Origin: Mesonia aestuariivivens
GTDB lineage: Bacteria > Bacteroidota > Bacteroidia > Flavobacteriales > Flavobacteriaceae
Assembly: GCF_019311235.1 (NCBI RefSeq)
Contig: NZ_JAHWDF010000003.1
Coordinates: forward strand, 62,001-126,000
Length of the DNA: 64,000 bases
Direction: 5' to 3'
The notes beneath the pieces are model-generated. The model saw only the letters and a program-made list of their open reading frames with translations, was not told where the DNA came from and did no database searches. Both the position numbers and the translations under genes were made by a program. Positions 1-64,000 of the stretch are shown here, piece by piece (position 1 is the first letter of the stretch; every line of letters starts with the position of its first letter).

Positions 1-480
1 TTGGCGGTTCTCGTCTACTTTCGCTGCTGTGTATAAATAAGAAGTTATCGTATTATTTAATTGATTGGTAACGGCATATTTTTGCTGAATTGCATTCGAC
101 AAATCACTTTCTAATTGATTTAAAGGCTCTATTAGCTCTTGATATTTACGTTGGGTTTGGAACTGAATTTCTGGAGCTGTTTTTAATATGAACTCTAAAC
201 GATCTTGTTTGTTTTCTGAAGTTACAATTTGCTGCCAAACTTGCTCTATACCTGCTTGGCTAAAAAAATTAGTCGCAAATATTGGCAACCATTCCTCGTA
301 AACAAAGTCGCTTATTTGTTTACGCTCATTTTCAAAAAAAACTTTAATAAGCTGCTGATGCGAATGTTCTAATTCTTGGAGTTGAATACCTATTTCTTCT
401 GAAAGTTCTGGCGCTTGTTTAGGAACACTTACACACGACACAAAGATAAAAGCTAGAAAATAAAATAGTTGCTTTTTCAT
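1..480 (-). CDS. Lipoprotein of unknown function (3' part outside window)
   Basis: The reading frame is open from an ATG at 480 down to base 1, giving about 160 codons with no stop, so the gene runs off the left edge. It starts with a short signal peptide ending in F-V-S-C, so Cys16 is the likely lipidated residue. The rest is rich in Gln, Glu and Leu, as in a helical or coiled-coil protein. I do not recognise the family. It is transcribed away from kdsA. Confidence 0.6.
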   Translation of the reverse strand, partial: MKKQLFYFLAFIFVSCVSVPKQAPELSEEIGIQLQELEHSHQQLIKVFFENERKQISDFVYEEWLPIFATNFFSQAGIEQVWQQIVTSENKQDRLEFILKTAPEIQFQTQRKYQELIEPLNQLESDLSNAIQQKYAVTNQLNNTITSYLYTAAKVDENRQ

Positions 481-729
481 AAACATATAATTACGCCTAG
501 AAAATTAATCATTTCATTTTTTATTTAAGAAGACTATTTTGTTAAAATATTAATTAACATCTAACAAAAACACAAAGAGAAACACTTCTTCTTTAATTGA
601 AAAATATAAGCTAAAAAAATATCATTCTTTATAAAATGAAGTTCAACTAATCACCAACCTCATATTTCATAATTTCAGGAAGTGCATTTTATAATTCAAT
701 TTCAGAAAAAATGATCCTTAAAATGAAAA

Positions 730-761
730 ATTGCTAAGCAAGTCGAATTAAATTACATTTG
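730..761 (+). promoter_or_regulatory. Predicted promoter of kdsA
   Basis: TTG at 730-732 and TACATTTG at 754-761 are separated by 21 bases, fitting the Bacteroidota -33 TTG / -7 TAnnTTTG pattern. The kdsA ATG follows 18 bases later. The rest of the 299-base gap upstream (481-729) shows nothing else I recognise. Confidence 0.6.
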
Positions 762-779
762 TAAAATAAATACTGCGAT

Positions 780-1598
780 ATGAAATTAGAAAAGATTCCG
801 AATATAAAACACTTAAATAAAGATAATTTCTTTTTACTTGCCGGCCCTTGCGCCATTGAAGGTGAAGAGATGGCCTTACGTATTGCTGAAAAAGTAGTTA
901 CTATTACAGATAAATTGGGCATTCCGTATGTTTTTAAAGGAAGTTTTAAAAAAGCCAACCGAAGTAGAATAGATAGTTTTACAGGAATTGGCGATGAAAA
1001 AGCATTAAAAACTCTTCGTAAAGTTTCAGAAACTTTTAACGTTCCTACAGTTACAGATATTCACGAGGTTAGTGATGCTCAAAAAGCTGCTGAATTTGTA
1101 GATATTTTACAAATCCCCGCATTTTTGGTTCGTCAGACAGACTTAGTTGTAGCTGCTGCTAATACAGGAAAAGTAGTGAATTTAAAGAAAGGGCAATTTA
1201 TGAGTCCAGAAAGTATGAAGCATGCCGTTACTAAAGTTACCGATTGTAATAATGAGCAAGTGATGGTTACCGATCGTGGTACTATGTTTGGTTACCAAGA
1301 TATGATTGTAGACTTTAGAGGTATACCCACCATGCGAGAATTTGCACCCACCGTTTTAGATGTAACACATTCTTTACAGCAACCCAATCAAAATAGCGGT
1401 GTTACTGGAGGAAGACCAGATATGATAGAAACTATTGCGCGTGCTGGAGTGGTAAATAACGTAGATGGCTTATTTATAGAAACTCATTTTGATCCTGCTC
1501 ATGCAAAAAGTGATGGCGCTAATATGCTTGATCTTCAATATTTAGAAAAACTATTATCTAATTTGGTTGCGATTAGAAAAACTATCAAAAAGTTCTAA
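780..1598 (+). CDS. kdsA: 3-deoxy-8-phosphooctulonate (KDO-8-P) synthase
   Basis: This cytosolic enzyme condenses arabinose-5-phosphate with phosphoenolpyruvate to KDO-8-phosphate, a step towards the inner core of lipopolysaccharide. The 272-residue length is normal. Diagnostic segments are LAGPCAIEG near residue 20, GSFKKANRS, the TDIHE and RQTDL segments, and DVTHSLQQ and FIETHFDPAHAKSDG near the C-terminus. Cys24 lies in the GPC motif where metal-dependent members (for example the Aquifex enzyme) have their metal-binding Cys. E. coli KdsA has Asn at that place, so this should be the metal-dependent class. It has its own promoter. Confidence 0.95.
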   Translation: MKLEKIPNIKHLNKDNFFLLAGPCAIEGEEMALRIAEKVVTITDKLGIPYVFKGSFKKANRSRIDSFTGIGDEKALKTLRKVSETFNVPTVTDIHEVSDAQKAAEFVDILQIPAFLVRQTDLVVAAANTGKVVNLKKGQFMSPESMKHAVTKVTDCNNEQVMVTDRGTMFGYQDMIVDFRGIPTMREFAPTVLDVTHSLQQPNQNSGVTGGRPDMIETIARAGVVNNVDGLFIETHFDPAHAKSDGANMLDLQYLEKLLSNLVAIRKTIKKF

Positions 1599-1632
1599 AT
1601 CTTTATTAATGTTTAATTTCTTTTAGGCGGTT

Positions 1633-2829
1633 GTGAAATTTTCGCCTAATTTTCCAACCAACCAAAAAATTAAACTATTGAAAATCCAAAAACTACCTAG
1701 TTATTTATGGCTATTCGTTTTTTTTATATCCCCCTATTTAGCGATTAGCCAAGAGAAAGAAGAAACAGAAAAACCTAAGCTTGAAATAGGAGGTGCTGTA
1801 CGTTTTAATTACGTTAATTCTTCTTGGAAAAAAGAGCAAAAATCAAAAGGAGGAGAGTTTGGTTATGATATGATAGCCATTAAACCGAAAGCTTCCTACA
1901 AAAAATTATCATTAAATGCCGAATATAGATTTTACTCAGAAGCATTTGGTGGTGGCTTTTTAAAACAAGGTTGGGTAGCTTATCATTTTAATAATGAAGA
2001 CCAATTGCAATTGGGATTAGTATATGTACCTTTTGGAATTCAGCAATACAATTCTAATAATTGGTTTTTTAATATTACATACTATGTAGGCTTAGAAGAT
2101 GACCACGACATGGGGTTAAAATATGTTCATGAAGATAAAAATTTTGAATATGCTTTTGCCTTTTTTAAAAATGCTGAAGAAACAAAGTTTACTGGAGGTG
2201 AAGAAAATGATGCTAGCAGATATGCATACGATGTCGTAGGTAGAAATAAAGAAACCAACCAAGTAAACGGAAATATAGTTTGGAAATTTGGAGATAGAAC
2301 TAATCACAGATTAGGTTTTTCTGCTCAATACGGTCAATTATACAATTTAGATACTCAAAAAAATGGAGATCATTATGCCTTAGCATTGCATTATGAAGTT
2401 TATTATGATCAATGGAATTTTAAAATTAGTTTAAATAAAGTTGCACATAACCTCAAAAATGCGGCAGATCAACCTTCAGACCGAGTTCAAATGGGAGCCT
2501 ATGGAACTCCGTATGAAGTTGCTGCTAATTTTAATATTTATACACTTTCTGCTTCTAGAAAATTCAAAATAAATTGGGGACCCTTAGAACAAATAGAAGC
2601 TTATAATGATTTTGGTTGGATGCAAAAAAAGAAAGATGAATTTGATTCTTCTCTTATGAATGTGATTGGTTTTAAAGTTACCGCAGGAAATTTACTCACC
2701 TTTGTAGATTATGCCGCAGGATATAATCATTCTTGGTTAGGCGGTAATTTTGTAGATGATTTTTCAACAGGAACTCCCAATGCAAAATGGGAAGCCCGAT
2801 TTAATATTAATGTAGGTTACTACTTTTAA
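1633..2829 (+). CDS. Outer-membrane porin-like beta-barrel protein
   Basis: A signal peptide (hydrophobic WLFVFFISPYLAIS) precedes about 360 residues with the alternating aromatic/polar pattern of beta strands, ending in Tyr-Phe as barrel proteins do. The longest frame starts with GTG at 1633. A TTG at 1678 would give a more ordinary signal peptide starting MKIQKLP, so the start is uncertain. The BCCT transporter begins 15 bases downstream and a universal stress protein follows, so the three probably form one unit in which this porin admits small solutes such as osmolytes. The family is inferred from composition and context; phosphate-selective or carbohydrate porins are alternatives. Confidence 0.6.
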   Translation: MKFSPNFPTNQKIKLLKIQKLPSYLWLFVFFISPYLAISQEKEETEKPKLEIGGAVRFNYVNSSWKKEQKSKGGEFGYDMIAIKPKASYKKLSLNAEYRFYSEAFGGGFLKQGWVAYHFNNEDQLQLGLVYVPFGIQQYNSNNWFFNITYYVGLEDDHDMGLKYVHEDKNFEYAFAFFKNAEETKFTGGEENDASRYAYDVVGRNKETNQVNGNIVWKFGDRTNHRLGFSAQYGQLYNLDTQKNGDHYALALHYEVYYDQWNFKISLNKVAHNLKNAADQPSDRVQMGAYGTPYEVAANFNIYTLSASRKFKINWGPLEQIEAYNDFGWMQKKKDEFDSSLMNVIGFKVTAGNLLTFVDYAAGYNHSWLGGNFVDDFSTGTPNAKWEARFNINVGYYF

Positions 2830-2844
2830 TTTAACAACTAATTT

Positions 2845-4455
2845 ATGGCAAAAAAAGTTACTAGAAGCGACGAAAAGAAATCAATATTTGGGCTAGATGT
2901 GAACGGACCAGTGTTCTTTACTTCTACCATTATTATTATTATAAGTATTGTATTAACTATTGTTTTTGAAAAGAAAGCACAAAAAATATTCGAAGACATT
3001 CAACATGCCGTCGCAGAAAAAGCGGATTGGTTTTTTATTCTTACTATTAATTTATTTTTAATTTTTCTAGTTTATCTAGCTGTAGGTAAATATGGAAAAT
3101 TACGTATTGGCGGTCAAAAAGCAAAACCAGAATTTAAAACCGGGTCTTGGTTTGCCATGTTGTTTAGTGCAGGTATGGGTATTGGGTTACTCTTTTTTGG
3201 AGTTGCAGAACCCGTTAAGCACCTTCTTCACCCTGCTACCGCAGAACCAAATACTGTTGCTGCTGCTCAAGAAGCAATGAATTTTACCTTTTTACATTGG
3301 GGTTTTCACGCTTGGGGTGTTTATGCACTGGTGGGTTTAGCGCTTTCTTATTTCACCTATTCAAGAGGTTTACCGTTAACGATACGATCTATATTTTATC
3401 CGTTTTTAGGAGATAAAATTCACGGAAAAATTGGAGATGCCATCGATATTTTTGCAGTACTAGCCACTTTGTTTGGTTTAGCTACTTCATTAGGTTTTGG
3501 AGTTCAGCAAATTGCAAGCGGACTTAATCATGTTTTTGGTGTTCCTGACGGAACTCTTACACAAGTATTATTAATTGCAGGAATAACTCTTATTGCAACA
3601 ACTTCTGTGGTATTAGGTGTAGATAAAGGAGTTAGAATTTTAAGTGAATGGAATATGCGTATTGCCGTTGTATTATTACTTTTAGCATTAATCTTAGGGC
3701 CTACCATATTTATTTTTAGATCATTTGTGGAGAATACAGGAAGTTATTTTTTCAATTTCTTAAAAATTTCTACCTGGAGTGAAACCTTTGAAGGTACTTC
3801 TTGGCAAAATGATTGGACTGTCTTTTATTGGGGATGGTGGATTGGTTGGTCTCCGTTTGTGGGAATGTTTATCGCCAGAATATCTAAAGGTAGAACCGTA
3901 AGAGAATTTATTTTAGGAGTTTTATTAGTTCCTTCATTAGTGACTTTTTTCTGGATGTCTGCTTTTGGGAGCGTTGCCATTCAACAAGCTTTAGGTGGAG
4001 ATTCTAATATCGTTGCTGCCGTACAAAATGATGTTGCAACTGCTCTATTTGTGTTCTTTGAAGACTATCCATTCTCGATGATTATTAATGTAGTAGGGGT
4101 AATTCTTATTGCTGGTTTCTTTATCACCTCTTCAGATTCAGGCTCGTTAGTGGTAGATAGTTTAACCTCTGGGGGTAAAATAGACTCACCAATTGGTCAA
4201 CGTATTTTTTGGGCTGTAACCGAAGGTACTGTGGCTGCAGTTTTATTAATTGGAGGTGGCTTAGAAGCTTTACAAACCGCCACCATAGTTACAGGACTTC
4301 CATTTGCGGTAATTCTGCTTATTATGTGCTATTCGCTATATAAAGGCTTAAAAGAAGATTACTTAAAATTAGAAAAGAAAAAAACCGAAAAGCAAATGGA
4401 CGACTATGAAGAAGTCGTAAAAGAAATTGTAGCAAGAAGAAATAAAAAAGAATAA
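2845..4455 (+). CDS. BCCT family transporter (betaine/choline/carnitine type)
   Basis: This inner-membrane carrier should import trimethylammonium solutes such as glycine betaine, coupled to Na+ or H+. The 536-residue protein has about 12 membrane segments. It carries the family signature GMGIGLLFFGVAEP at residues 110-123 and the tryptophan-rich segment YWGWWIGWSPFVG around residue 330, followed by RISKGRT. The substrate cannot be told from the sequence. It lies between a porin-like gene and a universal stress protein gene with very short gaps (15 and 3 bases), suggesting a co-transcribed osmotic-stress unit. The last 40 residues form a charged cytosolic tail. Confidence 0.9.
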   Translation: MAKKVTRSDEKKSIFGLDVNGPVFFTSTIIIIISIVLTIVFEKKAQKIFEDIQHAVAEKADWFFILTINLFLIFLVYLAVGKYGKLRIGGQKAKPEFKTGSWFAMLFSAGMGIGLLFFGVAEPVKHLLHPATAEPNTVAAAQEAMNFTFLHWGFHAWGVYALVGLALSYFTYSRGLPLTIRSIFYPFLGDKIHGKIGDAIDIFAVLATLFGLATSLGFGVQQIASGLNHVFGVPDGTLTQVLLIAGITLIATTSVVLGVDKGVRILSEWNMRIAVVLLLLALILGPTIFIFRSFVENTGSYFFNFLKISTWSETFEGTSWQNDWTVFYWGWWIGWSPFVGMFIARISKGRTVREFILGVLLVPSLVTFFWMSAFGSVAIQQALGGDSNIVAAVQNDVATALFVFFEDYPFSMIINVVGVILIAGFFITSSDSGSLVVDSLTSGGKIDSPIGQRIFWAVTEGTVAAVLLIGGGLEALQTATIVTGLPFAVILLIMCYSLYKGLKEDYLKLEKKKTEKQMDDYEEVVKEIVARRNKKE

Positions 4456-4458
4456 TAA

Positions 4459-5316
4459 ATGGAAAATGTAAAAAATATTTTAGTTGCGTTAGACCTCACC
4501 TCTATAGACAATCACCTTATTGAATACAGCTCTTTTTTAGCTGAAAAGTTTGAAATTGAAAATGTTTATTTTGTACATAACATCAAAAAGTATGAAATTT
4601 CAGAACTTTTTGCAGATGAACTTAACGAGGTAAACCTCGATCAACTTATTGGTGATGAGCTTAATGAAAAAATAGAAAATAAATTTAAAGCCAATGCAAA
4701 TTGGGAAGTACTTATTTCAGAAGACTCTAATACAGAATCTCTGATTGATTATATTGTGAATAAATACCAAATTCATCTCACTTTAATTGGCAACAAATCT
4801 TCTAAAGATGGCACGGGAGTAGTTACGGCTAAATTACTGCGTTTATTAAAATGTAGTATTCTTAGTGTACCTAAAACAGCAGAATTAAGTTTTGAAAATA
4901 TTTGGGTAGGTACAGATTTTTCAGGGCACTCTAGAAAATCTTTTCAATTTATTGAGCAATTAAGAAAAAAATTCCCGCTTACAGTAAATGCTGTACACGT
5001 GTACCAAGTACCAATTCAATTTTCACCATATGTACCTAAAGCTGATGCGATGGTTAAAATTGAAAAACACCTTCAACAAAAATCTACTAAGTTTTTTAAC
5101 AAGTTTGTAATTTCAAAACCCGAAAGTGTTGAATTGATTTACGCAAAAGACAAAAGTGTTAGTGAAAAGTTCTTGTTTGAAATTGAAAAGAAAAAACCAG
5201 ATTTAGTTATCCTTTCAGACAAGGGTGGCAACAATATCTCTTCACTTTTAATAGGAAGTTTAACAGAAGAAATTTTTGATGAGAGCTTAACCGCTCCTCT
5301 ATTGATTGTTAAATAA
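4459..5316 (+). CDS. Universal stress protein with two UspA domains
   Basis: The 285 residues split into two UspA-like halves (about 1-140 and 146-285). The second half ends with the typical nucleotide-loop pattern LSDKGGNNISSLLIGSLTEEI followed by APLLIVK. The first half begins NILVALDLTS and has the loop IGNKSSKDGTG. Such tandem Usp proteins bind ATP or AMP and often accompany transporters. It starts 3 bases after the BCCT gene, so translation is probably coupled and it may modulate that transporter. A strong terminator follows. Confidence 0.85.
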   Translation: MENVKNILVALDLTSIDNHLIEYSSFLAEKFEIENVYFVHNIKKYEISELFADELNEVNLDQLIGDELNEKIENKFKANANWEVLISEDSNTESLIDYIVNKYQIHLTLIGNKSSKDGTGVVTAKLLRLLKCSILSVPKTAELSFENIWVGTDFSGHSRKSFQFIEQLRKKFPLTVNAVHVYQVPIQFSPYVPKADAMVKIEKHLQQKSTKFFNKFVISKPESVELIYAKDKSVSEKFLFEIEKKKPDLVILSDKGGNNISSLLIGSLTEEIFDESLTAPLLIVK

Positions 5317-5337
5317 CAATTCACCTATTATTATAAT

Positions 5338-5374
5338 AAAAAGCCCCACATTTATGTGAGGCTTTTTATTTTTT
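5338..5374 (+). terminator. Rho-independent terminator after the porin-BCCT-usp unit
   Basis: AAAAAGCCCCACAT pairs with ATGTGAGGCTTTTT across a short TT loop and is followed by a T-rich run. The A tract on the other arm means it could work in either direction. Confidence 0.8.
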
Positions 5375-5400
5375 GTTTGCACAAATCATTTATTTACATT

Positions 5401-5419
5401 TACTTTGTTTTTCAAAGTA
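5401..5419. promoter_or_regulatory. Palindromic operator site 1 (TACTTTG-N5-CAAAGTA)
   Basis: A perfect 7-base inverted repeat with a 5-base spacer ends 8 bases before the ATG of the membrane-protein gene at 5428. Identical arms recur at 7224-7242 and a shorter copy at 6363-6377. The winged-helix regulator at 6041-6340 is the obvious candidate to bind it. Confidence 0.7.
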
Positions 5420-5427
5420 CTTTAAAT

Positions 5428-6039
5428 ATGCAGAAAGATTATTTTAAAGACCTATCAGAAATCAAAGACTTAATGAATAAGTCTAGCCGATTTATCTCAT
5501 TAAGCGGACTTTCAGGAATACTCGCAGGAAGTTATGCGCTTATCGGAGCCGGAATAGCTTATCTTTATATTCTTCCGTCGGATGTAACGATAGATCACTC
5601 GGCAAATGATTCAATGATAATTTACTACCTTATTGTAGACCTCATCCTCATAGCTGCTTTAAGTATTTTTTCAGCGATTATATTAACCATCAAGAGAGCT
5701 AAAAGCAATGAAGAGAAGATTTGGGACGCAACCACTCAACGTTTATTGCTTAATTTTCTAATTCCATTAGTTGCTGGGGGTATTTATATCTTAATACAAG
5801 CGTATCAACAAAATTATAGCTTGAGTCCAGCTCTTATGCTAATTTTCTATGGTCTTGCGCTGGTTAACGCTTCGAAATTCACTATCGGTAACGTAAAATA
5901 TTTAGGTTATTCCGAATTAATTTTAGGCCTTATTTGTGCTGCATTTTCTGGTTATGGTTTATACTTTTGGGCTTTAGGCTTTGGAGTTTTGCATATTGTC
6001 TATGGAGCCTTGATGTTGAGAGAAGAAAAAAGACAATAA
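5428..6039 (+). CDS. Six-helix membrane protein, partner of the HTH_34 regulator
   Basis: The 203-residue protein has about six hydrophobic segments and no recognised catalytic motif. The start at 5428 (MQKDYFKD) was chosen because it lies just downstream of the palindromic operator; an upstream extension from 5356 would read through the operator and the preceding terminator. It ends one base before the regulator gene, so the two form a bicistronic unit. In Bacteroidota such membrane proteins are, as far as I know, commonly paired with this regulator type, and it may act as its sensor or anti-regulator. That role is inference. Confidence 0.7.
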   Translation: MQKDYFKDLSEIKDLMNKSSRFISLSGLSGILAGSYALIGAGIAYLYILPSDVTIDHSANDSMIIYYLIVDLILIAALSIFSAIILTIKRAKSNEEKIWDATTQRLLLNFLIPLVAGGIYILIQAYQQNYSLSPALMLIFYGLALVNASKFTIGNVKYLGYSELILGLICAAFSGYGLYFWALGFGVLHIVYGALMLREEKRQ

Positions 6040-6040
6040 T

Positions 6041-6340
6041 TTGAGTATCATAGATAATATAAATAAGCTTTTTGATCACCGAATTCGTTTGGGAATTATG
6101 TCGATTTTAATGGTGAATGAAAAAGTGAATTTTAAACGCCTAAAAGAATTACTAGAAGTGACCGATGGCAACCTCGCCAGTCATATAAAAGCCTTAGAGA
6201 AATCCGAATATATTGTAGTTGAAAAATCGTTTATCGATCGTAAACCAAATACTCAATATGGAGCTACTAAGTTAGGCAGAGCCGCTTTTAAAAAACATAT
6301 TGAAGCATTAGAAAATATTATAAAAAGACAAATGAAATAA
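6041..6340 (+). CDS. Small winged-helix transcriptional regulator (HTH_34 type)
   Basis: This 99-residue protein is almost only a winged-helix DNA-binding domain: FDHRIRLGIMSILMV, then KRLKELLEVTDGNLASHIKALEKSEYI (helix-turn-helix) and the wing VEKSFIDRKPNTQYGATKLGRAAF. It resembles the HTH_34 / MarR-ArsR-like family. It starts with TTG, one base after the stop of the membrane-protein gene. No ligand domain is present, so the signal probably comes through the neighbouring membrane protein. It is the likely binder of the three CTTTG-N5-CAAAG palindromes at 5401, 6363 and 7224, which would make it autoregulated. Confidence 0.85.
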   Translation: MSIIDNINKLFDHRIRLGIMSILMVNEKVNFKRLKELLEVTDGNLASHIKALEKSEYIVVEKSFIDRKPNTQYGATKLGRAAFKKHIEALENIIKRQMK

Positions 6341-6362
6341 AGTCGATTTTTTTTATTATTCA

Positions 6363-6377
6363 CTTTGAATTTCAAAG
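6363..6377. promoter_or_regulatory. Palindromic operator site 2 (CTTTGAATTTCAAAG)
   Basis: A perfect inverted repeat of seven bases around one central base lies 60 bases upstream of the MpaB-like gene. It shares CTTTG-N5-CAAAG with sites 1 and 3 but lacks the outermost symmetric TA pairs. Confidence 0.6.
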
Positions 6378-6437
6378 CAAAAGTAATGGCTAAATTTTAG
6401 ATGAATTAAAAGGCTATAATCAAATAGATTGAATACT

Positions 6438-7205
6438 ATGAAAACTTATTTTGTGCTACAAGATTCTATTGTTTACAAGATTTGGGGCAAAGCAGATACG
6501 GTAATGTTTATATTTGCTGGAGCTGCTGCCAAGTTTGCCCTAAATATAGCGGTAGATTGGTTGTACTTTACCGGCAAGCTCCCTTCCGATCCTTTAGGTA
6601 GATTACTTTCTACTGTTAATTATGCTAAAGTAATTATTTTTGCTGAAGAAAAAACCGCTATACAAGCCATACAGCAAATGAATCATATTCACCACAAAGT
6701 AGAAGAAAAACGCGGTTTTAAAATACCTGATTGGGCCTATCGCGATGTATTATTTATGTTGATTGATTATTCAATTTGTGCTTACGAAAGTCTAGAACGC
6801 AAATTGACTTCCGCAGAAAAAGAAGAAGCGTTTTACGTTTTCAATCGTGTAGGAAAATTAATGCAAATATCAGAATTACCAAAAAGTTTTGATGAATGGG
6901 AGAAACAGCGAAAACTTCAGCTTCAAGAAAATTTTGCATACAGTGATTACACTCGAGATTTATTTCTTCAATATAAAAAACATTTGGAAGTTTTTAGGTA
7001 TCGATTGGTACTAGAAGTACAAACATTAATGGCTCCGAAGCCTATCAAAAAATTTTTGAATTTTAGAGCGTATTCTTTACTAAAACTAATTATACCAATT
7101 TATATATTAAGTGAATTATTGAAAATCGATGCTTTTTTTAAAGCAATTATTTTACCAAATGCTTATAAAGTTCAAATTAAAGCATTAGACCATCAACCTA
7201 ACTAA
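6438..7205 (+). CDS. MpaB/DUF2236-like family protein, putative oxygenase
   Basis: I assign this 255-residue protein tentatively to the DUF2236 family (latex-clearing protein and mycophenolic-acid MpaB oxygenases, which bind haem). The supporting pattern is the early segment DPLGRLLSTVNYAKVIIFAEEKTAIQAIQQMNHIHHKV, then PDWAYRDVLFMLIDYSICAYE and EKEEAFYVFNRVGKLMQI, in the family order. The haem-ligand histidine would be in IHHKV. ATG at 6438 is preferred over TTG at 6429. The gene sits behind operator site 2 and between the regulator pair and the Coq4-like/CreD pair. The substrate is unknown, and a divergent non-catalytic member is possible. Confidence 0.6.
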   Translation: MKTYFVLQDSIVYKIWGKADTVMFIFAGAAAKFALNIAVDWLYFTGKLPSDPLGRLLSTVNYAKVIIFAEEKTAIQAIQQMNHIHHKVEEKRGFKIPDWAYRDVLFMLIDYSICAYESLERKLTSAEKEEAFYVFNRVGKLMQISELPKSFDEWEKQRKLQLQENFAYSDYTRDLFLQYKKHLEVFRYRLVLEVQTLMAPKPIKKFLNFRAYSLLKLIIPIYILSELLKIDAFFKAIILPNAYKVQIKALDHQPN

Positions 7206-7223
7206 TCTATTTTTTTAATCTTT

Positions 7224-7242
7224 TACTTTGAAATTCAAAGTA
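7224..7242. promoter_or_regulatory. Palindromic operator site 3 (TACTTTG-N5-CAAAGTA)
   Basis: The arms are identical to site 1, and both sites are followed by CTTTAAA. The site ends 17 bases before the ATG of the Coq4-like gene and should control that gene together with creD. Confidence 0.7.
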
Positions 7243-7259
7243 CTTTAAAATATATTATA

Positions 7260-7748
7260 ATGCGAAAAAAACTTGTCATCTTTCTGTTCGAAGTTTCGAA
7301 AACCCTCTACACAAAATTTTTTAAACAGAACCATTTACCGTGGGATCTTACTACGGTAGAGCTACTAGAGTTTCCTCCCGAAACTTTTGGTTATCATTTA
7401 GGTGAATTTCTCCAGAAAAATAATTTCGAACTTCTTCCAAAAGTCGAACGTCACGATGCATATCACACGCTTACTAATTACGGAACGGAAGTAGAAGAAG
7501 AAATTGGATTGCAATTTTTGTGTATGGGTAATGGCAAAAAATGCCCCTATATGTACGGAGCAATTTTGTTAGGAACACTAATTCTGCCAGAGTATTTATC
7601 GCTTTATCTTAAATCTTACCAAGTAGGCAGAGCAGCCGAGCCGTTTCATCATTTCGATTACGAACAAATTATACATCTGGATTACGAACTTTTTAAATCT
7701 ACAATATTTAGTAAAAATACTTCAACGCTTCAACTCATCAGAAATTAA
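7260..7748 (+). CDS. Coq4-like protein
   Basis: The protein carries the Coq4 signature HDxxH-X11-E exactly: His65-Asp66-Ala-Tyr-His69 and Glu81, a proposed zinc site. FPPETFGYHLGEFL precedes it, similar to the LPxGTxG region of Coq4. In eukaryotes and some bacteria Coq4 organises ubiquinone synthesis. Flavobacteria use menaquinone, so the role here must differ or concern another quinone or lipid. The gene lies directly behind operator site 3 and 11 bases before creD, so both belong to the HTH_34 regulon. The fold assignment is fairly safe; the function is open. Confidence 0.75.
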   Translation: MRKKLVIFLFEVSKTLYTKFFKQNHLPWDLTTVELLEFPPETFGYHLGEFLQKNNFELLPKVERHDAYHTLTNYGTEVEEEIGLQFLCMGNGKKCPYMYGAILLGTLILPEYLSLYLKSYQVGRAAEPFHHFDYEQIIHLDYELFKSTIFSKNTSTLQLIRN

Positions 7749-7759
7749 AATCAAATTAT

Positions 7760-9109
7760 ATGGAAACGCAAAAAGGAAAATTTGGAAACTGGTTAAAAAA
7801 CTCTATCACTGCAAAAATGCTAGTAATTGGTATTTTAGCTTTGGTATTATTAATACCACTAAGTTTTGTAAAAGAAATTATTTATGAACGTTCAATTCGG
7901 CAAACACAAGTAATTTCAGAAATTAATCAAAAATGGGGAAATGAGGTTTTGCTTTCTGGACCTATTTTAAAAATACCGTACCATTATTATACCGAAAAAA
8001 CAGAATATGACCAAAAGCGGAAAGAAGATATCACAAAACGTGAAGTACACCTCTCCTACCTTTACTATTTTCCAGATGAATTAAATATCGATGCAAAAGT
8101 AGAAACAAAGCCATTAGAACGTAGTATTTATAAATCTGTAGTTTATCATTCTCAACTTCAATTAAAAGGATATTTCCCTAAAATTTCTATGGAAGAATTT
8201 GAAATTCCAGATGAAAATATACTTTGGGATAAGGCTACAATTTTAGTAAAAACATCGAATTTGAAGGGAATTAAAAGTGAGCTTGAAATTCAACTCGGTT
8301 CACTTTCTTCACAACTTATGCCTATTTACAATCAAGAAAGTTTGAAAACGCTACAATCAGATCCAATTTCAAAATTTAATGAAGTAAAAGATGCTAAAAT
8401 TCCGTTTGAGTTTTCAATGAATATTAATGGAAGTGAAAGTTTAAAATTTATTCCTATAGGAAAAACAACCAATGCCAAAATGACTTCGAATTGGGCTTCG
8501 CCAAGTTTTGATGGAAACTTTTTACCCGAAGATGGCTCTCGAAATATTAGTTCAGACGGATTTGAAGCTGAATGGAAAATCTTACAAATTAACCGACAGT
8601 TTGAGCAATCGTTCAGGGATAACCTTCCCAATTTATCTCAGTTTGCTTTTGGTACAAATTTAATAATTACTATAGACGATTATCAAAAGAATGAGCGTAC
8701 CGCCAAATATGGGTTTATGGTAATTAGTCTAACGCTAATGGTTTTCTTTCTAATACAGATCGTTAGTAAAATATATATTCATCCCTTTCAATATTTAATG
8801 ATTGGTTTGGCATTAGTGATGTTTTATTGTTTACTCATTTCTATATCGGAGCATGCTACTTATTTTAAAGCCTACCTCATTGCAGGAAGTTCGGTTTTAA
8901 TATTAATTACTATTTATTCTAAATTTATTTTTAAGAATATTAAATTTCCTTTACTAATAGTTTTTTCTTTAGCTGCAGTTTATAGCTTTATTTATGTAAT
9001 TATTCAGCTAGAAAATTATGCCTTGTTAATAGGAAGTATCGGGTTATTTATGATTCTAGCAATCATTATGTTCGCTTCCCGAAAAATAGATTGGAGTTCG
9101 GCTTCTTAA
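7760..9109 (+). CDS. creD: CreD-type inner-membrane protein (cell envelope integrity)
   Basis: The layout is that of CreD: an N-terminal membrane helix (about residues 17-35), a long periplasmic domain starting IIYERSIRQTQVISEINQKWG, and five or so membrane helices in the last 150 residues. The periplasmic opening with WGNEVLLSGPILKIPY is typical of the family. CreD is linked to envelope stress and, in some Gram-negatives, to beta-lactam response. It is regulated elsewhere by the two-component system CreBC; here it appears instead to sit under the small winged-helix regulator through operator site 3. Confidence 0.85.
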   Translation: METQKGKFGNWLKNSITAKMLVIGILALVLLIPLSFVKEIIYERSIRQTQVISEINQKWGNEVLLSGPILKIPYHYYTEKTEYDQKRKEDITKREVHLSYLYYFPDELNIDAKVETKPLERSIYKSVVYHSQLQLKGYFPKISMEEFEIPDENILWDKATILVKTSNLKGIKSELEIQLGSLSSQLMPIYNQESLKTLQSDPISKFNEVKDAKIPFEFSMNINGSESLKFIPIGKTTNAKMTSNWASPSFDGNFLPEDGSRNISSDGFEAEWKILQINRQFEQSFRDNLPNLSQFAFGTNLIITIDDYQKNERTAKYGFMVISLTLMVFFLIQIVSKIYIHPFQYLMIGLALVMFYCLLISISEHATYFKAYLIAGSSVLILITIYSKFIFKNIKFPLLIVFSLAAVYSFIYVIIQLENYALLIGSIGLFMILAIIMFASRKIDWSSAS

Positions 9110-9116
9110 TTAAAAT

Positions 9117-9235
9117 ACTGCCTAAAATGGCTCGTTTATTTTCTCTCGATTAATGTTTTCTGATAGAATCATAATTCAAATGATGATATTTTAAAATTTA
9201 AAGGATAATAATTCCAAATTAGGCAGTTTTTTTTT
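9117..9235 (+). terminator. Long-range inverted repeat with T-run after creD
   Basis: ACTGCCTAA at 9117-9125 is perfectly complementary to TTAGGCAGT at 9219-9227, which runs into nine T residues. The 93 bases between the arms are AT-rich and not a simple short loop. It may be an unusual terminator or the 3' end of a small structured transcript. Confidence 0.4.
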
Positions 9236-9253
9236 ACTTAAAATTTGAGTTCT

Positions 9254-9835
9254 TTACAGTGGTTGATAACGGTAGTGACCACTAATTTTATAAGAAAATA
9301 ATACATCTTCTATAACTTGACCACCACCAATATTATGAACAATTAAAAAACGTTGCTCATCTAAAGATTTTTTGTTAACCACAATACCAATATGTGTAAG
9401 AGCGCCATTCAAATTCCATGAAACGATATCGCCTGGTCGGTAATCTTCTGCGTTTTGAGTTATTGATAACTCTTTACCATTTCTAGAGAAAAATTTCATT
9501 AGATTAGGTACACGACGATGGTCTATATTTTTATCAGTAACAGAAAGACCCCATACTTTTGGATAGTCTGAAAAATGAGCTTTCATATCTTCATGAACTT
9601 GTTTTTGGAGGTCAATGTCTAGCTTTCGATAAGCTCTAATAATAACATCGGTGCACACTCCTTTATCTTTGGGTACATCTCCATTTGGGTAATCGATTGA
9701 AAAATAAGAAGGATCATAACTAACCTCTTGCTTTGTTAGCGAAATTGCAGCAGCTGATAATTTTTCTAAAAAAGTCTGTTGACCACATAAACCTTGAGTT
9801 ATGAAAAATATAAAAAATAACAGATTAACTTTCAT
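9254..9835 (-). CDS. DUF1287 family protein, NlpC/P60-like fold
   Basis: After a signal peptide ending near GLCGQQ, the protein shows the DUF1287 pattern: GVCTDVIIRAYRKLDIDLQKQVHEDM, then WG..TDKNIDHRRVPNLMKFF, then DYRPGDIVSWNLNGALTHIGIVV and IVHNIGGG. The Cys in GVCTD and His in THIGIV match a cysteine-peptidase-like catalytic arrangement of NlpC/P60-type folds, so it may act on cell-wall peptides or amides in the periplasm. Its start is 2 bases after the upstream phosphatase-family gene, making it the last gene of a three-gene minus-strand operon. Confidence 0.8.
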   Translation of the reverse strand: MKVNLLFFIFFITQGLCGQQTFLEKLSAAAISLTKQEVSYDPSYFSIDYPNGDVPKDKGVCTDVIIRAYRKLDIDLQKQVHEDMKAHFSDYPKVWGLSVTDKNIDHRRVPNLMKFFSRNGKELSITQNAEDYRPGDIVSWNLNGALTHIGIVVNKKSLDEQRFLIVHNIGGGQVIEDVLFSYKISGHYRYQPL

Positions 9836-9837
9836 TA

Positions 9838-10671
9838 CTACCTTACTTCTACTTTTACAAACACTGGTAAATGATCGGAAGCATACCTCCCACCTTCATT
9901 ATCACTTAAAACCGCATAAGTATTAACTTTTATAAGATCTGAATAAAAAACATAATCTATTCTATGCGTGACAGGTTTTGAAAAATTGAAATCATTATAA
10001 GTCCCTGAAGGGCCTAATTTTATTTCAGCGGAAGATTCTGCAGCATCATTCAAAAAAGATTTTACATATTGAATAGGTGCTGAAGTTGACTCTAGATTGA
10101 AATCTCCGGTTAAAAAAACTGGATAATTTTCAGTATTAATTTCTTTTATTTTTTCAACTATTAAACGTGCACTATTAATTCTGGCCTTATCTCCTTGATG
10201 ATCAAAATGAGTATTAAAGAAATAAATTTTAGCCCCGCTTTCCTTATCTTCTAACAGCACATAGGTACAAATTCTGTTTAAACTTGCATCCCAACCTTTA
10301 GAAATTTTATCTGGAGTTTCTGATAGCCAAAACGTATTATTTGATAGCATTTCAAATTTAGTTGTATCGTAAAAGACAGCACTAAATTCTCCTTTTTCTT
10401 CGCCATCTCTTCCTATACCTATTCGGTTATAAGTTGGTAGTTGCTTTTCTAAATAATAAACTTGTTCTGCTAATGCTTCTTGAACACCAAAAATATCGGG
10501 ATGATAGAATTTAAGCTGATTAGCTAAAAATGATTTTCGGTTTGACCAACTATTTTCTCCATCATTTTCATTGGCATAACGAATATTATAACTCATAGCG
10601 GTAAACTCTTGTGCCCATAAGTTTGCTGCAAAAATGATCGATAATACTAACAGTAAAATTCTTTTATTCAT
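9838..10671 (-). CDS. Secreted endonuclease/exonuclease/phosphatase family hydrolase
   Basis: A signal peptide (ILLLVLSIIFAANLWAQ) is followed by a complete EEP domain: TAMSYNIRYANENDGENSW, FGVQEAL with the metal-binding Glu, FFNTHFDHQGDKAR, TGDFNLES and the final ASDHLPVFVKV. These are the metal and catalytic residues of the DNase I-like superfamily. Exported members in Bacteroidota are often phosphodiesterases of uncertain substrate. It starts 5 bases after the saccharopine-dehydrogenase-like gene. Confidence 0.85.
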   Translation of the reverse strand: MNKRILLLVLSIIFAANLWAQEFTAMSYNIRYANENDGENSWSNRKSFLANQLKFYHPDIFGVQEALAEQVYYLEKQLPTYNRIGIGRDGEEKGEFSAVFYDTTKFEMLSNNTFWLSETPDKISKGWDASLNRICTYVLLEDKESGAKIYFFNTHFDHQGDKARINSARLIVEKIKEINTENYPVFLTGDFNLESTSAPIQYVKSFLNDAAESSAEIKLGPSGTYNDFNFSKPVTHRIDYVFYSDLIKVNTYAVLSDNEGGRYASDHLPVFVKVEVR

Positions 10672-10676
10672 AGTGT

Positions 10677-11882
10677 TTATTCTTTTCCTTCAATATAATC
10701 TTGTAAATATTTAAAACGAGGTGTTAATTTCCCCTGAAAAGTCATTCTAGCTCTTTCTAAAATTCCGTCTTCATCTTCATTAAAAAATGCAGGAATTACC
10801 TTTTCTAAAAACATTTCTCCAAAACCTTCGCTCGCATCATGTGGCAATTCACACGGTAAATTATCAACCGCCATTACTGTTATAGCTTTAGAATCATTAA
10901 ATTTCACTTCTTTTTCAGTTTGGGGGTCATAACCATAAAATGGCTCAGCAATAGTTGAGGGTCGCAAGGTACTGGCGATAGGGCCTTCAATATCACAACT
11001 TATATCGGCAACTAAATTAATTTTAAATTCAGTTTGTTTAGCATCTTCTTTTGTGAATAAAGATGGAGCTCCATCTCCGTAAAAATGACCAGCCATAAAT
11101 ACATCGCTTACTTTAGCAAAACGCATAAAATCAGATTCGTATTCATCTGGATTATTATAAAAATCGTAACGATCGAGGTTTTTACCATCTTTACGTTTGT
11201 TATAATCGAGCACGTCGATCTGGCAGAAAACCGCTTCTTTAAAGTCGTTCACCAAATAATCTTTTACATTAACTTCTTTTAAATTAAGGTGCTCTAAAAT
11301 CTCTCTTGCTCCATGAGCAACTTTTCCGTTACCAGAAAGAACGATTTTAAGATTTGGTAATTTTACTTTTTTTAATTCTTTAATTACAGATTTATAATCT
11401 TGTAAGTCTTCCACTTTTTTTAACTGAAACGTTTTTTCTCGCAGACCAAAAGCTCTAAATCCATTATAAGCGCCTACAATACCGGCATAACGACCAAAAC
11501 CAATTAAACGATTACCGTTGCTATCTGTTATAGTTTCGTGATCAAAAAGTTCTATGTTTTTTTCTAGAATGCTTTGCAACAGTTCTCGGTTATAAGATTG
11601 TTTTTTTATGGTATGTGAAAAGAAAAAATATTTTTTATTAGGAATTAAAGCGGAAATAGGAACTTCTTTTACCCCTAGAAGTACATCACAGTCTGATAAA
11701 TCTTTTGTAACTTCAAACCCTAGCTTTTGATAATCTTTGTCTGGAAAAACACGAATAGATGAAGTTTCTACCTTTATTTGTGCTTCAGGGTATCTTTGTT
11801 GAAGTTGTTTAAGCTTAGTTGGTGAAAACACCACCCTTCTATCGGCAGGTATTTTTCGCTCGCTAATGATTCCTATTTTCAT
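10677..11882 (-). CDS. NAD(P)-dependent oxidoreductase, saccharopine dehydrogenase/AlaDH-PNT type
   Basis: The 401-residue protein opens MKIGIISERKIPADRRVVFSP, typical of the alanine-dehydrogenase/transhydrogenase N-terminal domain, and has VLLGVKEVP, FFFSHTIKKQ and GRYAGIVGAYNGFRAFG. These resemble the lysine-forming saccharopine dehydrogenase (Lys1) group. A nucleotide-binding region VLSGNGKVAHGAREIL follows near residue 190. Its exact reaction is uncertain because bacteria making lysine by diaminopimelate do not need Lys1. It is the first gene of a minus-strand trio. Confidence 0.75.
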   Translation of the reverse strand: MKIGIISERKIPADRRVVFSPTKLKQLQQRYPEAQIKVETSSIRVFPDKDYQKLGFEVTKDLSDCDVLLGVKEVPISALIPNKKYFFFSHTIKKQSYNRELLQSILEKNIELFDHETITDSNGNRLIGFGRYAGIVGAYNGFRAFGLREKTFQLKKVEDLQDYKSVIKELKKVKLPNLKIVLSGNGKVAHGAREILEHLNLKEVNVKDYLVNDFKEAVFCQIDVLDYNKRKDGKNLDRYDFYNNPDEYESDFMRFAKVSDVFMAGHFYGDGAPSLFTKEDAKQTEFKINLVADISCDIEGPIASTLRPSTIAEPFYGYDPQTEKEVKFNDSKAITVMAVDNLPCELPHDASEGFGEMFLEKVIPAFFNEDEDGILERARMTFQGKLTPRFKYLQDYIEGKE

Positions 11883-11950
11883 ATATTTTCTATGTTTTAA
11901 GTTTAGCCTGACAAACTTATCTTGGCATAAGCTTTGTTATTTAAATGTTG

Positions 11951-11982
11951 TTGGGTAAATATATGATTTTATTGTATCTTTG
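11951..11982 (+). promoter_or_regulatory. Predicted promoter upstream of the structured RNA and ssrA
   Basis: TTG at 11951-11953 and TATCTTTG at 11975-11982 lie 21 bases apart, the same geometry as the kdsA promoter. A transcript starting near 11990 would include the structured RNA at 12027-12118 and could continue into ssrA. A second -7-like box, TATTTTTG at 12137-12144, lies just ahead of ssrA. Confidence 0.55.
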
Positions 11983-12026
11983 CCAGCCTTACTTAGAAGT
12001 AAGTAGTTCTTTTATATATTATTTTT

Positions 12027-12118
12027 GCGTTAGGGATAGTAGTGAAAATCCCACAGCCCGATAGGGCGAGGAATTGTAGCGAATAGCCCGCCAATTGTTT
12101 TTTAGACAATTGAAACGC
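12027..12118 (+). ncRNA. Structured RNA repeat, copy A (possible Flavo-1-like motif)
   Basis: Outer stem GCGTT/AACGC encloses the conserved AGGGATAG, an inner hairpin GCCC-GATA-GGGC, the conserved GCGAATAGCCCG at 12079-12090, and a second hairpin CAATTGT/ACAATTG. The same framework with different stem sequences occurs at 28873-28974 and 44495-44631. It may belong to the Flavo-1 RNA family of Rfam, which I recall only in outline and cannot check. Confidence 0.65.
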
Positions 12119-12161
12119 CCAAATAAAAGTTATTTATATTTTTGCTTTCGCAGAAATACTT

Positions 12162-12557
12162 GGGGTCGACTGGTTTTGACAGCGAGTCTAATTGGGTAGT
12201 AAGCACGTCGAGCGCTGGGATATAGCTCGTAAATATCATATTTCAAACTTTTTTAAACGGCGAAAATAATTACGCCTTAGCTGCGTAATCTGAACTAAAG
12301 TAAGATTACCTTAACCTATGTAAGACATAGGGCTAAGATGCCTCTGGAAAGCCTTGATTTATGGCGTTCCAACTAGAGGCACCGATAAAGTAAATCTAGG
12401 TAACTCGATACCTTTAAGGGTTACTAAAATCTTAAAGGTTAAGGAAAGATTAGAAGGTTTTCTGTCAGATCTTTCTCGAAAATTGAAGTGAAAAATAAAC
12501 GTGTAGAAAGCTATTGAATTGCTTGTTTGGACGGGAGTTCGAATCTCCCCGACTCCA
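12162..12557 (+). ncRNA. ssrA: tmRNA (ssrA), tag GENNYALAA
   Basis: Transfer-messenger RNA rescues stalled ribosomes with SmpB. The acceptor stem GGGGTCG at the 5' end pairs with CGACTCC at 12550-12556 (one G-T pair), followed by discriminator A. The T arm GGGAG-TTCGAAT-CTCCC is present. The tag reading frame at 12259-12288 encodes G-E-N-N-Y-A-L-A-A then TAA, the typical Bacteroidota ending. CCA is not encoded. A terminator follows directly. Confidence 0.95.
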
Positions 12558-12568
12558 CTTAAAAAAAC

Positions 12569-12610
12569 CTCAACTATTTTAAAAACAAATAGTTGAGCTT
12601 TTTTATTTTT
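12569..12610 (+). terminator. Terminator of ssrA
   Basis: CTCAACTATTT at 12569-12579 pairs perfectly with AAATAGTTGAG at 12587-12597, followed by a T-rich run. The remaining bases to 12747 hold nothing recognisable. Confidence 0.85.
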
Positions 12611-12747
12611 ACTTATAAAAATGTTTTAATTTACACATCCTTTTTACTTCTATTTTCCTTAAAATGAGCTCTTCCGAATTCCGATTAATACTGAAAGTCT
12701 TTTATCTTTTAAAAATTAATAACCAAGAAAAGTAATTTAAAGTGAGA

Positions 12748-13770
12748 TTAATGATTTATAAAATCAGGATCACTTAATGTTTTCATAAACGCTATAAGAT
12801 GTTCTTTTTCTTCTTCTGAAAGCGATATTTTATTGTTATTATCTTTAAGAATAGGATCTAAATTTTCAGCATATAAAACTCCAGAATCTAAATAATCTAA
12901 AACTTCTTTTAGGGTTTTAAATTGACCAAAACTTCCGTAAGGCGCTGTATATTCTACATTTCTTAATGAAGGAACTCGAAAACTCATGTAATCATTTTCT
13001 AGACCGGTGACTCTTGCTCGTCCCGCTTCATTAGAATCGGAATTAATAGGAAAACCAATATTTCTAAAACTTTGATCGGTAAATAACGTAGTACTGTGAC
13101 AACTCACACATTTTTCTTGAAAAACCTGATAGCCTAGCGCTTCAATTTCTGTAAAGACTTCTCCTTCATTTCGTTGAATTTTATCATACTTACTATTGTT
13201 AGAAGTTAGTGTATATTCAAATTGAGCAATACTTTTATATATTCTATTTGCAGTAACTTCTTGATCTCCGTAAGCTTTCTGAAATAATTCTCGATAATCT
13301 TGATTGTCTTCAATTTTATAAATTATCTCTAGAATAGAAGAATCCATCTCTTCATGAGTAATAATAGGAACTAAAGGTTGATTTTCTAACCGAAGTTTAC
13401 TGCCGTCCCAACCATAAAAATTCATAAAAGCTAAATTTTGAATTGGCGGTGTATTTCGTATTCCTACGCGACCCTCAACTCCAATTGCTTGGCTATGCGT
13501 ATCTGCAAAAGCATGTTTTTGAATATGGCAACTAGCACAAGAAATAGAATTATCTGTACTTAATCGTTTTTCATGAAATAGCTTTTTACCTAATTCAACC
13601 CCATATTTTGTAGGCATATTAGTGTAAACCGAAGAATTTAATTCAGGAAAATCTGTCGGAATAGTTAATGCTACTTCTGGATTTTCATAAGAAACAGACG
13701 AAAGCTCGTCATCACTACATCCTATTAAAAAGAATATGATTAAACCTATTGCAAATATTTTTTTCATCAT
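12748..13770 (-). CDS. Diheme cytochrome c peroxidase family lipoprotein, MbnH-like
   Basis: A lipoprotein signal ends L-I-G-C with Cys18. Two haem c motifs are present, CASCH at residues 78-82 and CVSCH at 221-225, in the usual bacterial CcpA/MauG layout. Where classical peroxidases read HDG after the RxPSLRN segment, this protein reads YGSFGQF, and no Met follows in the next 20 residues. That favours a MauG/MbnH-like enzyme over a plain peroxidase. MbnH oxidises a tryptophan of its partner MbnP, and an MbnP-family gene lies directly upstream (53-base gap). It is the last gene of the putative copper locus. Confidence 0.85.
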   Translation of the reverse strand: MMKKIFAIGLIIFFLIGCSDDELSSVSYENPEVALTIPTDFPELNSSVYTNMPTKYGVELGKKLFHEKRLSTDNSISCASCHIQKHAFADTHSQAIGVEGRVGIRNTPPIQNLAFMNFYGWDGSKLRLENQPLVPIITHEEMDSSILEIIYKIEDNQDYRELFQKAYGDQEVTANRIYKSIAQFEYTLTSNNSKYDKIQRNEGEVFTEIEALGYQVFQEKCVSCHSTTLFTDQSFRNIGFPINSDSNEAGRARVTGLENDYMSFRVPSLRNVEYTAPYGSFGQFKTLKEVLDYLDSGVLYAENLDPILKDNNNKISLSEEEKEHLIAFMKTLSDPDFINH

Positions 13771-13781
13771 TATAAAAATTG

Positions 13782-13817
13782 AAAAAAGCCGCCTATTTTG
13801 TTAAAGGCGACTTTTTT
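13782..13817. terminator. Hairpin between the MbnP and MbnH-like genes
   Basis: AAAAAAGCCGCCT and AGGCGACTTTTTT pair with one mismatch across a 10-base loop. A tracts and T tracts flank it, so it could terminate either strand. Here it may reduce expression of the downstream peroxidase relative to MbnP. Confidence 0.6.
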
Positions 13818-13823
13818 ACACAT

Positions 13824-14675
13824 CTAGTTTTGTACTGAAATAATTGAGAACATTCCTTTCGTATTAGTCTCTGCATTACCCCCAAGGTTATCTACAAATT
13901 GTACCATATTAGCAGCGGTATGAACACTAGGCGTTGCATTGCCGTCGCCTAGAGTAATGGTATTTGCTGCTCCACTCAATAAATGATTAAAATCTGCTTG
14001 AATATTAATTTTAGGTGCACTATTACCTACAACCGCGTTAGTAGGAAGATCTAATATTATATCTCTATACGCATCTACTCCCTGAGTGTAACTACCTTCT
14101 TGTCCTTCTACAGTACTTCCGGTATGAATAGATAATTGTTTATTATCAGTATCATAAAATCCTTCTATTTTAGTAAATCGGTAACCGGTTCCCCATTCCC
14201 ACATCATTTCGGTATCGTTGGCTCCGGCTGAAGCATAAAATTCTGGAAATCTTGTTTCATCTAAGGTATTGATGTCACTACGTACTCCTAACCCGAATTT
14301 AATTTGTTTGTATTCTGCGGTTGGTATATTAGTTAGTTCGTAAGTAGTAGTTTCAGGTTTTGCCTGATTTACCACTGTAGCTCCTTCATCTAAATCGTTT
14401 ACATTATATGGAAATTCTGTACCATCTTCTTTTATTAATCTGATGTTGCTAATTACATATTTCAATTCAGAAAAATGGTGTACTTGTCCTTCTGCAGAAG
14501 TATTCACCGTTGCTGCTGCTGAAGTTGCATCTCCAAGTACAATTGTTTCACTCCCGAAAGTGTTGGTAAATTCTAAATCTACATTGTTTGCAACAGGCAT
14601 ATCATCATCACTGCTACAAGACATAAACGCTAATGAAATAGCTAATAATAAAATTGGTTTTTTTGATAGTTTCAT
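13824..14675 (-). CDS. MbnP-family lipoprotein (copper-associated)
   Basis: The lipoprotein signal ends F-M-S-C (Cys20). The mature part matches the MbnP family: DLEFTNTFGSETIVL, the FSELKYVISNIRLIKEDGTEF segment, YKQIKFGLGVRSDIN, MMWEWGTGYRFTKIEGFYD (Trp159 and Trp161) and FNHLLSGAANTI near the end. Characterised MbnP binds copper through a kynurenine made from Trp by its diheme partner MbnH. The partner gene follows downstream and a TonB receptor precedes by 33 bases. Which Trp would be modified cannot be told here. Copper as the ligand is inferred from the family and neighbours. Confidence 0.8.
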   Translation of the reverse strand: MKLSKKPILLLAISLAFMSCSSDDDMPVANNVDLEFTNTFGSETIVLGDATSAAATVNTSAEGQVHHFSELKYVISNIRLIKEDGTEFPYNVNDLDEGATVVNQAKPETTTYELTNIPTAEYKQIKFGLGVRSDINTLDETRFPEFYASAGANDTEMMWEWGTGYRFTKIEGFYDTDNKQLSIHTGSTVEGQEGSYTQGVDAYRDIILDLPTNAVVGNSAPKINIQADFNHLLSGAANTITLGDGNATPSVHTAANMVQFVDNLGGNAETNTKGMFSIISVQN

Positions 14676-14708
14676 TTGTAAAAATTTATTTATTAAAGAT
14701 TAATTGTA

Positions 14709-16697
14709 TTAAAATTTGAATTTTAAAGACGTAAAAATATTACGTCCCATTCTAGGAATATTTCCCCAATCGGCATACGTGCTATAATATTCATTAAAAA
14801 TATTTTCGGCCCCTACTTGAACAATTGCCTTATACTTATTTAGATTAAACGTATAATTAGCTGAAAGGTTCCAAATGGTGTACGAGGGAGTTTGATCTTC
14901 TCCGTATTCTGGACTATAATTAATTTGCTCAAAATCTCCATTAACTGAAGTCTGAAACCCATAATTTTGATATGAAAAATGAAGTGATGTTAAGTAACTA
15001 AGCGGACGGATAAATGGCAAATTCCCGCCATCATCATCTTGACCGCGTGCATACGTAACCGAACCACTCCAGTTTAAATTCTTTAAAATAGTATAGTCTG
15101 CATTTAAAGAAAAGTTGAATAGGGTAGCATAATCTAAAGAAGTATAGCCTTTCACTCCTACCGATTGGTAATTCATAGGGCTTCCCATACTTAACACACG
15201 CCCAATGATATAATTACTGATGTAAAAATAATTCACCTTGGTTTGAATACTCATTTTCTTAGTTTTAAAGCCTGCACTGGCATTGGCTTCATAAGAAATT
15301 TCATTCTTTAAATTAGGGTTTCCTATATAATCATACCGATCATAGCTATTATAAATATAATACCCATAACCTTCAGATACAGAAGGCGCTCTTTCTCCAT
15401 ACCCTGCACCTACAGAAAAATTAAATTGATGTAGATTTAAGGTATATCCACCATAAAGACTAGGTAAAAACCTTGTTTTTTCTTGAGGAGCATCCGGATG
15501 AAAAATCCAGTTGAAATCTACATATTTAGAATGATTGTAATTCACACCTAAAGATCCGCCAAAATTTAAAGCACTCTTTTCAGAAATATCCCATCGGTTA
15601 TTTAAAGAAAGACCTGCATAACGTGTAGTCACCCAAGGCCAGCTATAGGCAAACATAGTCCGCTTGCTTCGGTCTTGTGGGTACATCCGCATTTCTGCAA
15701 TCGATAAATTATTGTAGGCATTTAACTGTGTTTCTAAAGAATAATTTTCTTTATGCAGATTCACTTTTGAAACCAAGCCATAAGTAGTACTCCACCCTGG
15801 CATATCCATATGGACTAAATTTTCCGGTCGTGTAGTATCGTCCATCTCATGTTCTATTGTATTAAAATAGACTTTGGTATCCCAAACCCTGAATATACCT
15901 TTATCAAAAAGCTGTTTATAAGACGCTGAAGTAATAATGGCTCTAGAAAGTGATAAATCCATAGGCAGTGCAGGATACCCCACATCTCTTGCCATATCGA
16001 ATATAGCATCTACCTTTAACGACGATAATTCACTGGTTTTATATGCCAGCCCTAATGACGTATTAAACTTTTTGTATTGAGAATAGTTGATTTCATTACT
16101 ATTTCCATCCGAATAATTTTCTGCTTTTCGATAAGATATACTCCCTTCTGCTACTAACTTATCGCTAGAATAGGCTACATTCCCAAGATTAAAAAATTGT
16201 TTATTATTGAATTCAAATCCGGACTGATAATTTCCATTCCATTTTTTGGCTAGCCCAAAAGGCGTGCTTTTTCTTTTTAAATCGATACTTCCGGCCACAG
16301 TTGCTCCAGAAAGTCCGCCTGATTGTCCTGATTTTATATCTATTTTAGAAAGATTACTACTTTCTACATACGAGGTTACCGGATCCATTTTATCGGTACA
16401 AGCTCCAAAAATATGCATCCCGTCAATGGTTATAATTGATCGTTCTGTATTCATATTATTCAGCAATGGCTCCCAAGCATATGCTCCTCTTTTTATAAAA
16501 CTGATGTTATCTGAAGAGGCTAAATACTCATCTACAGAAACTGCCATTTTCATTTCCGTTTCTAACTGCTTCTTCAGTATTTTTATTAAGTGTACTTCTC
16601 CCAATAAAACCGGAATACTATCTTTCTCTTTAGGTTCTTTTTGAGCATTAGCTATAAATGTTGCCAAAAGAAATAATATGGTGAGTTGTTTCTTCAT
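14709..16697 (-). CDS. TonB-dependent outer-membrane receptor, OprC/copper-like
   Basis: A signal peptide (LLATFIANAQ) precedes a plug domain (about residues 50-140) and a barrel ending SLKFKF. No carboxypeptidase-like extension is present and the 662-residue length is short for the phylum. The plug has GACTDKMDPVTSYVE, giving Cys100-x3-Met104; the loop near residue 283 has His283-Glu-Met285, followed by HMDM at 296-299. A CxxxM plus HxM set forms the Cu(I) site in Pseudomonas OprC, so copper uptake is plausible. It starts 1 base after the YtkA-like lipoprotein gene and is followed by MbnP. Confidence 0.85.
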   Translation of the reverse strand: MKKQLTILFLLATFIANAQKEPKEKDSIPVLLGEVHLIKILKKQLETEMKMAVSVDEYLASSDNISFIKRGAYAWEPLLNNMNTERSIITIDGMHIFGACTDKMDPVTSYVESSNLSKIDIKSGQSGGLSGATVAGSIDLKRKSTPFGLAKKWNGNYQSGFEFNNKQFFNLGNVAYSSDKLVAEGSISYRKAENYSDGNSNEINYSQYKKFNTSLGLAYKTSELSSLKVDAIFDMARDVGYPALPMDLSLSRAIITSASYKQLFDKGIFRVWDTKVYFNTIEHEMDDTTRPENLVHMDMPGWSTTYGLVSKVNLHKENYSLETQLNAYNNLSIAEMRMYPQDRSKRTMFAYSWPWVTTRYAGLSLNNRWDISEKSALNFGGSLGVNYNHSKYVDFNWIFHPDAPQEKTRFLPSLYGGYTLNLHQFNFSVGAGYGERAPSVSEGYGYYIYNSYDRYDYIGNPNLKNEISYEANASAGFKTKKMSIQTKVNYFYISNYIIGRVLSMGSPMNYQSVGVKGYTSLDYATLFNFSLNADYTILKNLNWSGSVTYARGQDDDGGNLPFIRPLSYLTSLHFSYQNYGFQTSVNGDFEQINYSPEYGEDQTPSYTIWNLSANYTFNLNKYKAIVQVGAENIFNEYYSTYADWGNIPRMGRNIFTSLKFKF

Positions 16698-16698
16698 T

Positions 16699-17622
16699 TT
16701 AGAATAAAGTATCTATATACAATTCGCCTTTTTCACCTTCAATACCAGGGGTAAAAGCTGTAGAAACCTCGGTGCCTTTTACAACTTCATCTTCACTATT
16801 CAGCATAATAAAATTTAAAGTCCATGCGCCTGTCATGGTATAATTAACCACGCCGTGATAGAAACCATCGCTACCTTGAGTAAGATCTTGATTGTTTGGA
16901 GTAGAATGATTTCCCATAGAGGGTTCTGGCATTCTTGGGTCTATCAACAGGGTGTAGTCTTCAACTACTGAATATGAAAACTGTGACGGATCTGGAAAAT
17001 CTCCCGCTGGTGTTGTTGGATTATTATATTTATAAATACCAGCAATCAACTCGTTTTCTGCAACTTTTGGTTTTCTAGGAGCTACTAAAGCAATAACATA
17101 CTCTTGATTATCTGCTCCTGTAAAACTTGTAATATTTAAGTTTTTATTGAGTTGCTCTTCAACAGAAATCTGTTGATTTACTTGATGAATTTGATTATTC
17201 GCTGTCAAGCTGAAGTATAATTCCCAACTCTCTAATGAAGTACTTTCAGAAGTAAATACGGCATAACCTACATAAGCGTTCTCTGCTTCATCGTAAACCA
17301 AATTATAACTATGCGGACAAGAAGTTGCCACATCATCACTTGAAAATATAGGCAGTAACGTAACCTCAGCACCAGCTAAATTTTCATTGGTTTCTGTAAC
17401 CGTAAGCTGTAAACGAATTTCATTATAGCCTTTATTAAAAGTTCCGTTTAAAGATTCGACACTAATTTTATAATCTCCAGTATTAAAAGAAAGCGCGTCT
17501 TCAAAAATATAATCTTCAGTAACTGTTGGGCTTAACTCTGCCTCATAATCTGTTTTGTCAATGGTGCATGACAGGGTTACTGCAAATAGCATTGCAGCTA
17601 ACCAAAATATAATATTCTTCAT
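16699..17622 (-). CDS. Lipoprotein with two YtkA-like domains
   Basis: The signal peptide ends T-L-S-C (Cys19). Two beta-rich repeats follow, each ending in a tryptophan-containing strand: one around residues 45-140 (CPHSYNL, SWELYFSL), the second around 180-285 with Met231-PEPS-Met236-GN-His239 and GFYHGVVNYTMTGAWTLNF (Met263). MP..M..H plus M-x-G-x-W is typical of YtkA/FixH-like and PCuAC-like copper-binding domains. As the first gene of the TonB-MbnP-MbnH locus it probably handles the same metal. The metal assignment is inference from Met/His content and context. Confidence 0.7.
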   Translation of the reverse strand: MKNIIFWLAAMLFAVTLSCTIDKTDYEAELSPTVTEDYIFEDALSFNTGDYKISVESLNGTFNKGYNEIRLQLTVTETNENLAGAEVTLLPIFSSDDVATSCPHSYNLVYDEAENAYVGYAVFTSESTSLESWELYFSLTANNQIHQVNQQISVEEQLNKNLNITSFTGADNQEYVIALVAPRKPKVAENELIAGIYKYNNPTTPAGDFPDPSQFSYSVVEDYTLLIDPRMPEPSMGNHSTPNNQDLTQGSDGFYHGVVNYTMTGAWTLNFIMLNSEDEVVKGTEVSTAFTPGIEGEKGELYIDTLF

Positions 17623-17845
17623 TTTTATTGAATATGAATATTAAATTGATGAGTAAATGAAAGGCAGCAAAAGGGATAGTCTACAAAACACTGTTATTAT
17701 AAAAAACAACATATCGTATTTGTATAGATTTTTTGCTGATTTTGAATAAGTTAAATTTTCTTAGTATGAATAAAAATATCCATAGCATTAGTCTGAGATA
17801 TTGAAAAATCAATATCTTAAACTCACTTCTAAAAAAATTTGATAT

Positions 17846-18205
17846 TTATACGATGGGAGGTCTAAAAACAGAATCTTTCTCGAAATAAGAATAGGCATAG
17901 ATATATTCTGAATTTATTTTAGATTTTAGCGTATAGGCAAAAGTTTCAATACCAAAATCTTCTTCTATTTGCTGAAAGAAAACAATACTTGTTTCAGTAG
18001 AAAAATGTTTTTTTTCTTTTTCTGTATCTGAAGCTTTAGATAGCTGCCTCATTAAATAGCACTTTCCATTACAAGCAAGTTTTGGCTTATCTTTATTTAC
18101 ACAAAGTTCGGTTTTAATATAATCGTAAAAAGCCACATATTCTAATAAAGGCAGAACGGGCTTAACGAGCATAAATATAAAAAATATGTAAACACCTAAC
18201 TTCAC
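17846..18205 (-). CDS. Small membrane-anchored cysteine-motif protein, unknown
   Basis: This 119-residue protein begins with a hydrophobic segment that could be a signal anchor, followed by a cysteine-rich part (Cys35, Cys45, Cys49 in LACNGKCYLMRQLSK). I do not recognise a family name. It lies 223 bases upstream of the YtkA-like lipoprotein on the same strand, so it may belong to the copper locus; the thiols and Met would suit metal binding. The gap 17623-17845 shows no further feature. Confidence 0.55.
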   Translation of the reverse strand: MKLGVYIFFIFMLVKPVLPLLEYVAFYDYIKTELCVNKDKPKLACNGKCYLMRQLSKASDTEKEKKHFSTETSIVFFQQIEEDFGIETFAYTLKSKINSEYIYAYSYFEKDSVFRPPIV

Positions 18206-18312
18206 GCTGTAAAGATCGTTATTATTTTATTATGAAGCAACCTCAATTTAGTCTTATAAGATAGACTAAATCTCAAAAAATTACGAATGAAATGAGATTT
18301 TAAATAGATAAG

Positions 18313-18807
18313 TTATTTCAGCTGAAAACTTTCTAACACACCATTCATTTCTGGATAAATTTCTGAATATACATCTTCTTGACTCGCCAAGGTTAAAATA
18401 TAAACTTGATTTCCTTTTTTATAATAATCTTGAATATACTTACGCATTCCTTCATCAAAAATAACTTTAAACTCAAGACGATAACCATTTAAGGCATTTC
18501 TTTCAAACTCATTAAAATCTGTAATTACTGCCACTAGATCTATCTCATCTTTTAATTGTTGAGCTGCTTTCGCTAAGCTTAAATTACCGAAATCTCGAGT
18601 TACCATATTTATATTCTCTATATATTTACGGTCTCTTTTTGGCTTTTTAGGATTTAAAATAAATTCAGTATTATCTTTTCCACTTTTGTCTAAATTTAAA
18701 TTAGACGCATAAGTAATTGAATAATTTTTATTTCCGAAAATGTGCTGCTTTTCATGCTGACAACTGATAAATATAAAAATACTGAAAATTGTTGCAAGAA
18801 ATTTCAT
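18313..18807 (-). CDS. Lipoprotein, possibly PsbP/DcrB-like fold
   Basis: ATG at 18807 gives a clean lipoprotein signal MKFLATIFSIFIFISC. An in-frame ATG 18 bases upstream would add a poor N-terminus. The mature part (NKNYSITYASNLNLDKSG, GYRLEFKVIF, YILTLASQEDVYSEIYPEMNGVLESFQLK) resembles the PsbP-like lipoproteins of Bacteroidota, with a late aromatic strand and C-terminal helix. No catalytic residues are evident and its function is unknown. Confidence 0.6.
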   Translation of the reverse strand: MKFLATIFSIFIFISCQHEKQHIFGNKNYSITYASNLNLDKSGKDNTEFILNPKKPKRDRKYIENINMVTRDFGNLSLAKAAQQLKDEIDLVAVITDFNEFERNALNGYRLEFKVIFDEGMRKYIQDYYKKGNQVYILTLASQEDVYSEIYPEMNGVLESFQLK

Positions 18808-18949
18808 ATTGTTATAAATAAACACGCTATACTTTACAAATAATTAAAATTAAAGTCTAAAAACAAAAAATGATTAACTAAATTATACAACATATAATTT
18901 AGTTAATCATCTTAGTAAGATAAGGTTATTCTAGAAAATGAATTAACTC

Positions 18950-19372
18950 TTATTTTTTTGTCTCTTTGCCTCTATACTTCCATTCGGTAATTCCTCCTTT
19001 TAAATCGTAGACTTTTACAAAGCCAGAATCTTTTAATATTTGAGCACTTTTTTCACTTCTATTTCCTGAATTACAATAAACAATCAAGGGCTGATCTTTA
19101 TTTAATTGTGAAAGTTTAGCAGAGAAATTTTTATCATACACAATATTTTGCGCATCTTGTATATGTTCTTCATTAAACTCATCTTCTGTACGTACATCGA
19201 TGAGTTTAACATTATTCACATCAGAAAGTTCTTCAACCTCTTCAGGGGTCACCATCTCAATAGTATCATCAGGTGTTACCTCTTTACACGAAAAGCAAAA
19301 CCCTAGTACAAGAACTAAGGTTGCGAGAATAATATTTTTTTTAAAGAAAATATCCAATTTATTAATTTGCAT
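18950..19372 (-). CDS. Exported rhodanese-domain lipoprotein
   Basis: A start at 19372 gives a signal MQINKLDIFFKKN...LGFCFSC with a lipobox, followed by a single rhodanese domain with the active loop Cys-Asn-Ser-Gly-Asn-Arg-Ser. Rhodaneses move sulfane sulfur through this cysteine. The start overlaps the end of the cytosolic rhodanese gene by 11 bases, so the two are translationally linked. The pair would place one sulfurtransferase in the cytosol and one outside the inner membrane. The substrate is unknown. Confidence 0.8.
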   Translation of the reverse strand: MQINKLDIFFKKNIILATLVLVLGFCFSCKEVTPDDTIEMVTPEEVEELSDVNNVKLIDVRTEDEFNEEHIQDAQNIVYDKNFSAKLSQLNKDQPLIVYCNSGNRSEKSAQILKDSGFVKVYDLKGGITEWKYRGKETKK

Positions 19373-19676
19373 TAGTTTCACCTTCCCATTCTGTAATACC
19401 ACCTTGCAAGTTATAAGTATTTGCTGCGCCTACTTGATCTAATATTTGACAGGCTTGTGCACTTCTTTTACCAGAGCGGCAATACACATAGAAATTTTTA
19501 GATTTATCTAACTCATTGATTTCATCCATAAATTTTTGAGCTTGAAAAATATCTAATTGCGTTGAATTAGGGATGTGTTTTTCTTCATATTCTTCATCGG
19601 TACGAACATCTAACAAAAATGAATTATTATCATTTTCATATTGTTCTTTCCATTCTTTCTGAGATAATTCTTTCAT
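19362..19676 (-). CDS. Single-domain rhodanese, cytosolic
   Basis: A 104-residue single rhodanese domain without signal peptide: SFLLDVRTDEEYEEKHIPNS near the start, the active loop Cys-Arg-Ser-Gly-Lys-Arg-Ser, then LQGGITEWEG. The active cysteine and following basic residues are intact. It is followed, with overlap, by a lipoprotein version and preceded by two thioredoxin-fold genes, suggesting a thiol or sulfur-handling group. Confidence 0.85.
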   Translation of the reverse strand: MKELSQKEWKEQYENDNNSFLLDVRTDEEYEEKHIPNSTQLDIFQAQKFMDEINELDKSKNFYVYCRSGKRSAQACQILDQVGAANTYNLQGGITEWEGETNAN

Positions 19677-19707
19677 AAATTACTTTTTTGAAGACAAAAA
19701 TAAGTTT

Positions 19708-20346
19708 TTATTTAATACTACAACCAATAGCTTTAGTAGTCTTTACAGAAACTTCTTTTCCGGCTAACAACTCTTGAATTGCATTCTCTAGAAAAGTTTC
19801 TTTTACATCATTAGGATCTTGATAATTATCATCAATTGCACCAATGTATTTCACTATATTTCCTTTTCTTTCTTTTTGTAATAAATAAACATGAGGCGTT
19901 TTTGTCGCTCCATAAACTGGATATATTTTTTGCCCTTCATCTAATAAATAAGGAAAAGTAAATCCTTTTTGCTTTGCTCTTAACTGCATGTTTTCGAAAC
20001 TATCCTGCTCATTTTTATTAGGGTCGTTTGGATTAATTGCTATTACAGGATAGCCTTTAGGCTTGTATTTTTTATCTAATGCCACAATTCTATTCTCATA
20101 AGCTTTAGCATAAGGACAATGATTCGTGGTAAAAACTACAATAAAACCTTTAGCTTCATCAAAATCGCTTAATGAAACCATTTTACCGTCTATATTCTTC
20201 AATTTAAAATTGGCAGCAGTATCACCTATATGGTAACCATTTTCAGATGAGTTTGAAGACTCTTCACTGTTTACAACATTGTTTACAGCAAAAGCAGAAG
20301 CAGCAATAATTGCTGCCGAAACGGTTAAGATTTTAAAAGTTCTCAT
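19708..20346 (-). CDS. Exported thioredoxin-fold (AhpC/TSA-Redoxin) protein
   Basis: A signal peptide or anchor (ILTVSAAIIAASAFAV) precedes a Redoxin domain: GDTAANFKLKNIDGKMVSLSDF, FTTNHCPYAKAYENRI and TKTPHVYLL with the cis-Pro. The active loop has one Cys (HCPYA), as in peroxiredoxin-like members of this group, rather than CxxC. The 212-residue length is typical. It ends 31 bases before the rhodanese gene and starts 9 bases after the TlpA-like gene, so the four genes appear to be one operon. Confidence 0.8.
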   Translation of the reverse strand: MRTFKILTVSAAIIAASAFAVNNVVNSEESSNSSENGYHIGDTAANFKLKNIDGKMVSLSDFDEAKGFIVVFTTNHCPYAKAYENRIVALDKKYKPKGYPVIAINPNDPNKNEQDSFENMQLRAKQKGFTFPYLLDEGQKIYPVYGATKTPHVYLLQKERKGNIVKYIGAIDDNYQDPNDVKETFLENAIQELLAGKEVSVKTTKAIGCSIK

Positions 20347-20355
20347 AATTATATT

Positions 20356-20874
20356 CTATTTGGCATTTTTAAATTTTTCAACTTCTTCAAGTAACTCTTG
20401 ATAAGTGTCAAATTTTTCAGGGTAAAATTCTCTATTCTTTGTGTTATATAGTAAAGTAGCAGGAATGGCTCCATCCCAATTCTCATCTACTTTTGGAATC
20501 CAGTTATTGCTTCTTGGATCGTCTAATAAAATTACTTTTGCATTAATATTATTCTTCTCTACAAAAGGTAGCAATTGTGATTCCTTCATGTTTGGCATAT
20601 CTAAACTTACCAAAATCACCTCAACATTATTTTCTTCCTTATTAAGTTTGGTAAAATACGGCAGCTCTTCTACACAAGGAGCACACCAAGTTGCCCAAAA
20701 ATTAACTATGTAAGTTTTATCTTCATCATTAGGAAGTTGAGCTTCTAACTGATTAAAATTATAAGTAGGAATTTCTAAACTTTGAAAATCTGCTTTAACA
20801 TTTTCTTTTTCACCAGCATCTTTACAACTTATAACGAGTAAAATTAATCCTAATATTAATATCCATTTATTCAT
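20356..20874 (-). CDS. TlpA-family thiol-disulfide reductase lipoprotein
   Basis: The lipoprotein signal ends V-I-S-C. A thioredoxin domain follows with WATWCAPCVEELPYF (CAPC active site) and the cis-Pro segment GAIPATLLY. It should reduce periplasmic disulfides, for example apocytochromes or an AhpC-like partner. It is the first gene of the minus-strand group with the Redoxin and two rhodanese genes. Its upstream region is shared with the divergent marR gene. Confidence 0.85.
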   Translation of the reverse strand: MNKWILILGLILLVISCKDAGEKENVKADFQSLEIPTYNFNQLEAQLPNDEDKTYIVNFWATWCAPCVEELPYFTKLNKEENNVEVILVSLDMPNMKESQLLPFVEKNNINAKVILLDDPRSNNWIPKVDENWDGAIPATLLYNTKNREFYPEKFDTYQELLEEVEKFKNAK

Positions 20875-21042
20875 ATATTACTCAAAATTACATCATTACT
20901 TCATTTCAAAGCAATACGTTAACACGAATTTAAAATTTCATTCTAAATTTAAAAGCTAAAGCTATAGGTTAGATTGTTACTCTACCTAAATTTTAAAAAA
21001 ATTTAACACTAGTTTGATAAATAAAACTTTATTTAAACATAC

Positions 21043-21058
21043 ATTTGTATATACAAAT
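21043..21058. promoter_or_regulatory. MarR operator overlapping the marR promoter
   Basis: ATTTGTATATACAAAT is a perfect 16-base palindrome ending 12 bases before the MarR start. It overlaps the -7-like TACATTTG at 21040-21047, whose -33 TTG lies at 21014-21016. The core TTGTATATACAA recurs in front of the nitroreductase gene. Confidence 0.75.
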
Positions 21059-21070
21059 ATTGTACAAACA

Positions 21071-21523
21071 ATGAAAGTTGAACAAATTTTAAAATCAAAA
21101 GCAAAGTTTTCAATTGAAAAAAAAGTGCTCATTAACTTACAGTTAGTGAGCACTAAAACAGGAAGTGAGATGATGTGCACGCTTAAAGAATTTGGAGTTT
21201 CTGTACAACAATTCAATGTGCTAAGAATATTAAGAGGCCAAGATAAAAAACCAGCCAATTTAAGTACAATACAAGACCGAATGGTACACCAAATGAGTAA
21301 CACTACTCGCTTAGTCGATAAATTAATTGAAAAAAAATTGGTAGATCGCTGTATTTGTGAAGAAAATAGACGTAAAGTAGAAATAGTGATCACTCAACAA
21401 GGATTAGATCTTTTAAATAAAATTGACCCCAAAGTTGAAGCCTTAGAAAAAGAGTCTACCAAAGGTTTAAACCAAGAAGAATTAAAACAATTAAATATCT
21501 TATTAGAAAAGTTAAGATCATAA
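21071..21523 (+). CDS. MarR family transcriptional regulator
   Basis: The 150-residue protein has the MarR winged helix: VSVQQFNVLRILRG, NLSTIQDRMVHQMSNTTRLVDKLIEKKLVDR and the wing CEENRRKVEIVITQQGLDLL, with dimer helices at both ends. ATG at 21071 is chosen over an upstream frame start at 21014 that would lie within the promoter and operator. Three Cys residues (including CICEE) could sense oxidants. The palindromes at 21043 and 21539 are its likely targets, giving control of itself and of nitroreductase-yceI. Confidence 0.85.
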   Translation: MKVEQILKSKAKFSIEKKVLINLQLVSTKTGSEMMCTLKEFGVSVQQFNVLRILRGQDKKPANLSTIQDRMVHQMSNTTRLVDKLIEKKLVDRCICEENRRKVEIVITQQGLDLLNKIDPKVEALEKESTKGLNQEELKQLNILLEKLRS

Positions 21524-21538
21524 ATTTTAATTAAACAT

Positions 21539-21550
21539 TTGTATATACAA
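21539..21550. promoter_or_regulatory. MarR operator in front of the nitroreductase gene
   Basis: TTGTATATACAA is a perfect 12-base palindrome identical to the core of the site at 21043-21058. It lies 5 bases before the nitroreductase ATG, so bound repressor could block both genes from inside the unit. Confidence 0.7.
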
Positions 21551-21555
21551 TAATT

Positions 21556-22188
21556 ATGAAAACACTTTTAGAAAATTTAAACTGGAGATACGCTACCAAA
21601 CGTTTCGATGAAAATAAAAAGATTAATAAAAAAGATCTTTCAGACCTAAAAGAAGCTATTCGTTTAAGCGCCTCTTCTTACGGTTTACAACCTTATAAAT
21701 TTATAGTAGTCGAAGATCAAACCGTAAAAGAAAAATTACGCGCTGCAGCATACAATCAGCCCCAACTTACAGAAGCATCTCAAGTAATTATTTTAGCTTC
21801 TTATACAGAAGTAAAAGAAGAATACATTCAAAACTTTATGAAAGATGTTGCTGAAACAAGAGGTTTAAAAGTTTCAGATTTAGAAGGGTATGCAAACATG
21901 ATTAAAGGTGCATCTATGACATTACCAAAAGATCAACAAGCAGTATGGACCGCTAAACAAGCTTACATCGCTTTAGGATTTTTATTAACTGCTGCAGCCA
22001 CTTTAAAGATTGATTCTTGCCCTATGGAAGGTTTTAATGCAGAAGAATTTGACGAAATTCTAGGTTTAAAAGAAAAAGGATTAACAACAGCAGTTATCGC
22101 TCCAGTAGGCTATAGAAGCGAAGAAGACGCTACACAAAATCAAAAAAAGGTTAGAAAGTCTAACGAAGATTTATTTATTAATATTTAA
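21556..22188 (+). CDS. NAD(P)H-dependent nitroreductase family oxidoreductase (NfsB-like)
   Basis: The 210 residues follow the NfsB/FRase-I pattern of FMN enzymes: NWRYATKRFDENKKI, EAIRLSASSYGLQPYKFIVV with FMN-binding residues, QAYIALGFLLTAAATLKIDSCPMEGF and GLTTAVIAPVGYRSEEDATQ near the end. Such enzymes reduce quinones, nitro compounds or flavins. It follows marR by 32 bases with a second operator in the gap, suggesting induction by a toxic compound or oxidative signal sensed by MarR. Confidence 0.9.
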   Translation: MKTLLENLNWRYATKRFDENKKINKKDLSDLKEAIRLSASSYGLQPYKFIVVEDQTVKEKLRAAAYNQPQLTEASQVIILASYTEVKEEYIQNFMKDVAETRGLKVSDLEGYANMIKGASMTLPKDQQAVWTAKQAYIALGFLLTAAATLKIDSCPMEGFNAEEFDEILGLKEKGLTTAVIAPVGYRSEEDATQNQKKVRKSNEDLFINI

Positions 22189-22213
22189 TCAAATTTCCGA
22201 AAATCAGCAAATT

Positions 22214-22789
22214 ATGAAAACAAACCTATTAAAATCAGTTGCACTTTTTGCAATGGTAATCACAATGATTTCCTTTACAGCAAACCCTATCAAGAAAAAA
22301 ACTTTAGACACAAAACAAAGTAAAATTGAGTGGGAAGGTGAAAAATTAACCGGTTCTCACGAAGGTACCATCATGTTTAAAGAAGGCTACTTAAACATGG
22401 ACGGAGATAAAATTACAGGTGGTGAATTTATCGTAGATATGTCTTCTATTATTGCTACAGATTTAGAAGGTGAATACAAGCAAAAACTAGAAGGTCACTT
22501 AAAATCTGATGATTTCTTCGGAACAGCAAACCACCCTACTGCCAAATTAGTAATTAAAAATGCAATTAAAAAAGGGAATGATTACGGAGTAATTGCAGAC
22601 CTTACCATTAAAGGAATAACTAAACCAGTTACTTTCGATTTAGATATGAATGCTGATACAGCTACTACAGAATTAACAATAGATAGAACTGAGTATGATG
22701 TAAAATACGGATCTGGAAGTTTATTCGATAACTTAGGTGATAATGTAATTTATGATGATTTCGAACTAGACATCACTCTTAAATTTTAA
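22214..22789 (+). CDS. YceI-family periplasmic lipid-binding protein
   Basis: A signal peptide (SVALFAMVITMISFTANP) precedes a YceI domain: SKIEWEGEKLTGSHEGTIMFKEGYL, a DLEGEYKQKLEGHLKSDDFFGTANHPTAKLVI segment, and the closing LGDNVIYDDFELDITLKF. YceI proteins bind polyisoprenoid or quinone-like lipids in the periplasm. It lies 25 bases after the nitroreductase gene and is probably co-transcribed. Confidence 0.85.
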   Translation: MKTNLLKSVALFAMVITMISFTANPIKKKTLDTKQSKIEWEGEKLTGSHEGTIMFKEGYLNMDGDKITGGEFIVDMSSIIATDLEGEYKQKLEGHLKSDDFFGTANHPTAKLVIKNAIKKGNDYGVIADLTIKGITKPVTFDLDMNADTATTELTIDRTEYDVKYGSGSLFDNLGDNVIYDDFELDITLKF

Positions 22790-22798
22790 ATAAAAGAT

Positions 22799-22828
22799 TT
22801 GGTAAATTAAAAATCATACTTATCTTTG
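22799..22828 (+). promoter_or_regulatory. Promoter of the trp operon
   Basis: TTG at 22799-22801 and TATCTTTG at 22821-22828 with a 19-base spacer match the Bacteroidota promoter pattern. The leader-peptide ATG follows only 5 bases after the -7 box, so the leader mRNA has a very short or no 5' untranslated part. Confidence 0.7.
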
Positions 22829-22833
22829 AAGCA

Positions 22834-22890
22834 ATGAAAAATTTAACTGTACATACTTGGTGGTGGAATAACTTACGGCAAAATTCGTGA
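22834..22890 (+). CDS. trpL: trp operon leader peptide
   Basis: An 18-codon frame encodes M-K-N-L-T-V-H-T-W-W-W-N-N-L-R-Q-N-S and then TGA. Three consecutive Trp codons just upstream of a terminator are the hallmark of transcription attenuation: a ribosome stalled at low charged tRNA-Trp would change RNA folding. The frame lies between a good promoter and trpE. Confidence 0.85.
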   Translation: MKNLTVHTWWWNNLRQNS

Positions 22891-22920
22891 GCTAGCACCG
22901 CTTTGTATATTACCATATCC

Positions 22921-22954
22921 AAAAAGGCTTGTCATCACGACAAGCCTTTTTTTT
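22921..22954 (+). terminator. Attenuator terminator of the trp operon
   Basis: AAAAAGGCTTGTC at 22921-22933 pairs perfectly with GACAAGCCTTTTT at 22939-22951 across the loop ATCAC, followed by a run of T. It lies 31 bases after the leader-peptide stop and 24 bases before trpE. I did not find a clear competing antiterminator helix by eye. Confidence 0.85.
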
Positions 22955-22978
22955 ATTGAATATTTTTAAAACAAAATT

Positions 22979-24373
22979 ATGTATACCCTCAAAACCGAAT
23001 CAACAAAAATAATCGCAGATACGATTACTCCGGTAAGTATTTATTTAAAGTTACGCGATCAATTCCCGCATAGCTTACTGTTAGAAAGTAGCGATTACCA
23101 TGCTAATAAAAACAGTTTCTCTTACATCTGCTGTAATCCCATAGCTTCTATTAAAGCTGAAAACAACACACTTTATATTGAATATCCTGATGGGAAACTA
23201 ATTGAAAAAAATATTACGTCAGAAGTTCATATTCCTTCAGAAATAGAAAATTTTGCCAAGCAATTTCATACAGAAGAAACTAATTACAAATTCATTCATA
23301 ACGGTATTTTCGGTTATACAGGTTACGATGCTGTAAAATATTTTGAGAATATTCAACTTCAAGAAAAAGAAAATAAACTCGAAATCCCAGATTTTTATTA
23401 CGCCGTTTATCAAAATATAATTGCCATTAATCATTTTAATAATGAAGCCTATTTATTTTCACACAACTACAATTCAGAAAGTAATTTAGATACGCTACTT
23501 GCCTTATTACAAACTAAGAATTTTGCTCAATTCAATTTTGAGACCGATGGCGATATCACTTCAAATATAGAAGACGAAGTTTATAAGCAAAACGTAGAAA
23601 AAGCTAAACAACATTGCGCACGAGGCGATGTTTTTCAACTGGTTTTATCGAAGCGTTTTACGCAGAAATTTAAAGGCGATGATTTTAACGTTTATCGTGC
23701 TTTACGAAGTGTAAACCCATCTCCTTACCTATTCTATTTTGACTACGGAAATTTTAAAATCTTCGGAAGTTCTCCCGAGGCACAATTAGTAGTTGAAGAT
23801 GAAATGGCAGAAATTCATCCCATTGCAGGAACCATAAAGCGTTCTGGTGATGACGAACGTGATGCAGAACTTGCCAAAAAATTAGCTTCAGATGCTAAAG
23901 AAAACTCAGAACACGTCATGCTCGTAGATTTAGCTAGAAACGATTTGAGTAGAAATTGTGCAACGGTAAAAGTAGAAACCTACCGCGAAATTCAGTTTTT
24001 CTCGCACGTGATTCATTTGGTGAGTAAAGTCACAGGGAAAAAGAAAAAGAACATCAAAACCATGCAGTTAGTGGCAGACACCTTTCCCGCGGGAACATTA
24101 AGCGGAGCTCCAAAATACAAAGCCTTAGAATTAATTGAAAAATACGAAACCGTAAACAGAACTTTTTATGGCGGTGCGATTGGTGTGATGGATTTTAAAG
24201 GAAACTTTAATCATGCCATTATGATTAGAACATTTTTAAGCAAAGATCACCAACTACATTGGCAAGCCGGGGCAGGAATCGTTACCGATTCTAAACCAGA
24301 AAACGAATTACAAGAAGTTTATAATAAACTAGGAGCGCTTACTAAAGCCTTAGAAATTGCTAAAGAATTATAA
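22979..24373 (+). CDS. trpE: Anthranilate synthase component I
   Basis: Chorismate is converted to anthranilate using ammonia supplied by TrpG. The chorismate-binding domain shows CARGDVFQLVLSKRF, GSSPEAQL, HPIAGTIKR, DLARNDLSRNC and DTFPAGTLSGAPK. The N-terminal LLLESSDYH carries the LLES motif used for tryptophan feedback inhibition. The 464 residues are somewhat shorter than proteobacterial TrpE, which is usual for this lineage. It is the first structural gene behind the attenuator. Confidence 0.95.
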   Translation: MYTLKTESTKIIADTITPVSIYLKLRDQFPHSLLLESSDYHANKNSFSYICCNPIASIKAENNTLYIEYPDGKLIEKNITSEVHIPSEIENFAKQFHTEETNYKFIHNGIFGYTGYDAVKYFENIQLQEKENKLEIPDFYYAVYQNIIAINHFNNEAYLFSHNYNSESNLDTLLALLQTKNFAQFNFETDGDITSNIEDEVYKQNVEKAKQHCARGDVFQLVLSKRFTQKFKGDDFNVYRALRSVNPSPYLFYFDYGNFKIFGSSPEAQLVVEDEMAEIHPIAGTIKRSGDDERDAELAKKLASDAKENSEHVMLVDLARNDLSRNCATVKVETYREIQFFSHVIHLVSKVTGKKKKNIKTMQLVADTFPAGTLSGAPKYKALELIEKYETVNRTFYGGAIGVMDFKGNFNHAIMIRTFLSKDHQLHWQAGAGIVTDSKPENELQEVYNKLGALTKALEIAKEL

Positions 24374-24387
24374 CAATCGAACTAATC

Positions 24388-24465
24388 GTCAACCTGAACT
24401 TGATTCAGGTTCTCATTCAGCTTGTAAAAAACCCTAATGAGATACTGAAATAAATTCAGTATGAC
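24388..24465. repeat. REP-like palindromic element in the trpE-trpG gap
   Basis: The 78-base element runs from GTCA to TGAC. It contains hairpins AACCTGAA-CTTGA-TTCAGGTT and ATACTGAA-ATAAA-TTCAGTAT, joined by CTCATT pairing with AATGAG, giving a cloverleaf-like fold. Related elements lie at 26982 and 29832. Confidence 0.75.
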
Positions 24466-24502
24466 TAAAAGGTTCATTAACTACCATATGAAATCTTATA
24501 AT

Positions 24503-25096
24503 ATGAAAAAGATATTAGTCATCGATAACTACGACAGTTTTGTGTACAACCTGGTACATTATTTAGAAGACCTTGGCTGCGAAGTAATTGTTAAAAGAAA
24601 TAATGAAATTGATTTAGAAGAGATTAAAGCTTTCGATAGAATTTTACTTTCTCCAGGACCGGGAATTCCTTCAGAAGCAGGTTTATTAAATGAGATCGTA
24701 AGCAAATATGCACCTACTAAAAGTATTTTAGGAGTTTGTTTAGGTCAACAAGCTATAGGCGAAGTATTTGGAGCTAAACTTAATAACCTTAATCAGGTTT
24801 TTCACGGAGTAGCTACTCCTATTCAAATTGTAGAGGGTGAAAATAAACTGTTTAAAAATTTACCGCAAACCTTAGAAGTTGGTCGCTATCATTCTTGGGT
24901 GGTTCAAGATTTACCTAACACGTTAATCCCAACTTCTTATGATGAAAACGGACAAATTATGTCGCTTCGTCATCGGGATTTTCAAGTATATGGTGTGCAA
25001 TTTCATCCAGAATCTGTGCTCACGCCACAGGGAAAAGAAATGCTGAAAAATTGGATTGAAATTCCTGTAAAAAGCGAAGAAACTATTCCTGCATAA
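24503..25096 (+). CDS. trpG: Anthranilate synthase component II (glutamine amidotransferase)
   Basis: A class I amidotransferase that hydrolyses glutamine and passes ammonia to TrpE. Diagnostic are VIDNYDSFVYNLVHYL, LLSPGPGIP, the nucleophile loop GVCLGQQAIGEVFGA and VQFHPESVLTP with the catalytic His-Glu. The start MKKILVIDNYDSF at 24503 matches the family; upstream in-frame ATGs at 24461 and 24488 would add residues partly encoded by the repeat. The 197-residue length is normal. Confidence 0.95.
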   Translation: MKKILVIDNYDSFVYNLVHYLEDLGCEVIVKRNNEIDLEEIKAFDRILLSPGPGIPSEAGLLNEIVSKYAPTKSILGVCLGQQAIGEVFGAKLNNLNQVFHGVATPIQIVEGENKLFKNLPQTLEVGRYHSWVVQDLPNTLIPTSYDENGQIMSLRHRDFQVYGVQFHPESVLTPQGKEMLKNWIEIPVKSEETIPA

Positions 25097-25153
25097 CTAA
25101 GATCTTGAATTCTATAAAAAAAATCAGATTTCGATTTATAAAATTTCATTAAT

Positions 25154-26146
25154 ATGAAGCAATTACTCAATAGATTAACACACCACGAAATTTTAAGCAA
25201 AGCGGAAGCTAAACAGGCGCTATTTACTATTTCTGAAGCAAATGCTAATCACAGTCAAATTGCCAGCTTTCTCACCGTTTATATGATGCGTAGCATCACT
25301 ATTGAAGAATTAGCAGGTTTTCGTGAGGCACTTTTAGAATTAGCGGTTCCCATTAATTTGTCAGCATACAATTCTATAGATTTATGCGGTACGGGTGGCG
25401 ATGGAAAAAACACCTTTAATATCTCAACCTTAGCCTCCTTAATTACTGCTGGAACTGGTGTGAATGTCACCAAACACGGAAATTACAGTGTTTCATCGGT
25501 AAGCGGAAGCAGTAATGTACTTGAAAGTTTGGGTGTAAAATTTTCTAACGATCAAGCTTTTTTAGAAACTTGTTTAGAAAAAGCCAATATTTGTGTATTA
25601 CACGCACCACTTTTTCATCCGGCTATGAAATTTGTAGCTCCCGTAAGAAAAGATTTAGCCGTTAAAACTTTCTTTAATATGTTGGGCCCAATGGTAAATC
25701 CTGCCAAACCAACACATCAAATTGTAGGAGTTTTTAGTTTAGAACTGGCAAGAATTTATAGCTACCTCTACCAAGATACAGCAACTAATTTTAAAATTGT
25801 ACACGCACTCGATGGTTATGATGAAATTTCACTAACCGGAGATACTAAAATAGTGGGTAATCAAATAAATACCGTTTTAACTCCCAAAGATTTTAATGCT
25901 GAAAAAATTCAGGCAAAAGAAATTTATGGAGGAGAAACCATTTCAGAAGCGGTTCACTTATTTCAACAAATTTTAAACGGAAATGGCACAGAATCACAAA
26001 ATCAGGTAGTTTGCGCAAATGCAGCTTTAGCGATTTCAACCGTTAAAAATTGTAGCCTTCAAGAAGGCTTAGCTATGGCTGAAGAATCTTTAAAAAGCAG
26101 AAAAGCTTTAGAAAAATTAAAAACACTTCAAAAACTAAGCGCATAA
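25154..26146 (+). CDS. trpD: Anthranilate phosphoribosyltransferase
   Basis: Transfers phosphoribose from PRPP to anthranilate. The family motifs are DLCGTGGDGKNTFNIST, KHGNYSVSSVSGSSNVLESLG, FHPAMKFVAPVRKDLAVKTFFNMLGPMVNPA and HALDGYDEISLTG. The 330-residue length is normal. Its stop codon overlaps the trpC start (TAATG), so the two are translationally coupled. Confidence 0.95.
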   Translation: MKQLLNRLTHHEILSKAEAKQALFTISEANANHSQIASFLTVYMMRSITIEELAGFREALLELAVPINLSAYNSIDLCGTGGDGKNTFNISTLASLITAGTGVNVTKHGNYSVSSVSGSSNVLESLGVKFSNDQAFLETCLEKANICVLHAPLFHPAMKFVAPVRKDLAVKTFFNMLGPMVNPAKPTHQIVGVFSLELARIYSYLYQDTATNFKIVHALDGYDEISLTGDTKIVGNQINTVLTPKDFNAEKIQAKEIYGGETISEAVHLFQQILNGNGTESQNQVVCANAALAISTVKNCSLQEGLAMAEESLKSRKALEKLKTLQKLSA

Positions 26147-26937
26147 TGGCAACTATATTAGACACCATCGTTAAGCATAAGCTTACAGAAGTTCGGTTAA
26201 AAAAAGAATTGTTTAATATATCCTATTTAGAGCAATCTTCGCTACTTAAAAGAAAATGCTTTTCGTTAAGTGAAACTTTAAAAAACAGCAAAAGCGGAAT
26301 CATTGCAGAACATAAACGCCGCTCCCCTTCTAAGCCAAGTATTAATCAAAAATTGCTTGTTAATGAAGTGGTTTTAGGTTACCAAAAAGCAGGAGCTTGC
26401 GGAAGTTCGGTCTTAACAGATAATAGTTTTTTTGGAGGTTCTTTAGAAGACTTACAATTGGCTAGAGCAACTACAGATTTTCCATTATTGCGAAAAGATT
26501 TTATTATCGATGAATATCAAATTTTAGAAGCTAAAGCACACGGAGCCGATGTGATTTTGTTAATCGCCGCAATTTTGAGTCCGCTACAAATTAAAAACTT
26601 TACTAACCTCGCCAATCAATTGGGTTTAGAGGTTTTGCTAGAAGTTCACAATGAAAAAGAACTACAAGAAAACCTTAATGCACAAGTTCAGCTTATTGGA
26701 GTGAATAATAGAAATTTAAAGACGTTCGAGGTTTCTACACAAATTAGCAAAGAACTAGCCCAACAAATTCCAAATGAAATCGTTAAAATCTCTGAAAGCG
26801 GATTAAAATCTGTAGACGATATTTTAGAATTGAGAACCTACGGTTTCCGTGGCTTTTTAATTGGAGAAACCTTTATGAAAACTGAGAATCCTGGGGAAAG
26901 TGCTGAAAATTTTATTAAAGAAACTGAAGGTAATTAA
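26146..26937 (+). CDS. trpC: Indole-3-glycerol phosphate synthase
   Basis: Converts carboxyphenylamino-deoxyribulose-5-phosphate to indoleglycerol phosphate. The barrel shows GIIAEHKRRSPSKP with the catalytic Glu and Lys, SVLTDNSFFGGSLEDL, PLLRKDFIIDEYQILEAKAHGADVILLI, IGVNNRNLKTFEV and KISESGLKS. It is a separate gene, not fused to trpF as in E. coli. The 263-residue length is normal. Confidence 0.95.
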   Translation: MATILDTIVKHKLTEVRLKKELFNISYLEQSSLLKRKCFSLSETLKNSKSGIIAEHKRRSPSKPSINQKLLVNEVVLGYQKAGACGSSVLTDNSFFGGSLEDLQLARATTDFPLLRKDFIIDEYQILEAKAHGADVILLIAAILSPLQIKNFTNLANQLGLEVLLEVHNEKELQENLNAQVQLIGVNNRNLKTFEVSTQISKELAQQIPNEIVKISESGLKSVDDILELRTYGFRGFLIGETFMKTENPGESAENFIKETEGN

Positions 26938-26981
26938 TAAATTAATGTTGATAGATTAAGTATTTAACAACAAATTTTAAC

Positions 26982-27044
26982 GTCATGCTGAACTTGATTC
27001 AGCATCTCATCAGAAGAGGAATTCAGGATAAAATCCGGGATGAC
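26982..27044. repeat. REP-like palindromic element in the trpC-trpF gap
   Basis: It opens GTCATGCTGAACTTGATTC and contains hairpin ATGCTGAA-CTTGA-TTCAGCAT, then a weaker second hairpin with GGAT-AAA-ATCC, and closes with GGGATGAC. It is the same family as the element at 24388-24465, with a shorter second half. Confidence 0.75.
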
Positions 27045-27059
27045 AAAAAAATTAAAAAA

Positions 27060-27683
27060 ATGAAACTGAAAGTCTGCGGAATGAAATATGAAGAGAATAT
27101 CTTGGAGCTTGCAAAGCTTCAGCCTGATTATATGGGTTTTATTTTCTATAAAAAATCAGGACGATTTGTAAGTGAAAAAATTCCTGAAATAGATTCTACT
27201 ATCAAAAAAGTAGGCGTTTTTGTAGATGCAGACTTCAATTTTATTCAACAAAAAGTTAAAGATTACGATTTACAGACAATTCAACTTCACGGAAATGAAA
27301 GTGTTGATTTTTGCAGAAATTTAAAAAAATCATTCAAAAATAAAACGCCAGAAATTATCAAAGCATTTGCTATAAAAGATGAATTCAATTTTAGCCTATT
27401 AGAAGAATATCTTGATATTGTAGATTATTTTCTGTTCGACACCAAAGGAAAACAACCTGGAGGCAACGGATATACGTTCGATTGGCAAGTATTAAAAGAG
27501 TATCCATTTCAAAAACCGTTTATGTTAAGTGGAGGAATTGGTTTAAATGAAATAGAAAAAATTAAAGCATTTCAACAATTAAATCTTCCTTTATATGGCA
27601 TCGATGTGAACAGTAAATTTGAAATCGAACCCGGAAGAAAAAACATAGAAAATTTAAAAAAATTTAAAACTCAATTGCTATGA
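27060..27683 (+). CDS. trpF: Phosphoribosylanthranilate isomerase
   Basis: Catalyses the Amadori rearrangement after TrpD. The family pattern is MKLKVCGMK (catalytic Cys), PDYMGFIFYKKSGRFV, VGVFVD, IQLHGNES, YFLFDTKGKQPGGNGYTFDW (catalytic Asp) and FMLSGGIG. ATG at 27060 is the natural start; an in-frame ATG at 26985 would add 25 residues encoded by the repeat. The 207-residue length is normal. It overlaps trpB by 4 bases (ATGA). Confidence 0.95.
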   Translation: MKLKVCGMKYEENILELAKLQPDYMGFIFYKKSGRFVSEKIPEIDSTIKKVGVFVDADFNFIQQKVKDYDLQTIQLHGNESVDFCRNLKKSFKNKTPEIIKAFAIKDEFNFSLLEEYLDIVDYFLFDTKGKQPGGNGYTFDWQVLKEYPFQKPFMLSGGIGLNEIEKIKAFQQLNLPLYGIDVNSKFEIEPGRKNIENLKKFKTQLL

Positions 27684-28867
27684 GTACAACAAATCATATT
27701 AATAAAGAAGGTTATTACGGAGAATACGGTGGTGCTTTTATACCAGAAATGCTCTACCCAAATATTGCGCAACTAAAAGCCCAATATTTAGATATTATTG
27801 GCGATCAAACTTTTCAAGAAGAATATCAACAATTGTTGAGAGATTACGTAGGCAGACCTACTCCGCTCTATTTCGCTAATCGATTAAGCGAAAAATACAA
27901 CACTAAAATTTATCTAAAACGTGAAGATCTTTGCCACACTGGCGCGCATAAAGTAAATAATACTGTAGGGCAAATTCTATTAGCCAAACGTTTGGGCAAA
28001 AAACGCATCATTGCAGAAACAGGAGCTGGACAACACGGCGTAGCTACTGCCACAGTTTGCGCATTAATGGGAATGCCGTGTTTTGTATATATGGGCGAAA
28101 TTGATATGAAACGCCAAGCTCCTAATGTGGCGAGAATGAAAATGTTGGGCGCCGAAGTGATCCCTTCAACTTCAGGAAGTAAAACCTTAAAAGACGCTAC
28201 CAACGATGCTATTCGTGATTGGATTAATAATCCTGAAGAAACTCATTATATTATTGGTTCTGTGGTAGGTCCACACCCTTATCCCGATATGGTGGCACGC
28301 TTACAGAGTATTATCTCACAAGAAATAAAAGTACAGTTACTAGAAAAAGAAAATAAAACCAATCCCGATCATATTATTGCCTGCGTGGGCGGCGGTAGTA
28401 ATGCAGCGGGAGCTTTTTATCATTATTTAGATGAAAAAGACGTCAATCTCATAGCTGTTGAAGCTGCAGGAAAAGGAATTAATAGCGGAGAAAGTGCCGC
28501 AACTTCTCAACTCGGAAATAATGGAATTATTCACGGAAGCAAAACCTTGTTAATGCAAAGTGAAGACGGACAAATAACCGAGCCGTATTCTATTTCAGCA
28601 GGCTTAGATTATCCGGGCGTGGGACCAATGCACGCTCATTTATTTGCTAGTAAACGTGCAGAATTCTTATCGGTTACCGATGATGAAGCGATGCAAGCTG
28701 GAGCCAACCTCTCTAAGCTAGAAGGTATTATCCCGGCTATAGAAAGTGCTCACGCTTTGGCTGCTTTAGAACAAAAGAAATTTCAACCCGATGAGGTGGT
28801 GGTGATTAACCTATCTGGTCGCGGTGATAAAGATCTAGAAACTTATATGGACTATTTTAATTTATAA
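27680..28867 (+). CDS. trpB: Tryptophan synthase beta chain
   Basis: The pyridoxal-phosphate subunit that joins indole and serine. GEYGGAFIPE opens the protein, and KREDLCHTGAHKVNNTVGQ holds the Schiff-base lysine. ETGAGQHGVATATVCA, GGGSNAAGAFYHY, the hinge region HGSKTLLMQ and NLSGRGDKD complete the pattern. The 395-residue length is normal for the major TrpB1 form. Confidence 0.97.
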   Translation: MSTTNHINKEGYYGEYGGAFIPEMLYPNIAQLKAQYLDIIGDQTFQEEYQQLLRDYVGRPTPLYFANRLSEKYNTKIYLKREDLCHTGAHKVNNTVGQILLAKRLGKKRIIAETGAGQHGVATATVCALMGMPCFVYMGEIDMKRQAPNVARMKMLGAEVIPSTSGSKTLKDATNDAIRDWINNPEETHYIIGSVVGPHPYPDMVARLQSIISQEIKVQLLEKENKTNPDHIIACVGGGSNAAGAFYHYLDEKDVNLIAVEAAGKGINSGESAATSQLGNNGIIHGSKTLLMQSEDGQITEPYSISAGLDYPGVGPMHAHLFASKRAEFLSVTDDEAMQAGANLSKLEGIIPAIESAHALAALEQKKFQPDEVVVINLSGRGDKDLETYMDYFNL

Positions 28868-28872
28868 TTTGG

Positions 28873-28974
28873 GCGCCCGAGCGGGCTATTCGCTATATCT
28901 TTTTTGCTTGTCACTTCGAGCGGAGTAGAGAAGCTTTACATAGCAAAAAAGGATGCCGCTTCTATCCCTGGCGC
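28873..28974 (-). ncRNA. Structured RNA repeat, copy B (antisense in the trpB-trpA gap)
   Basis: On the minus strand the outer stem is GCGCC/GGCGC, then AGGGATAG, a long A/T-rich stem (CCTTTTTT/AAAAAAG) whose loop carries the palindrome CTTCGAGCGGAGTAGAGAAG, and GCGAATAGCCCG, followed by a short CCCG-CT-CGGG turn. Copies A and C lie on the plus strand. Since it lies antisense within the trp operon, it is either transcribed on its own or only folds as its complement. Confidence 0.6.
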
Positions 28975-29020
28975 AACTGTAAATCTTTAAAAAATTAGAA
29001 TTTCAAAATTACACCTTAAC

Positions 29021-29785
29021 ATGAATAGAATTTCAAAAAAACTACAAGAAGATAAAAAGTTACTTTCTATCTATTTTACGGCAGGTTACCCAGAACTTAA
29101 CGATACCAAAACTATACTCGAAAAACTTGAAACATCTGGAGTAGATCTTGTCGAAATTGGTTTACCATTTAGCGATCCGTTAGCCGATGGCCCTACCATA
29201 CAAGCAAGCTCTACCAAAGCTTTACAAAACGGAATGACTACCGAAAAACTTTTTGAACAACTCAAAGATATTCGAGAATCTGTTTCTATTCCGTTAATCA
29301 TCATGGGATACTTTAACCCAATGCTACAATATGGGATTGAAAAGTTTTGTGAAAAATGTGCAACTATTGGTATTGACGGACTTATAATCCCAGATCTCCC
29401 TTTAGAAGTTTACACCAAAGAATATCAAAAGACTTTCCTGCAATACGGTTTACAGAATATTTTTTTAATAACGCCACAAACCGCAGAAGAACGCATTCGA
29501 CAAATTGATAATGCTTCTGAAGGTTTTATATATATGGTAAGTTCAGCTAGTATTACTGGAGCTAAAAATAGTTTTGGAGACGCACAACAAACTTATTTTG
29601 AACGCATAAAAAATATGAAACTTCAACACCAACAAATTGTAGGGTTTGGTATAAGCAATCAAGAAACGTTTCAAAAAGCCACACAATTTACAAAAGGGGC
29701 TATTATTGGTTCTGCATTTATTAAACATTTAACCGAAAATGGAACGCAGCATATTGACTCATTTATCAAGCAGATTAGAATGTAA
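29021..29785 (+). CDS. trpA: Tryptophan synthase alpha chain
   Basis: Cleaves indoleglycerol phosphate to indole and passes it to TrpB. DLVEIGLPFSDPLADGPTIQASSTKAL contains the catalytic Glu and Asp region. LIIMGYFNPMLQYGIEKFC, GLIIPDLPLE, GFIYMVSSASITGA and VGFGISNQE complete the family pattern. The 254-residue length is slightly short but complete. It is separated from trpB by 153 bases that hold the structured repeat. Confidence 0.95.
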   Translation: MNRISKKLQEDKKLLSIYFTAGYPELNDTKTILEKLETSGVDLVEIGLPFSDPLADGPTIQASSTKALQNGMTTEKLFEQLKDIRESVSIPLIIMGYFNPMLQYGIEKFCEKCATIGIDGLIIPDLPLEVYTKEYQKTFLQYGLQNIFLITPQTAEERIRQIDNASEGFIYMVSSASITGAKNSFGDAQQTYFERIKNMKLQHQQIVGFGISNQETFQKATQFTKGAIIGSAFIKHLTENGTQHIDSFIKQIRM

Positions 29786-29831
29786 AATTAACCTTTTTGA
29801 TTATACGTAATTTGTAATCATGAGTGTTTTC

Positions 29832-29929
29832 GTCATTCTGGACTTGATCCGGAATCGCATAATCCATTGAAAAACAAAAATATTCAGGCTGAGACTCTGA
29901 ATCAACACTTCGACTCCGCTCAGTGTGAC
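29832..29929. repeat. REP-like composite repeat after trpA
   Basis: The element opens GTCATTCTGGACTTGATCCG with hairpin ATTCTGGA-CTTGA-TCCGGAAT. It ends with CACTTCGACTCCGCTCAG and TGTGAC, a second known-looking flavobacterial palindrome unit. It lies between the convergent trpA and DUF1697 genes. Confidence 0.65.
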
Positions 29930-29971
29930 AAAAGGGTGACGGTTTCTTATTATGATTCAAAAGACATTAAA

Positions 29972-30511
29972 TCAATCTTTTAATAAACTAGAAATTTTTA
30001 AAGTAGTTTTCCAATTACGGGCAGTGGCTTTTGTATTCAATTTTTTCTCAATAAGTGTGGTAGATAATTTCGAGTTTCTTACACCATCAATATAATTTAC
30101 ATAAAGATGTTGGTTTTCAACTTTAAATTCTTCAGTAGAAAATTTTAATTCTTTAAAATTTTCTACTGCCTCTTTAGTTGATTTTTCCTTTAGAAAAATA
30201 AGATGCAACTGTTTAAAATCTTCTGCTTCAGGAAATGGATTTTCAGTTATTGTTTTTTCTATTTCTTCGGCAGTTCTAATAATCACCGGAATTTCGTACG
30301 TATATTCTTCTAATAAATGTTGCGTTAATTTTTCTTCTAGAATTGCCGAACTCTTTTCTTCCGAAGTAAAAAATAAATTACCACTTTGAATATAGGTCGA
30401 AACTTCTGTAAAGCCTATTTTCAGCACAGATTCGCGTAAATCTGCCATCTTTAATTTTCGCTTTCCGCCTACATTTATGCCTCTCAATAAGGCAATATAT
30501 TTTTGACTCAT
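29972..30511 (-). CDS. DUF1697 family protein
   Basis: The opening YIALLRGINVGGKRKLKMADLRE and TYIQSGNLFF are characteristic of DUF1697, a family of about 180 residues with unknown function. The C-terminal part (RNSKLSTTLIEKKLNTKATARNWKT) also fits. No signal peptide is present. It is monocistronic and convergent with trpA. Confidence 0.85.
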   Translation of the reverse strand: MSQKYIALLRGINVGGKRKLKMADLRESVLKIGFTEVSTYIQSGNLFFTSEEKSSAILEEKLTQHLLEEYTYEIPVIIRTAEEIEKTITENPFPEAEDFKQLHLIFLKEKSTKEAVENFKELKFSTEEFKVENQHLYVNYIDGVRNSKLSTTLIEKKLNTKATARNWKTTLKISSLLKD

Positions 30512-30619
30512 TTTTAAAATTTCGGTTAAATGATTTATATAAAAAATAATGAATTTGTAAAACTATCAATTTTTTTGGCAAGTTGTTTGTAAATGTCTTT
30601 TCAACACAAAACTTGAATT

Positions 30620-32269
30620 ATGAAAAACATCAACATTCTTTTCGCAGTACTTGCGCTAGGCTTATTTTCTTGTCATAAAGAAATTAAAAATTCGATTCAG
30701 CAAGAAGATCAACAATCGAAAACAGCTAACCCCCCAGAGATTTTAGAAGAAAATATTGAAGATTTAGAGTATAATGAAGTTGAGGTTAAAGAACTATATG
30801 CTCCTCAAGCAATTCAAAGTGATATGAAGATGAAACAGATACCTTCTATTCCAAATCCCCAAGAAAACCGAGAATCGTATAAAGAAATTGAAGAGAATAT
30901 CTTTAAAATGGTGAACTCTTCGCCGCTTTCAACTTTTTCTATCGATGTAGATAAAGCAAGTTATAGCAATGTGAGAAGAATGATTAACAACGGAGAAACT
31001 ATTCCTAAAGACGCGGTAAAAATTGAAGAATTCATTAATTATTTCGATTACGATTATCCGCAACCTTCTGGTGAGAATCCTTTTTCTATAAATACTGAAG
31101 TTGCTCAATCTCCTTGGAATAAAGACATCAAATTGGTAAAAATTGGTTTGCAAGGAAAAAAAGTTTCTTTAGGAAATATTCCGCCTTCTAATTTGGTATT
31201 CTTGATTGATGTTTCTGGTTCGATGAATGCTGCAAACAAACTTCCGCTTTTAAAATCGGCTTTCAAATTATTGGTAAATCAACTTCGCGATGAAGATAAA
31301 ATTAGCATTGTTACTTATGCTGGAGCAGCTGGTTTGGCTTTACAACCAACTTCAGATAAAAATAAAATTCTAGAAGCCTTAAATAATCTAAGTGCAGGCG
31401 GATCAACCGCTGGCGGACAAGGAATACAATTAGCGTATAAAACTGCTGAAGAAAATTTTATAAAAGGCGGAAACAATAGAGTGATTTTGGCCACCGACGG
31501 AGATTTTAATATAGGCGCCAGTAGCGACCGAGCGATGGAAGATTTAATTGTCGAAAAAAGAGAAAGTGGTGTTTTTCTTACTTGCTTAGGGTTTGGAACG
31601 GGAAATTACCAAGATTCGAAAATGGAGACACTTGCCGATAAAGGAAACGGAAATCACGCGTATATTGATACAATGCAAGAAGCGCAGCGCGTCTTAGGAA
31701 CCGAGTTTGGAGGTACTTTATATACCATTGCGAAAGATGTAAAAATTCAGGTAGAATTTAATCCTGCAAAAGTACAAGCTTACCGACTTATTGGTTATGA
31801 AAACCGATTGTTAAACGATGAAGATTTTAACGACGATAAAAAAGATGCTGGTGAATTGGGTAGCGGTCATTCGGTAACTGCGCTTTATGAAATTATTCCG
31901 GTTGGGGTAAGAAGCAAATGGCTAAAAGATGTAGACGATTTAAAATATTCAGAAAAAAAAGTAAAAGGGAATTCAGATGAATTACTTACCGTTAAATTTA
32001 GATACAAAAAACCCGATGGTGATAAGAGTAAGCTCCTTACAAAAGTGACAAAAGATGAGGATATTCAATTTGAAAAAGCTTCTGAAGATTTAAAGTTTAG
32101 CGCAGCACTCTCCATGTTCGGAATGAAAATTAGAGCGTCTGAATTTGCCGAAGACATTTCAAAAAAAGATATAATTAAATTCGCTGAAGAAGGTAAAGGC
32201 AGCGACAAGCAAGGCTACAGAGCAGAATTTATTAGACTTGTAAAGGCATCTATAAATAAGTTTGATTAA
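30620..32269 (+). CDS. VWA-domain lipoprotein (YfbK-like)
   Basis: The signal ends L-F-S-C (Cys18). A disordered, acidic linker follows, then the VWA_N-type region NPLSTFSIDVDKASYSNVRRMI-like segment (residues about 95-165), a von Willebrand A domain with the MIDAS motif FLIDVSGSMNAANK near residue 193, and a DUF3520-like C-terminus ending in KQGYRAEFIRLVKAS. The function of such surface or periplasmic proteins is unknown; they probably bind divalent metal and a protein ligand. Confidence 0.85.
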   Translation: MKNINILFAVLALGLFSCHKEIKNSIQQEDQQSKTANPPEILEENIEDLEYNEVEVKELYAPQAIQSDMKMKQIPSIPNPQENRESYKEIEENIFKMVNSSPLSTFSIDVDKASYSNVRRMINNGETIPKDAVKIEEFINYFDYDYPQPSGENPFSINTEVAQSPWNKDIKLVKIGLQGKKVSLGNIPPSNLVFLIDVSGSMNAANKLPLLKSAFKLLVNQLRDEDKISIVTYAGAAGLALQPTSDKNKILEALNNLSAGGSTAGGQGIQLAYKTAEENFIKGGNNRVILATDGDFNIGASSDRAMEDLIVEKRESGVFLTCLGFGTGNYQDSKMETLADKGNGNHAYIDTMQEAQRVLGTEFGGTLYTIAKDVKIQVEFNPAKVQAYRLIGYENRLLNDEDFNDDKKDAGELGSGHSVTALYEIIPVGVRSKWLKDVDDLKYSEKKVKGNSDELLTVKFRYKKPDGDKSKLLTKVTKDEDIQFEKASEDLKFSAALSMFGMKIRASEFAEDISKKDIIKFAEEGKGSDKQGYRAEFIRLVKASINKFD

Positions 32270-32358
32270 TTATAAATGACTTAACAAGATTTTATAAAAC
32301 CTTTAATACACTACAAAGCGTCAATTCTTTAATTTAGGTAAAATTAAAAAAATACATT

Positions 32359-32502
32359 ATGGGACGTATTGAAGATAATCATAAAAAAAGAAAACATGAC
32401 GATACAGAAAGTCCATTAGGGAGTTTTGGTGATCGTAAAAAAAACACCAATAAAGTAGATTATGATGAATCTACGGTTAAAGACCAACAAAATAAAGAAT
32501 AA
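32359..32502 (+). CDS. Small charged hypothetical protein (47 aa)
   Basis: ATG at 32359 opens a 47-codon frame (MGRIEDNHKKRKHDD...) that is highly hydrophilic and probably disordered. It ends 24 bases before a strong terminator, which supports a real short gene. I recognise no family. Confidence 0.55.
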   Translation: MGRIEDNHKKRKHDDTESPLGSFGDRKKNTNKVDYDESTVKDQQNKE

Positions 32503-32526
32503 TGATAATTCTAAAAGAATTGATTT

Positions 32527-32556
32527 AAAGCTGTCAATATAAGACAGCTTTTTTTT
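32527..32556 (+). terminator. Terminator after the 47-aa gene
   Basis: AAAGCTGTC and GACAGCTTT pair perfectly around a 7-base loop, followed by a run of T. Confidence 0.85.
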
Positions 32557-32628
32557 AGCCTAACCACTTTTTGTTTAATTTTACAAACAAAAATATAAAC
32601 AAAATTTTCAAAAAGAAATAAAACACCC

Positions 32629-33276
32629 ATGAACTATTATAATAAAGAACATATTGAAAAGTTTGATAAACAATTCAGAATTAACCTAGTTAATAGTTTA
32701 AGTGGTTATAAATCTGCCAACCTTATTGCTACTAAATCTAAAGATGAAGTTACCAATGTTGCCATCTATAGCTCTGTAATTCATCTAAGTAGCAACCCTC
32801 CATTACTCGGCTTTATTTTACGTCCAACTTCTGTTGAAAGAAACACTTACGATAATTTAGTCTCTACGGGAGAGTTTACTGTCAATCATATTCATCGAGA
32901 CATTATTAAAGAAGCTCACCATACTTCGGCCAAATACAAAGGAGAAATTTCAGAATTCGATAAAACAAATTTAACCGAAGAATATCAAAAAGGATTCTTC
33001 CCTCCGTTTGTAAAAGAAGCAAGAATAAAAATGGGATGTAAATTAGTTAATTACTATTATATAAAAGAAAATAAATGCCGAATGATTGTTGGAGAAATTG
33101 AGCATCTCTTTTTTGATGATGGAATTGAAGAAAAAGATGGTTGGCTAAATTTAGAAAAAGCAGAAACCGTTGCCATTAATGGTCTCGATGGCTATGCTGA
33201 AACTCATTTAATAGACAGATTTGACCATGCAAAACCCGACAAAAAGGTGAGTTCTATTATTAATGAAGAAAAATAA
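32629..33276 (+). CDS. Flavin reductase-like domain protein
   Basis: The 215-residue protein fits the flavin-reductase-like FMN-binding fold: FRINLVNSLSGYKSANLIATKSKDEVTNVAIYSSVIHLSSNPPLLGFILRP, then STGEFTVNHIHRDIIKEAHHTS. Its family supplies reduced flavin or acts as an FMN-binding oxidoreductase. The 3' end overlaps the start of the DUF2256 remnant, which itself overlaps the cryptochrome gene, so the flavin enzyme, DUF2256 and photolyases appear to be one unit. Supply of reduced flavin to photolyases is a speculative link. Confidence 0.8.
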   Translation: MNYYNKEHIEKFDKQFRINLVNSLSGYKSANLIATKSKDEVTNVAIYSSVIHLSSNPPLLGFILRPTSVERNTYDNLVSTGEFTVNHIHRDIIKEAHHTSAKYKGEISEFDKTNLTEEYQKGFFPPFVKEARIKMGCKLVNYYYIKENKCRMIVGEIEHLFFDDGIEEKDGWLNLEKAETVAINGLDGYAETHLIDRFDHAKPDKKVSSIINEEK

Positions 33277-33399
33277 CCTTCCCACAAAAATTTGCCCTGT
33301 TTGCAAAAGACCATTTTCTTGGCGAAAAAATGGGAGCGAGATTGGGAAGAAGTAAAATATTGCAGTAAAAAATGCTCGAAAAACAGAAATACAATATAA
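33263..33399 (+). pseudogene. DUF2256 zinc-ribbon-like protein, single-base frameshift
   Basis: From ATG at 33263 the frame encodes MKKNNLPTKICPVCKRPFSWRK and then leaves the family sequence, ending at 33355. In the other frame the family continues as W-E-R-D-W-E-E-V-K-Y-C-S-K-K-C to a stop at 33399. A run of six A at 33325-33330 would need seven for one frame. DUF2256 proteins are about 45 residues with CxxC...CxxxC and commonly sit beside photolyases. Either the gene is broken or the homopolymer was miscounted. Confidence 0.75.
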
Positions 33400-34691
33400 T
33401 TTGGTTCAGGAACGATTTAAGAGTTTTTGATAATTATTCTATTAAAAAAGCTTTTCAAGAAAACTTACCCATCATTGCAGTTTATTGCTTTGATCCTCGT
33501 CATTATCAAACTAATAAATTCGGTTTTAAAAAAACTGAAAAATTTAGGGCTCAGTTTTTAATTGAAAGTGTAGAAAATCTTCAGAAAAATTTAAAGGAAA
33601 AGCTAAATATTAGTTTGCTTATCTTTAATGATTATCCAGAGAAGGTTTTACCTAATTTACACGAAGAATACTTCATAGAAAAGCTATTTCTTCAAAAAGA
33701 ATGGACGCAAGAAGAAGTTAAAGTTCAGCAAAAAATTCAGCATCAATTACCCGAAGTGAAATTTATTGAGACTTACGATCAATTTTTATTTCATCCCGAA
33801 GATATTCCCTACGATTCTTTTCAGCATATTCCTAAAGTTTACACGCAATTCAGAAAAAAATTAGAAGCCCAAGCTCAAGTAAGACCGCTCGCAAATTTAC
33901 CAGAACCACAACCCGAAAATTTTCTTATAAACCATACGACAAAAGTTCCTTCGTTAAAAGGTTTAGGCTTAGCCAAAATTGAAAAAGACTCTAGAACTGC
34001 TTTTCCTTTTTGTGGCGGAGAAGATGAAGCCAATAAACGCATTCAATATTATTTTTGGGAAACAGGTTTACTTCAGCATTATAAAAAAACGCGTAATCAA
34101 CTTTTAGGTGCAGATTATAGCTCCAAGCTTTCTGCTTGGTTAGCTAACGGAAGTATTTCAGCAAGAACAATTTATTGGCAAGTTAAAAAATTTGAAAACC
34201 AAGTGGTTAAAAATGATAGTACTTATTGGTTAATTTTTGAGTTGATTTGGCGAGACTATTTTAAATACATTTCTTTAAAACACGGAAATAAAATATTTCA
34301 ACTTAGTGGAATTTTAGATAAAAATTTAACTTGGAATAACGATCAAGAAGCTTTTAAAAATTGGATTAAAGGAAACACAAAAGAACCTTTTGTAAACGCA
34401 AATATGAAAGAAATTGCAGCCACCGGTTTTATGAGTAATCGTGGTAGACAAAATGTGAATAGTTTTTGGGCTAAAGAGTTAAAACAAGATTGGCGAGTTG
34501 GTGCTGTCTATTTAGAAAGTATGCTCATAGATTATGATGTGCATAGCAATTGGGGAAATTGGATGTACAATAGCGGCGTAGGTAACGACCCAAGAGACCG
34601 AAAATTTAATATTGCCAGCCAAGCAAAACGTTATGACCCTGAAAAAAAATACCAACAAACTTGGCTAAGCGGTCAAAAAGAATTGTTTTAA
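33372..34691 (+). CDS. DASH-type cryptochrome
   Basis: The 439-residue flavoprotein begins NIIWFRNDLRVFDN and has the DASH N-terminal photolyase domain (AVYCFDPRHY, KTEKFRAQFLIESVENLQKNL). Its FAD domain includes YSSKLSAWLANGSISARTIYWQV, IWRDYFKYISLKHG and ATGFMSNRGRQNVNSFWAKELKQDWRVGA, ending MYNSGVGNDPRDRKFN. DASH cryptochromes repair cyclobutane dimers in single-stranded DNA or act as light sensors. It overlaps the DUF2256 remnant upstream and precedes a second photolyase by 27 bases. Confidence 0.93.
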   Translation: MLEKQKYNIIWFRNDLRVFDNYSIKKAFQENLPIIAVYCFDPRHYQTNKFGFKKTEKFRAQFLIESVENLQKNLKEKLNISLLIFNDYPEKVLPNLHEEYFIEKLFLQKEWTQEEVKVQQKIQHQLPEVKFIETYDQFLFHPEDIPYDSFQHIPKVYTQFRKKLEAQAQVRPLANLPEPQPENFLINHTTKVPSLKGLGLAKIEKDSRTAFPFCGGEDEANKRIQYYFWETGLLQHYKKTRNQLLGADYSSKLSAWLANGSISARTIYWQVKKFENQVVKNDSTYWLIFELIWRDYFKYISLKHGNKIFQLSGILDKNLTWNNDQEAFKNWIKGNTKEPFVNANMKEIAATGFMSNRGRQNVNSFWAKELKQDWRVGAVYLESMLIDYDVHSNWGNWMYNSGVGNDPRDRKFNIASQAKRYDPEKKYQQTWLSGQKELF

Positions 34692-34718
34692 ATGCTAACT
34701 ATCTTTTCTTGATTTAAA

Positions 34719-36254
34719 ATGAAAAAACTTCGATTACTTCTTGGCGATCAACTCAATCATAAACATTCTTGGTTCACTTCAACAGATAAAAATACCATTT
34801 ATTTTATAGCAGAGATACGACAAGAAACCGATTATGTTACCCACCATATTCAGAAAATAGTGGCGTTTTTCGCGTCGATGAGAAATTTCTATCAATTTAT
34901 TAAAAATAAAGGCCACCAAGTAATCTATTATGAAATAGATGCCGAAGAAAACCAACAAGACCTCGTTAAAAATATTCAGCATCTTATAGAGAAATATGAA
35001 ATTGAAAAATTTGAATATCAACTCCCTGATGAATATCGTTTAGACGAACAATTAAAAAACTTCTGCATTAACATAGAAATTGAAACAGAAGCTTTTGATA
35101 CCGAACATTTTTATACTTCCAGAACAGATTTAACCAATTTCTACGAAGGCAAAAAAGAAATGACGATGGAATATTTTTACCGTTATATGCGTAAAAAGCA
35201 TTCCATTTTAATGCAAAATGAAAAAAAACCTGAAGGCGGAAAATGGAATTTCGATAAAAGTAATCGTAAAAAATGGAAAGGTAAACCAGAAATTCCGCAC
35301 AAGAGAGGTTTTAGAAAAGACGTGACTAAAATTTTAAAAAAAATTCGAGAGCAAGACATTAAAACGACAGGAAATATTGAAGCTGAAAACTTTAATTGGC
35401 CTACTTCTCGAGCAGACAGTTTAAAAGTGCTTAATTATTTCTGTAAAAATTTATTGGTTCATTTTGGCGATTATCAAGATGCCATGCATACCAATCAGTA
35501 TTTTCTTTTTCATTCTAGACTTTCATTCGCTATGAATTCTAAAATGCTTTCTCCTCAAGAAATTATTGAAAAAGTTATGGATACTTATCATGAAAATTCA
35601 GAAGCAATCGACATCTCTCAAGTAGAAGGTTTTGTGCGTCAAATTTTAGGCTGGCGAGAATATATGCGTGGTATTTATTGGAAAGAGATGCCCGGCTATC
35701 GAAGGAATAACAAATTAAACAACCAAAATTCACTGCCAGATTTTTATTGGACTGCAGAAACTAAAATGAATTGCCTTCATCACGCCGTTAAGCAAAGTTT
35801 AGATGAAGCTTACGCACATCATATTCAGCGGTTAATGATCACGGGGAATTTTGCCTTGCTAGCACAAATTCATCCAGATGAAGTAGATACTTGGTATTTG
35901 GGTATTTATATCGATGCGATAGAATGGGTAGAAATGCCCAACACTCGTGGGATGAGTCAATTTGCAGATGGCGGTTTGGTTGCTACAAAACCTTATGTTT
36001 CAAGTGGTAGTTACATTAACAAAATGAGTAATTATTGCAAAGATTGCCATTACAATGTGAATAAAAAAGAAGGCGAAACTGCCTGCCCATTTAATTCACT
36101 TTATTGGAATTTCTTAGACGATAAGCGAAAACACTTTAAAGATAACCAACGCATGAATATGATGATGAGTTTACTCAACAAAATGGATCCTGAACTCTTA
36201 AAAAAACATAAAGAACGAGCGAGTAGAATACTCAAAAACATAAATCAATACTAA
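34719..36254 (+). CDS. Iron-sulfur bacterial cryptochrome/photolyase (FeS-BCP, PhrB-like)
   Basis: The 511-residue protein opens RLLLGDQLNHKHSWF as PhrB-type (6-4) photolyases do. It retains RQILGWREYMRGIYW and MITGNFALLAQIHPDEVDTWYLGIYIDAIEWVEMPNTRGMSQFADGG around the FAD pocket. Four cysteines fit the 4Fe-4S cluster: Cys352, Cys440, Cys443 and Cys456. The family repairs (6-4) photoproducts and binds a lumazine antenna. It follows the DASH gene by 27 bases, so the operon covers two kinds of UV lesion. Confidence 0.93.
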   Translation: MKKLRLLLGDQLNHKHSWFTSTDKNTIYFIAEIRQETDYVTHHIQKIVAFFASMRNFYQFIKNKGHQVIYYEIDAEENQQDLVKNIQHLIEKYEIEKFEYQLPDEYRLDEQLKNFCINIEIETEAFDTEHFYTSRTDLTNFYEGKKEMTMEYFYRYMRKKHSILMQNEKKPEGGKWNFDKSNRKKWKGKPEIPHKRGFRKDVTKILKKIREQDIKTTGNIEAENFNWPTSRADSLKVLNYFCKNLLVHFGDYQDAMHTNQYFLFHSRLSFAMNSKMLSPQEIIEKVMDTYHENSEAIDISQVEGFVRQILGWREYMRGIYWKEMPGYRRNNKLNNQNSLPDFYWTAETKMNCLHHAVKQSLDEAYAHHIQRLMITGNFALLAQIHPDEVDTWYLGIYIDAIEWVEMPNTRGMSQFADGGLVATKPYVSSGSYINKMSNYCKDCHYNVNKKEGETACPFNSLYWNFLDDKRKHFKDNQRMNMMMSLLNKMDPELLKKHKERASRILKNINQY

Positions 36255-36337
36255 ATGTTAGTTAACTGAAAGTTAAAGCATAGCAACTGAATAAGCATTA
36301 TACATACATTTATTTCAACTAATCAAAACTAACAAAA

Positions 36338-36496
36338 ATGAGAGACTTAATTTGGCTTATTGTTGCAATTCTAATTATAGGATGGCTTGTTGGCTATTTT
36401 GGATTTGCTGACGCAGTAGGAAGTTTAATACATATTCTTCTTGTATTGGCTGTTATCGGAATTTTATATAAATTAGCCACAGGTAGAAATCCTTAA
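36338..36496 (+). CDS. Small lmo0937-family membrane protein (52 aa)
   Basis: The frame MRDLIWLIVAILIIGWLVGYFGF... codes for two hydrophobic helices and ends TGRNP. The length and layout match the lmo0937/DUF5670 family of tiny membrane proteins often induced by stress. It precedes another small secreted protein by 27 bases and probably shares its transcript and terminator. Confidence 0.8.
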   Translation: MRDLIWLIVAILIIGWLVGYFGFADAVGSLIHILLVLAVIGILYKLATGRNP

Positions 36497-36523
36497 TTAA
36501 AAAAACTAATTAAAACTTAAATT

Positions 36524-36688
36524 ATGAAAAAATTATTTTTATCACTGTTCTTAGTAGGAACTTTAGCAGCTACTTTTACAAGCTGTAGAGAAGAAAAAAG
36601 TACTGAAGAAAAAGTAGAAGACGCTGCAGAAGATGTAGGAGATTCAATGGAAGATGCTGCAGACGATGTTGAAGACGCTGTAGATTAA
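36524..36688 (+). CDS. Small acidic lipoprotein (54 aa)
   Basis: The signal MKKLFLSLFLVGTLAATFTSC is a clear lipobox. The mature 34 residues are strongly acidic with a repeated D-A-A-(E/D)-D-V pattern. I do not know a function. It lies between the lmo0937-like gene and a terminator. Confidence 0.75.
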   Translation: MKKLFLSLFLVGTLAATFTSCREEKSTEEKVEDAAEDVGDSMEDAADDVEDAVD

Positions 36689-36710
36689 TCTTACAAACCT
36701 ACTACTTAAT

Positions 36711-36749
36711 AAAAACCTCTTGAGATTAGATTCTCAAGAGGTTTTTATT
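36711..36749 (+). terminator. Terminator after the small lipoprotein
   Basis: AAAAACCTCTTGAG at 36711-36724 and CTCAAGAGGTTTTT at 36733-36746 pair perfectly around an 8-base loop. It separates the photolyase/small-gene region from kynU. Confidence 0.85.
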
Positions 36750-36846
36750 ATATACAACAATTCACATCTAACAGATACAAATATTCAAAACCAACTCATT
36801 AATTATTGCTAAATTTGTAGAAACCTCATTTTTCACAATATCAAAA

Positions 36847-38118
36847 ATGCACACAACCCAACTAAAAGGTACCTTAGAATTTGCGAAAGAGCTCGATCAA
36901 AAAGATCCTTTAAAAAGATTTAGAAATCAATTTCATATTCCTACTAATGCCAATGGAGAAGAACAAGTCTATCTCTGCGGAAATTCTTTAGGCTTACAAC
37001 CCAAGCTCACTAAAGAATATATTCAGCAAGAATTAGAAGACTGGGGTAATTTAGGAGTTGAAGGCCACACAGAAGCTAAAAGCCCTTGGTTACCCTACCA
37101 CGAGTTTCTAACCGAGAATATGGCAAAAATTGTAGGCGCAAAACCTTCAGAAGTGGTTATGATGAACACATTGAGTGTAAATTTACACTTCATGATGGTT
37201 TCTTTTTACCAACCTACCTCAAAGCGATTTAAAATTATTATTGAAAGTGATGCTTTCCCTTCAGATAAGTATGCCGTTGAATCTCAGCTGAAATTTCACG
37301 GTCAAGATCCCAACGAAGCCTTAATTTTATGGAAACCGCGCGAAGGCGAAGAATTATGTCACTTTGAAGATTTAGAAAAAATTATGCAAACCGAAGGCGA
37401 TCAAGTTGCCTTGTTGCTCATCGGTTCTACCAATTATTACACAGGACAGTCTTTTCCTTTAAAAAAAATTACAGAATTAGGTCATCGCCACGGTGCAAAA
37501 GTAGGTTTCGATCTAGCTCACGGGGCAGGAAATATTCAACCTAATTTGCACGAAACAGGTCCAGATTTCGCCGTTTGGTGTTCTTACAAATATTTAAATA
37601 GCGGTCCAGGAAGTGTTGGTGGCTGTTTTGTTCACGAGCGCCACGCCAATAATAAAGAATTAAGACGATTTACAGGTTGGTGGGGACACAACAAGCAAAC
37701 ACGATTTAATATGCGCCACGAATTTGATCCTATTCCAGGAGCAGAAGGTTGGCAGTTAAGTAATCCGCCTATTTTATCGTTAGCGGCAATTAGAGCTTCT
37801 CTTGCTGTTTTCAATGAAGCTGGATTTGAGAATATTCGTGAAAAATCTATAAAAATTACTAATTATTTAGAATTTCTACTCAAGGAAATTGAAGGTGATC
37901 AAATTGAAATTATCACTCCCCAAAATCCAGAAGAGCGTGGTTGCCAACTCTCAATAAAGGTTAAAAATGCGAACAAAGCTTTATTCGATAAACTTATGGC
38001 TGCCGATGTGATTGCAGATTGGCGTGAACCCAATGTTATTCGAATAGCTCCTGCTCCGCTCTATAATTCTTACGAAGATGTTTATAAAATGGTTGAACGA
38101 TTAAAGAAACTATTGTAA
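36847..38118 (+). CDS. kynU: Kynureninase
   Basis: A pyridoxal-phosphate enzyme cleaving kynurenine or 3-hydroxykynurenine to (3-hydroxy)anthranilate and alanine. The family features are CGNSLGLQPK near the start, EVVMMNTLSVNLHFMMVSFY, GFDLAHGAGNIQPNLH, the Schiff-base lysine in WCSYKYLNSGPGSVGG, and GWWGHNKQTRFNM. The 423-residue length is normal. A TAAATTTG box at 36810-36817 may be its -7 element, though no good -33 is visible. Its last base overlaps the kmo start codon. Confidence 0.95.
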   Translation: MHTTQLKGTLEFAKELDQKDPLKRFRNQFHIPTNANGEEQVYLCGNSLGLQPKLTKEYIQQELEDWGNLGVEGHTEAKSPWLPYHEFLTENMAKIVGAKPSEVVMMNTLSVNLHFMMVSFYQPTSKRFKIIIESDAFPSDKYAVESQLKFHGQDPNEALILWKPREGEELCHFEDLEKIMQTEGDQVALLLIGSTNYYTGQSFPLKKITELGHRHGAKVGFDLAHGAGNIQPNLHETGPDFAVWCSYKYLNSGPGSVGGCFVHERHANNKELRRFTGWWGHNKQTRFNMRHEFDPIPGAEGWQLSNPPILSLAAIRASLAVFNEAGFENIREKSIKITNYLEFLLKEIEGDQIEIITPQNPEERGCQLSIKVKNANKALFDKLMAADVIADWREPNVIRIAPAPLYNSYEDVYKMVERLKKLL

Positions 38119-39509
38119 TGAAAAAGAAAGAAAACATCCTCATTATCGGAGCCGGACTTTGCGGATCTTTATTAGCCTTAAGAATGGCACAACGCGGGTA
38201 TCAAGTTCAACTCATTGAAAAACGCCCCGATTTAAGAAAAACAGATATTTCTGCAGGAAGATCCATCAACTTAGCATTTTCTAACCGTGGCATCAAGGCA
38301 ATGAAACTTGTAGGGCTAGAACGAAAAGCTTTAGAAATTTGCATTCCTATGAACGGAAGAATGATTCACGATCAAGAAGAAAACACCTTTCTTTCGCCTT
38401 ATAGCGGATTAAAACACGAATACATTAATTCAATTTCTAGAACAGACCTAAACGCCTTACTTTTAGACGAAGCTGAAAAAATGGAAAATGTTTCTATTCA
38501 GTTTAATCAAGAATGTTTAGCGGTAAATTCTGCTGAAGCTAAAGCTACTTTTAGAGATTACCATTCTAAAGAAGAAAAAACTATTGAAGCTGATCTTATT
38601 TTTGGAACCGATGGGGCTGGTTCTTCCCTTCGTAAAAGCATGATGGAAGATCACAGTTTTCTATTTAGTTTTTCACAAGACTATTTACAACACGGTTACA
38701 AAGAATTATCGATTGAACCTTCTAAGAATGGAGATTTTCAATTGCATAAAAATGCGTTACACATTTGGCCAAGAGGTGAGAATATGCTCATCGCTCTTCC
38801 TAATCTAGACGGAAGTTTTACGGTTACTTTATTTATGTCTTATGCTGAAGGAGATTACAATTTTGAAAATATAACTTCCGAAGAAAAAGCTGTAGAATAT
38901 TTCAATACTTATTATCCCGATGCATTGAAACTGATGCCGAATTTAGGTAAAGAATTTTTCGAAAACCCTACCGGTCCATTAGGAACGGTAAAATGTTCGC
39001 CTTGGCATAGTCACGGTAAAAGTTTATTAATGGGTGATTCTGCTCACGCTATTGTACCGTTTTACGGTCAAGGTATGAATGCCTCTTTTGAAGACGTGGT
39101 CGTTTTTGATGAAGCTTTAGAAAATCACACTGGAGATTGGGAAACAACATTTAAAGCTTATCAAGAAGCTCGTAAAAAAGATACAGATGCCATTGCAGAT
39201 TTAGCAATTGATAATTTCTATGAAATGAAAGAGCACACGGCGGCTCCTATTTTTCAGCAGAAAAGAAAATTAGAAACTGCTTTTGAACAAGAATTCCCAG
39301 CAGCATATGCTTCAAAATATCGCTTGGTAACCTTCCAAGAAGAAATTGGTTATGCAGAAGCAATGCAACGTGGCCGAGCTCAAGATAAAGCGATGCTTCG
39401 GTTAATTTCTAAAGGTAAAATTAATGAGCAGATGACGCTAGAAGAAAAATTAAAATTGGTAAAAGCAGAAACAACTCATATCTTAGAAGAAATTAACGTT
39501 GTCTATTAA
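38118..39509 (+). CDS. kmo: Kynurenine 3-monooxygenase
   Basis: A FAD monooxygenase hydroxylating kynurenine with NADPH and O2. The Rossmann motif IIGAGLCGSLLALRMAQRG opens the protein. ISAGRSINLAFSNRG, ADLIFGTDGAGSSLRK and LLMGDSAHAIVPFYGQGMNASFEDV are the other FAD signatures. The 463 residues end in the amphipathic region seen in bacterial KMOs. It overlaps kynU by one base, so kynurenine is hydroxylated and cleaved by products of coupled genes. Confidence 0.95.
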   Translation: MKKKENILIIGAGLCGSLLALRMAQRGYQVQLIEKRPDLRKTDISAGRSINLAFSNRGIKAMKLVGLERKALEICIPMNGRMIHDQEENTFLSPYSGLKHEYINSISRTDLNALLLDEAEKMENVSIQFNQECLAVNSAEAKATFRDYHSKEEKTIEADLIFGTDGAGSSLRKSMMEDHSFLFSFSQDYLQHGYKELSIEPSKNGDFQLHKNALHIWPRGENMLIALPNLDGSFTVTLFMSYAEGDYNFENITSEEKAVEYFNTYYPDALKLMPNLGKEFFENPTGPLGTVKCSPWHSHGKSLLMGDSAHAIVPFYGQGMNASFEDVVVFDEALENHTGDWETTFKAYQEARKKDTDAIADLAIDNFYEMKEHTAAPIFQQKRKLETAFEQEFPAAYASKYRLVTFQEEIGYAEAMQRGRAQDKAMLRLISKGKINEQMTLEEKLKLVKAETTHILEEINVVY

Positions 39510-39525
39510 AATAAAATCAATAACA

Positions 39526-40287
39526 ATGAATCATCAGGAGATAGCAGAGATTTTAGATCAGGCCGCAAGGTATGCTAGACCCATATCACAATTAGCCACA
39601 GACTGTCAAATAGATTTAGATGCTGCGTATCAAATACAAAATCTTTGTGTAAGTAAACGCTTAGAGCGTGGTGAGTATGTTACCGGTTATAAACTCGGTA
39701 TTACTAATCGCGCAAAGATGCAAGAACTAGGAGTACACGATTTAATTTGGGGTGTATTGACTAATTCTATGGAAATTTTAAATCAAGAAAAAGTAGAGGT
39801 TATTAGATGGATACAACCACGTGCCGAAACCGAAATCGCTTTTAGAATTTCAAAAGATATTGAAGAATCTGTAGGTTTAAAAGAGATCACAAATTACATT
39901 GATAAAATGGCACCGGCCATAGAAATTGTAGATAGCCGCTATGAGAATTTTAAATTTTCACTAGAAGATGTAGTTGCCGATAATTGTTCAGCTTCAGCTT
40001 ATGTTGTTGGAGATTGGATTAATTTAGAAGAAAATATTAATGACTTACAAATTCATTTAAAGGTGAATCGAGAAACTTTAGCAGAAGGAAAAACGAACGC
40101 TATTCTTTCTAATCCGTTACAATCAGTGGTCGAGCTAAGTCGTCTGGCTTCTAAAGCTGGTACCGTGATAAAAAAAGGGCAAATTGTATTAGCGGGAGCA
40201 GCAACAACTTCCATAAATTTTTCAAGTAACCAATTAATTGAAGCACAAATTGAAAAATTAGGAAAAGTAAGTTTTAAGACAAATTAG
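39526..40287 (+). CDS. 2-oxopent-4-enoate hydratase / 4-oxalocrotonate decarboxylase family enzyme
   Basis: The 253-residue protein belongs to the fumarylacetoacetate-hydrolase-like hydratase/decarboxylase group: GYKLGITNRAKMQELGVHDLIWG, IQPRAETEIAFRI (metal-binding Glu pair), APAIEIVDSRYENFKF, VADNCSASAYVVG and AGAATTSINF. In the 2-nitrobenzoate/kynurenine aminomuconate route, enzymes of this type decarboxylate 4-oxalocrotonate or hydrate 2-oxopentenoate. Which of the two steps this gene covers is not clear; it may need a partner. ATG at 39526 is chosen over TTG at 39499. Confidence 0.85.
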   Translation: MNHQEIAEILDQAARYARPISQLATDCQIDLDAAYQIQNLCVSKRLERGEYVTGYKLGITNRAKMQELGVHDLIWGVLTNSMEILNQEKVEVIRWIQPRAETEIAFRISKDIEESVGLKEITNYIDKMAPAIEIVDSRYENFKFSLEDVVADNCSASAYVVGDWINLEENINDLQIHLKVNRETLAEGKTNAILSNPLQSVVELSRLASKAGTVIKKGQIVLAGAATTSINFSSNQLIEAQIEKLGKVSFKTN

Positions 40288-40368
40288 AAAAAAATTAAAG
40301 ATTATAAGTATCTGTTTTTAAAATATGAGCACGCACTTTAATCCTATTTTCAACTAAAAAATAAAAAA

Positions 40369-40797
40369 ATGTCAGGAAAAGTAATTGAAGGAAAAGCAAC
40401 CCCAAGAGGAAAATATCCGCACGTAAAACGCGTGGGCGATTTTATCTATGTTTCAGGAACCAGCTCTCGCAGACCCGACAACACTTTCGAGGGCGTTGAA
40501 GTTGATGAGATGGGAACTACCAATCTTGATATCAAGAAACAGACCGCAGCGGTTCTAGAAAATATCGACAGTATTTTACACGAAGAAGGCGCTTCGTTAA
40601 AAGATGTCGTCGATGTGACAACATTTTTAGTGAATATGAACGATTTTGGTGGTTACAACGAAACCTACGGAAAGTTTTTTGAACCGGAAACAGGTCCAAC
40701 GCGTACGACAGTTGCCGTGCATCAATTACCGCATCCACATTTATTGATCGAAATTAAAGTAATCGCTTACAAAAAGCAACAATACGCTACGCATTAA
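40369..40797 (+). CDS. 2-aminomuconate deaminase, RidA fold
   Basis: The opening [38 protein letters not shown] is specific for 2-aminomuconate deaminases (AmnD/NbaF) within the RidA/YjgF family. The later [25 protein letters not shown] also fits. It releases ammonia from 2-aminomuconate to give 4-oxalocrotonate, feeding the enzyme encoded upstream. The 142-residue length is normal. The AbiH gene follows after 33 bases. Confidence 0.9.
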
Positions 40798-40830
40798 TAT
40801 AAAAAACATTTCTAACTAATCAATGTAAAT

Positions 40831-42108
40831 ATGAATAGAATAATATTAATTGGAAATGGTTTTGATTTAGCTCACGGAATGAAAACTACTTATAAAGATT
40901 TTTTAGATAGTTTTTGGTCAAATAAAATTAATAACATAAAAAATACTTTTCAAGGTAGAATATTTGAGGATGAAGACATTTTAATAAAAAATGTACCCAC
41001 CCATTTAATTTCTGAATGTTCTAACTATCAAGAAATAAAATCAACCTTAAATAATTACGGCTCTAAAATTGAATACAAAAATTTATTTCTAGAAAAAATA
41101 ACTGAACAAGGCGATTTAAAGAAATGGGTTGATATTGAAAATGAATATTATATTCTCTTAAAAAATTGCTATAAAGGGCTATTAACTAGCAATATAAACA
41201 TTAGCAAATTAAATAAAGATTTCCAAAGAATTAAAGACTTATTAAATGACTATTTAGTAACAATTGAAGAAGGTTTTAACAAAATCGCAAATAATACGCC
41301 AATATTACGAAAGAGAAATAGCATTGGTCACAAAATTTTCTCAAAGTATAAAATAAAAGAATTAACTGAAAAATTAAAAAATTTAGAAATAGATAAACAC
41401 TATGAATTAGTTAAAAATGATTATCAAAAATTTTTAAATAAAGATGGAACGTTTAGTGAAGACTTATTGGATGAATATAGAAAAAAATTATTCCAAAGGT
41501 TATCAAGACCATTTACAAAAAAAGATTTTCGAGAATTATTATCAAGTGAATATGGTGAAGGATGCATCGATTTAACTCCAGAACAAACTTTAATATTAAA
41601 CTTTAACTATACTTCTACTGATTCTTTTTACTCTAATCCTTCAAAATATAAATATTATAGCTTTGATAATGTAACAAATGCTCAAGAAATTCACATCCAT
41701 GGGAGCAATAAAATTGAAGATGAAAATCCAATAATTTTTGGATTTGGTGATGAACTAGACGAGGATTATAAAGAAATTGAAAAATTAAACGATAATCAAT
41801 ATTTAGAAAACATCAAGTCAATCAAATATTTAGAAACTGATAATTACAAAAAGCTACTCGAATTTGCTAATAGTGATTACTATCAAATCTGTATAATGGG
41901 ACATTCTTGCGGGACATCAGATAGAACCATGCTAAATACTTTATTTGAACATAAAAATTGTTGCTCTATCAAAGTTTATTACCATCAAAAAGATGAAAAA
42001 CATGATAATTATAGTAATATCGTAATGAATATTTCTAGAAATTTTAATGATAAGAAAAAAATGAGAGAAAGGGTTGTAAATAAAACATATTGTTCTCCTC
42101 TTTGTTAA
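40831..42108 (+). CDS. AbiH-family phage-defence protein
   Basis: AbiH proteins open with IILIGNGFDLAHGMKTTYKDFL, as here, followed by a long Lys/Asn-rich helical region and the conserved ILNFNYTSTDSFY, IHIHGS, IIFGFGDELDEDYKEIEK and YQICIMGHSCGTSDRTMLNTLFE. The family gives abortive phage resistance in Lactococcus; its mechanism is not well defined. The gene is visibly richer in Asn, Lys and Ile than its metabolic neighbours. It interrupts the kynurenine-degradation genes between deaminase and dehydrogenase, and no mobile element borders it. Confidence 0.85.
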   Translation: MNRIILIGNGFDLAHGMKTTYKDFLDSFWSNKINNIKNTFQGRIFEDEDILIKNVPTHLISECSNYQEIKSTLNNYGSKIEYKNLFLEKITEQGDLKKWVDIENEYYILLKNCYKGLLTSNINISKLNKDFQRIKDLLNDYLVTIEEGFNKIANNTPILRKRNSIGHKIFSKYKIKELTEKLKNLEIDKHYELVKNDYQKFLNKDGTFSEDLLDEYRKKLFQRLSRPFTKKDFRELLSSEYGEGCIDLTPEQTLILNFNYTSTDSFYSNPSKYKYYSFDNVTNAQEIHIHGSNKIEDENPIIFGFGDELDEDYKEIEKLNDNQYLENIKSIKYLETDNYKKLLEFANSDYYQICIMGHSCGTSDRTMLNTLFEHKNCCSIKVYYHQKDEKHDNYSNIVMNISRNFNDKKKMRERVVNKTYCSPLC

Positions 42109-42209
42109 TTCAAAATAGAAAAATAATATTTCTAATTCTATTAAGTCATTTTTTCAACATGCGTTATATTTGAGTGGAATTTTTTCAGAATTCTACAATT
42201 TTTCAACTC

Positions 42210-43664
42210 ATGCAACAATTACAAAATTATATTAATGGTGAATTGATCTCACCTCTTTCTTCAGAATGGATCGACAATTTCGATCCTTCAAAAGGAGAAG
42301 TTTACAGTCAAATTCCCAGAAGCAAAAAAGAAGATGTAGAACTCGCATTTGAAGCTGCAAAAAAAGCCTTCCCAGCATGGAGTAACACTACTTTAGAAGA
42401 ACGCAGCAAAGTACTTCTAAACATTGCGAGTTTACTTCAACAAAAATTAGTCGATTTTGCGAAAGCTGAATCTAAGGATAACGGGAAACCGCTTGCTTTA
42501 GCTTTGAATATCGATATTCCGCGAGCGGTTAGTAATTTTAAATTTTACGCACACGCACTCACTCAATTTGGTAGCGAAGCTCACGAAAGCGTAGGTAAAA
42601 ATACTATCAACTTTACACTTCGAAAACCTATTGGCGTTGTCGGCTGTATTTCACCTTGGAACCTGCCACTTTATCTTTTCTCTTGGAAAATTGCTCCTGC
42701 CCTAGCCGCAGGAAATTGCGTAATAGCAAAACCTAGCGAAATCACTCCGATGACAGCATACTTACTCAGTGAAGTTTGTATAGAAGCTGGTTTACCCAAT
42801 GGTGTTTTAAATATTGTGCACGGCTTAGGCAACGAAGTGGGGCAAGCCATTGTAGAACACCCACAAATTAAAGCAATCTCGTTTACTGGCGGTACCAAAA
42901 CTGGAGAACATTTAGCAAGAACCGCATCACCAATGTTTAAAAAACTTTCGTTAGAATTAGGTGGGAAAAATCCGAATTTAATTTTTGCCGATTGCGATTA
43001 TGATGAGATGCTTAAAACTACGGTAAGATCTTCTTTTGCTAACCAAGGACAAATTTGTTTATGTGGATCAAGAATTTTTGTGGAAGCATCAATTTACGAA
43101 AAATTTAAAGACGATTTTATTACTGAAACCAAAAAGTTGCAAGTTGGCGTTCCCAGTAAAGCTTCTTCAGATTTAGGGGCGGTAGTTTCCAAAGCACATA
43201 TGGAAAAGGTATTAAGTTATATCAATAATGCTGAAAAACAAGAAGCTAAAATTCTCACCGGAGGAAAACGAATTACTGTTAAAGATCATGAAAAAGGATA
43301 TTATTTAGAACCAACAATTATAGAAGTATCTTCCAACCGCTGCCAATTGAATCAAGAAGAAATATTTGGACCAGTGGTTACTATTATGCCATTTAAAAAT
43401 GAAGAAGAAGCTTTAGAACTGGCGAACGATGTTCACTACGGACTTTCAGCTACGGTTTGGACCAGTAATTTGGATCGTGCGATGCGACTAAGCAACACGT
43501 TAGAAGCTGGAATTGTTTGGGTGAATACTTGGTTAAACCGAGATTTACGTACACCATTTGGCGGCATAAAAGATAGCGGCGTTGGTCGTGAAGGAGGTTT
43601 TGAAGCTTTACGCTTTTTCACCGAACCTAAAAATGTATGTATTCAGTACAATGCTAGAAGCTAA
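42210..43664 (+). CDS. Aldehyde dehydrogenase, probably 2-aminomuconate-6-semialdehyde dehydrogenase
   Basis: A 484-residue NAD-dependent aldehyde dehydrogenase with GVVGCISPWNLPLYLFSWKIAPALAAGN, SFTGGTKTGEHLA, LELGGKNPNLIF, the catalytic loop NQGQICLCGSRIFVE and PFGGIKDSGVGREGG. Together with the neighbouring deaminase and ACMSD, the specific substrate is most likely 2-aminomuconate semialdehyde (AmnC/NbaE type). The start MQQLQNYING at 42210 fits the family; an upstream frame start would read through the spacer. TATATTTG at 42165-42172 may be a -7 box giving this gene its own promoter after abiH. Confidence 0.88.
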   Translation: MQQLQNYINGELISPLSSEWIDNFDPSKGEVYSQIPRSKKEDVELAFEAAKKAFPAWSNTTLEERSKVLLNIASLLQQKLVDFAKAESKDNGKPLALALNIDIPRAVSNFKFYAHALTQFGSEAHESVGKNTINFTLRKPIGVVGCISPWNLPLYLFSWKIAPALAAGNCVIAKPSEITPMTAYLLSEVCIEAGLPNGVLNIVHGLGNEVGQAIVEHPQIKAISFTGGTKTGEHLARTASPMFKKLSLELGGKNPNLIFADCDYDEMLKTTVRSSFANQGQICLCGSRIFVEASIYEKFKDDFITETKKLQVGVPSKASSDLGAVVSKAHMEKVLSYINNAEKQEAKILTGGKRITVKDHEKGYYLEPTIIEVSSNRCQLNQEEIFGPVVTIMPFKNEEEALELANDVHYGLSATVWTSNLDRAMRLSNTLEAGIVWVNTWLNRDLRTPFGGIKDSGVGREGGFEALRFFTEPKNVCIQYNARS

Positions 43665-43700
43665 AGTTGTAAAAATAAAAAACGAATAGAAAATATATCT

Positions 43701-44486
43701 ATGAATTTAAACTTAAAAAATAAAAACGCACTCATTTGTGGGGCAACAGGAGGCATCGGCAAAGCTTCTGCTTTAGCACTTGCAGCAGAAGGTGTAAACA
43801 TTACCTTAGTAGCCAGAAATGAAGAAAAACTAAAAAAAGTTTTAAAAGAATTAAACAACAATCAAGGGCAAACACATCATTACTTTGTTGCTGATTTTTC
43901 TAATCCAGAAACTTTAAAACAAAAAGTAGGAGAAGCTACTCAAACGAAAGCTTACCATATTCTATTGAATAATACTGGTGGTCCTCCAGGTGGTAAAATT
44001 TCTGAAGCAAAAACAGAAGAATTTCAAACTGCTTTCACGCAGCATTTAATTTGTAATCATATTCTAGTTCAAGCTTTATTGCCAGGTATGAAAAAACGCG
44101 GCTACGGTCGTGTAATTAATATAATTTCTACTTCGGTGAAACAACCTCTAGATGGTTTAGGTGTTTCTAATACTATTCGTGGTGCGGTTGCTAATTGGAG
44201 TAAAACCATGGCGAACGAACTTGGTGAATTTGGCATTACGGTAAACAATATTCTACCAGGTGCTACGGCTACGGGAAGACTAACAGGTATTATTAAGAAT
44301 AAAGCGAATAAAACTGGAAAAACAGAAGAAGAAGTAAGTCAAGCTATGCAAAGTGCAGTGCCTGCCAAGCGATTTGGACAACCAGAAGAGTTGGCAAATG
44401 CGGTTACCTTTTTAGCGAGTGAAGCTGCAAGTTACATTAACGGAATTAACGTTCCTGTAGATGGCGGAAGAACAAAAAGTTTGTAA
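43701..44486 (+). CDS. SDR-family oxidoreductase
   Basis: A 261-residue short-chain dehydrogenase: NALICGATGGIGKASALALAAEG (NAD(P) loop), LLNNTGGPPGG, IINIISTSVKQPLDGLGVSNTIRGAVANWSKTMANEL and the C-terminal FLASEAASYINGINVPVDGG. The usual active-site Tyr of YxxxK is not obvious: the segment reads LGVSNTIRGAVANW, so Tyr and Lys are both missing. This group of SDRs with TGGPP loops occurs in aromatic degradation clusters, and its role in the kynurenine route is unclear. Confidence 0.85.
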   Translation: MNLNLKNKNALICGATGGIGKASALALAAEGVNITLVARNEEKLKKVLKELNNNQGQTHHYFVADFSNPETLKQKVGEATQTKAYHILLNNTGGPPGGKISEAKTEEFQTAFTQHLICNHILVQALLPGMKKRGYGRVINIISTSVKQPLDGLGVSNTIRGAVANWSKTMANELGEFGITVNNILPGATATGRLTGIIKNKANKTGKTEEEVSQAMQSAVPAKRFGQPEELANAVTFLASEAASYINGINVPVDGGRTKSL

Positions 44487-44494
44487 TTTAGTTT

Positions 44495-44631
44495 GCGTGA
44501 GGGATAGCAGCGGCATCCTTTTTTATATGTCACTTCGAGCGGAGTCGAGAAGTTTTTAAACCTAAAAAAGATATAGCGAATAGCCCGGTTTTATAATTCT
44601 ATTTTTAACAAAATAGAATTATAAAACACGC
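44495..44631 (+). ncRNA. Structured RNA repeat, copy C
   Basis: Outer stem GCGTG/CACGC, then AGGGATAG, a stem CCTTTTTT/AAAAAAG whose loop carries the palindrome CTTCGAGCGGAGTCGAGAAG, GCGAATAGCCCG at 44576-44587, and a long hairpin TTTTATAATTCTATTTT / AAAATAGAATTATAAAA. It fills the gap between the SDR and ACMSD genes. The framework matches copies A and B. Confidence 0.65.
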
Positions 44632-44655
44632 CATAAACCAACCAACAACATAATC

Positions 44656-45738
44656 ATGAAAAAAAAATTACGTATCAACGGACACTCTCATTTACTGCCT
44701 TATCCAGAAGAAATTCCGCAGTTTATGAAAGATAAAGAAATTTTTTGGGTAGATGAAGAACGTAAATTTATGCTTCAAAAAAACTGGAGCAGACCGGTAA
44801 CTGATTCTAGTTTCTTCTTAAAAGAAAAGTTAGAATGGATGGAGCGTTTTAATATTGATCACGCCGTAGTTTTAAATCTCTCTCAGCTTTATGGTAATGG
44901 TTTAAGGGTTGAAGAAATGAAACAAGCGCTTCGATTTCAGAATGATTTTAATGCACGTGTGCAACACGATCACCCGACAAAATTTACGTGTGGTTTTGTG
45001 GTACATCCGGGCTTTGTGCGCGGCGCTTTATGGGAAATTGAACGTTGTGTAGAAGAGTTAGGGATGCGTTTATTATGTTTACCTACACATTATATGGATA
45101 GTATTGGTACTTGGCGTTGTATTTTTGATGAAGAAAATGAGCCTATTTTTGAAATGGCTAGTAAGTATAATCTTGCGGTAGAAATACATCCTTACGACGG
45201 GGAGAAGTTTATAAAATTAGAAAATACTTCTTGGCGGTTTCATCTTATTTGGATGCTTGCACAATGTGCCGATGCGTACCACTTTTTAACGCTAAATGGC
45301 TATCCTGATAAATATCCAAATATGCGAGTTTGTTTTGCGCACGGCGGACAGTTAGCGCAAATTAATTTAGGCCGAAGAATACAAGGTTTTGATGGAAGAC
45401 CCGATTTATTTGAAGGAAAAGTTCATCCTAGAAAATCTGTTGGTCATAAAAATATCTTTTTTGACACGCTCGTTCACGATACTGGCTCGATGAAGCTTTT
45501 AGTTGAAAACCAAAAACCACAACAAATTATTATGGGACTTGATGATCCCTACCCTTTAGGTGAAATGGAGAGTGCTCCGCAATCGTCATATCCTGGAAAA
45601 ATATTAGATTTGGCGAAAGAACGTAACATCATTACCGAAGATCAATATGACGATATTTGGGAAAATAACGTGATTAAATGGCTTTGTGGTGATGACGAAA
45701 AAGCGAAACAAGAACTCTTAACAAGAATTAAAGGCTAA
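44656..45738 (+). CDS. 2-amino-3-carboxymuconate-6-semialdehyde decarboxylase (ACMSD)-like amidohydrolase
   Basis: A metal-dependent amidohydrolase-fold decarboxylase: INGHSHLLP with the N-terminal metal-binding HxH, FTCGFVVHPGFVRGALWEIERCVEELGMRLLCLPTHY, LAVEIHPYDG, VCFAHGGQLAQI and IIMGLDDPYPLGEME with the catalytic Asp. ACMSD turns the ring-opened product of 3-hydroxyanthranilate into 2-aminomuconate semialdehyde. The 360-residue length is near the family's. It overlaps the methyltransferase start by one base. Confidence 0.88.
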   Translation: MKKKLRINGHSHLLPYPEEIPQFMKDKEIFWVDEERKFMLQKNWSRPVTDSSFFLKEKLEWMERFNIDHAVVLNLSQLYGNGLRVEEMKQALRFQNDFNARVQHDHPTKFTCGFVVHPGFVRGALWEIERCVEELGMRLLCLPTHYMDSIGTWRCIFDEENEPIFEMASKYNLAVEIHPYDGEKFIKLENTSWRFHLIWMLAQCADAYHFLTLNGYPDKYPNMRVCFAHGGQLAQINLGRRIQGFDGRPDLFEGKVHPRKSVGHKNIFFDTLVHDTGSMKLLVENQKPQQIIMGLDDPYPLGEMESAPQSSYPGKILDLAKERNIITEDQYDDIWENNVIKWLCGDDEKAKQELLTRIKG

Positions 45739-46379
45739 TGCATTTTTTACCAGAAGCTATCGATACCTACGCTGCAGAACATTCTCAAGCAGAACCTCAA
45801 CTTCTAGCGGAATTGAACCGAGAAACCCACCAAAAAGTACTACAACCCCGTATGCTTAGTGGTCATTTTCAAGGTAGAATTTTGAGTATGCTCTCTAAAT
45901 TAATAAGACCTCAGCATATTTTAGAAATTGGAACCTATACGGGCTATTCTGCTTTATGCTTGATGGAAGGTATTCAGCAAAATGGTAGTTTGCATACTAT
46001 TGATAAAAATGAAGAGCTGTATGACTTTCAGCGTAAATATTTTGATAAATCTGGTTGGGGTTCGCAAATGCATCAGCATGTTGGAAAAGCGCTAGATATA
46101 ATTCCGGAAATAGAAGAAAAATTTGACTTGGTATTTATTGATGCCGACAAAAAAAACTACCCCAACTATTTTGAAATTATTCTTCCTAAAATGAATACGG
46201 GAGGAATTATACTTTCTGACAATGTATTATGGAGTGGTAAAGTGGTGGAGGAATTAAAAAAAGGGGATAAAGACACCAAAGTTTTATTAGCCTACAATAA
46301 ACAATTAGCCAGTGATAAGCGGGTAGAAACCGTTTTATTTCCTATTCGTGATGGATTGACAGTGACTAGGGTTTTATAA
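45738..46379 (+). CDS. O-methyltransferase, catechol-OMT-like
   Basis: A 213-residue class I SAM methyltransferase of the caffeoyl-CoA/catechol type: PQHILEIGTYTGYSALCLMEG (SAM loop), LHTIDKNEEL, DLVFIDADKKNYPNYFEIILPKMNTGGIILSDNVLWSGKVV with the metal-binding Asp and Asn. The 1-base overlap with ACMSD couples it to the kynurenine genes, but its substrate is unknown. Its 3' end overlaps the convergent PAP2 gene by 6 bases. Confidence 0.85.
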   Translation: MHFLPEAIDTYAAEHSQAEPQLLAELNRETHQKVLQPRMLSGHFQGRILSMLSKLIRPQHILEIGTYTGYSALCLMEGIQQNGSLHTIDKNEELYDFQRKYFDKSGWGSQMHQHVGKALDIIPEIEEKFDLVFIDADKKNYPNYFEIILPKMNTGGIILSDNVLWSGKVVEELKKGDKDTKVLLAYNKQLASDKRVETVLFPIRDGLTVTRVL

Positions 46380-46943
46380 ATCTTTAAAACTATTTTTTGC
46401 CAAGACTTTAAGACAGACTAGGTAACAAAAATAAGCTATTATCACTCCTAGCAATGCTCCTGCAGCCAAATCTAAAGGATAGTGTACACCTACATAAACC
46501 CTACTGGTCGCAAATAAAATAGGCCATATATAAAAAATGTAAATCCATTTAAAACGATGCCTTAACATCAAAACAATAAAAGTTGTAATTGCCATAGAGG
46601 TAGATGTATGACCCGAAACAAAACTATAATAAGTTGGCTCCTGAAGAATACGAATTACTTCTTTTAAACTTTCTACATTATTGGGTCTTGCCCTTGCGAC
46701 TGTTGCTTTTATAATTCGTGTAAGACCGAAAGTGAGCAAGAAGCTAATCAAAAAAAATGCGGTAACAACTAAAGCTTTTTTGAACTTATAAACAACAAAA
46801 ATAAGAATGAACATGATGATGTATAACGGGATCCAAGTTTCTTCTTGAGTTACAAAAATCCAAAAAGAATCGAGACCTTCTATACCTAAGCCGTTTAAAT
46901 AAACAAACAACTCGCGATCCCATTCTTTTAATTGCTCAAACAT
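46374..46943 (-). CDS. PAP2-family membrane phosphatase
   Basis: Five or six membrane segments carry the three PAP2 phosphatase motifs: KATVARARP (a K-x6-RP variant), YSFVSGHTSTSMA (PSGH variant) and SRVYVGVHYPLDLAAG (SR-x5-H-x3-D). Such enzymes hydrolyse undecaprenyl-pyrophosphate or lipid phosphates at the membrane. The motif residues are intact. It overlaps the O-methyltransferase gene at the 3' ends and starts 8 bases after tatA. Confidence 0.88.
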   Translation of the reverse strand: MFEQLKEWDRELFVYLNGLGIEGLDSFWIFVTQEETWIPLYIIMFILIFVVYKFKKALVVTAFFLISFLLTFGLTRIIKATVARARPNNVESLKEVIRILQEPTYYSFVSGHTSTSMAITTFIVLMLRHRFKWIYIFYIWPILFATSRVYVGVHYPLDLAAGALLGVIIAYFCYLVCLKVLAKNSFKDL

Positions 46944-46951
46944 TTAAAATC

Positions 46952-47230
46952 TTATTTCTTTCTACTGATAGAACCAGTAATTTCTTCAATATCATCTTTC
47001 ACCTTATCAATTTCTTTTTTAATATTTTCACCCCCAGAACCGTCTAAGTGTTTTTCGGCACTATTGGTGATTTCAGATTTAATATCGTTGGTTGCATCTT
47101 TAAGAGTACGCATTCCTTTCCCTAAACCTCTAGCGATTTCTGGTATTTTATCGGCACCAAAAACCATCACTAAGATAAACATAATGAAAGCTATTTCGCC
47201 ACCGCTAATAAAAAATGGTATTGTGAACAT
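46952..47230 (-). CDS. tatA: Twin-arginine translocase subunit TatA/TatE
   Basis: One N-terminal membrane helix (IAFIMFILVMVFGADKIPEI) is followed by an amphipathic helix beginning ARGLGKGMRTLKDATNDIKSEI and a charged tail. The FGxxKIPE hinge is the family signature. The 92-residue length suits TatA. No tatC is seen in this window. Confidence 0.9.
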   Translation of the reverse strand: MFTIPFFISGGEIAFIMFILVMVFGADKIPEIARGLGKGMRTLKDATNDIKSEITNSAEKHLDGSGGENIKKEIDKVKDDIEEITGSISRKK

Positions 47231-47259
47231 AATACAAATATATAGATCAAAAGTAGTAT

Positions 47260-47290
47260 AAAAAAAGCTGACTCGTTAAAGTCAGCTTAA
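47260..47290 (-). terminator. Terminator of the M1 peptidase unit
   Basis: On the minus strand AAGCTGACT pairs with AGTCAGCTT and is followed by a T run (the A run at 47260-47266 on the plus strand). It lies just downstream of the peptidase stop. Confidence 0.8.
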
Positions 47291-47310
47291 ATTTAATTCG
47301 ATATTTTGCT

Positions 47311-49623
47311 TTATCCTTTTGTTTGTTTCTCTTTAAATTTCTCAAACTCATTAGGCTCTTCTTTTCTAGGCCAAGAATTGTTTTCTATATTTACATCCGC
47401 AGTTTCTAAATCTGGATCTACTACCACACTTTCTAATTCTTTATTCGTTGCTAATACTCTACTTACCTCGTTATCATTTTTTCTCCAAATTTGTGGTGGG
47501 TAGGTTACTCTTTCTGATGAACCATCTTTATACTTATATTCTACAATTAATGGCATCACTAAACCTCCTGGCTTATTAAAAGTAATTTGGTAGAAATGTT
47601 GAGGGACTTCCATTGTTCTTCTTTCTTGATTATTAAAGTTATCCATCATATATTCGTTTAACGTAACAGCATTTTCTAATGGAGATTTATCTTTTAAATC
47701 TTCTGTAAATTCATCGCTAGACTCTTCTACCACGTAAACTGCAGAAATTGTACTTGGATCTTCGACTCCATAGCGTTTCAACATTTCTTTTCCTTCTTTA
47801 GTTGGGTTATCGGTTACAAAATAAGACTTCACATCTGCAACTCCTATATCTACATAATCTGTGGTGTAAAACCAACCTCTCCAATACCAATCTAAATCTA
47901 CACCAGAAGCATCTTCCATCGTTCTAAAAAAATCTTCAGGTGTTGGGTGTTTAAACATCCACCTTTTAGCATAGGTTGCAAAAGCATAATCGAACAACTC
48001 TTTTCCCATTACCGTTTCTCTAAGAATATTTAAGGCGGTGGCAGGTTTACCGTAAGCATTATTACCTAATTGGTATACATTTTCTGGATTACTCATAATA
48101 GGAGTAATATATTGCTGATCTCCTTTCATGTAACTAGTAATTTTAGTAGGCTCTCCACGACGAGAAGGATATTTGTCTAAAGGCGCAATCGCTTCTGGAT
48201 ATTTTTTTCCGAATTCTTGTTCTGCCATATATTCTACAAAACTATTTAAGCCTTCGTCCATCCAGCCCCACTGGCGCTCATCACTATTTACAATCATTGG
48301 GAAAAAGTTGTGACCAACTTCATGTATAATTACACTAATCATCCCAAATTTAGTTCTATCTGTATATGTTCCATCAGGATTAGGTCTCCCGTAATTCCAG
48401 CAAATCATAGGATATTCCATCCCTTGATTTTTAGCATGAACAGAAATTGCTTTATGGTACGGATAATCAAACGTATGTGCACTATAAGACTTTAACGTAT
48501 GTGCTACAGCTTTTGTTGAATATTCTTCCCAAAGTGGGTTTCCTTCTTTTGGATATAAAGAAACTGCCATTACATTTTTACCGCCAACGTTAACCGCCTG
48601 CATATCCCAAATGTATTTTCTTGAAGTTGTAAATGCAAAATCTCTAACCATTTCTGCTTCAAACTCCCAAGTCTTGGTCTTGATAGAAAATCCTTTTTCA
48701 GCTTTCTCAGCTTCTTCTTGAGTAACAATCAATACTGGATCATCAAAAGATTCTTTCGCTCTCTCGTAACGACTCATCATCTTTTTCGAAAAAACTTTAT
48801 TTCTATTTTGTAATTTCCCCGTGGCATCTAAAATATGATCAGCGGGAACAGTAATTTTCACTTTATAGTTTCCAAAGGGTAAAGCAAACTCTCCGCTTCC
48901 CCAAAATTGATAATTTTGCCAACCTTCAACATCATTATAAACAGCCATTCTAGGAAAAAACTGCGCTATAACGTAAGCATAGTTTCCATCTTCAGGAAAA
49001 TATTCATAACCTGAGCGACCTCTATTCACCACATGGTCATTAATATTATACCACCATTTAATTGAAAATTCGAAATCATCTCCCGACTCTAATGTTTCTG
49101 GAAGATCTATACGCATCATGGTTTGATTAATAGTATATTTTAAATTATCTCCATTTTGAGTAACTTTTTCAATATTAAAACCGCCATCAAAAGGTTCTTC
49201 AACATATTCTGACACAAAACGTCCTGGCTGGTTTACAGGACTTATGCTGTTGCCATTTCTTAAAGAAGATTTACTGTCTTTAGCTCTTACATTTTGATCT
49301 AATTGAACCCACAAATAAGTTAAAGGATCTGGTGAATTATTGGTGTAAGTAATCGTTTCTTCACCATATAACTTTTGATTTTTATCATCTAAAGTAACCT
49401 CCATATCATAATCTGCTGTGTTTTGATAGTATGCAGACCCAGGAGCTCCAGATGCTGTTCTGTATTGATTGGGAGTAGAGAACTCTTGATAGAGTTGCTT
49501 AAATTTATTTTGATTAATATGCCCCGACTGAGGCTCTTTTTCATTTTGTTCTTCTTCTTGAGCTATTGCTAGCAACGAAAAAAAAGCAAAAATAAAAGTA
49601 AATAAGAACTTCACTTTTTTCAT
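47311..49623 (-). CDS. M1-family metallopeptidase
   Basis: A signal peptide (FTFIFAFFSLLAIAQ) precedes a 770-residue gluzincin aminopeptidase. The zinc motif is HEVGH followed after 18 residues by Glu (WMDEGLNSF), that is HExxH-x18-E. GMEYPMI before it resembles the exopeptidase G-x-M-E-N motif, with Glu and aromatic changes. The C-terminal third is a beta and helical domain. Exported enzymes of this type degrade peptides in the periplasm or outside. It is followed by a terminator. Confidence 0.9.
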   Translation of the reverse strand: MKKVKFLFTFIFAFFSLLAIAQEEEQNEKEPQSGHINQNKFKQLYQEFSTPNQYRTASGAPGSAYYQNTADYDMEVTLDDKNQKLYGEETITYTNNSPDPLTYLWVQLDQNVRAKDSKSSLRNGNSISPVNQPGRFVSEYVEEPFDGGFNIEKVTQNGDNLKYTINQTMMRIDLPETLESGDDFEFSIKWWYNINDHVVNRGRSGYEYFPEDGNYAYVIAQFFPRMAVYNDVEGWQNYQFWGSGEFALPFGNYKVKITVPADHILDATGKLQNRNKVFSKKMMSRYERAKESFDDPVLIVTQEEAEKAEKGFSIKTKTWEFEAEMVRDFAFTTSRKYIWDMQAVNVGGKNVMAVSLYPKEGNPLWEEYSTKAVAHTLKSYSAHTFDYPYHKAISVHAKNQGMEYPMICWNYGRPNPDGTYTDRTKFGMISVIIHEVGHNFFPMIVNSDERQWGWMDEGLNSFVEYMAEQEFGKKYPEAIAPLDKYPSRRGEPTKITSYMKGDQQYITPIMSNPENVYQLGNNAYGKPATALNILRETVMGKELFDYAFATYAKRWMFKHPTPEDFFRTMEDASGVDLDWYWRGWFYTTDYVDIGVADVKSYFVTDNPTKEGKEMLKRYGVEDPSTISAVYVVEESSDEFTEDLKDKSPLENAVTLNEYMMDNFNNQERRTMEVPQHFYQITFNKPGGLVMPLIVEYKYKDGSSERVTYPPQIWRKNDNEVSRVLATNKELESVVVDPDLETADVNIENNSWPRKEEPNEFEKFKEKQTKG

Positions 49624-49649
49624 TATATATTGAATTTTAAATTAGTGTA

Positions 49650-50156
49650 TTAAAATTTTATTGTTCCTTTAGATTTATCTTTCATTAACATTAAACTTTC
49701 TGTATTTCCATCTTTTTTAAAATGAATTAAGTTTTTTTGATCTTCAAATAAATCCGTAAGAATTAGATTTTTGATAGTTACTTGGTTAAATTCTTTAACC
49801 TTAATCGCCTCAAAATAACAAATTATCAAGTCATCTTCATAGCGTTTACCTATAAATTTTAAAGACATTTGTTTATTTTGAATAAGAATTTTTAACTTAT
49901 CTTCAAAATATTTAGAAATATAAGTGTTGGTTTGAGCGTTGTTTTCACCTCTAATTAATTCTACATTTTCATCATAACGTGTTTTTAGAAGTTTTTCAAA
50001 ATCGTCTACAAAAAGCCTACTTATAATTTGAAGCGTTTCTTTTTCTTCTACATATTCTATTTCGGTTACACTCATATAATATTTATGAGCAGCTGAAGTG
50101 AAGCCCGATAATGAGATGAAACAAATGAACAATATAACGAATCTGTCGATTTTCAT
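49650..50156 (-). CDS. DUF6702 family exported protein
   Basis: A signal peptide (FVILFICFISLSGFTSA) is followed by HKYYMSVTEIEYVEEKETLQIISRLFVDDFEKLLKTRY, the pattern of the flavobacterial DUF6702 family. The mature domain is all-beta with about 145 residues. The function is unknown. It lies 26 bases upstream of the M1 peptidase gene and directly after the three regulatory-domain paralogues, so the five genes may be one operon. Confidence 0.8.
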   Translation of the reverse strand: MKIDRFVILFICFISLSGFTSAAHKYYMSVTEIEYVEEKETLQIISRLFVDDFEKLLKTRYDENVELIRGENNAQTNTYISKYFEDKLKILIQNKQMSLKFIGKRYEDDLIICYFEAIKVKEFNQVTIKNLILTDLFEDQKNLIHFKKDGNTESLMLMKDKSKGTIKF

Positions 50157-50924
50157 TTATTCTAATTTTTTAAGATCTTTATAAGAAACTGCTTTTTCTT
50201 GAAAAAACTCAGATAATTTAAAGGTGTTTTCTTTTTGGACTAGTAAATTTCTAAAAGGTTTAAAATTTACACAATAATATAAATAGTCTTCCACATAATC
50301 TTCTGGGATGTTAAGCTGTATTACAAAAAATTCTAACGGACGAGAATTATAGGCTTTTATCATTAGGTTTCGCTGTATTTCATAATCTCGCTGTCGATAA
50401 ACCATTGCCAATCTTCCAGAAATAGCATTAATGATGGGATCTAAAGGTATAATTCCGTTTCCGGTACTTGCGGTGTAAATTCTTCTTTGAGCAGTTGTTG
50501 GTTTAGGTTTAGAATTAACAGGTAAACCGTACTTTTTAGGGTTGAAAAACGGAAGGGTTTCTATATGATTCGTATCTTTATTAAGATCTCCGGTTAGATC
50601 AATATCAGTAATATTTACTTCATCTAATTGATTCACCAATAGGAATAAATAAATACTATTATTGTCGCTTTGAAGCATTTTTAAAGTAACTGTAATTTGA
50701 TAAGGTTCATATTGAACTGAAGAAAAAATTAATCTATCACCTACATTGGCATCAATTACAAATTTCCCATTTTTAGCATTTACCGTTCCTATTTCTTGAG
50801 TAAAATTAACGATGTTTATTTGCGTAAAAGCGATAGAATCTGCTAATATTTTTCCTCTTAATTGCGACTGAGAGCATAATAAAAAGCTTATCAAAAAAAG
50901 AGGAATTAAAAAATAGTAACGCAT
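50157..50924 (-). CDS. Carboxypeptidase-like regulatory-domain protein, paralogue 3
   Basis: A signal peptide (YYFLIPLFLISFLLCSQ) precedes a domain like those at the N-terminus of TonB receptors: LRGKILADSIAFTQINIVNFTQEIGTVNAKNGKFVIDANVGDRLIFSSVQYEP. The remaining 170 residues share DLTGDLNKD, FFNPKKYGLP, TAQRRIYTA and DYLYYCVNFKPF with the next two upstream genes. ATG at 50924 overlaps the preceding stop (TAATG); an ATG at 50933 is also in frame. The function is unknown. Confidence 0.75.
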   Translation of the reverse strand: MRYYFLIPLFLISFLLCSQSQLRGKILADSIAFTQINIVNFTQEIGTVNAKNGKFVIDANVGDRLIFSSVQYEPYQITVTLKMLQSDNNSIYLFLLVNQLDEVNITDIDLTGDLNKDTNHIETLPFFNPKKYGLPVNSKPKPTTAQRRIYTASTGNGIIPLDPIINAISGRLAMVYRQRDYEIQRNLMIKAYNSRPLEFFVIQLNIPEDYVEDYLYYCVNFKPFRNLLVQKENTFKLSEFFQEKAVSYKDLKKLE

Positions 50925-51673
50925 TACTCCCATTCTTTATATATAAAATACTCACCCTTCTTTTGGGTTAGAAATTCAATCATTTCTAGTTTCCCTGCTC
51001 GCTTTACTACTGCTTCAAATTTTTCATCTTTTGTACAGAAATAGAAAAAATCATCTATATAATCTTGGGGTATATTTAAATCTTCTTCCACAAAACTTAA
51101 ACTTACTAATCGTTTAGCTTTATGAACCAGCGCCTCATATTCTGCAATTTCTTTCATTCTTTTGAGCATAGCCATTCTACCTGAAATCACATCGGCTAAA
51201 ACTCCAGCAGGGCCACCAGATTGCGCAGTATACAAACGACGATCTTCTACTGTTAATTTCGGTAACGGGTTAGGAAGACCTACTTGTGACGGATTAAAAT
51301 AGGGTTTTACTTTTAGATTTGATGCATCTTTGGTTAGATCTCCCGATAAATTAATGTTACTTAATTTCACTTCTTCTAATTCATTTACCGCTGGAAAAAG
51401 ATAAATTGTTTGATCTTGTTTTAGCATTTCTTGCGTCACCTGAATTTGATAAGGCTCAAATTGTACTGATGAGAAAACGATTTCATCTCCAGCTTCCGCT
51501 ACAATTGTAAATTTTCCTTTAGTGTTATTAACGGTTCCTAATTCTTTATTTAAGTTAACAATATTAACTTGAGTGAAAGAAATTGAATCTGCTACAATGG
51601 TACCTTTTAGTTCTTGCTGTGCCTGTAAGCTTAAACCTAAAAATAATATAAATAGAATAGAATAGTGTTTCAT
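50924..51673 (-). CDS. Carboxypeptidase-like regulatory-domain protein, paralogue 2
   Basis: A signal peptide (ILFILFLGLSLQAQ) and the domain LKGTIVADSISFTQVNIVNLNKELGTVNNTKGKFTIVAEAGDEIVFSSVQFEP, nearly parallel to paralogue 3. Later blocks NLSGDLTKD, YFNPSQVGLP, TVEDRRLYTA and DDFFYFCTKDEKF also match. It lies between the other two paralogues and is coupled to paralogue 3 by a TAATG overlap. No enzyme motif is visible; it may help to assemble or display a surface structure. Confidence 0.75.
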   Translation of the reverse strand: MKHYSILFILFLGLSLQAQQELKGTIVADSISFTQVNIVNLNKELGTVNNTKGKFTIVAEAGDEIVFSSVQFEPYQIQVTQEMLKQDQTIYLFPAVNELEEVKLSNINLSGDLTKDASNLKVKPYFNPSQVGLPNPLPKLTVEDRRLYTAQSGGPAGVLADVISGRMAMLKRMKEIAEYEALVHKAKRLVSLSFVEEDLNIPQDYIDDFFYFCTKDEKFEAVVKRAGKLEMIEFLTQKKGEYFIYKEWE

Positions 51674-51707
51674 AAGCGTTCATCTATTCTTTAAAGACGT
51701 AATTTTA

Positions 51708-52502
51708 TTAATCTTGTTGCATTTTATACATTTTGCTTTTATCGATTAAGAATTCAATTAACTCTAATTCACTTCCTCTCGTTAAAAGCTCTTCTTTAAG
51801 TCCATGTTCTTCAGCATAATAAATAAACTCATTAATATTATCTCGATCTATATCTAGGTATTTTCTAAAAAAATCATCATTATAGACCTTTCTAATTTGC
51901 ACATCTATATTTTCATTAATAGCTTCTGAATTGTTGTCTCTCTTAGAATTAAAAATGGTTCTAAAAATGTTAGCAAAATTCAACCCATTTTTTAAATAAC
52001 TTTTATCAATAGCGTCATTCTCTACTTCTGTTTGGCTATCTGGTCTTAACTCATAATCTGTAGTTCTAACCATTTCTATACTTGATTGATCAGGGTAATT
52101 AGTATTTACGGTATTAATTTTAGCTACATCTACCTCTACATCACCAGAAAGTCCATAAGGTTTTACGGTAACTTCATCTAGCTCTGTAACGGCTTCATTA
52201 ATCGTTATATTTATTTTACCACTATCTATGGTTTTTTTCTTAATTATCACTTTAAAATCTTGGTATTGTACCCCAGAAAAATAAAGCTCATCACCTTCTT
52301 CTACTTCTATAAAAAACTCACCATAATCATTAGTCACTGTACCTTTAGTTGTATTTAGGTTATATACATTTATATCTGCTGCTGAAGCACTAGCATCTAC
52401 ATTAATTTTACCTTTAATTAGACTCCTTACATCTATTTGAGCATTGGCAGTAGAACAAAAAGCAATAAATACGAGCGAACAGATAAATACTATATTTTTC
52501 AT
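51708..52502 (-). CDS. Carboxypeptidase-like regulatory-domain protein, paralogue 1
   Basis: The most divergent of three tandem genes. A signal peptide (CSLVFIAFCSTANAQ) is followed by IKGKINVDASASAADINVYNLNTTKGTVTNDYGEFFIEVEEGDELYFSGVQYQDF and LSGDVEVDVAKINTVNTNYP. The C-terminus NINEFIYYAEEHGLKEELLTRGSELELIEFLIDKSK parallels the YCTKDEKF and IEFLTQKK region of paralogue 2. It is the first gene of the minus-strand unit and is divergent from peptidase E. Confidence 0.75.
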   Translation of the reverse strand: MKNIVFICSLVFIAFCSTANAQIDVRSLIKGKINVDASASAADINVYNLNTTKGTVTNDYGEFFIEVEEGDELYFSGVQYQDFKVIIKKKTIDSGKINITINEAVTELDEVTVKPYGLSGDVEVDVAKINTVNTNYPDQSSIEMVRTTDYELRPDSQTEVENDAIDKSYLKNGLNFANIFRTIFNSKRDNNSEAINENIDVQIRKVYNDDFFRKYLDIDRDNINEFIYYAEEHGLKEELLTRGSELELIEFLIDKSKMYKMQQD

Positions 52503-52605
52503 TGTTAATTTTTAAGTTAAGTTAGCAATAAAGTGTCTTATAAAAAACCTAAAACGAGAGTAAACTTTTGTTAAAGTAATTCTTTGCTATAAATTTACGT
52601 AAAAA

Positions 52606-53319
52606 ATGAAGAATATGAATTGCATTATAGCCAGTACTTCCACCATTCATGGTAGTAATTATCTAGCATACCTCGAAGAAGCGTTAAACGAATTATATAA
52701 AGATGTTTCTGAAATAATTTTTATACCATACGCCAGACCAGGAGGCATATCTCATGCTGAATATACTAAAAAAGCAAAAAAAGGTTTAGCATTTTTAGGC
52801 AAAACGGTAAAAGGCTTACACGAGTTTGAAAATCCCGTTAAAGCTATTCAAGAAGCTCAAGCATTATTTACAGGCGGCGGCAATACCTTTTTATTGGTAT
52901 CTCAACTTTATAATCAAAAAATATTAACTCCACTTAAAGAAGCAATAAAAGGAGGAACACCTTATTTAGGCACTAGCGCTGGGAGTAATATTTGTGGCTT
53001 AACTATGGGTACCACTAACGATATGCCTATTGTTTACCCACCAAGTTTTAAAACCCTAGGTATTTTAGAATTTAATTTAAACCCGCATTATTTAGATCCA
53101 GATCCTTCTTCTACCCACAAGGGAGAAACCCGTGAAACTAGAATTAAAGAATTTCATCACCTTAACTCCATGCCCGTTGTTGGATTGAGAGAAGGAAGTT
53201 GGCTTCGCGTACACCAACAAGACATAAAACTGGAAGGTGGCTTAAAAGCACGCGTTTTCGAAAAAGACCAAGAACCTTATGAGGTAGAAAGCGGAACCTC
53301 TTTTAAAGACTTAAACTAA
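52606..53319 (+). CDS. pepE: Dipeptidase E (peptidase S51)
   Basis: A cytosolic serine peptidase for Asp-X dipeptides. The nucleophile lies in YLGTSAGSNICG (Ser124). FIPYARPGG, ALFTGGGNTFLLVSQLY, FNLNPHYLDPDPSSTHKGETRETRI (catalytic His) and GLREGSWLRV follow the family order. The 237-residue length is like E. coli PepE. It is separated from glsA by one base, so the two form an operon. Confidence 0.9.
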   Translation: MKNMNCIIASTSTIHGSNYLAYLEEALNELYKDVSEIIFIPYARPGGISHAEYTKKAKKGLAFLGKTVKGLHEFENPVKAIQEAQALFTGGGNTFLLVSQLYNQKILTPLKEAIKGGTPYLGTSAGSNICGLTMGTTNDMPIVYPPSFKTLGILEFNLNPHYLDPDPSSTHKGETRETRIKEFHHLNSMPVVGLREGSWLRVHQQDIKLEGGLKARVFEKDQEPYEVESGTSFKDLN

Positions 53320-53320
53320 G

Positions 53321-54235
53321 ATGGATTACAAGGCAATTTTAAATGCTATTGAAAAAGAACTTGAACATTTTGATCCTGGCGGAAAAGTACCAGATTACAT
53401 TCCTGAGTTAGCGAAGGTTTCCGCAGATAAATTTGGAATGCATTTATATTGTATTAATGGAGACAATTTTTATTTTGGAGATCACGACGAACGCTTTTCA
53501 ATTCAAAGTATCTCTAAAGTATTCACCTTGGCTTTAGCTAAAAAATACGGCGGAAAAAAAATATGGAAACGTGTAGATGTAGAACCTTCAGGAGATCCAT
53601 TTAATTCACTTTTACAATTAGAAAAAGAAAACGGAATTCCTAGAAATCCGTTTATTAACGCAGGCTCTTTAGTAATTGCAGATATTTTAATTTCAGAATT
53701 AGAAAACCCAAAAGAGTGTCTTTTAGAATTTGTTAGAGAAATTAGTGATGACCCTACTATAGAATATGACGATAAAGTTGCCGCTTCAGAACAAACCAAT
53801 GGTTACCGTAATATTGCTTTGGTAAATTATATGAAGTCTTTAGGGAATATCAAAAATGACGCTGATGATATTTTAGACTTTTACTTTCATCAATGCTCTC
53901 TAGCGATGTCTTGTTGCCAATTAGCAAAATCTTTTATGATTTTTGCTAATGAAGGCAAAACGTTAAGAACCAGTAAAAAAATGATTGGTGCCAATAGCGC
54001 TAAACGTATTAATGCAATTATGCAAACGTGTGGCTTCTATGATGAAGCCGGAGAATTTAGTTTTCGCGTAGGTTTACCCGGTAAAAGTGGTGTTGGCGGA
54101 GGCATTGTAGCAATACACCCTGGGCAATATTCTGTTGCCGTTTGGAGTCCGCTTTTAAATGAAAAAGGAAATTCAGAAAAAGGAATGAAAGCTTTAGAAG
54201 AACTAACCTCACTAACTGGATTGTCAATTTTTTAA
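53321..54235 (+). CDS. glsA: Glutaminase A
   Basis: Hydrolyses glutamine to glutamate and ammonia. The beta-lactamase-like catalytic pair is Ser63 and Lys66 in FSIQSISKVFTLALA. EPSGDPFNSLLQLE, GIPRNPFINAGSLVIAD, YRNIALVNYMKSLGN, QTCGFYDEAGEFSFRVGLPGKSGVGGGI are family landmarks. The 304-residue length is normal. With pepE upstream it suggests an amino-acid scavenging unit. Confidence 0.95.
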   Translation: MDYKAILNAIEKELEHFDPGGKVPDYIPELAKVSADKFGMHLYCINGDNFYFGDHDERFSIQSISKVFTLALAKKYGGKKIWKRVDVEPSGDPFNSLLQLEKENGIPRNPFINAGSLVIADILISELENPKECLLEFVREISDDPTIEYDDKVAASEQTNGYRNIALVNYMKSLGNIKNDADDILDFYFHQCSLAMSCCQLAKSFMIFANEGKTLRTSKKMIGANSAKRINAIMQTCGFYDEAGEFSFRVGLPGKSGVGGGIVAIHPGQYSVAVWSPLLNEKGNSEKGMKALEELTSLTGLSIF

Positions 54236-54246
54236 AAATTTAAAGT

Positions 54247-55140
54247 ATGAAAAAGCTGCTAATTTTAATTTCATTAACTCTTATCTGCTGCAAACAAGAA
54301 GAATCAAAAAAAAATACGGCTGTCCCGAAAAATCCTCCAATAAGCACTTCATTAAAAAAAGGCATTCAATTAGAAAAAATTTGGGAATCAGACACATTAT
54401 TTAAAACTCCTGAATCTGTTTTATTTTATAAGAAAAATAACACGTTCTTAGTTTCTAATGTAAATGAAAACGGATGGGAAATGGATGGTGATGGTTTTAT
54501 TTCTGAAATTGATAGCGAAGGGAATATAAAGTCTTTAAAATTAATTAAAGGCTTAAGCAGCCCTAAGGGAATGGCTTTAATTGGCGACACTCTTTATGTA
54601 GCAGATGCTAAAGAAGTGGCAAAAATAAACCTAAACACGAATAAAATTGTAAAAAGATATTCTCTTAAAGATATTAAAGAGCCACAATTTAATGATGTAG
54701 TCGCCAAAGATGGGATAGTATATATTTCTGCTTCAAATGCAAACAGTATTTATAAAATTGAAAATAATAAATTAACCCTAGCATACCAAGGAGATCTTTC
54801 TAGACCAAACGGGTTACTCTTTAGAAACGATTCTCTTTTTATAATGAACAGTAAATCTGAAGATCTAAAAGTGATTTCAAAAGACAGAAAACTCACTACA
54901 CTAACAAAAAAACTTGGAGCCGGAGACGGAATAACTTCTATTTCTCCTCAAGAATTTATAGTATCTGATTGGAATGGAAGATTATTTCATATAAATAAAA
55001 GCTTTCAACAAGAAACAATTTTAGATACGAGAGAAGAAAAATTAAATGCTGCAGACATTTATTATATTCAAGAAAAAGAGCTTTTAATTGTACCCAACTA
55101 CAACGCTAATAAGCTCACTGCGTACCTATTAAAAAAATAA
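54247..55140 (+). CDS. SMP-30/gluconolactonase-like beta-propeller lipoprotein
   Basis: The signal ends L-I-C-C (lipobox Cys). The rest shows repeated strands of a six-bladed propeller: TPESVLFYKKNNTFLVSNV, SPKGMALIGDTLYVAD, EPQFNDVVAKDGIVYISAS, RPNGLLFRNDSLFIM and ISPQEFIVSDWNGRLFHI, as in SMP-30-like and NHL-like proteins. A substrate cannot be told. It follows glsA by 11 bases and ends in a terminator. Confidence 0.75.
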   Translation: MKKLLILISLTLICCKQEESKKNTAVPKNPPISTSLKKGIQLEKIWESDTLFKTPESVLFYKKNNTFLVSNVNENGWEMDGDGFISEIDSEGNIKSLKLIKGLSSPKGMALIGDTLYVADAKEVAKINLNTNKIVKRYSLKDIKEPQFNDVVAKDGIVYISASNANSIYKIENNKLTLAYQGDLSRPNGLLFRNDSLFIMNSKSEDLKVISKDRKLTTLTKKLGAGDGITSISPQEFIVSDWNGRLFHINKSFQQETILDTREEKLNAADIYYIQEKELLIVPNYNANKLTAYLLKK

Positions 55141-55168
55141 AACCTCATCTAAAAAGATGAGGTTTTTA
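55141..55168 (+). terminator. Terminator of pepE-glsA-propeller unit
   Basis: AACCTCATCT and AGATGAGGTT pair perfectly around AAAA, followed by TTT. It lies immediately after the stop codon and 4 bases before the 3' end of the convergent tRNA-Gly. Confidence 0.8.
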
Positions 55169-55170
55169 AG

Positions 55171-55243
55171 AGCGGGAGACCAGGTTCGAACTGGCGACAT
55201 TCAGCTTGGAAGGCTGACGCTCTACCAACTGAGCTACTCCCGC
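55171..55243 (-). tRNA. tRNA-Gly (anticodon TCC)
   Basis: Read on the minus strand, the 73-base cloverleaf has acceptor GCGGGAG/CTCCCGC, D arm GCTC/GAGC, anticodon stem TCAGC/GCTGA with loop CTTCCAA (anticodon TCC), and T arm with GTTCGAA. The discriminator is U, as usual for bacterial tRNA-Gly. CCA is not encoded. Confidence 0.95.
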
Positions 55244-55353
55244 AAAGCGGTGGCAAATATAATAAAATCTTGATATTATTACCAAATAAAAATTTAAAAA
55301 TTTTGGTGGGTTATTTTAGCTAAATTTGGTATTTTTAAATAAATAAAAATGCA

Positions 55354-55905
55354 ATGAGTAATAAAACAGGAAAATCAAAAGACCTTATAGATCACGCACT
55401 ATTAGAAGAACGTAAAATTTTTCTTTGGGGCCAAGTAGACGATACATCTGCTAAACATATTGTTGAACGATTAATGTACTTAGATTCACAAGGTAAAGAT
55501 GATATTCAATTTTACATCAATAGTCCAGGAGGCTATGTCACTTCAGGCTTTTCTATATATGATACGATGCAATCTCTTTCATGTGATATATCAACCATTT
55601 GTACTGGTTTAGCGGCATCTATGGGTTCTATTTTACTTTCTGCAGGTACTAAAGGTAAAAGATTAATTATGCCGCATGCTAAAGTAATGATTCACCAACC
55701 TAGTGGTGGTGCTAGAGGTCAAGCTTCTAATATTGAAATTCAAGCCCAAGAAATTTTAAAAACTAAAGAATTAAGTGCGCAAATTTTAGCAGATAATTGT
55801 GGACAAGATTTTGAAAAAGTAATGAAAGATTTTAATAGAGATTACTGGATGAATGCAGAAGAATCTCTTAAATATGGAATTGTAGATCAAAAATATTCAA
55901 AATAA
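55354..55905 (+). CDS. ClpP-family serine protease subunit
   Basis: The Clp protease fold is intact with catalytic Ser89 (GLAASMGS), His114 (VMIHQPSGGARGQASNI) and Asp163 (FNRDYWM). At 183 residues it is shorter than the main ClpP (about 195-220) and starts with an N-terminus lacking the usual propeptide, so it may be a second ClpP paralogue rather than the housekeeping subunit. TAAATTTG at 55321-55328 may be the -7 box. Two acetyltransferase genes follow closely. Confidence 0.9.
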   Translation: MSNKTGKSKDLIDHALLEERKIFLWGQVDDTSAKHIVERLMYLDSQGKDDIQFYINSPGGYVTSGFSIYDTMQSLSCDISTICTGLAASMGSILLSAGTKGKRLIMPHAKVMIHQPSGGARGQASNIEIQAQEILKTKELSAQILADNCGQDFEKVMKDFNRDYWMNAEESLKYGIVDQKYSK

Positions 55906-55908
55906 AAA

Positions 55909-56193
55909 ATGAAAAACGAAATCTTACATAAAGAAAATCTCACCAATGGGATGTTTTACATGCAAGACGAAGAAGGCATTACTTGTGAACTTAGTTATGT
56001 AAAAAAAGATCATATTTTGGTAATCGACCATACACAAACTAGAAAATCTCTGGAAGGTAATGGTTTGGCAAGCAAATTATTAGATTATACGGTAAACTAT
56101 GCCAGAGAAAATAAGTTAAAAATTGATCCACTTTGCCCTTTTGCTGAAGTAAAATTTGATGAAAAAGAGCAGTATCAAGACGTAAAAGCTTAA
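55909..56193 (+). CDS. Small GNAT-family acetyltransferase (YidJ-like, 94 aa)
   Basis: The short protein has a minimal acetyl-CoA-binding core: GMFYMQDEEGITCELSYVKKDHILVIDHTQTRKSLEGNGLASKLLDYTVNYARENKLKIDPLCPFA. This is the pattern of the PF14542-type GNAT proteins. It lies 3 bases after clpP and 5 bases before another acetyltransferase gene. Confidence 0.85.
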   Translation: MKNEILHKENLTNGMFYMQDEEGITCELSYVKKDHILVIDHTQTRKSLEGNGLASKLLDYTVNYARENKLKIDPLCPFAEVKFDEKEQYQDVKA

Positions 56194-56198
56194 TTTCT

Positions 56199-56645
56199 TT
56201 GAGTAGAATACATATAAAAAAAGTAAAGGTTGAAGAAATTCTTCCCGTTAGGCAAACTGTTCTTAGAAATGGCAAACCTCGGGAAGAATGTTTTTTTGAA
56301 GGCGATTTAGCTAAAGAAACTATACATTTAGCATTATATGAAAATGAAAAAATATATGCCATTGCCAGTTTACTAAAAGACAACAATAAAAACCTAACAG
56401 CAATTAACCAATACCGCTTAAGAGGCATGGCAGTTATGCCAGAAGCTCAAGGAAAAGGATTAGGCAAACAGTTATTAAGATTTGCCGAAGAGTTAATTAA
56501 AGAGCAGAAAAATATAACGTTGTGGTTTAACGCCAGAACTACTGCCGTTAACTTTTACAAAAAAAATAATTTTAAAATTTTAGGAGAAGAGTTCACAATT
56601 CCAAAAGTGGGCAATCACTTTTTGATGTTTAAAAAATATGAATAG
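56199..56645 (+). CDS. GNAT-family N-acetyltransferase
   Basis: The 148-residue protein starts with TTG at 56199. It has the GNAT core RLRGMAVMPEAQGKGLGKQLLRFAEELI (acetyl-CoA loop) and LWFNARTTAVNFYKKNNFKILGEEFTI. The substrate is unknown. It overlaps the downstream peptidase gene by 8 bases. Confidence 0.85.
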   Translation: MSRIHIKKVKVEEILPVRQTVLRNGKPREECFFEGDLAKETIHLALYENEKIYAIASLLKDNNKNLTAINQYRLRGMAVMPEAQGKGLGKQLLRFAEELIKEQKNITLWFNARTTAVNFYKKNNFKILGEEFTIPKVGNHFLMFKKYE

Positions 56646-57375
56646 ACGAAATTTTATAAACTTGTCTTTACTATCTTCAGCAGCAAGTTTTCTTCCTTTA
56701 AGCACTTTCAACTTATTACAACAAGAAATCCCTACAGAAGAACTTTTAGGCAAAGGTTCTCCTCAGTTATACGGTAATGGCTATCAACTTAGAAAAGAAG
56801 CCTACGAAGCTTTTCTAAAGATGCAAAAAGCAGCTGCGAAAGACGACATTTTTATTCAAATTGTATCAAGCTATCGAAGCTTTGATCATCAAAAAAGAAT
56901 TTGGAATAGAAAATTTAAGCGCTTTACGCAACAAGGCTTATCATCTACCGCTGCTATTAATAAAATAATAGAATACTCAACAATACCTGGAACATCTAGA
57001 CATCACTGGGGTACAGATATAGACATTATAGATTCTAAACCCAAGGCACCTACTTCTCTACTTCAACCAGAAAATTATTACGGCAATGGTGTTTACCTTC
57101 CTCTTAGCGAATGGATGAAAAAAAATGCTAAGGATTACGGATTTGAAATAGTATATACGAATGATAAAAACAGAAAAGGATTTAAACACGAACCCTGGCA
57201 TTTTTCTTATGCTCCGCTTTCCAAAATTTATTTGTGTGAATATAGAAAATTAGAACTCAAAAAATTGTTAGAAAATTCAAGCGAAATTCTAGGGCACGAA
57301 AAATTTTCTGATAGTTTTATTCAGAAATACATTTATGAAAACGTTTTAGCTATAAATAGCCGATTATTAACCTAA
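56638..57375 (+). CDS. D-alanyl-D-alanine carboxypeptidase / VanY-type M15 peptidase
   Basis: A twin-arginine-like or Sec signal (MNRRNFINLSLLSSAASF) suggests export. The zinc peptidase core has IVSSYRSFDHQKRIWNRKF, GTSRHHWGTDIDII (zinc His and Asp) and GFKHEPWHFSYAPLSKIY (catalytic Glu and zinc His). These are the VanY-family D,D-carboxypeptidase motifs acting on peptidoglycan stem peptides. The 245-residue length is normal. Confidence 0.88.
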   Translation: MNRRNFINLSLLSSAASFLPLSTFNLLQQEIPTEELLGKGSPQLYGNGYQLRKEAYEAFLKMQKAAAKDDIFIQIVSSYRSFDHQKRIWNRKFKRFTQQGLSSTAAINKIIEYSTIPGTSRHHWGTDIDIIDSKPKAPTSLLQPENYYGNGVYLPLSEWMKKNAKDYGFEIVYTNDKNRKGFKHEPWHFSYAPLSKIYLCEYRKLELKKLLENSSEILGHEKFSDSFIQKYIYENVLAINSRLLT

Positions 57376-57460
57376 ATAATCAATAAAAAACATTGAATTT
57401 TAGCAAAATATTATCGTTTAACTTTTCTATAGATATTATCTTTACCACAAAATTCACAGA

Positions 57461-58975
57461 ATGCATAATAAAGCCATTTTACTTATTTTAGATGGGTGGG
57501 GTTCTACACAAAATCCAGAAGACTCTGCCATCTATAAAGCAAAAACACCAAATTTCGATAAATTATTTAAAGAATATCCTCACGCGCAATTACGTACTGA
57601 CGGAATGAACGTTGGTCTGCCTGAAGGACAAATGGGAAATAGTGAAGTAGGACATATGAATCTTGGTGCTGGCCGAATTGTATATCAAGATTTAGCTAAA
57701 ATTAATATGGCTGTAGAACAGGATTCTCTAAAAGACGAGCCTGTATTAAAAGAAGCTTTTCATTATGCTAAGACCAATGATAAATCAATTCACTTTTTAG
57801 GTCTTTTAAGTGATGGTGGTGTTCACTCTCATATTAAACATGTAAAAGGCTTGGTTTCAGCAGCTCAAAAAGCGGGCGTTAAAAATAAATACGTTCATGC
57901 TTTTACAGATGGTCGTGATGTAGATCCAAAATCTGGTAAAGGTTTTGTTGAAGATTTATTACCAACATTAGAAGAAAATGATGCTAAATTAGCCTCTATC
58001 ATAGGTCGTTATTTTGCAATGGATAGAGATAAACGTTGGGAACGCACCAAAAAAGCCTACGATCTTATCGTTAAAGGAACTGGAAAAGAAACAGAAGATC
58101 CTGCTAAAGCCATACAAGAAAGTTATGAAAACAATACTACAGATGAGTTTATAGAACCAATAGTAGTTACTGAAAATGATAAACCTGTTGCAACTATTAA
58201 AAAAGGAGATGTCGTTATCTTTTTCAATTTTAGAACCGATAGAGGTAGACAACTAACAGAAGTGCTTTCGCAAAATGACAATGCGGAGTATGATATGAAA
58301 AAAATACCACTTTATTTTGTAACAATGACTACCTATGATGAGTCGTTTAACGGAATTAATGTGGTTTTCAAAAAAGACAATATAAAAGCAACCTTAGGAG
58401 AAACACTAGAATATTCAGGAAAGACTCAACTAAGGGCAGCTGAAACAGAAAAATACCCACACGTTACATTTTTCTTTTCTGGAGGAAGAGAAAAACCATA
58501 TAAAGGTGAACAGCGTATTATGGTAAACTCTCCAAAAGTAGCCACTTACGACTTACAACCAGAAATGAGTGCTTTTGAACTTGCAGAAAAATTAGAAAAA
58601 GAAATTAATAAGGCAGAAATAGATTTTTTCTGTATCAATTTTGCTAATCCTGATATGGTTGGGCATACTGGTGTTTTCGATGCCGCTGTGAAAGCTTGTG
58701 AAACTGTAGACGAATGTCTTGGCAAGATTTATGAAGCCGCTAAAGATAATTATAATATGATCATTTTAGCAGATCATGGAAACAGTGAAAAAATGGTTAA
58801 TAAAGATGGTTCTGCAAATACTGCTCATACTACAAACCCAGTACCGGTAATTTTAGTCTCTCCTGAAAAGAAAGAAATTAGAGACGGTATTTTAGGTGAC
58901 GTTGCTCCTACAATTCTTGATTTAATGGATATTGAACAGCCTGATTTAATGACTCAAAAATCAATAATAAAGTAA
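57461..58975 (+). CDS. gpmI: 2,3-bisphosphoglycerate-independent phosphoglycerate mutase
   Basis: A glycolytic enzyme of 504 residues with two Mn ions. AILLILDGWG opens the protein and the phosphoserine is Ser61 in EGQMGNSEVGHMNLGAGR. ALHFLGLLSDGGVHSH-like SIHFLGLLSDGGVHSHIKH, FTDGRDVDP, GRYFAMDRDKRWERTKKAYD and the C-terminal NFANPDMVGHTG and ADHGNSEKM complete the pattern. Its last base overlaps the start of the thioredoxin-like gene. Confidence 0.96.
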   Translation: MHNKAILLILDGWGSTQNPEDSAIYKAKTPNFDKLFKEYPHAQLRTDGMNVGLPEGQMGNSEVGHMNLGAGRIVYQDLAKINMAVEQDSLKDEPVLKEAFHYAKTNDKSIHFLGLLSDGGVHSHIKHVKGLVSAAQKAGVKNKYVHAFTDGRDVDPKSGKGFVEDLLPTLEENDAKLASIIGRYFAMDRDKRWERTKKAYDLIVKGTGKETEDPAKAIQESYENNTTDEFIEPIVVTENDKPVATIKKGDVVIFFNFRTDRGRQLTEVLSQNDNAEYDMKKIPLYFVTMTTYDESFNGINVVFKKDNIKATLGETLEYSGKTQLRAAETEKYPHVTFFFSGGREKPYKGEQRIMVNSPKVATYDLQPEMSAFELAEKLEKEINKAEIDFFCINFANPDMVGHTGVFDAAVKACETVDECLGKIYEAAKDNYNMIILADHGNSEKMVNKDGSANTAHTTNPVPVILVSPEKKEIRDGILGDVAPTILDLMDIEQPDLMTQKSIIK

Positions 58976-59514
58976 TGATAGTCAAAAACATAAATACAAG
59001 AAAAGTATTTTTTATATTATTTTTCTTAGCCAATTTAATGGTCTTTGCACAGGATAAATTAACTCCTAACGATAGAAATTATACAGGCATCATCACTGAA
59101 GAAGATTTTAGAACGGGTTATACGCAGGATTGGTTTATAAAAGGTTTTACAGACTACAAGCCCAATGCTAAAGTTTTAAAAAAACTAAAAAAACCGCTAA
59201 AAAAACACAGTATTAAAGTATTTATGGGTACTTGGTGTCCTGACAGCAGAAGAGAGGTTCCTAAATTATTGAAAATTTTAGATGAAGTAGGTTTTAAAGA
59301 AAAAAATATTGAAATCTATGCGATGGACCATTCAAAGTCTACAAAAGAAAACTACGAAGCCAATTTAGACGTACATCATGTACCTACTCTCATATTTTTT
59401 GATAAAAAAGGTAACGAAGTTAATAGGTTTGTAGAATTTCCTATTAAAACTATTGAAAAAGATATTTTAAAGATTGTTACAGATCAATCTTACAAAAACC
59501 CGTATGAAAAATAA
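58975..59514 (+). CDS. Exported thioredoxin-like protein
   Basis: A signal peptide (VFFILFFLANLMVFAQ) precedes a thioredoxin fold with the redox-like loop MGTWCPDSRREVPKLLKIL (a C-P-D-S variant with a single Cys) and the cis-Pro segment HHVPTLIFF. The single-Cys loop points to a reductase-like or peroxiredoxin-like function, not a typical CxxC thioredoxin. It overlaps gpmI by one base. Confidence 0.8.
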   Translation: MIVKNINTRKVFFILFFLANLMVFAQDKLTPNDRNYTGIITEEDFRTGYTQDWFIKGFTDYKPNAKVLKKLKKPLKKHSIKVFMGTWCPDSRREVPKLLKILDEVGFKEKNIEIYAMDHSKSTKENYEANLDVHHVPTLIFFDKKGNEVNRFVEFPIKTIEKDILKIVTDQSYKNPYEK

Positions 59515-59526
59515 AAGGTTTACTTT

Positions 59527-59934
59527 ATGAGTACTATAAAATCTTTAGCCATTGCAGTAGATTTTGATGGAACTATTGTTGAAGATAAATATCCTAAAAT
59601 AGGAAAACCAAAAATATTTGCTTTTGAAACGCTGAAGAAATTAGAAAGTCAAGGGCATCGGCTAATTTTATGGACCTACAGACATAGTGAACGATTACAA
59701 GAAGCCGTAGATTTTTGTAAAGAGAACGGAATTGAGTTTTATGCGGTAAATAAAAGTTATCCAGAAGAAAAATTTGATCCTGCTTTAAGTAGAAAAATTA
59801 ATGCAGACATCTTTATAGACGACAGAAATATAGGAGGGTTTTACGGTTGGGGAGAAATTTATCAAGAACTCACCAATACTCAAATTAATAAAAAAAGTGA
59901 AAAGAAGAAAAGTTTATTTTCTTTCTTAAAATAA
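59527..59934 (+). CDS. HAD-like hydrolase (BT0820-like)
   Basis: The 135-residue protein has HAD motif I in AIAVDFDGTIVEDKYPKIG (DxDGT), motif II-like LILWTYRHSERLQEAVDF and the closing INADIFIDDRNIGGFYGW (motif IV DD). Small HADs of this form occur in Bacteroidota, often described as BT0820-like hydrolases. A substrate is not known. It lies between a thioredoxin-like gene and map. Confidence 0.8.
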   Translation: MSTIKSLAIAVDFDGTIVEDKYPKIGKPKIFAFETLKKLESQGHRLILWTYRHSERLQEAVDFCKENGIEFYAVNKSYPEEKFDPALSRKINADIFIDDRNIGGFYGWGEIYQELTNTQINKKSEKKKSLFSFLK

Positions 59935-59949
59935 TAGAATCTATTTTTA

Positions 59950-60756
59950 ATGATCATCATCAAGAATAAAGAACAACTAGAGTTAATGCGTGAAAGCGCA
60001 CAAATCGTATCTAAAACCTTAGGTATAATTGCAAAAGAAATCAAACCTGGTGTAACCACTCTTCAACTAGATAAAATAGCAGAAGAGTATATTCGGTCTG
60101 AAGGTGCAAAACCTGGCTTTTTAGGGATGTATGGTTTTCCTAATTCGTTATGTATGAGCCCAAATGCTCAAGTTGTTCATGGAATTCCAAATGATAAGCC
60201 CCTAGAGGAAGGAGATATTATCTCTGTAGATTGCGGAGCTTTCAAAAATGGATATTATGGTGATCACGCTTATACTTTTGAAGTTGGTGAAGTTTCACCA
60301 GAAATAAAAAAACTCTTAAAAGTAACCAAAGAATCTCTATATAAAGGCATTAGAGAATTTAAATTAGGGAATCGTGTAGGAGATGTTGGCTATGCTATAC
60401 AAAAACATGCAGAAGATCATGGGTACGGCGTAGTAAGAGAGCTTGTAGGACATGGCCTTGGAGAAGAAATGCATGAAGACCCAGAAATGCCAAATTATGG
60501 AAAAAGAGGTCGAGGTAAAAAATTCGTAGAAGGAATGGCAGTAGCCATTGAACCTATGATAAATTTAGGAACAAAACGCATCAAACAACTTCGTGATGGC
60601 TGGACTATCCTTACTGCAGACGGGAAAGTCAGTGCACATTTTGAACATGATGTCGCCCTGGTAGATGGTCACCCCCAATTGCTATCTACCTTTGATTATA
60701 TTTATGAATCATTGGGAATTAAAAGCGAAGAAGAAGATGAATTTAGAAAAAAATGA
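59950..60756 (+). CDS. map: Type I methionine aminopeptidase
   Basis: Removes the initiator Met from new proteins. The metal-binding residues are in ISVDCGAFKNGYYGDHAYTF (two Asp), RELVGHGLGEEMHEDPEMPNY (His), VAIEPM (Glu) and HFEHDVALVDG (Glu). The 268-residue length is normal for a type Ia enzyme. Its last 20 bases overlap the start of the HNH-like gene in a different frame. Confidence 0.95.
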   Translation: MIIIKNKEQLELMRESAQIVSKTLGIIAKEIKPGVTTLQLDKIAEEYIRSEGAKPGFLGMYGFPNSLCMSPNAQVVHGIPNDKPLEEGDIISVDCGAFKNGYYGDHAYTFEVGEVSPEIKKLLKVTKESLYKGIREFKLGNRVGDVGYAIQKHAEDHGYGVVRELVGHGLGEEMHEDPEMPNYGKRGRGKKFVEGMAVAIEPMINLGTKRIKQLRDGWTILTADGKVSAHFEHDVALVDGHPQLLSTFDYIYESLGIKSEEEDEFRKK

Positions 60757-61315
60757 ATCCTTTTACCGTGACAACAATTTCGTTGAAGAATGGCGGTATT
60801 ACTATGAAGATGACTGGGCAGAAGGCTATGAAATAGCTATTTCTAGCACCGGTAGAGTGATGAATTTTGTAAAAAGCAAAAACGGAGTCATTCTAAAAGG
60901 AAGTTCTATTAATGGTTATCAAGTATTCAATACTAAAATGAATGATGGTAAACGCAAGAACTTTTACCTACACAAGGTCATGGCAATAGCCTTTTTAGAA
61001 AAACCAGAAGATGGCCTTTTTGTAATTCATAAAAATTATGATAAAAAAGATAACAACATCAAAAACTTAGCTTGGGTAAACCGTAAAGAATGGGAAAAAC
61101 ACCAAGATAAAAACCCTAAAGTAATTGCTAAAAGAAAAAGTAAACGTAGAACTTATACAAAACTAAGTTATGCTGAAGCTACTATTCTTAAAAAGAAATT
61201 ACTAGATCCTAACAGAAAAACAAGACTAAAAGTTCTTGCCAAACAATTTGGTGTTTCTGAAATGCAATTGCACCGAATTAAAACAGGAGAAAACTGGGCA
61301 GATCTTAAAGTATAA
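60737..61315 (+). CDS. NUMOD4/HNH-like DNA-binding protein
   Basis: The N-terminal part (EEWRYYYEDDWAEGYEIAISSTGRVMNFVKSKNGVILKGSSINGYQVFNT) resembles NUMOD4 modules of homing endonucleases. It is followed by a HNH-like stretch LHKVMAIAFLEKPEDGLFVIHKNYDKKDNNIKNLAWV, in which the first canonical His-Asn pair seems degenerate. The C-terminal RLKVLAKQFGVSEMQLHRIKTGENW is a helix-turn-helix. ATG at 60737 is preferred because the longer frame lies inside map. It is translationally coupled to map and to the methyltransferase downstream, so it looks resident rather than mobile. Nuclease activity is doubtful. Confidence 0.7.
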   Translation: MNLEKNESFYRDNNFVEEWRYYYEDDWAEGYEIAISSTGRVMNFVKSKNGVILKGSSINGYQVFNTKMNDGKRKNFYLHKVMAIAFLEKPEDGLFVIHKNYDKKDNNIKNLAWVNRKEWEKHQDKNPKVIAKRKSKRRTYTKLSYAEATILKKKLLDPNRKTRLKVLAKQFGVSEMQLHRIKTGENWADLKV

Positions 61316-61316
61316 T

Positions 61317-62093
61317 ATGATCAAAAAAGTATTTAAATCTATATTAAATACCATACCTAGACCTCTATTAATTAAGGCTAGCTATATTGCTAAACCTTTT
61401 TTAGTAAGCCTTCTTAAAGGTAAAAATTACACAGACCCTATTGATGGTAAAAGCTTTTCTAAGTTTTTACCATATGGGTATGAAAATCAGCGAGAAAATG
61501 TTTTATCGCCTTCTACTTTATCTTTAGAAAGACATCGCTTACTATGGCTTTATTTAAAAAATAAGACAGATTTTTTCACTTCGGAAAAATCTGTCTTACA
61601 TTTTGCTCCAGAGCAAGCTTTTTACAAACGTTTTAGAAAACTCTCTAATATTAATTATACCACTACAGACCTAAACTCTCCTTTAGCCGATGTTAAGGCA
61701 GATATTTGCAACTTGCCATTTAAGGATAATGAATATGATTTTATACTTTGCAATCACGTATTAGAACATATTCCTGATGATACAAAAGCAATGCAAGAAC
61801 TATATAGAATACTTAAGCCTAATGGCATTGCTATTTTACAAATTCCGCAAGAGTTAGAAAGAGAATTTACTTTTGAAGATAACAGCATCACCAACCCTAA
61901 AGAACGTGCTAAAATATTTGGACAATATGACCATGTAAGAATTTACGGCCGTGATTATTTTGATAAATTAAAATCTATCGGTTTTGAAGTTATAGAAGCA
62001 GACTATACTAGAGAACTTAGTGAAGAGCTAATAAATAAATACAGATTAGCAAAAGGCGAAATTATTCCCGTTTGCATTAAGCCAAATAGTTAA
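61317..62093 (+). CDS. Class I SAM-dependent methyltransferase
   Basis: The protein has SVLHFAPEQAFYKRFRKL (SAM loop variant), VKADICNLPFKDNEYDFILCNHVLEHIPDDTKAMQELYRILKPNGIAILQIP and a C-terminal VRIYGRDYFDKLKSIGFEV, as in Methyltransf_11 members. ATG at 61317 is chosen because a longer frame from 61236 overlaps the preceding gene. The 258-residue protein is complete: its TAA stop is part of the 8-base target duplication of the IS element that follows. Confidence 0.85.
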   Translation: MIKKVFKSILNTIPRPLLIKASYIAKPFLVSLLKGKNYTDPIDGKSFSKFLPYGYENQRENVLSPSTLSLERHRLLWLYLKNKTDFFTSEKSVLHFAPEQAFYKRFRKLSNINYTTTDLNSPLADVKADICNLPFKDNEYDFILCNHVLEHIPDDTKAMQELYRILKPNGIAILQIPQELEREFTFEDNSITNPKERAKIFGQYDHVRIYGRDYFDKLKSIGFEVIEADYTRELSEELINKYRLAKGEIIPVCIKPNS

Positions 62094-62097
62094 TTAG
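62090..62097. repeat. Left target-site duplication TTAATTAG
   Basis: TTAATTAG at 62090-62097 is repeated exactly at 63429-63436, flanking the IS. The left copy contains the methyltransferase stop codon TAA. Confidence 0.8.
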
Positions 62098-62125
62098 GGC
62101 ACTATCTCATTAACTGTGTAAGTTT

Positions 62126-62161
62126 AAAAAATAGCTTGGGTCATGACCCAAGCTATTTTTT
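62126..62161. terminator. Perfect 36-base palindrome inside the IS left end
   Basis: AAAAAATAGCTTGGGTCA and its exact complement form a hairpin with no unpaired base except the turn, followed by more T. It should terminate transcription entering from the methyltransferase side. Confidence 0.75.
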
Positions 62162-62186
62162 TTTAATTTTAAATCCAAACACAGTA

Positions 62187-63363
62187 ATGAAAAAAGAAGA
62201 TTTATTAAACGATAACTTTCTCAAGCAATTTAAAAGCGGAGAGGAACTAACAGGCTTTTTAAAGCAACTACAAAACGTGGCATCGAGAAGATGCTTGAAG
62301 GAGAACTAGACAGTCACCTTGATAATGTTAAAAACCAGAAGAGTAGCTCTGGCAATACTCGTAATGGCTATACGAGTAAAAAAGTGAGAACCAGCTTTGG
62401 TGAGTCAGAAATAAGCACTCCTAGAGATCGTGACTCCTCTTTTAACCCTATGATTGTTACCAAGCGCAAAAATATGGTGAACGGTATTGAAAATGTGATT
62501 ATCTCTCTTTATGCTAAAGGGATGAGTAATAGTGATATTGAGCAGCAAATACTTGAGGTTTATAATTTTGAAGTCTCCACCTCTACCATTTCAAGGATTA
62601 CAGACCGTATTACAAATGATATTGTATCCTGGCAGAACCGACCTTTAGAGCCAGTTTATCTTATTGTCTGGATGGACGGTATTGTTTTCAAGGTAAGAGA
62701 GAACTCCAAAGTAATCAATAAAACAGCTTACATAGCTGTAGGGCTTGGTAGAGATGGTAAAAAAGAAGTTTTAGGACTTTGGAGTCCGCAGCCTTTTGGA
62801 TGAGTGTGCTTACCGATATGAAAGCTAGAGGGGGTAGAAGACTTACTTATCACTGCTACTGATAATCTCAATGGGTTTACCGCTACTATCAAAACTGTCT
62901 TCCCTGAATCCAAAACTCAGATATGCGTAGTACATCACATCAGAAACGCTTGTAAATACTTAGTATGGAAAGATAAAAAACAATTTACAAAAGATATGAA
63001 GTATATCTATGACGCACCTACAAAACAAGCTGCAGAAGCTGCTTTAAAGGATTTTGCTCAAAAGTGGGAAAGTAAGTAATCTTATGCCATTAAAAGCTGG
63101 CAGGATAACTGGGATGAGCTTACCGTATTCTTTGAGTTCCCAATAGAGATTAGAAAAATCATCTATACCACCAACCTAATAGAGAACCTTAATGGAAAAA
63201 TACGTAAATACACCAAAAAAAATTATCATTCCCAACAGATGAGGCTGTTATAAAATCTGTATATTTGGCAATAAGAGAAGCAACTAAAAAATGGTCGATG
63301 CCAGTCAGAAACTGGGGAATCATTCTTAATCAGTTCTTAACTATATATGATAAAAGGGTTTAA
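62187..63363 (+). pseudogene. IS256-family transposase, multiply frameshifted
   Basis: The family protein can be followed through three frames: N-terminus MKKEDLLNDNFLKQFKSGEELTGFLKQLQ, then RNGYTSKKVRTSFGESEISTPRDRD and YLIVWMDGIVFKV (first catalytic Asp), then LITATDNLNGF (second Asp) and [17 protein letters not shown]. Interruptions are a one-base loss near 62271, a small deletion near 62783, one extra G near 62830, a TAA at 63077 and a lost base in an A run at 63215-63222. The original would be about 400 residues. Confidence 0.9.
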
Positions 63364-63428
63364 CTCTAAATATTAATTAAAGACAAACCCAAGGTATTTT
63401 AAACTTACACACTTTACAGGATAGTGTC

Positions 63429-63436
63429 TTAATTAG
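63429..63436. repeat. Right target-site duplication TTAATTAG
   Basis: Exact copy of 62090-62097. It begins with TTA, the minus-strand stop codon of the ApbE gene. Confidence 0.8.
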
Positions 63437-64000
63437 GCATTAATTGTTTTTGAAAATTATTAGTTACAAAAACTTTAGTACTATCGTTTTCTGTGAAAAT
63501 TAAATAAGCGTCTATAGCTTTTTCATTTTCTAAAACTTCTTTAGCTTTATCTATACCCATTGCCATAAATGCTGTTGCATAAGCATCAGCTTCTCCACAA
63601 GTTTTTGCAAGCACAGAAGCACTTAACACATTACTTTTTTCAGCTTTACCTGTTTTGGGATTTATGGTATGAACAAATTTTTCCCCCGTTAAAGAATCTA
63701 CCCTAAACTTTCTATAATTACCAGAGGTTGCTAATCCTTGATTTTTCATTTCTAAAACCGCAATAATTTCTCTATTCAATTCATCTTGATAAGGATTGTC
63801 TAGCCCTACTCTCCAAGCTTGATTTCTATCTGTATTTTTCCCATTTACGCGCAGTTCTCCACCTAATTCAACTAGATAATTATTAACTCCGTTGTTTTCT
63901 AAATACACCGCTAAACGATCTACAGTATAACCTTTAGCTATAGAATTAAACTCTAAATAGCTGTTTGCTAATTGTTTTTCAATTCGATTATCTGGAGTTA
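63429..64000 (-). CDS. apbE: FAD:protein FMN transferase, ApbE family (5' end outside window)
   Basis: The enzyme attaches FMN covalently to proteins such as Na+-translocating NADH:quinone reductase subunits. Visible landmarks are LEFNSIAKGYTVDRLA, NNYLVELGGELRVNGKN, AWRVGLDNPYQ, KFVHTINPKTGKAEKSNVLSASVLAKTCGEADAYATAFMAMG. The frame stays open to base 64000, so the N-terminal half is cut by the window edge; an internal GTG at 63908 is not the real start. The stop codon lies in the right target duplication of the IS. Confidence 0.88.
   Translation of the reverse strand, partial: TPDNRIEKQLANSYLEFNSIAKGYTVDRLAVYLENNGVNNYLVELGGELRVNGKNTDRNQAWRVGLDNPYQDELNREIIAVLEMKNQGLATSGNYRKFRVDSLTGEKFVHTINPKTGKAEKSNVLSASVLAKTCGEADAYATAFMAMGIDKAKEVLENEKAIDAYLIFTENDSTKVFVTNNFQKQLMPN

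Follow-up and report, generated by a model that had tools for sequence, protein, structure and literature searches.

Flavo-1 elements of Mesonia in an extended form, with a fold kept by paired substitutions

Introduction

Three short segments of a 64,000-nucleotide stretch of the genome of the marine bacterium Mesonia aestuariivivens (the window) share sequence, and their outer stems differ yet stay paired. The locus raises the questions of which family these segments belong to and whether their fold is under selection as RNA, as the original prediction proposed when it took them for three copies of a structured RNA, possibly Flavo-1. Flavo-1 is reportedly an RNA motif of Weinberg et al. from 2010. 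The family is numerous and has been without a function since that year; the parts of the literature available to us that name the family give none.

Three Flavo-1 copies in the window

The three predicted intervals and their outer stems (P1) were read in the sequence (Table 1), and the sequences described as shared, GCGAATAGCCCG and AGGGATAG, are common to all three copies. GCGAATAGCCCG has three exact matches in the window, one in each copy, and six matches with up to two mismatches, compared with 1.26 expected from shuffles. The guess at Flavo-1 was right: in a search with the Rfam model (RF01705; 76 positions, curated cut-off 42 bits), copies 2 and 3 scored 53.2 and 52.2 bits, and copy 1, at 35.1 bits, lay under the cut-off. 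Two ssrA copies at the same place as copy 1 pass it (L247, 51.0 bits; L242, 50.8 bits). The core helices and the two symmetrical internal loops are present when copies 2 and 3 are aligned to RF01705. Flavo-1 was found in 25 of 40 genomes of the same order, own genome included, compared with 0 of 14 control genomes. Identity as Flavo-1, taken together with the selection in place described below, is almost certain.

The Mesonia element is larger than the Rfam model and consists of P1, the Flavo-1 core (P2) and a variable hairpin (P3), which is followed by an unpaired CC. P1 has approximately 5 bp and occurs in many sequences. In P2, two symmetrical 3x3 loops interrupt a series of short helices, and the apical stem beyond them is free; in the first loop (GNA/GNA), the G and the A are invariant in 33 trimmed copies. 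The element resembles Flavo-1 (RF01705; Weinberg et al. 2010) in occurring in flavobacteria and in its P2 core, with the helices, the pair of 3x3 internal loops and the free apical loop, whereas the Rfam model has no pairing outside P2 and the Mesonia copies have a covarying P1 and usually P3. The window copies are resident Flavo-1 in an extended form that the Rfam model omits, and the published consensus drawing (2010) may already show part of this outer structure. Copies from other families (G028 and G036) show, as judged by eye, no more than a short outer stem (UAGC/GCU), and P3 is absent.

The MAFFT alignment misplaced the 3' strand of the outer stem (P1'), and the extended model (R1) was therefore built from 15 equal-length copies. 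It gave 37.0 bits (E 3.5e-07) for copy 1, 69.2 bits for copy 2 and 58.9 bits for copy 3. R1 puts P3 and P1' of copy 3 in the wrong place, and the true P1' was read by eye. The predicted self-complementary third hairpin exists in copies 1 and 3. It does not in copy 2, where only CTCG lies between the core and P1' and the predicted fold has no P3; P3 is dispensable, because by eye it is also missing from the four orthologues of copy 2, each in a further genome. The last P3 pair of copy 3 uses C44627, which is also part of P1', and in its orthologues L092 and L208 the P3 sequence differs yet is self-complementary.

When folded singly, copies 1 and 3 exceeded shuffles in stability (z −3.5 and −4.0), whereas copy 2 did not (z −0.95; 38 of 200 shuffles as good). 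The structure rests on comparative evidence, because minimum-energy folding of copy 1 or copy 3 alone does not recover the P2 core. The apical loops of copies 2 and 3 hold the same REP-like palindrome in opposite orientations relative to the element. This palindrome is also present elsewhere in the genome.

Table 1. Positions of the Flavo-1 copies, their parts and the ssrA locus in the window
Feature	Position	Strand	Remark
Putative ssrA promoter	11957..11985	+	contains TAnnTTTG-type box TATCTTTG (11975-11982); precedes copy 1
Flavo-1 copy 1, extended form	12024..12120	+	5' of ssrA, apparent pre-tmRNA 5' leader
Copy 1 P1 5' strand GCGTT	12027..12031	+	sequence
Copy 1 P3 hairpin	12092..12112	+	fold; among ssrA orthologues sequence varies, pairing kept
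Copy 1 P1 3' strand AACGC	12114..12118	+	sequence
tmRNA gene ssrA	12162..12560	+	RF00023, 141.5 bits
Flavo-1 copy 2	28871..28977	-	between trpB and trpA, antisense to both genes
Copy 2 P1 5' strand GCGCC	28974-28970	-	sequence
REP-like palindrome in copy 2 P2 apical loop	28909..28933	-	CTTCTCGACTCCGCTCGAAGTGACA with 1 mismatch
Copy 2 P1 3' strand GGCGC	28877-28873	-	sequence
Flavo-1 copy 3	44492..44633	+	between SDR gene and amidohydrolase gene, sense to both
Copy 3 P1 5' strand GCGTG	44495..44499	+	sequence
REP-like palindrome in copy 3 P2 apical loop	44528..44552	-	CTTCTCGACTCCGCTCGAAGTGACA, exact match
Copy 3 long P3 hairpin	44588..44627	+	18 pairs in predicted fold
Copy 3 P1 3' strand CACGC	44627..44631	+	sequence

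Paired substitutions among copies and within loci

The fold of one strand is kept by paired substitutions, both among copies and within single orthologous loci. Over the whole structure of 102 aligned copies, 97.4% of the cells are paired and 372 cells are changed on both sides. In the shuffle control, 81.4% were paired and 88 changed on both sides, with 0 of 500 shuffles reaching either figure, and the slid-register control gave at most 58.7% and at most 81. Covariation in a larger alignment was a check set beforehand, and the 102 copies far exceed these controls. The compensatory change originally claimed for the outer stem is borne out, as each of the five P1 pairs has two-sided changes and pairing is kept in 98.2% of the P1 cells.

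For 29 orthologue groups, the P1 and P2-core pairs of the first member were compared with those of its most different orthologue; the copy 3 group (L019, L092, L208), L023, P3 and the apical stem stand outside this count. Of the 434 pairs, 397 are the same in both members and 28 have compensated changes; 7 have a one-sided change that preserves pairing, and 2 are unpaired. Counted over all orthologue pairs, 110 changes were compensated, 73 were one-sided and paired, 23 were two-sided and unpaired, and 4 pairs were broken by one change, compared with 0–21 compensated and 201–303 broken by one change when the partners were rotated. At the trpB-trpA locus alone, P1 reads GCGTT/AACGC in G003 and G015, GCGCT/GGCGC in G002, and GCGCC/GGCGC in G000 and G014.

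Copy number, inheritance and placement

The count of three copies holds for the window and not for the genome, where the Rfam model has 34 matches, 23 of them above the cut-off, and the extended model has 41. The latter found 0–52 copies across 16 Mesonia genomes (41, 49, 47 and 52 in G000, G009, G013 and G011). None was found in G006, and the only one found in G008 is that upstream of ssrA. Most of the copies examined have been inherited at their present sites, and they occupy either strand relative to the genes. A matching flank with a copy was found in the sampled relatives for 24 of the 34 own copies. The trpB-trpA copy is present in 5 of 14 genomes; the remaining spacers are unrelated or short, and no clean empty site with a target duplication was seen at this locus in the 14 genomes. 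Among 35 copies of the own genome, 13 are antisense and 12 sense to genes, and among the 102 copies of several genomes, which are not independent, 42 are antisense and 25 sense. Where the gene is on the opposite strand, its stop codon is no more than 15 nt from the 3' end of the element in 43 of 60 cases. Non-orthologous copies can have apical loops in common.

The copy upstream of ssrA

tmRNA, the RNA of ribosome rescue, is made from precursors with a 5' leader. Copy 1 is flanked by a conserved promoter-like box on one side and by the mature 5' end of tmRNA on the other. The box is of the TAnnTTTG type, which we take to be a promoter motif; by eye, it stands 5' of Flavo-1 in the 11 Mesonia ssrA loci that have a copy within 85 nt. 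We know of no structured leader element described for pre-tmRNA. A same-strand copy upstream of ssrA occurs in 14 of the 16 Mesonia genomes (13 besides the own) and, outside Mesonia, in G044 and G085. Of the ssrA loci from other genera (n = 29), 1 has a same-strand match upstream that scores above the Rfam cut-off, 2 have one that scores below it, and 26 have none.

G-U pairs and the acting molecule

G-U makes up 1.2% of the Flavo-1 pairs. Three control RNAs of the genus have higher shares (RNase P, 15.6%; tmRNA, 14.0%; SRP RNA, 7.0%); their pairs were chosen by RNAalifold, those of Flavo-1 manually. Folded singly, which includes spurious pairs, terminator-like hairpins had 13.6% G-U (n = 366), Flavo-1 5.6% and the complements of Flavo-1 7.1%. 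The ssrA-upstream copies are richer in G-U (6 of 190 standard pairs compared with 18 of 1989; p 0.014, with related sequences).

Over 148 copies, there are 36 G-U and 5 A-C pairs, an asymmetry by which a symmetrical DNA cruciform was rejected. In P1 alone, 2 G-U and 3 A-C were counted in 99 copies, and 7 and 2 in 148 copies, which is not significant (p 0.18). L019, L092 and L023 are outside the 99-copy count because R1 misplaces their P1'; the 148-copy and ssrA counts also leave out L205, L208, L157, L158, L119–L138 and identical copies. The claim of selection on RNA structure therefore stands in part: the fold of one strand is selected, as the excess of G-U over A-C indicates, whereas the selected molecule may be RNA or single-stranded DNA, given the unexpected scarcity of G-U and the placement of copies on both strands with respect to genes. 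The low G-U is a caution that covariation by itself is no proof of RNA.

The one-sided fraction of changes, pairwise among all copies, is 0.06, compared with 0.36 in RNase P. Within orthologues, one-sided G-U changes amount to 73 of 183 (0.40) and are thus not rarer than in RNase P. The argument from G-U for DNA is only suggestive, because the low fraction is not seen within orthologues.

Discussion

The reading that we favour, with about an even chance of being correct, is that the copies serve as a structured address, probably in the form of RNA, to which a common trans-acting factor binds. Each copy would be a folded site recognized by one such factor. Two observations suggest this: the core is constant across unrelated loci whose outer helices and loops vary freely, and almost all copies can be absent from a genome, as in G006 and G008. 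The scarcity in these two genomes could simply reflect compaction of a small genome. The putative factor would most likely be an RNA-binding protein or a nuclease acting on RNA that contains the copy. In copy 1 this RNA would be the pre-tmRNA 5' leader, in copy 3 the stretch of operon mRNA between two cistrons, and in copy 2 a transcript that is antisense or arises by read-through. This last step of the argument is its weakest. Against an address in RNA stand the scarcity of G-U, the similar sense and antisense placement, the lack of a recognizable promoter in most copies, and the Flavobacterium psychrophilum transcriptome described below. We give RNA about an even chance of being the acting molecule. 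The architecture, the orthologues changing in step, the ssrA placement and the near-absence in two congeners make function testable, and they open the questions of which factor binds Flavo-1, whether as RNA or DNA, and what becomes of tmRNA without the element.

The same rarity of G-U, few promoters and placement on either strand would fit a one-strand DNA hairpin, extruded or in single-stranded DNA and bound by protein, as with REPs or folded recombination sites. If so, a conserved inverted repeat would have been misread as RNA in the Rfam label. The apical loop can contain REP-like palindromes and, in the part of the Flavobacterium psychrophilum transcriptome study available to us (PMC9723704), Flavo-1 matches seemed to be sense or antisense to transcribed regions without distinction, and many lie outside them. 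However, a symmetrical cruciform is rejected, one-sided G-U changes within orthologues are no rarer than in RNase P, same-strand placement upstream of ssrA recurs, and the closed genome G044 has no clear replication-strand bias (4 leading and 8 lagging, n = 12; strands assigned from GC skew at 20 sampled points). We consider the DNA hairpin possible but somewhat doubtful. An extension of the address, which we hold to be unlikely, is a genome-wide system rather than RNA genes, with one factor, the same core, dozens of fixed and separately selected sites and the tmRNA leader as the primary one. Sites would then lie on either strand whatever the transcription, loss of the factor in a lineage would remove all of them together, and the rare G-U would mean that single-stranded DNA, not RNA, is recognized at most sites. 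That the ssrA-leader copy is the functional one, in tmRNA maturation or control, and the dispersed copies are old duplicates would suit its recurrence in Mesonia, G044 and G085 and its presence as the sole copy found in G008. This is quite unlikely, as dispersed copies show the same in-place compensation, most ssrA loci of other genera have no such match, and G006 does without.

Independent small-RNA genes, as in the Rfam type "Gene; sRNA", would each need a promoter on the strand of the element. In 29 of 154 copies, a TAnnTTTG box lay no more than 80 nt upstream, compared with a shuffle mean of 17.1 and a maximum of 28 (100 shuffles), and in 10 copies the box came with a TTG element, compared with 0 on the other side; L119–L138 and copies with short flanks are outside this count. 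The remaining 125 copies have no box, and the 3' ends close to opposite-strand stop codons, the dozens of dispersed copies varying from 0 to 52 within one genus, and the F. psychrophilum matches, for many of which a discrete transcript is unlikely according to the portion of PMC9723704 available to us, also make this reading improbable. A mobile repeat of the REP/RAYT or MITE type, non-autonomous and still being spread by a transposase, would account for the multiple intergenic copies, their varying number and the apical loops shared between non-orthologous copies, and Flavo-1 resembles REP/BIME in its dozens of intergenic imperfect palindromes, often by stop codons and in either orientation. 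REPs have a conserved foot tetranucleotide, and REP/BIME repeats are associated with RAYT. Unlike them, Flavo-1 has a three-way junction with conserved internal loops and strong in-place compensation, its stems evolving in step in place. A RAYT/Y1 transposase was rejected as the driver: of the four copy-richest Mesonia genomes, G000, G009 and G013 have no Y1 match, and G011, the richest, has one weak match (E 3.3e-5). With flanks matched in relatives for most own copies and no match in phage or plasmid records, current mobility is very improbable. Of two search patterns for viral contigs, one found 0 and the other 3, all three with Flavo-1 above the Rfam cut-off.

Identity and distribution of the copies

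The original prediction had described three copies of a structured RNA in the window and had guessed that they belong to the Flavo-1 family. Their positions and stems were verified by reading the window sequence; the motif GCGAATAGCCCG that they share is present once in each copy and nowhere else in the window. The family guess was borne out by the Rfam models. Copies 2 and 3 scored 53.2 and 52.2 bits against Rfam Flavo-1 (RF01705), both above the cut-off of 42 bits, and copy 1 scored 35.1 bits, which is below the cut-off, with an E-value of 1.3e-5 in the genome. The own genome contains 34 Rfam matches at E ≤ 0.001, 23 of which are above the cut-off. An extended Mesonia model with 26 pairs (R1) matched only the three copies in the window and found 41 in the own genome. 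Counts for the 16 Mesonia genomes, this one among them, ranged from 0 to 52, with 15 genomes positive; these are possibly lower bounds, with 150 candidates scored per genome. The Mesonia element is the known family in an extended form. A table row of Weinberg et al. 2010 (PMC2864571) gives Flavo-1 as RNA "y", cis-regulatory "n", and Bacteroidetes. The part of PMC9029176 concerned places it computationally among the most abundant sRNAs and has an empty function field; the accession also appears in PMC3765529 and PMC7682815.

Coordinates of the features in the window
Feature	Position	Strand or orientation	Context
Copy 1	12024-12120	+	3′ end 41 nt ahead of ssrA
ssrA (tmRNA gene)	12162-12560		
Bacteroid-trp leader (RF01692, 72.2 bits)	22814-22933	+	upstream of anthranilate-synthase-like gene
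Anthranilate-synthase-like gene	22979-24373		start of the trp gene cluster containing copy 2
Copy 2	28871-28977	−, antisense	between trpB (stop 28867) and trpA (start 29021)
REP-like palindrome	28909-28933		apical loop of copy 2
Second dispersed repeat family	29797-29976		downstream of trpA
Copy 3	44492-44633	+, sense	between SDR gene and amidohydrolase gene
REP-like palindrome	44528-44552		apical loop of copy 3

In oriented copies, the parts run from 5′ to 3′ as a T-rich flank, the 5′ strand of the outer stem P1 (mostly GCRYW), A, GGGAU N, a GNA loop, RY, a second 3-nt loop, AUC, the apical stem and loop, GAU, a 3-nt loop, RY, a GNA loop, N, AGCCC, G, the third hairpin P3, the 3′ strand of P1, and CC. 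In 47 of the 102 aligned copies P3 takes the form of a short ACCC...GGG hairpin; in the remainder it is longer, different or absent. The self-complementarity predicted for P3 was found in copies 1 and 3 of the window but not in copy 2. Copies from other families (G028 and G036) have the same core; by eye, their outer stem is limited to a short UAGC/GCU helix and P3 is missing. The ssrA copies of other genera of the Mesonia family (G044 and G085) have, also by eye, Mesonia-like P1 and P3. Five divergent relatives (L093:2205-2300, L016:2854-2956, L091:2100-2203, L014:431-514 and L010:2492-2587), with similar P1, P3 and outer core stem P2 and a shortened or different inner P2, are possible further sub-families.

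Covariation of the stems

Among the 102 aligned copies from 94 sources, 97.4% of the cells are paired, and both partners have changed in 20 of the 26 pairs. Such two-sided changes affect 372 cells, compared with 88 in shuffles (none of 500 reached 372) and a maximum of 81 in slid registers. In P1, both partners vary at each of the five pairs, and AU, UA, GC and CG all occur at the innermost; P3 is weaker, with 87.5% of its cells paired. Since the alignment had been fitted to the structure, and since its copies are related to one another, the test within orthologous loci is the stronger one. When the first member of each of 29 orthologue groups was compared with its most different orthologue at P1 and P2-core pairs only, 397 of 434 pairs were unchanged, 28 compensated, seven one-sided but paired, and two not paired. 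All orthologue pairs together gave 110 compensated, 73 one-sided yet paired, 23 changed on both sides and unpaired, and four broken by one change, against 0–21 compensated and 201–303 broken by one change in a rotated-partner control. In a less strict count, 30 groups were refolded; of their 905 pairs, 95 were compensated and 36 one-sided, and 51 had one or more broken cells. Identity among orthologues was 92.1% at stem sites versus 73.8% in the 40-nt flanks. The compensatory change proposed for the outer stem thus holds both among copies and within loci.

P1 of the trpB-trpA copy reads GCGTT/AACGC in G003 and G015, GCGCT/GGCGC (one G-U) in G002, and GCGCC/GGCGC in the own genome and G014; these orthologues show a substitution path with the G-U form among its states. 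Copy 3 and its G011 and G009 orthologues differ from one another within the P3 arms, yet each P3 is still self-complementary.

RNA or DNA as the acting molecule

Selection on RNA structure had been proposed; the structural part stands on the covariation, and the RNA part is plausible but unproven. That Flavo-1 acts as DNA is suggested by the scarcity of G-U, which makes up 36 of 3044 P1 and P2 cells (1.2%) in 148 unique copies. This is unusual for RNA; RNase P, tmRNA and SRP RNA of the same genus, with pairs taken from RNAalifold, have 15.6% (16 genomes), 14.0% and 7.0%. However, G-U exceeds A-C by 36 to 5 in the same copies, and therefore one strand is selected. One-sided changes within orthologues are no less frequent than in RNase P (0.40 vs 0.36), and G-U is commoner in the copies upstream of ssrA (6 of 190 standard pairs vs 18 of 1989, p 0.014; 13 related copies).

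On the element strand, 29 of 154 copies are preceded by a TAnnTTTG box within 80 nt (mean 17.1 and maximum 28 in 100 shuffles), and nine have one on the other side (shuffle mean 10.7). A minority of copies may have their own promoter, judging from these boxes. In the closed genome G044, four copies are on the leading strand and eight on the lagging strand. Because of the G-U, strand and promoter-box evidence together, we put action as RNA at about an even chance and consider action as DNA rather unlikely.

The copy upstream of ssrA

A promoter-like box, TATCTTTG within gattttattgtatctttgcc, is located upstream of copy 1, which would accordingly be placed for transcription together with tmRNA. 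A same-strand R1 match precedes ssrA in 14 of the 16 Mesonia genomes, at 22–85 nt in 11 and 180–316 nt in three, one of which (G014) is weak (23.3 bits). Of the other two genomes, G002 shows by eye a degenerate remnant at this place, and in G006 R1 found no Flavo-1 copy upstream of ssrA. By eye, all 11 close cases have a TAnnTTTG box upstream of the copy, and G006 has only a degenerate box. In G008, the ssrA-upstream copy is the sole R1 match genome-wide. A tmRNA match was obtained in 54 genomes of other genera. Of 29 ssrA loci taken from these, G085 alone has a same-strand upstream copy above the cut-off, and G041 and G016 have one below it; G018 has a match on the other side and other strand. 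By coordinates, G044 has an upstream copy. The placement is recurrent, yet not general in the family. At L235 and L238, upstream of ssrA, repeated gattcctcccttcgcagg...-type units lie between Flavo-1 and ssrA in G004, and one related unit occurs in G010.

Genomic placement and mobility

The trpB-trpA spacer holds a copy at the same place and orientation in five of 14 genomes compared and lacks it in nine, including the close relatives G013, G009 and G011, whose spacer sequence is unrelated. By eye, where Flavo-1 is missing from the spacer (L064, L051 and L052), the sequence is unrelated and contains other apparent palindromes, giving the impression of a site that attracts hairpins. When the 34 own copies were set against those in 80 loci of relatives, 24 showed a flank match of 120 bases or more, one of them (L025) only a single weak one. 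Ten showed none among the part of the relatives' copies compared; the ten include the ssrA copy, for which counterparts exist.

Based on simple ORF calls, with the ssrA copy scored by its protein-coding neighbours, both neighbours run antisense to 13 of the 35 own copies and sense to 12; six copies lie between convergent genes and three between divergent genes, and one is undetermined. The 102 copies, which include orthologues and are not independent, comprise 42 antisense, 25 sense, 16 convergent, 15 divergent and four undetermined. Where the gene on the 3′ side is on the opposite strand (60 cases), its stop codon is within 15 nt in 43. For F. psychrophilum, a passage of PMC9723704 describes hits with no apparent preference for the sense or the antisense orientation relative to transcribed regions, many of them lying outside such regions. 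The in-place conservation, the indifference to gene direction and the position upstream of tmRNA make Flavo-1 worth experiment.

Non-orthologous copies have apical loops in common. The REP-like palindrome CTTCTCGACTCCGCTCGAAGTGACA occupies the apical loop of copy 2 and, with its orientation to the element inverted, that of copy 3; it is also free-standing, and five of its eight genome sites are away from any Rfam Flavo-1 match. Loops have therefore been exchanged or invaded. Nothing shows present-day movement of Flavo-1 itself. A Y1 transposase gave no match in the own genome (41 copies), G009 (49) or G013 (47) and one weak match in G011 (52), and no plasmid or phage record matched Flavo-1. 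A table in the REP survey PMC12306157 has two Flavobacterium genomes, and Flavo-1 is absent from that passage. The second repeat family downstream of trpA has matches of about 74–97% identity, from short to about 180 bases, at many sites in several Mesonia genomes. Three IMG/VR contigs of putative viral origin (L331, L332 and L333) contain Flavo-1 above the Rfam cut-off.
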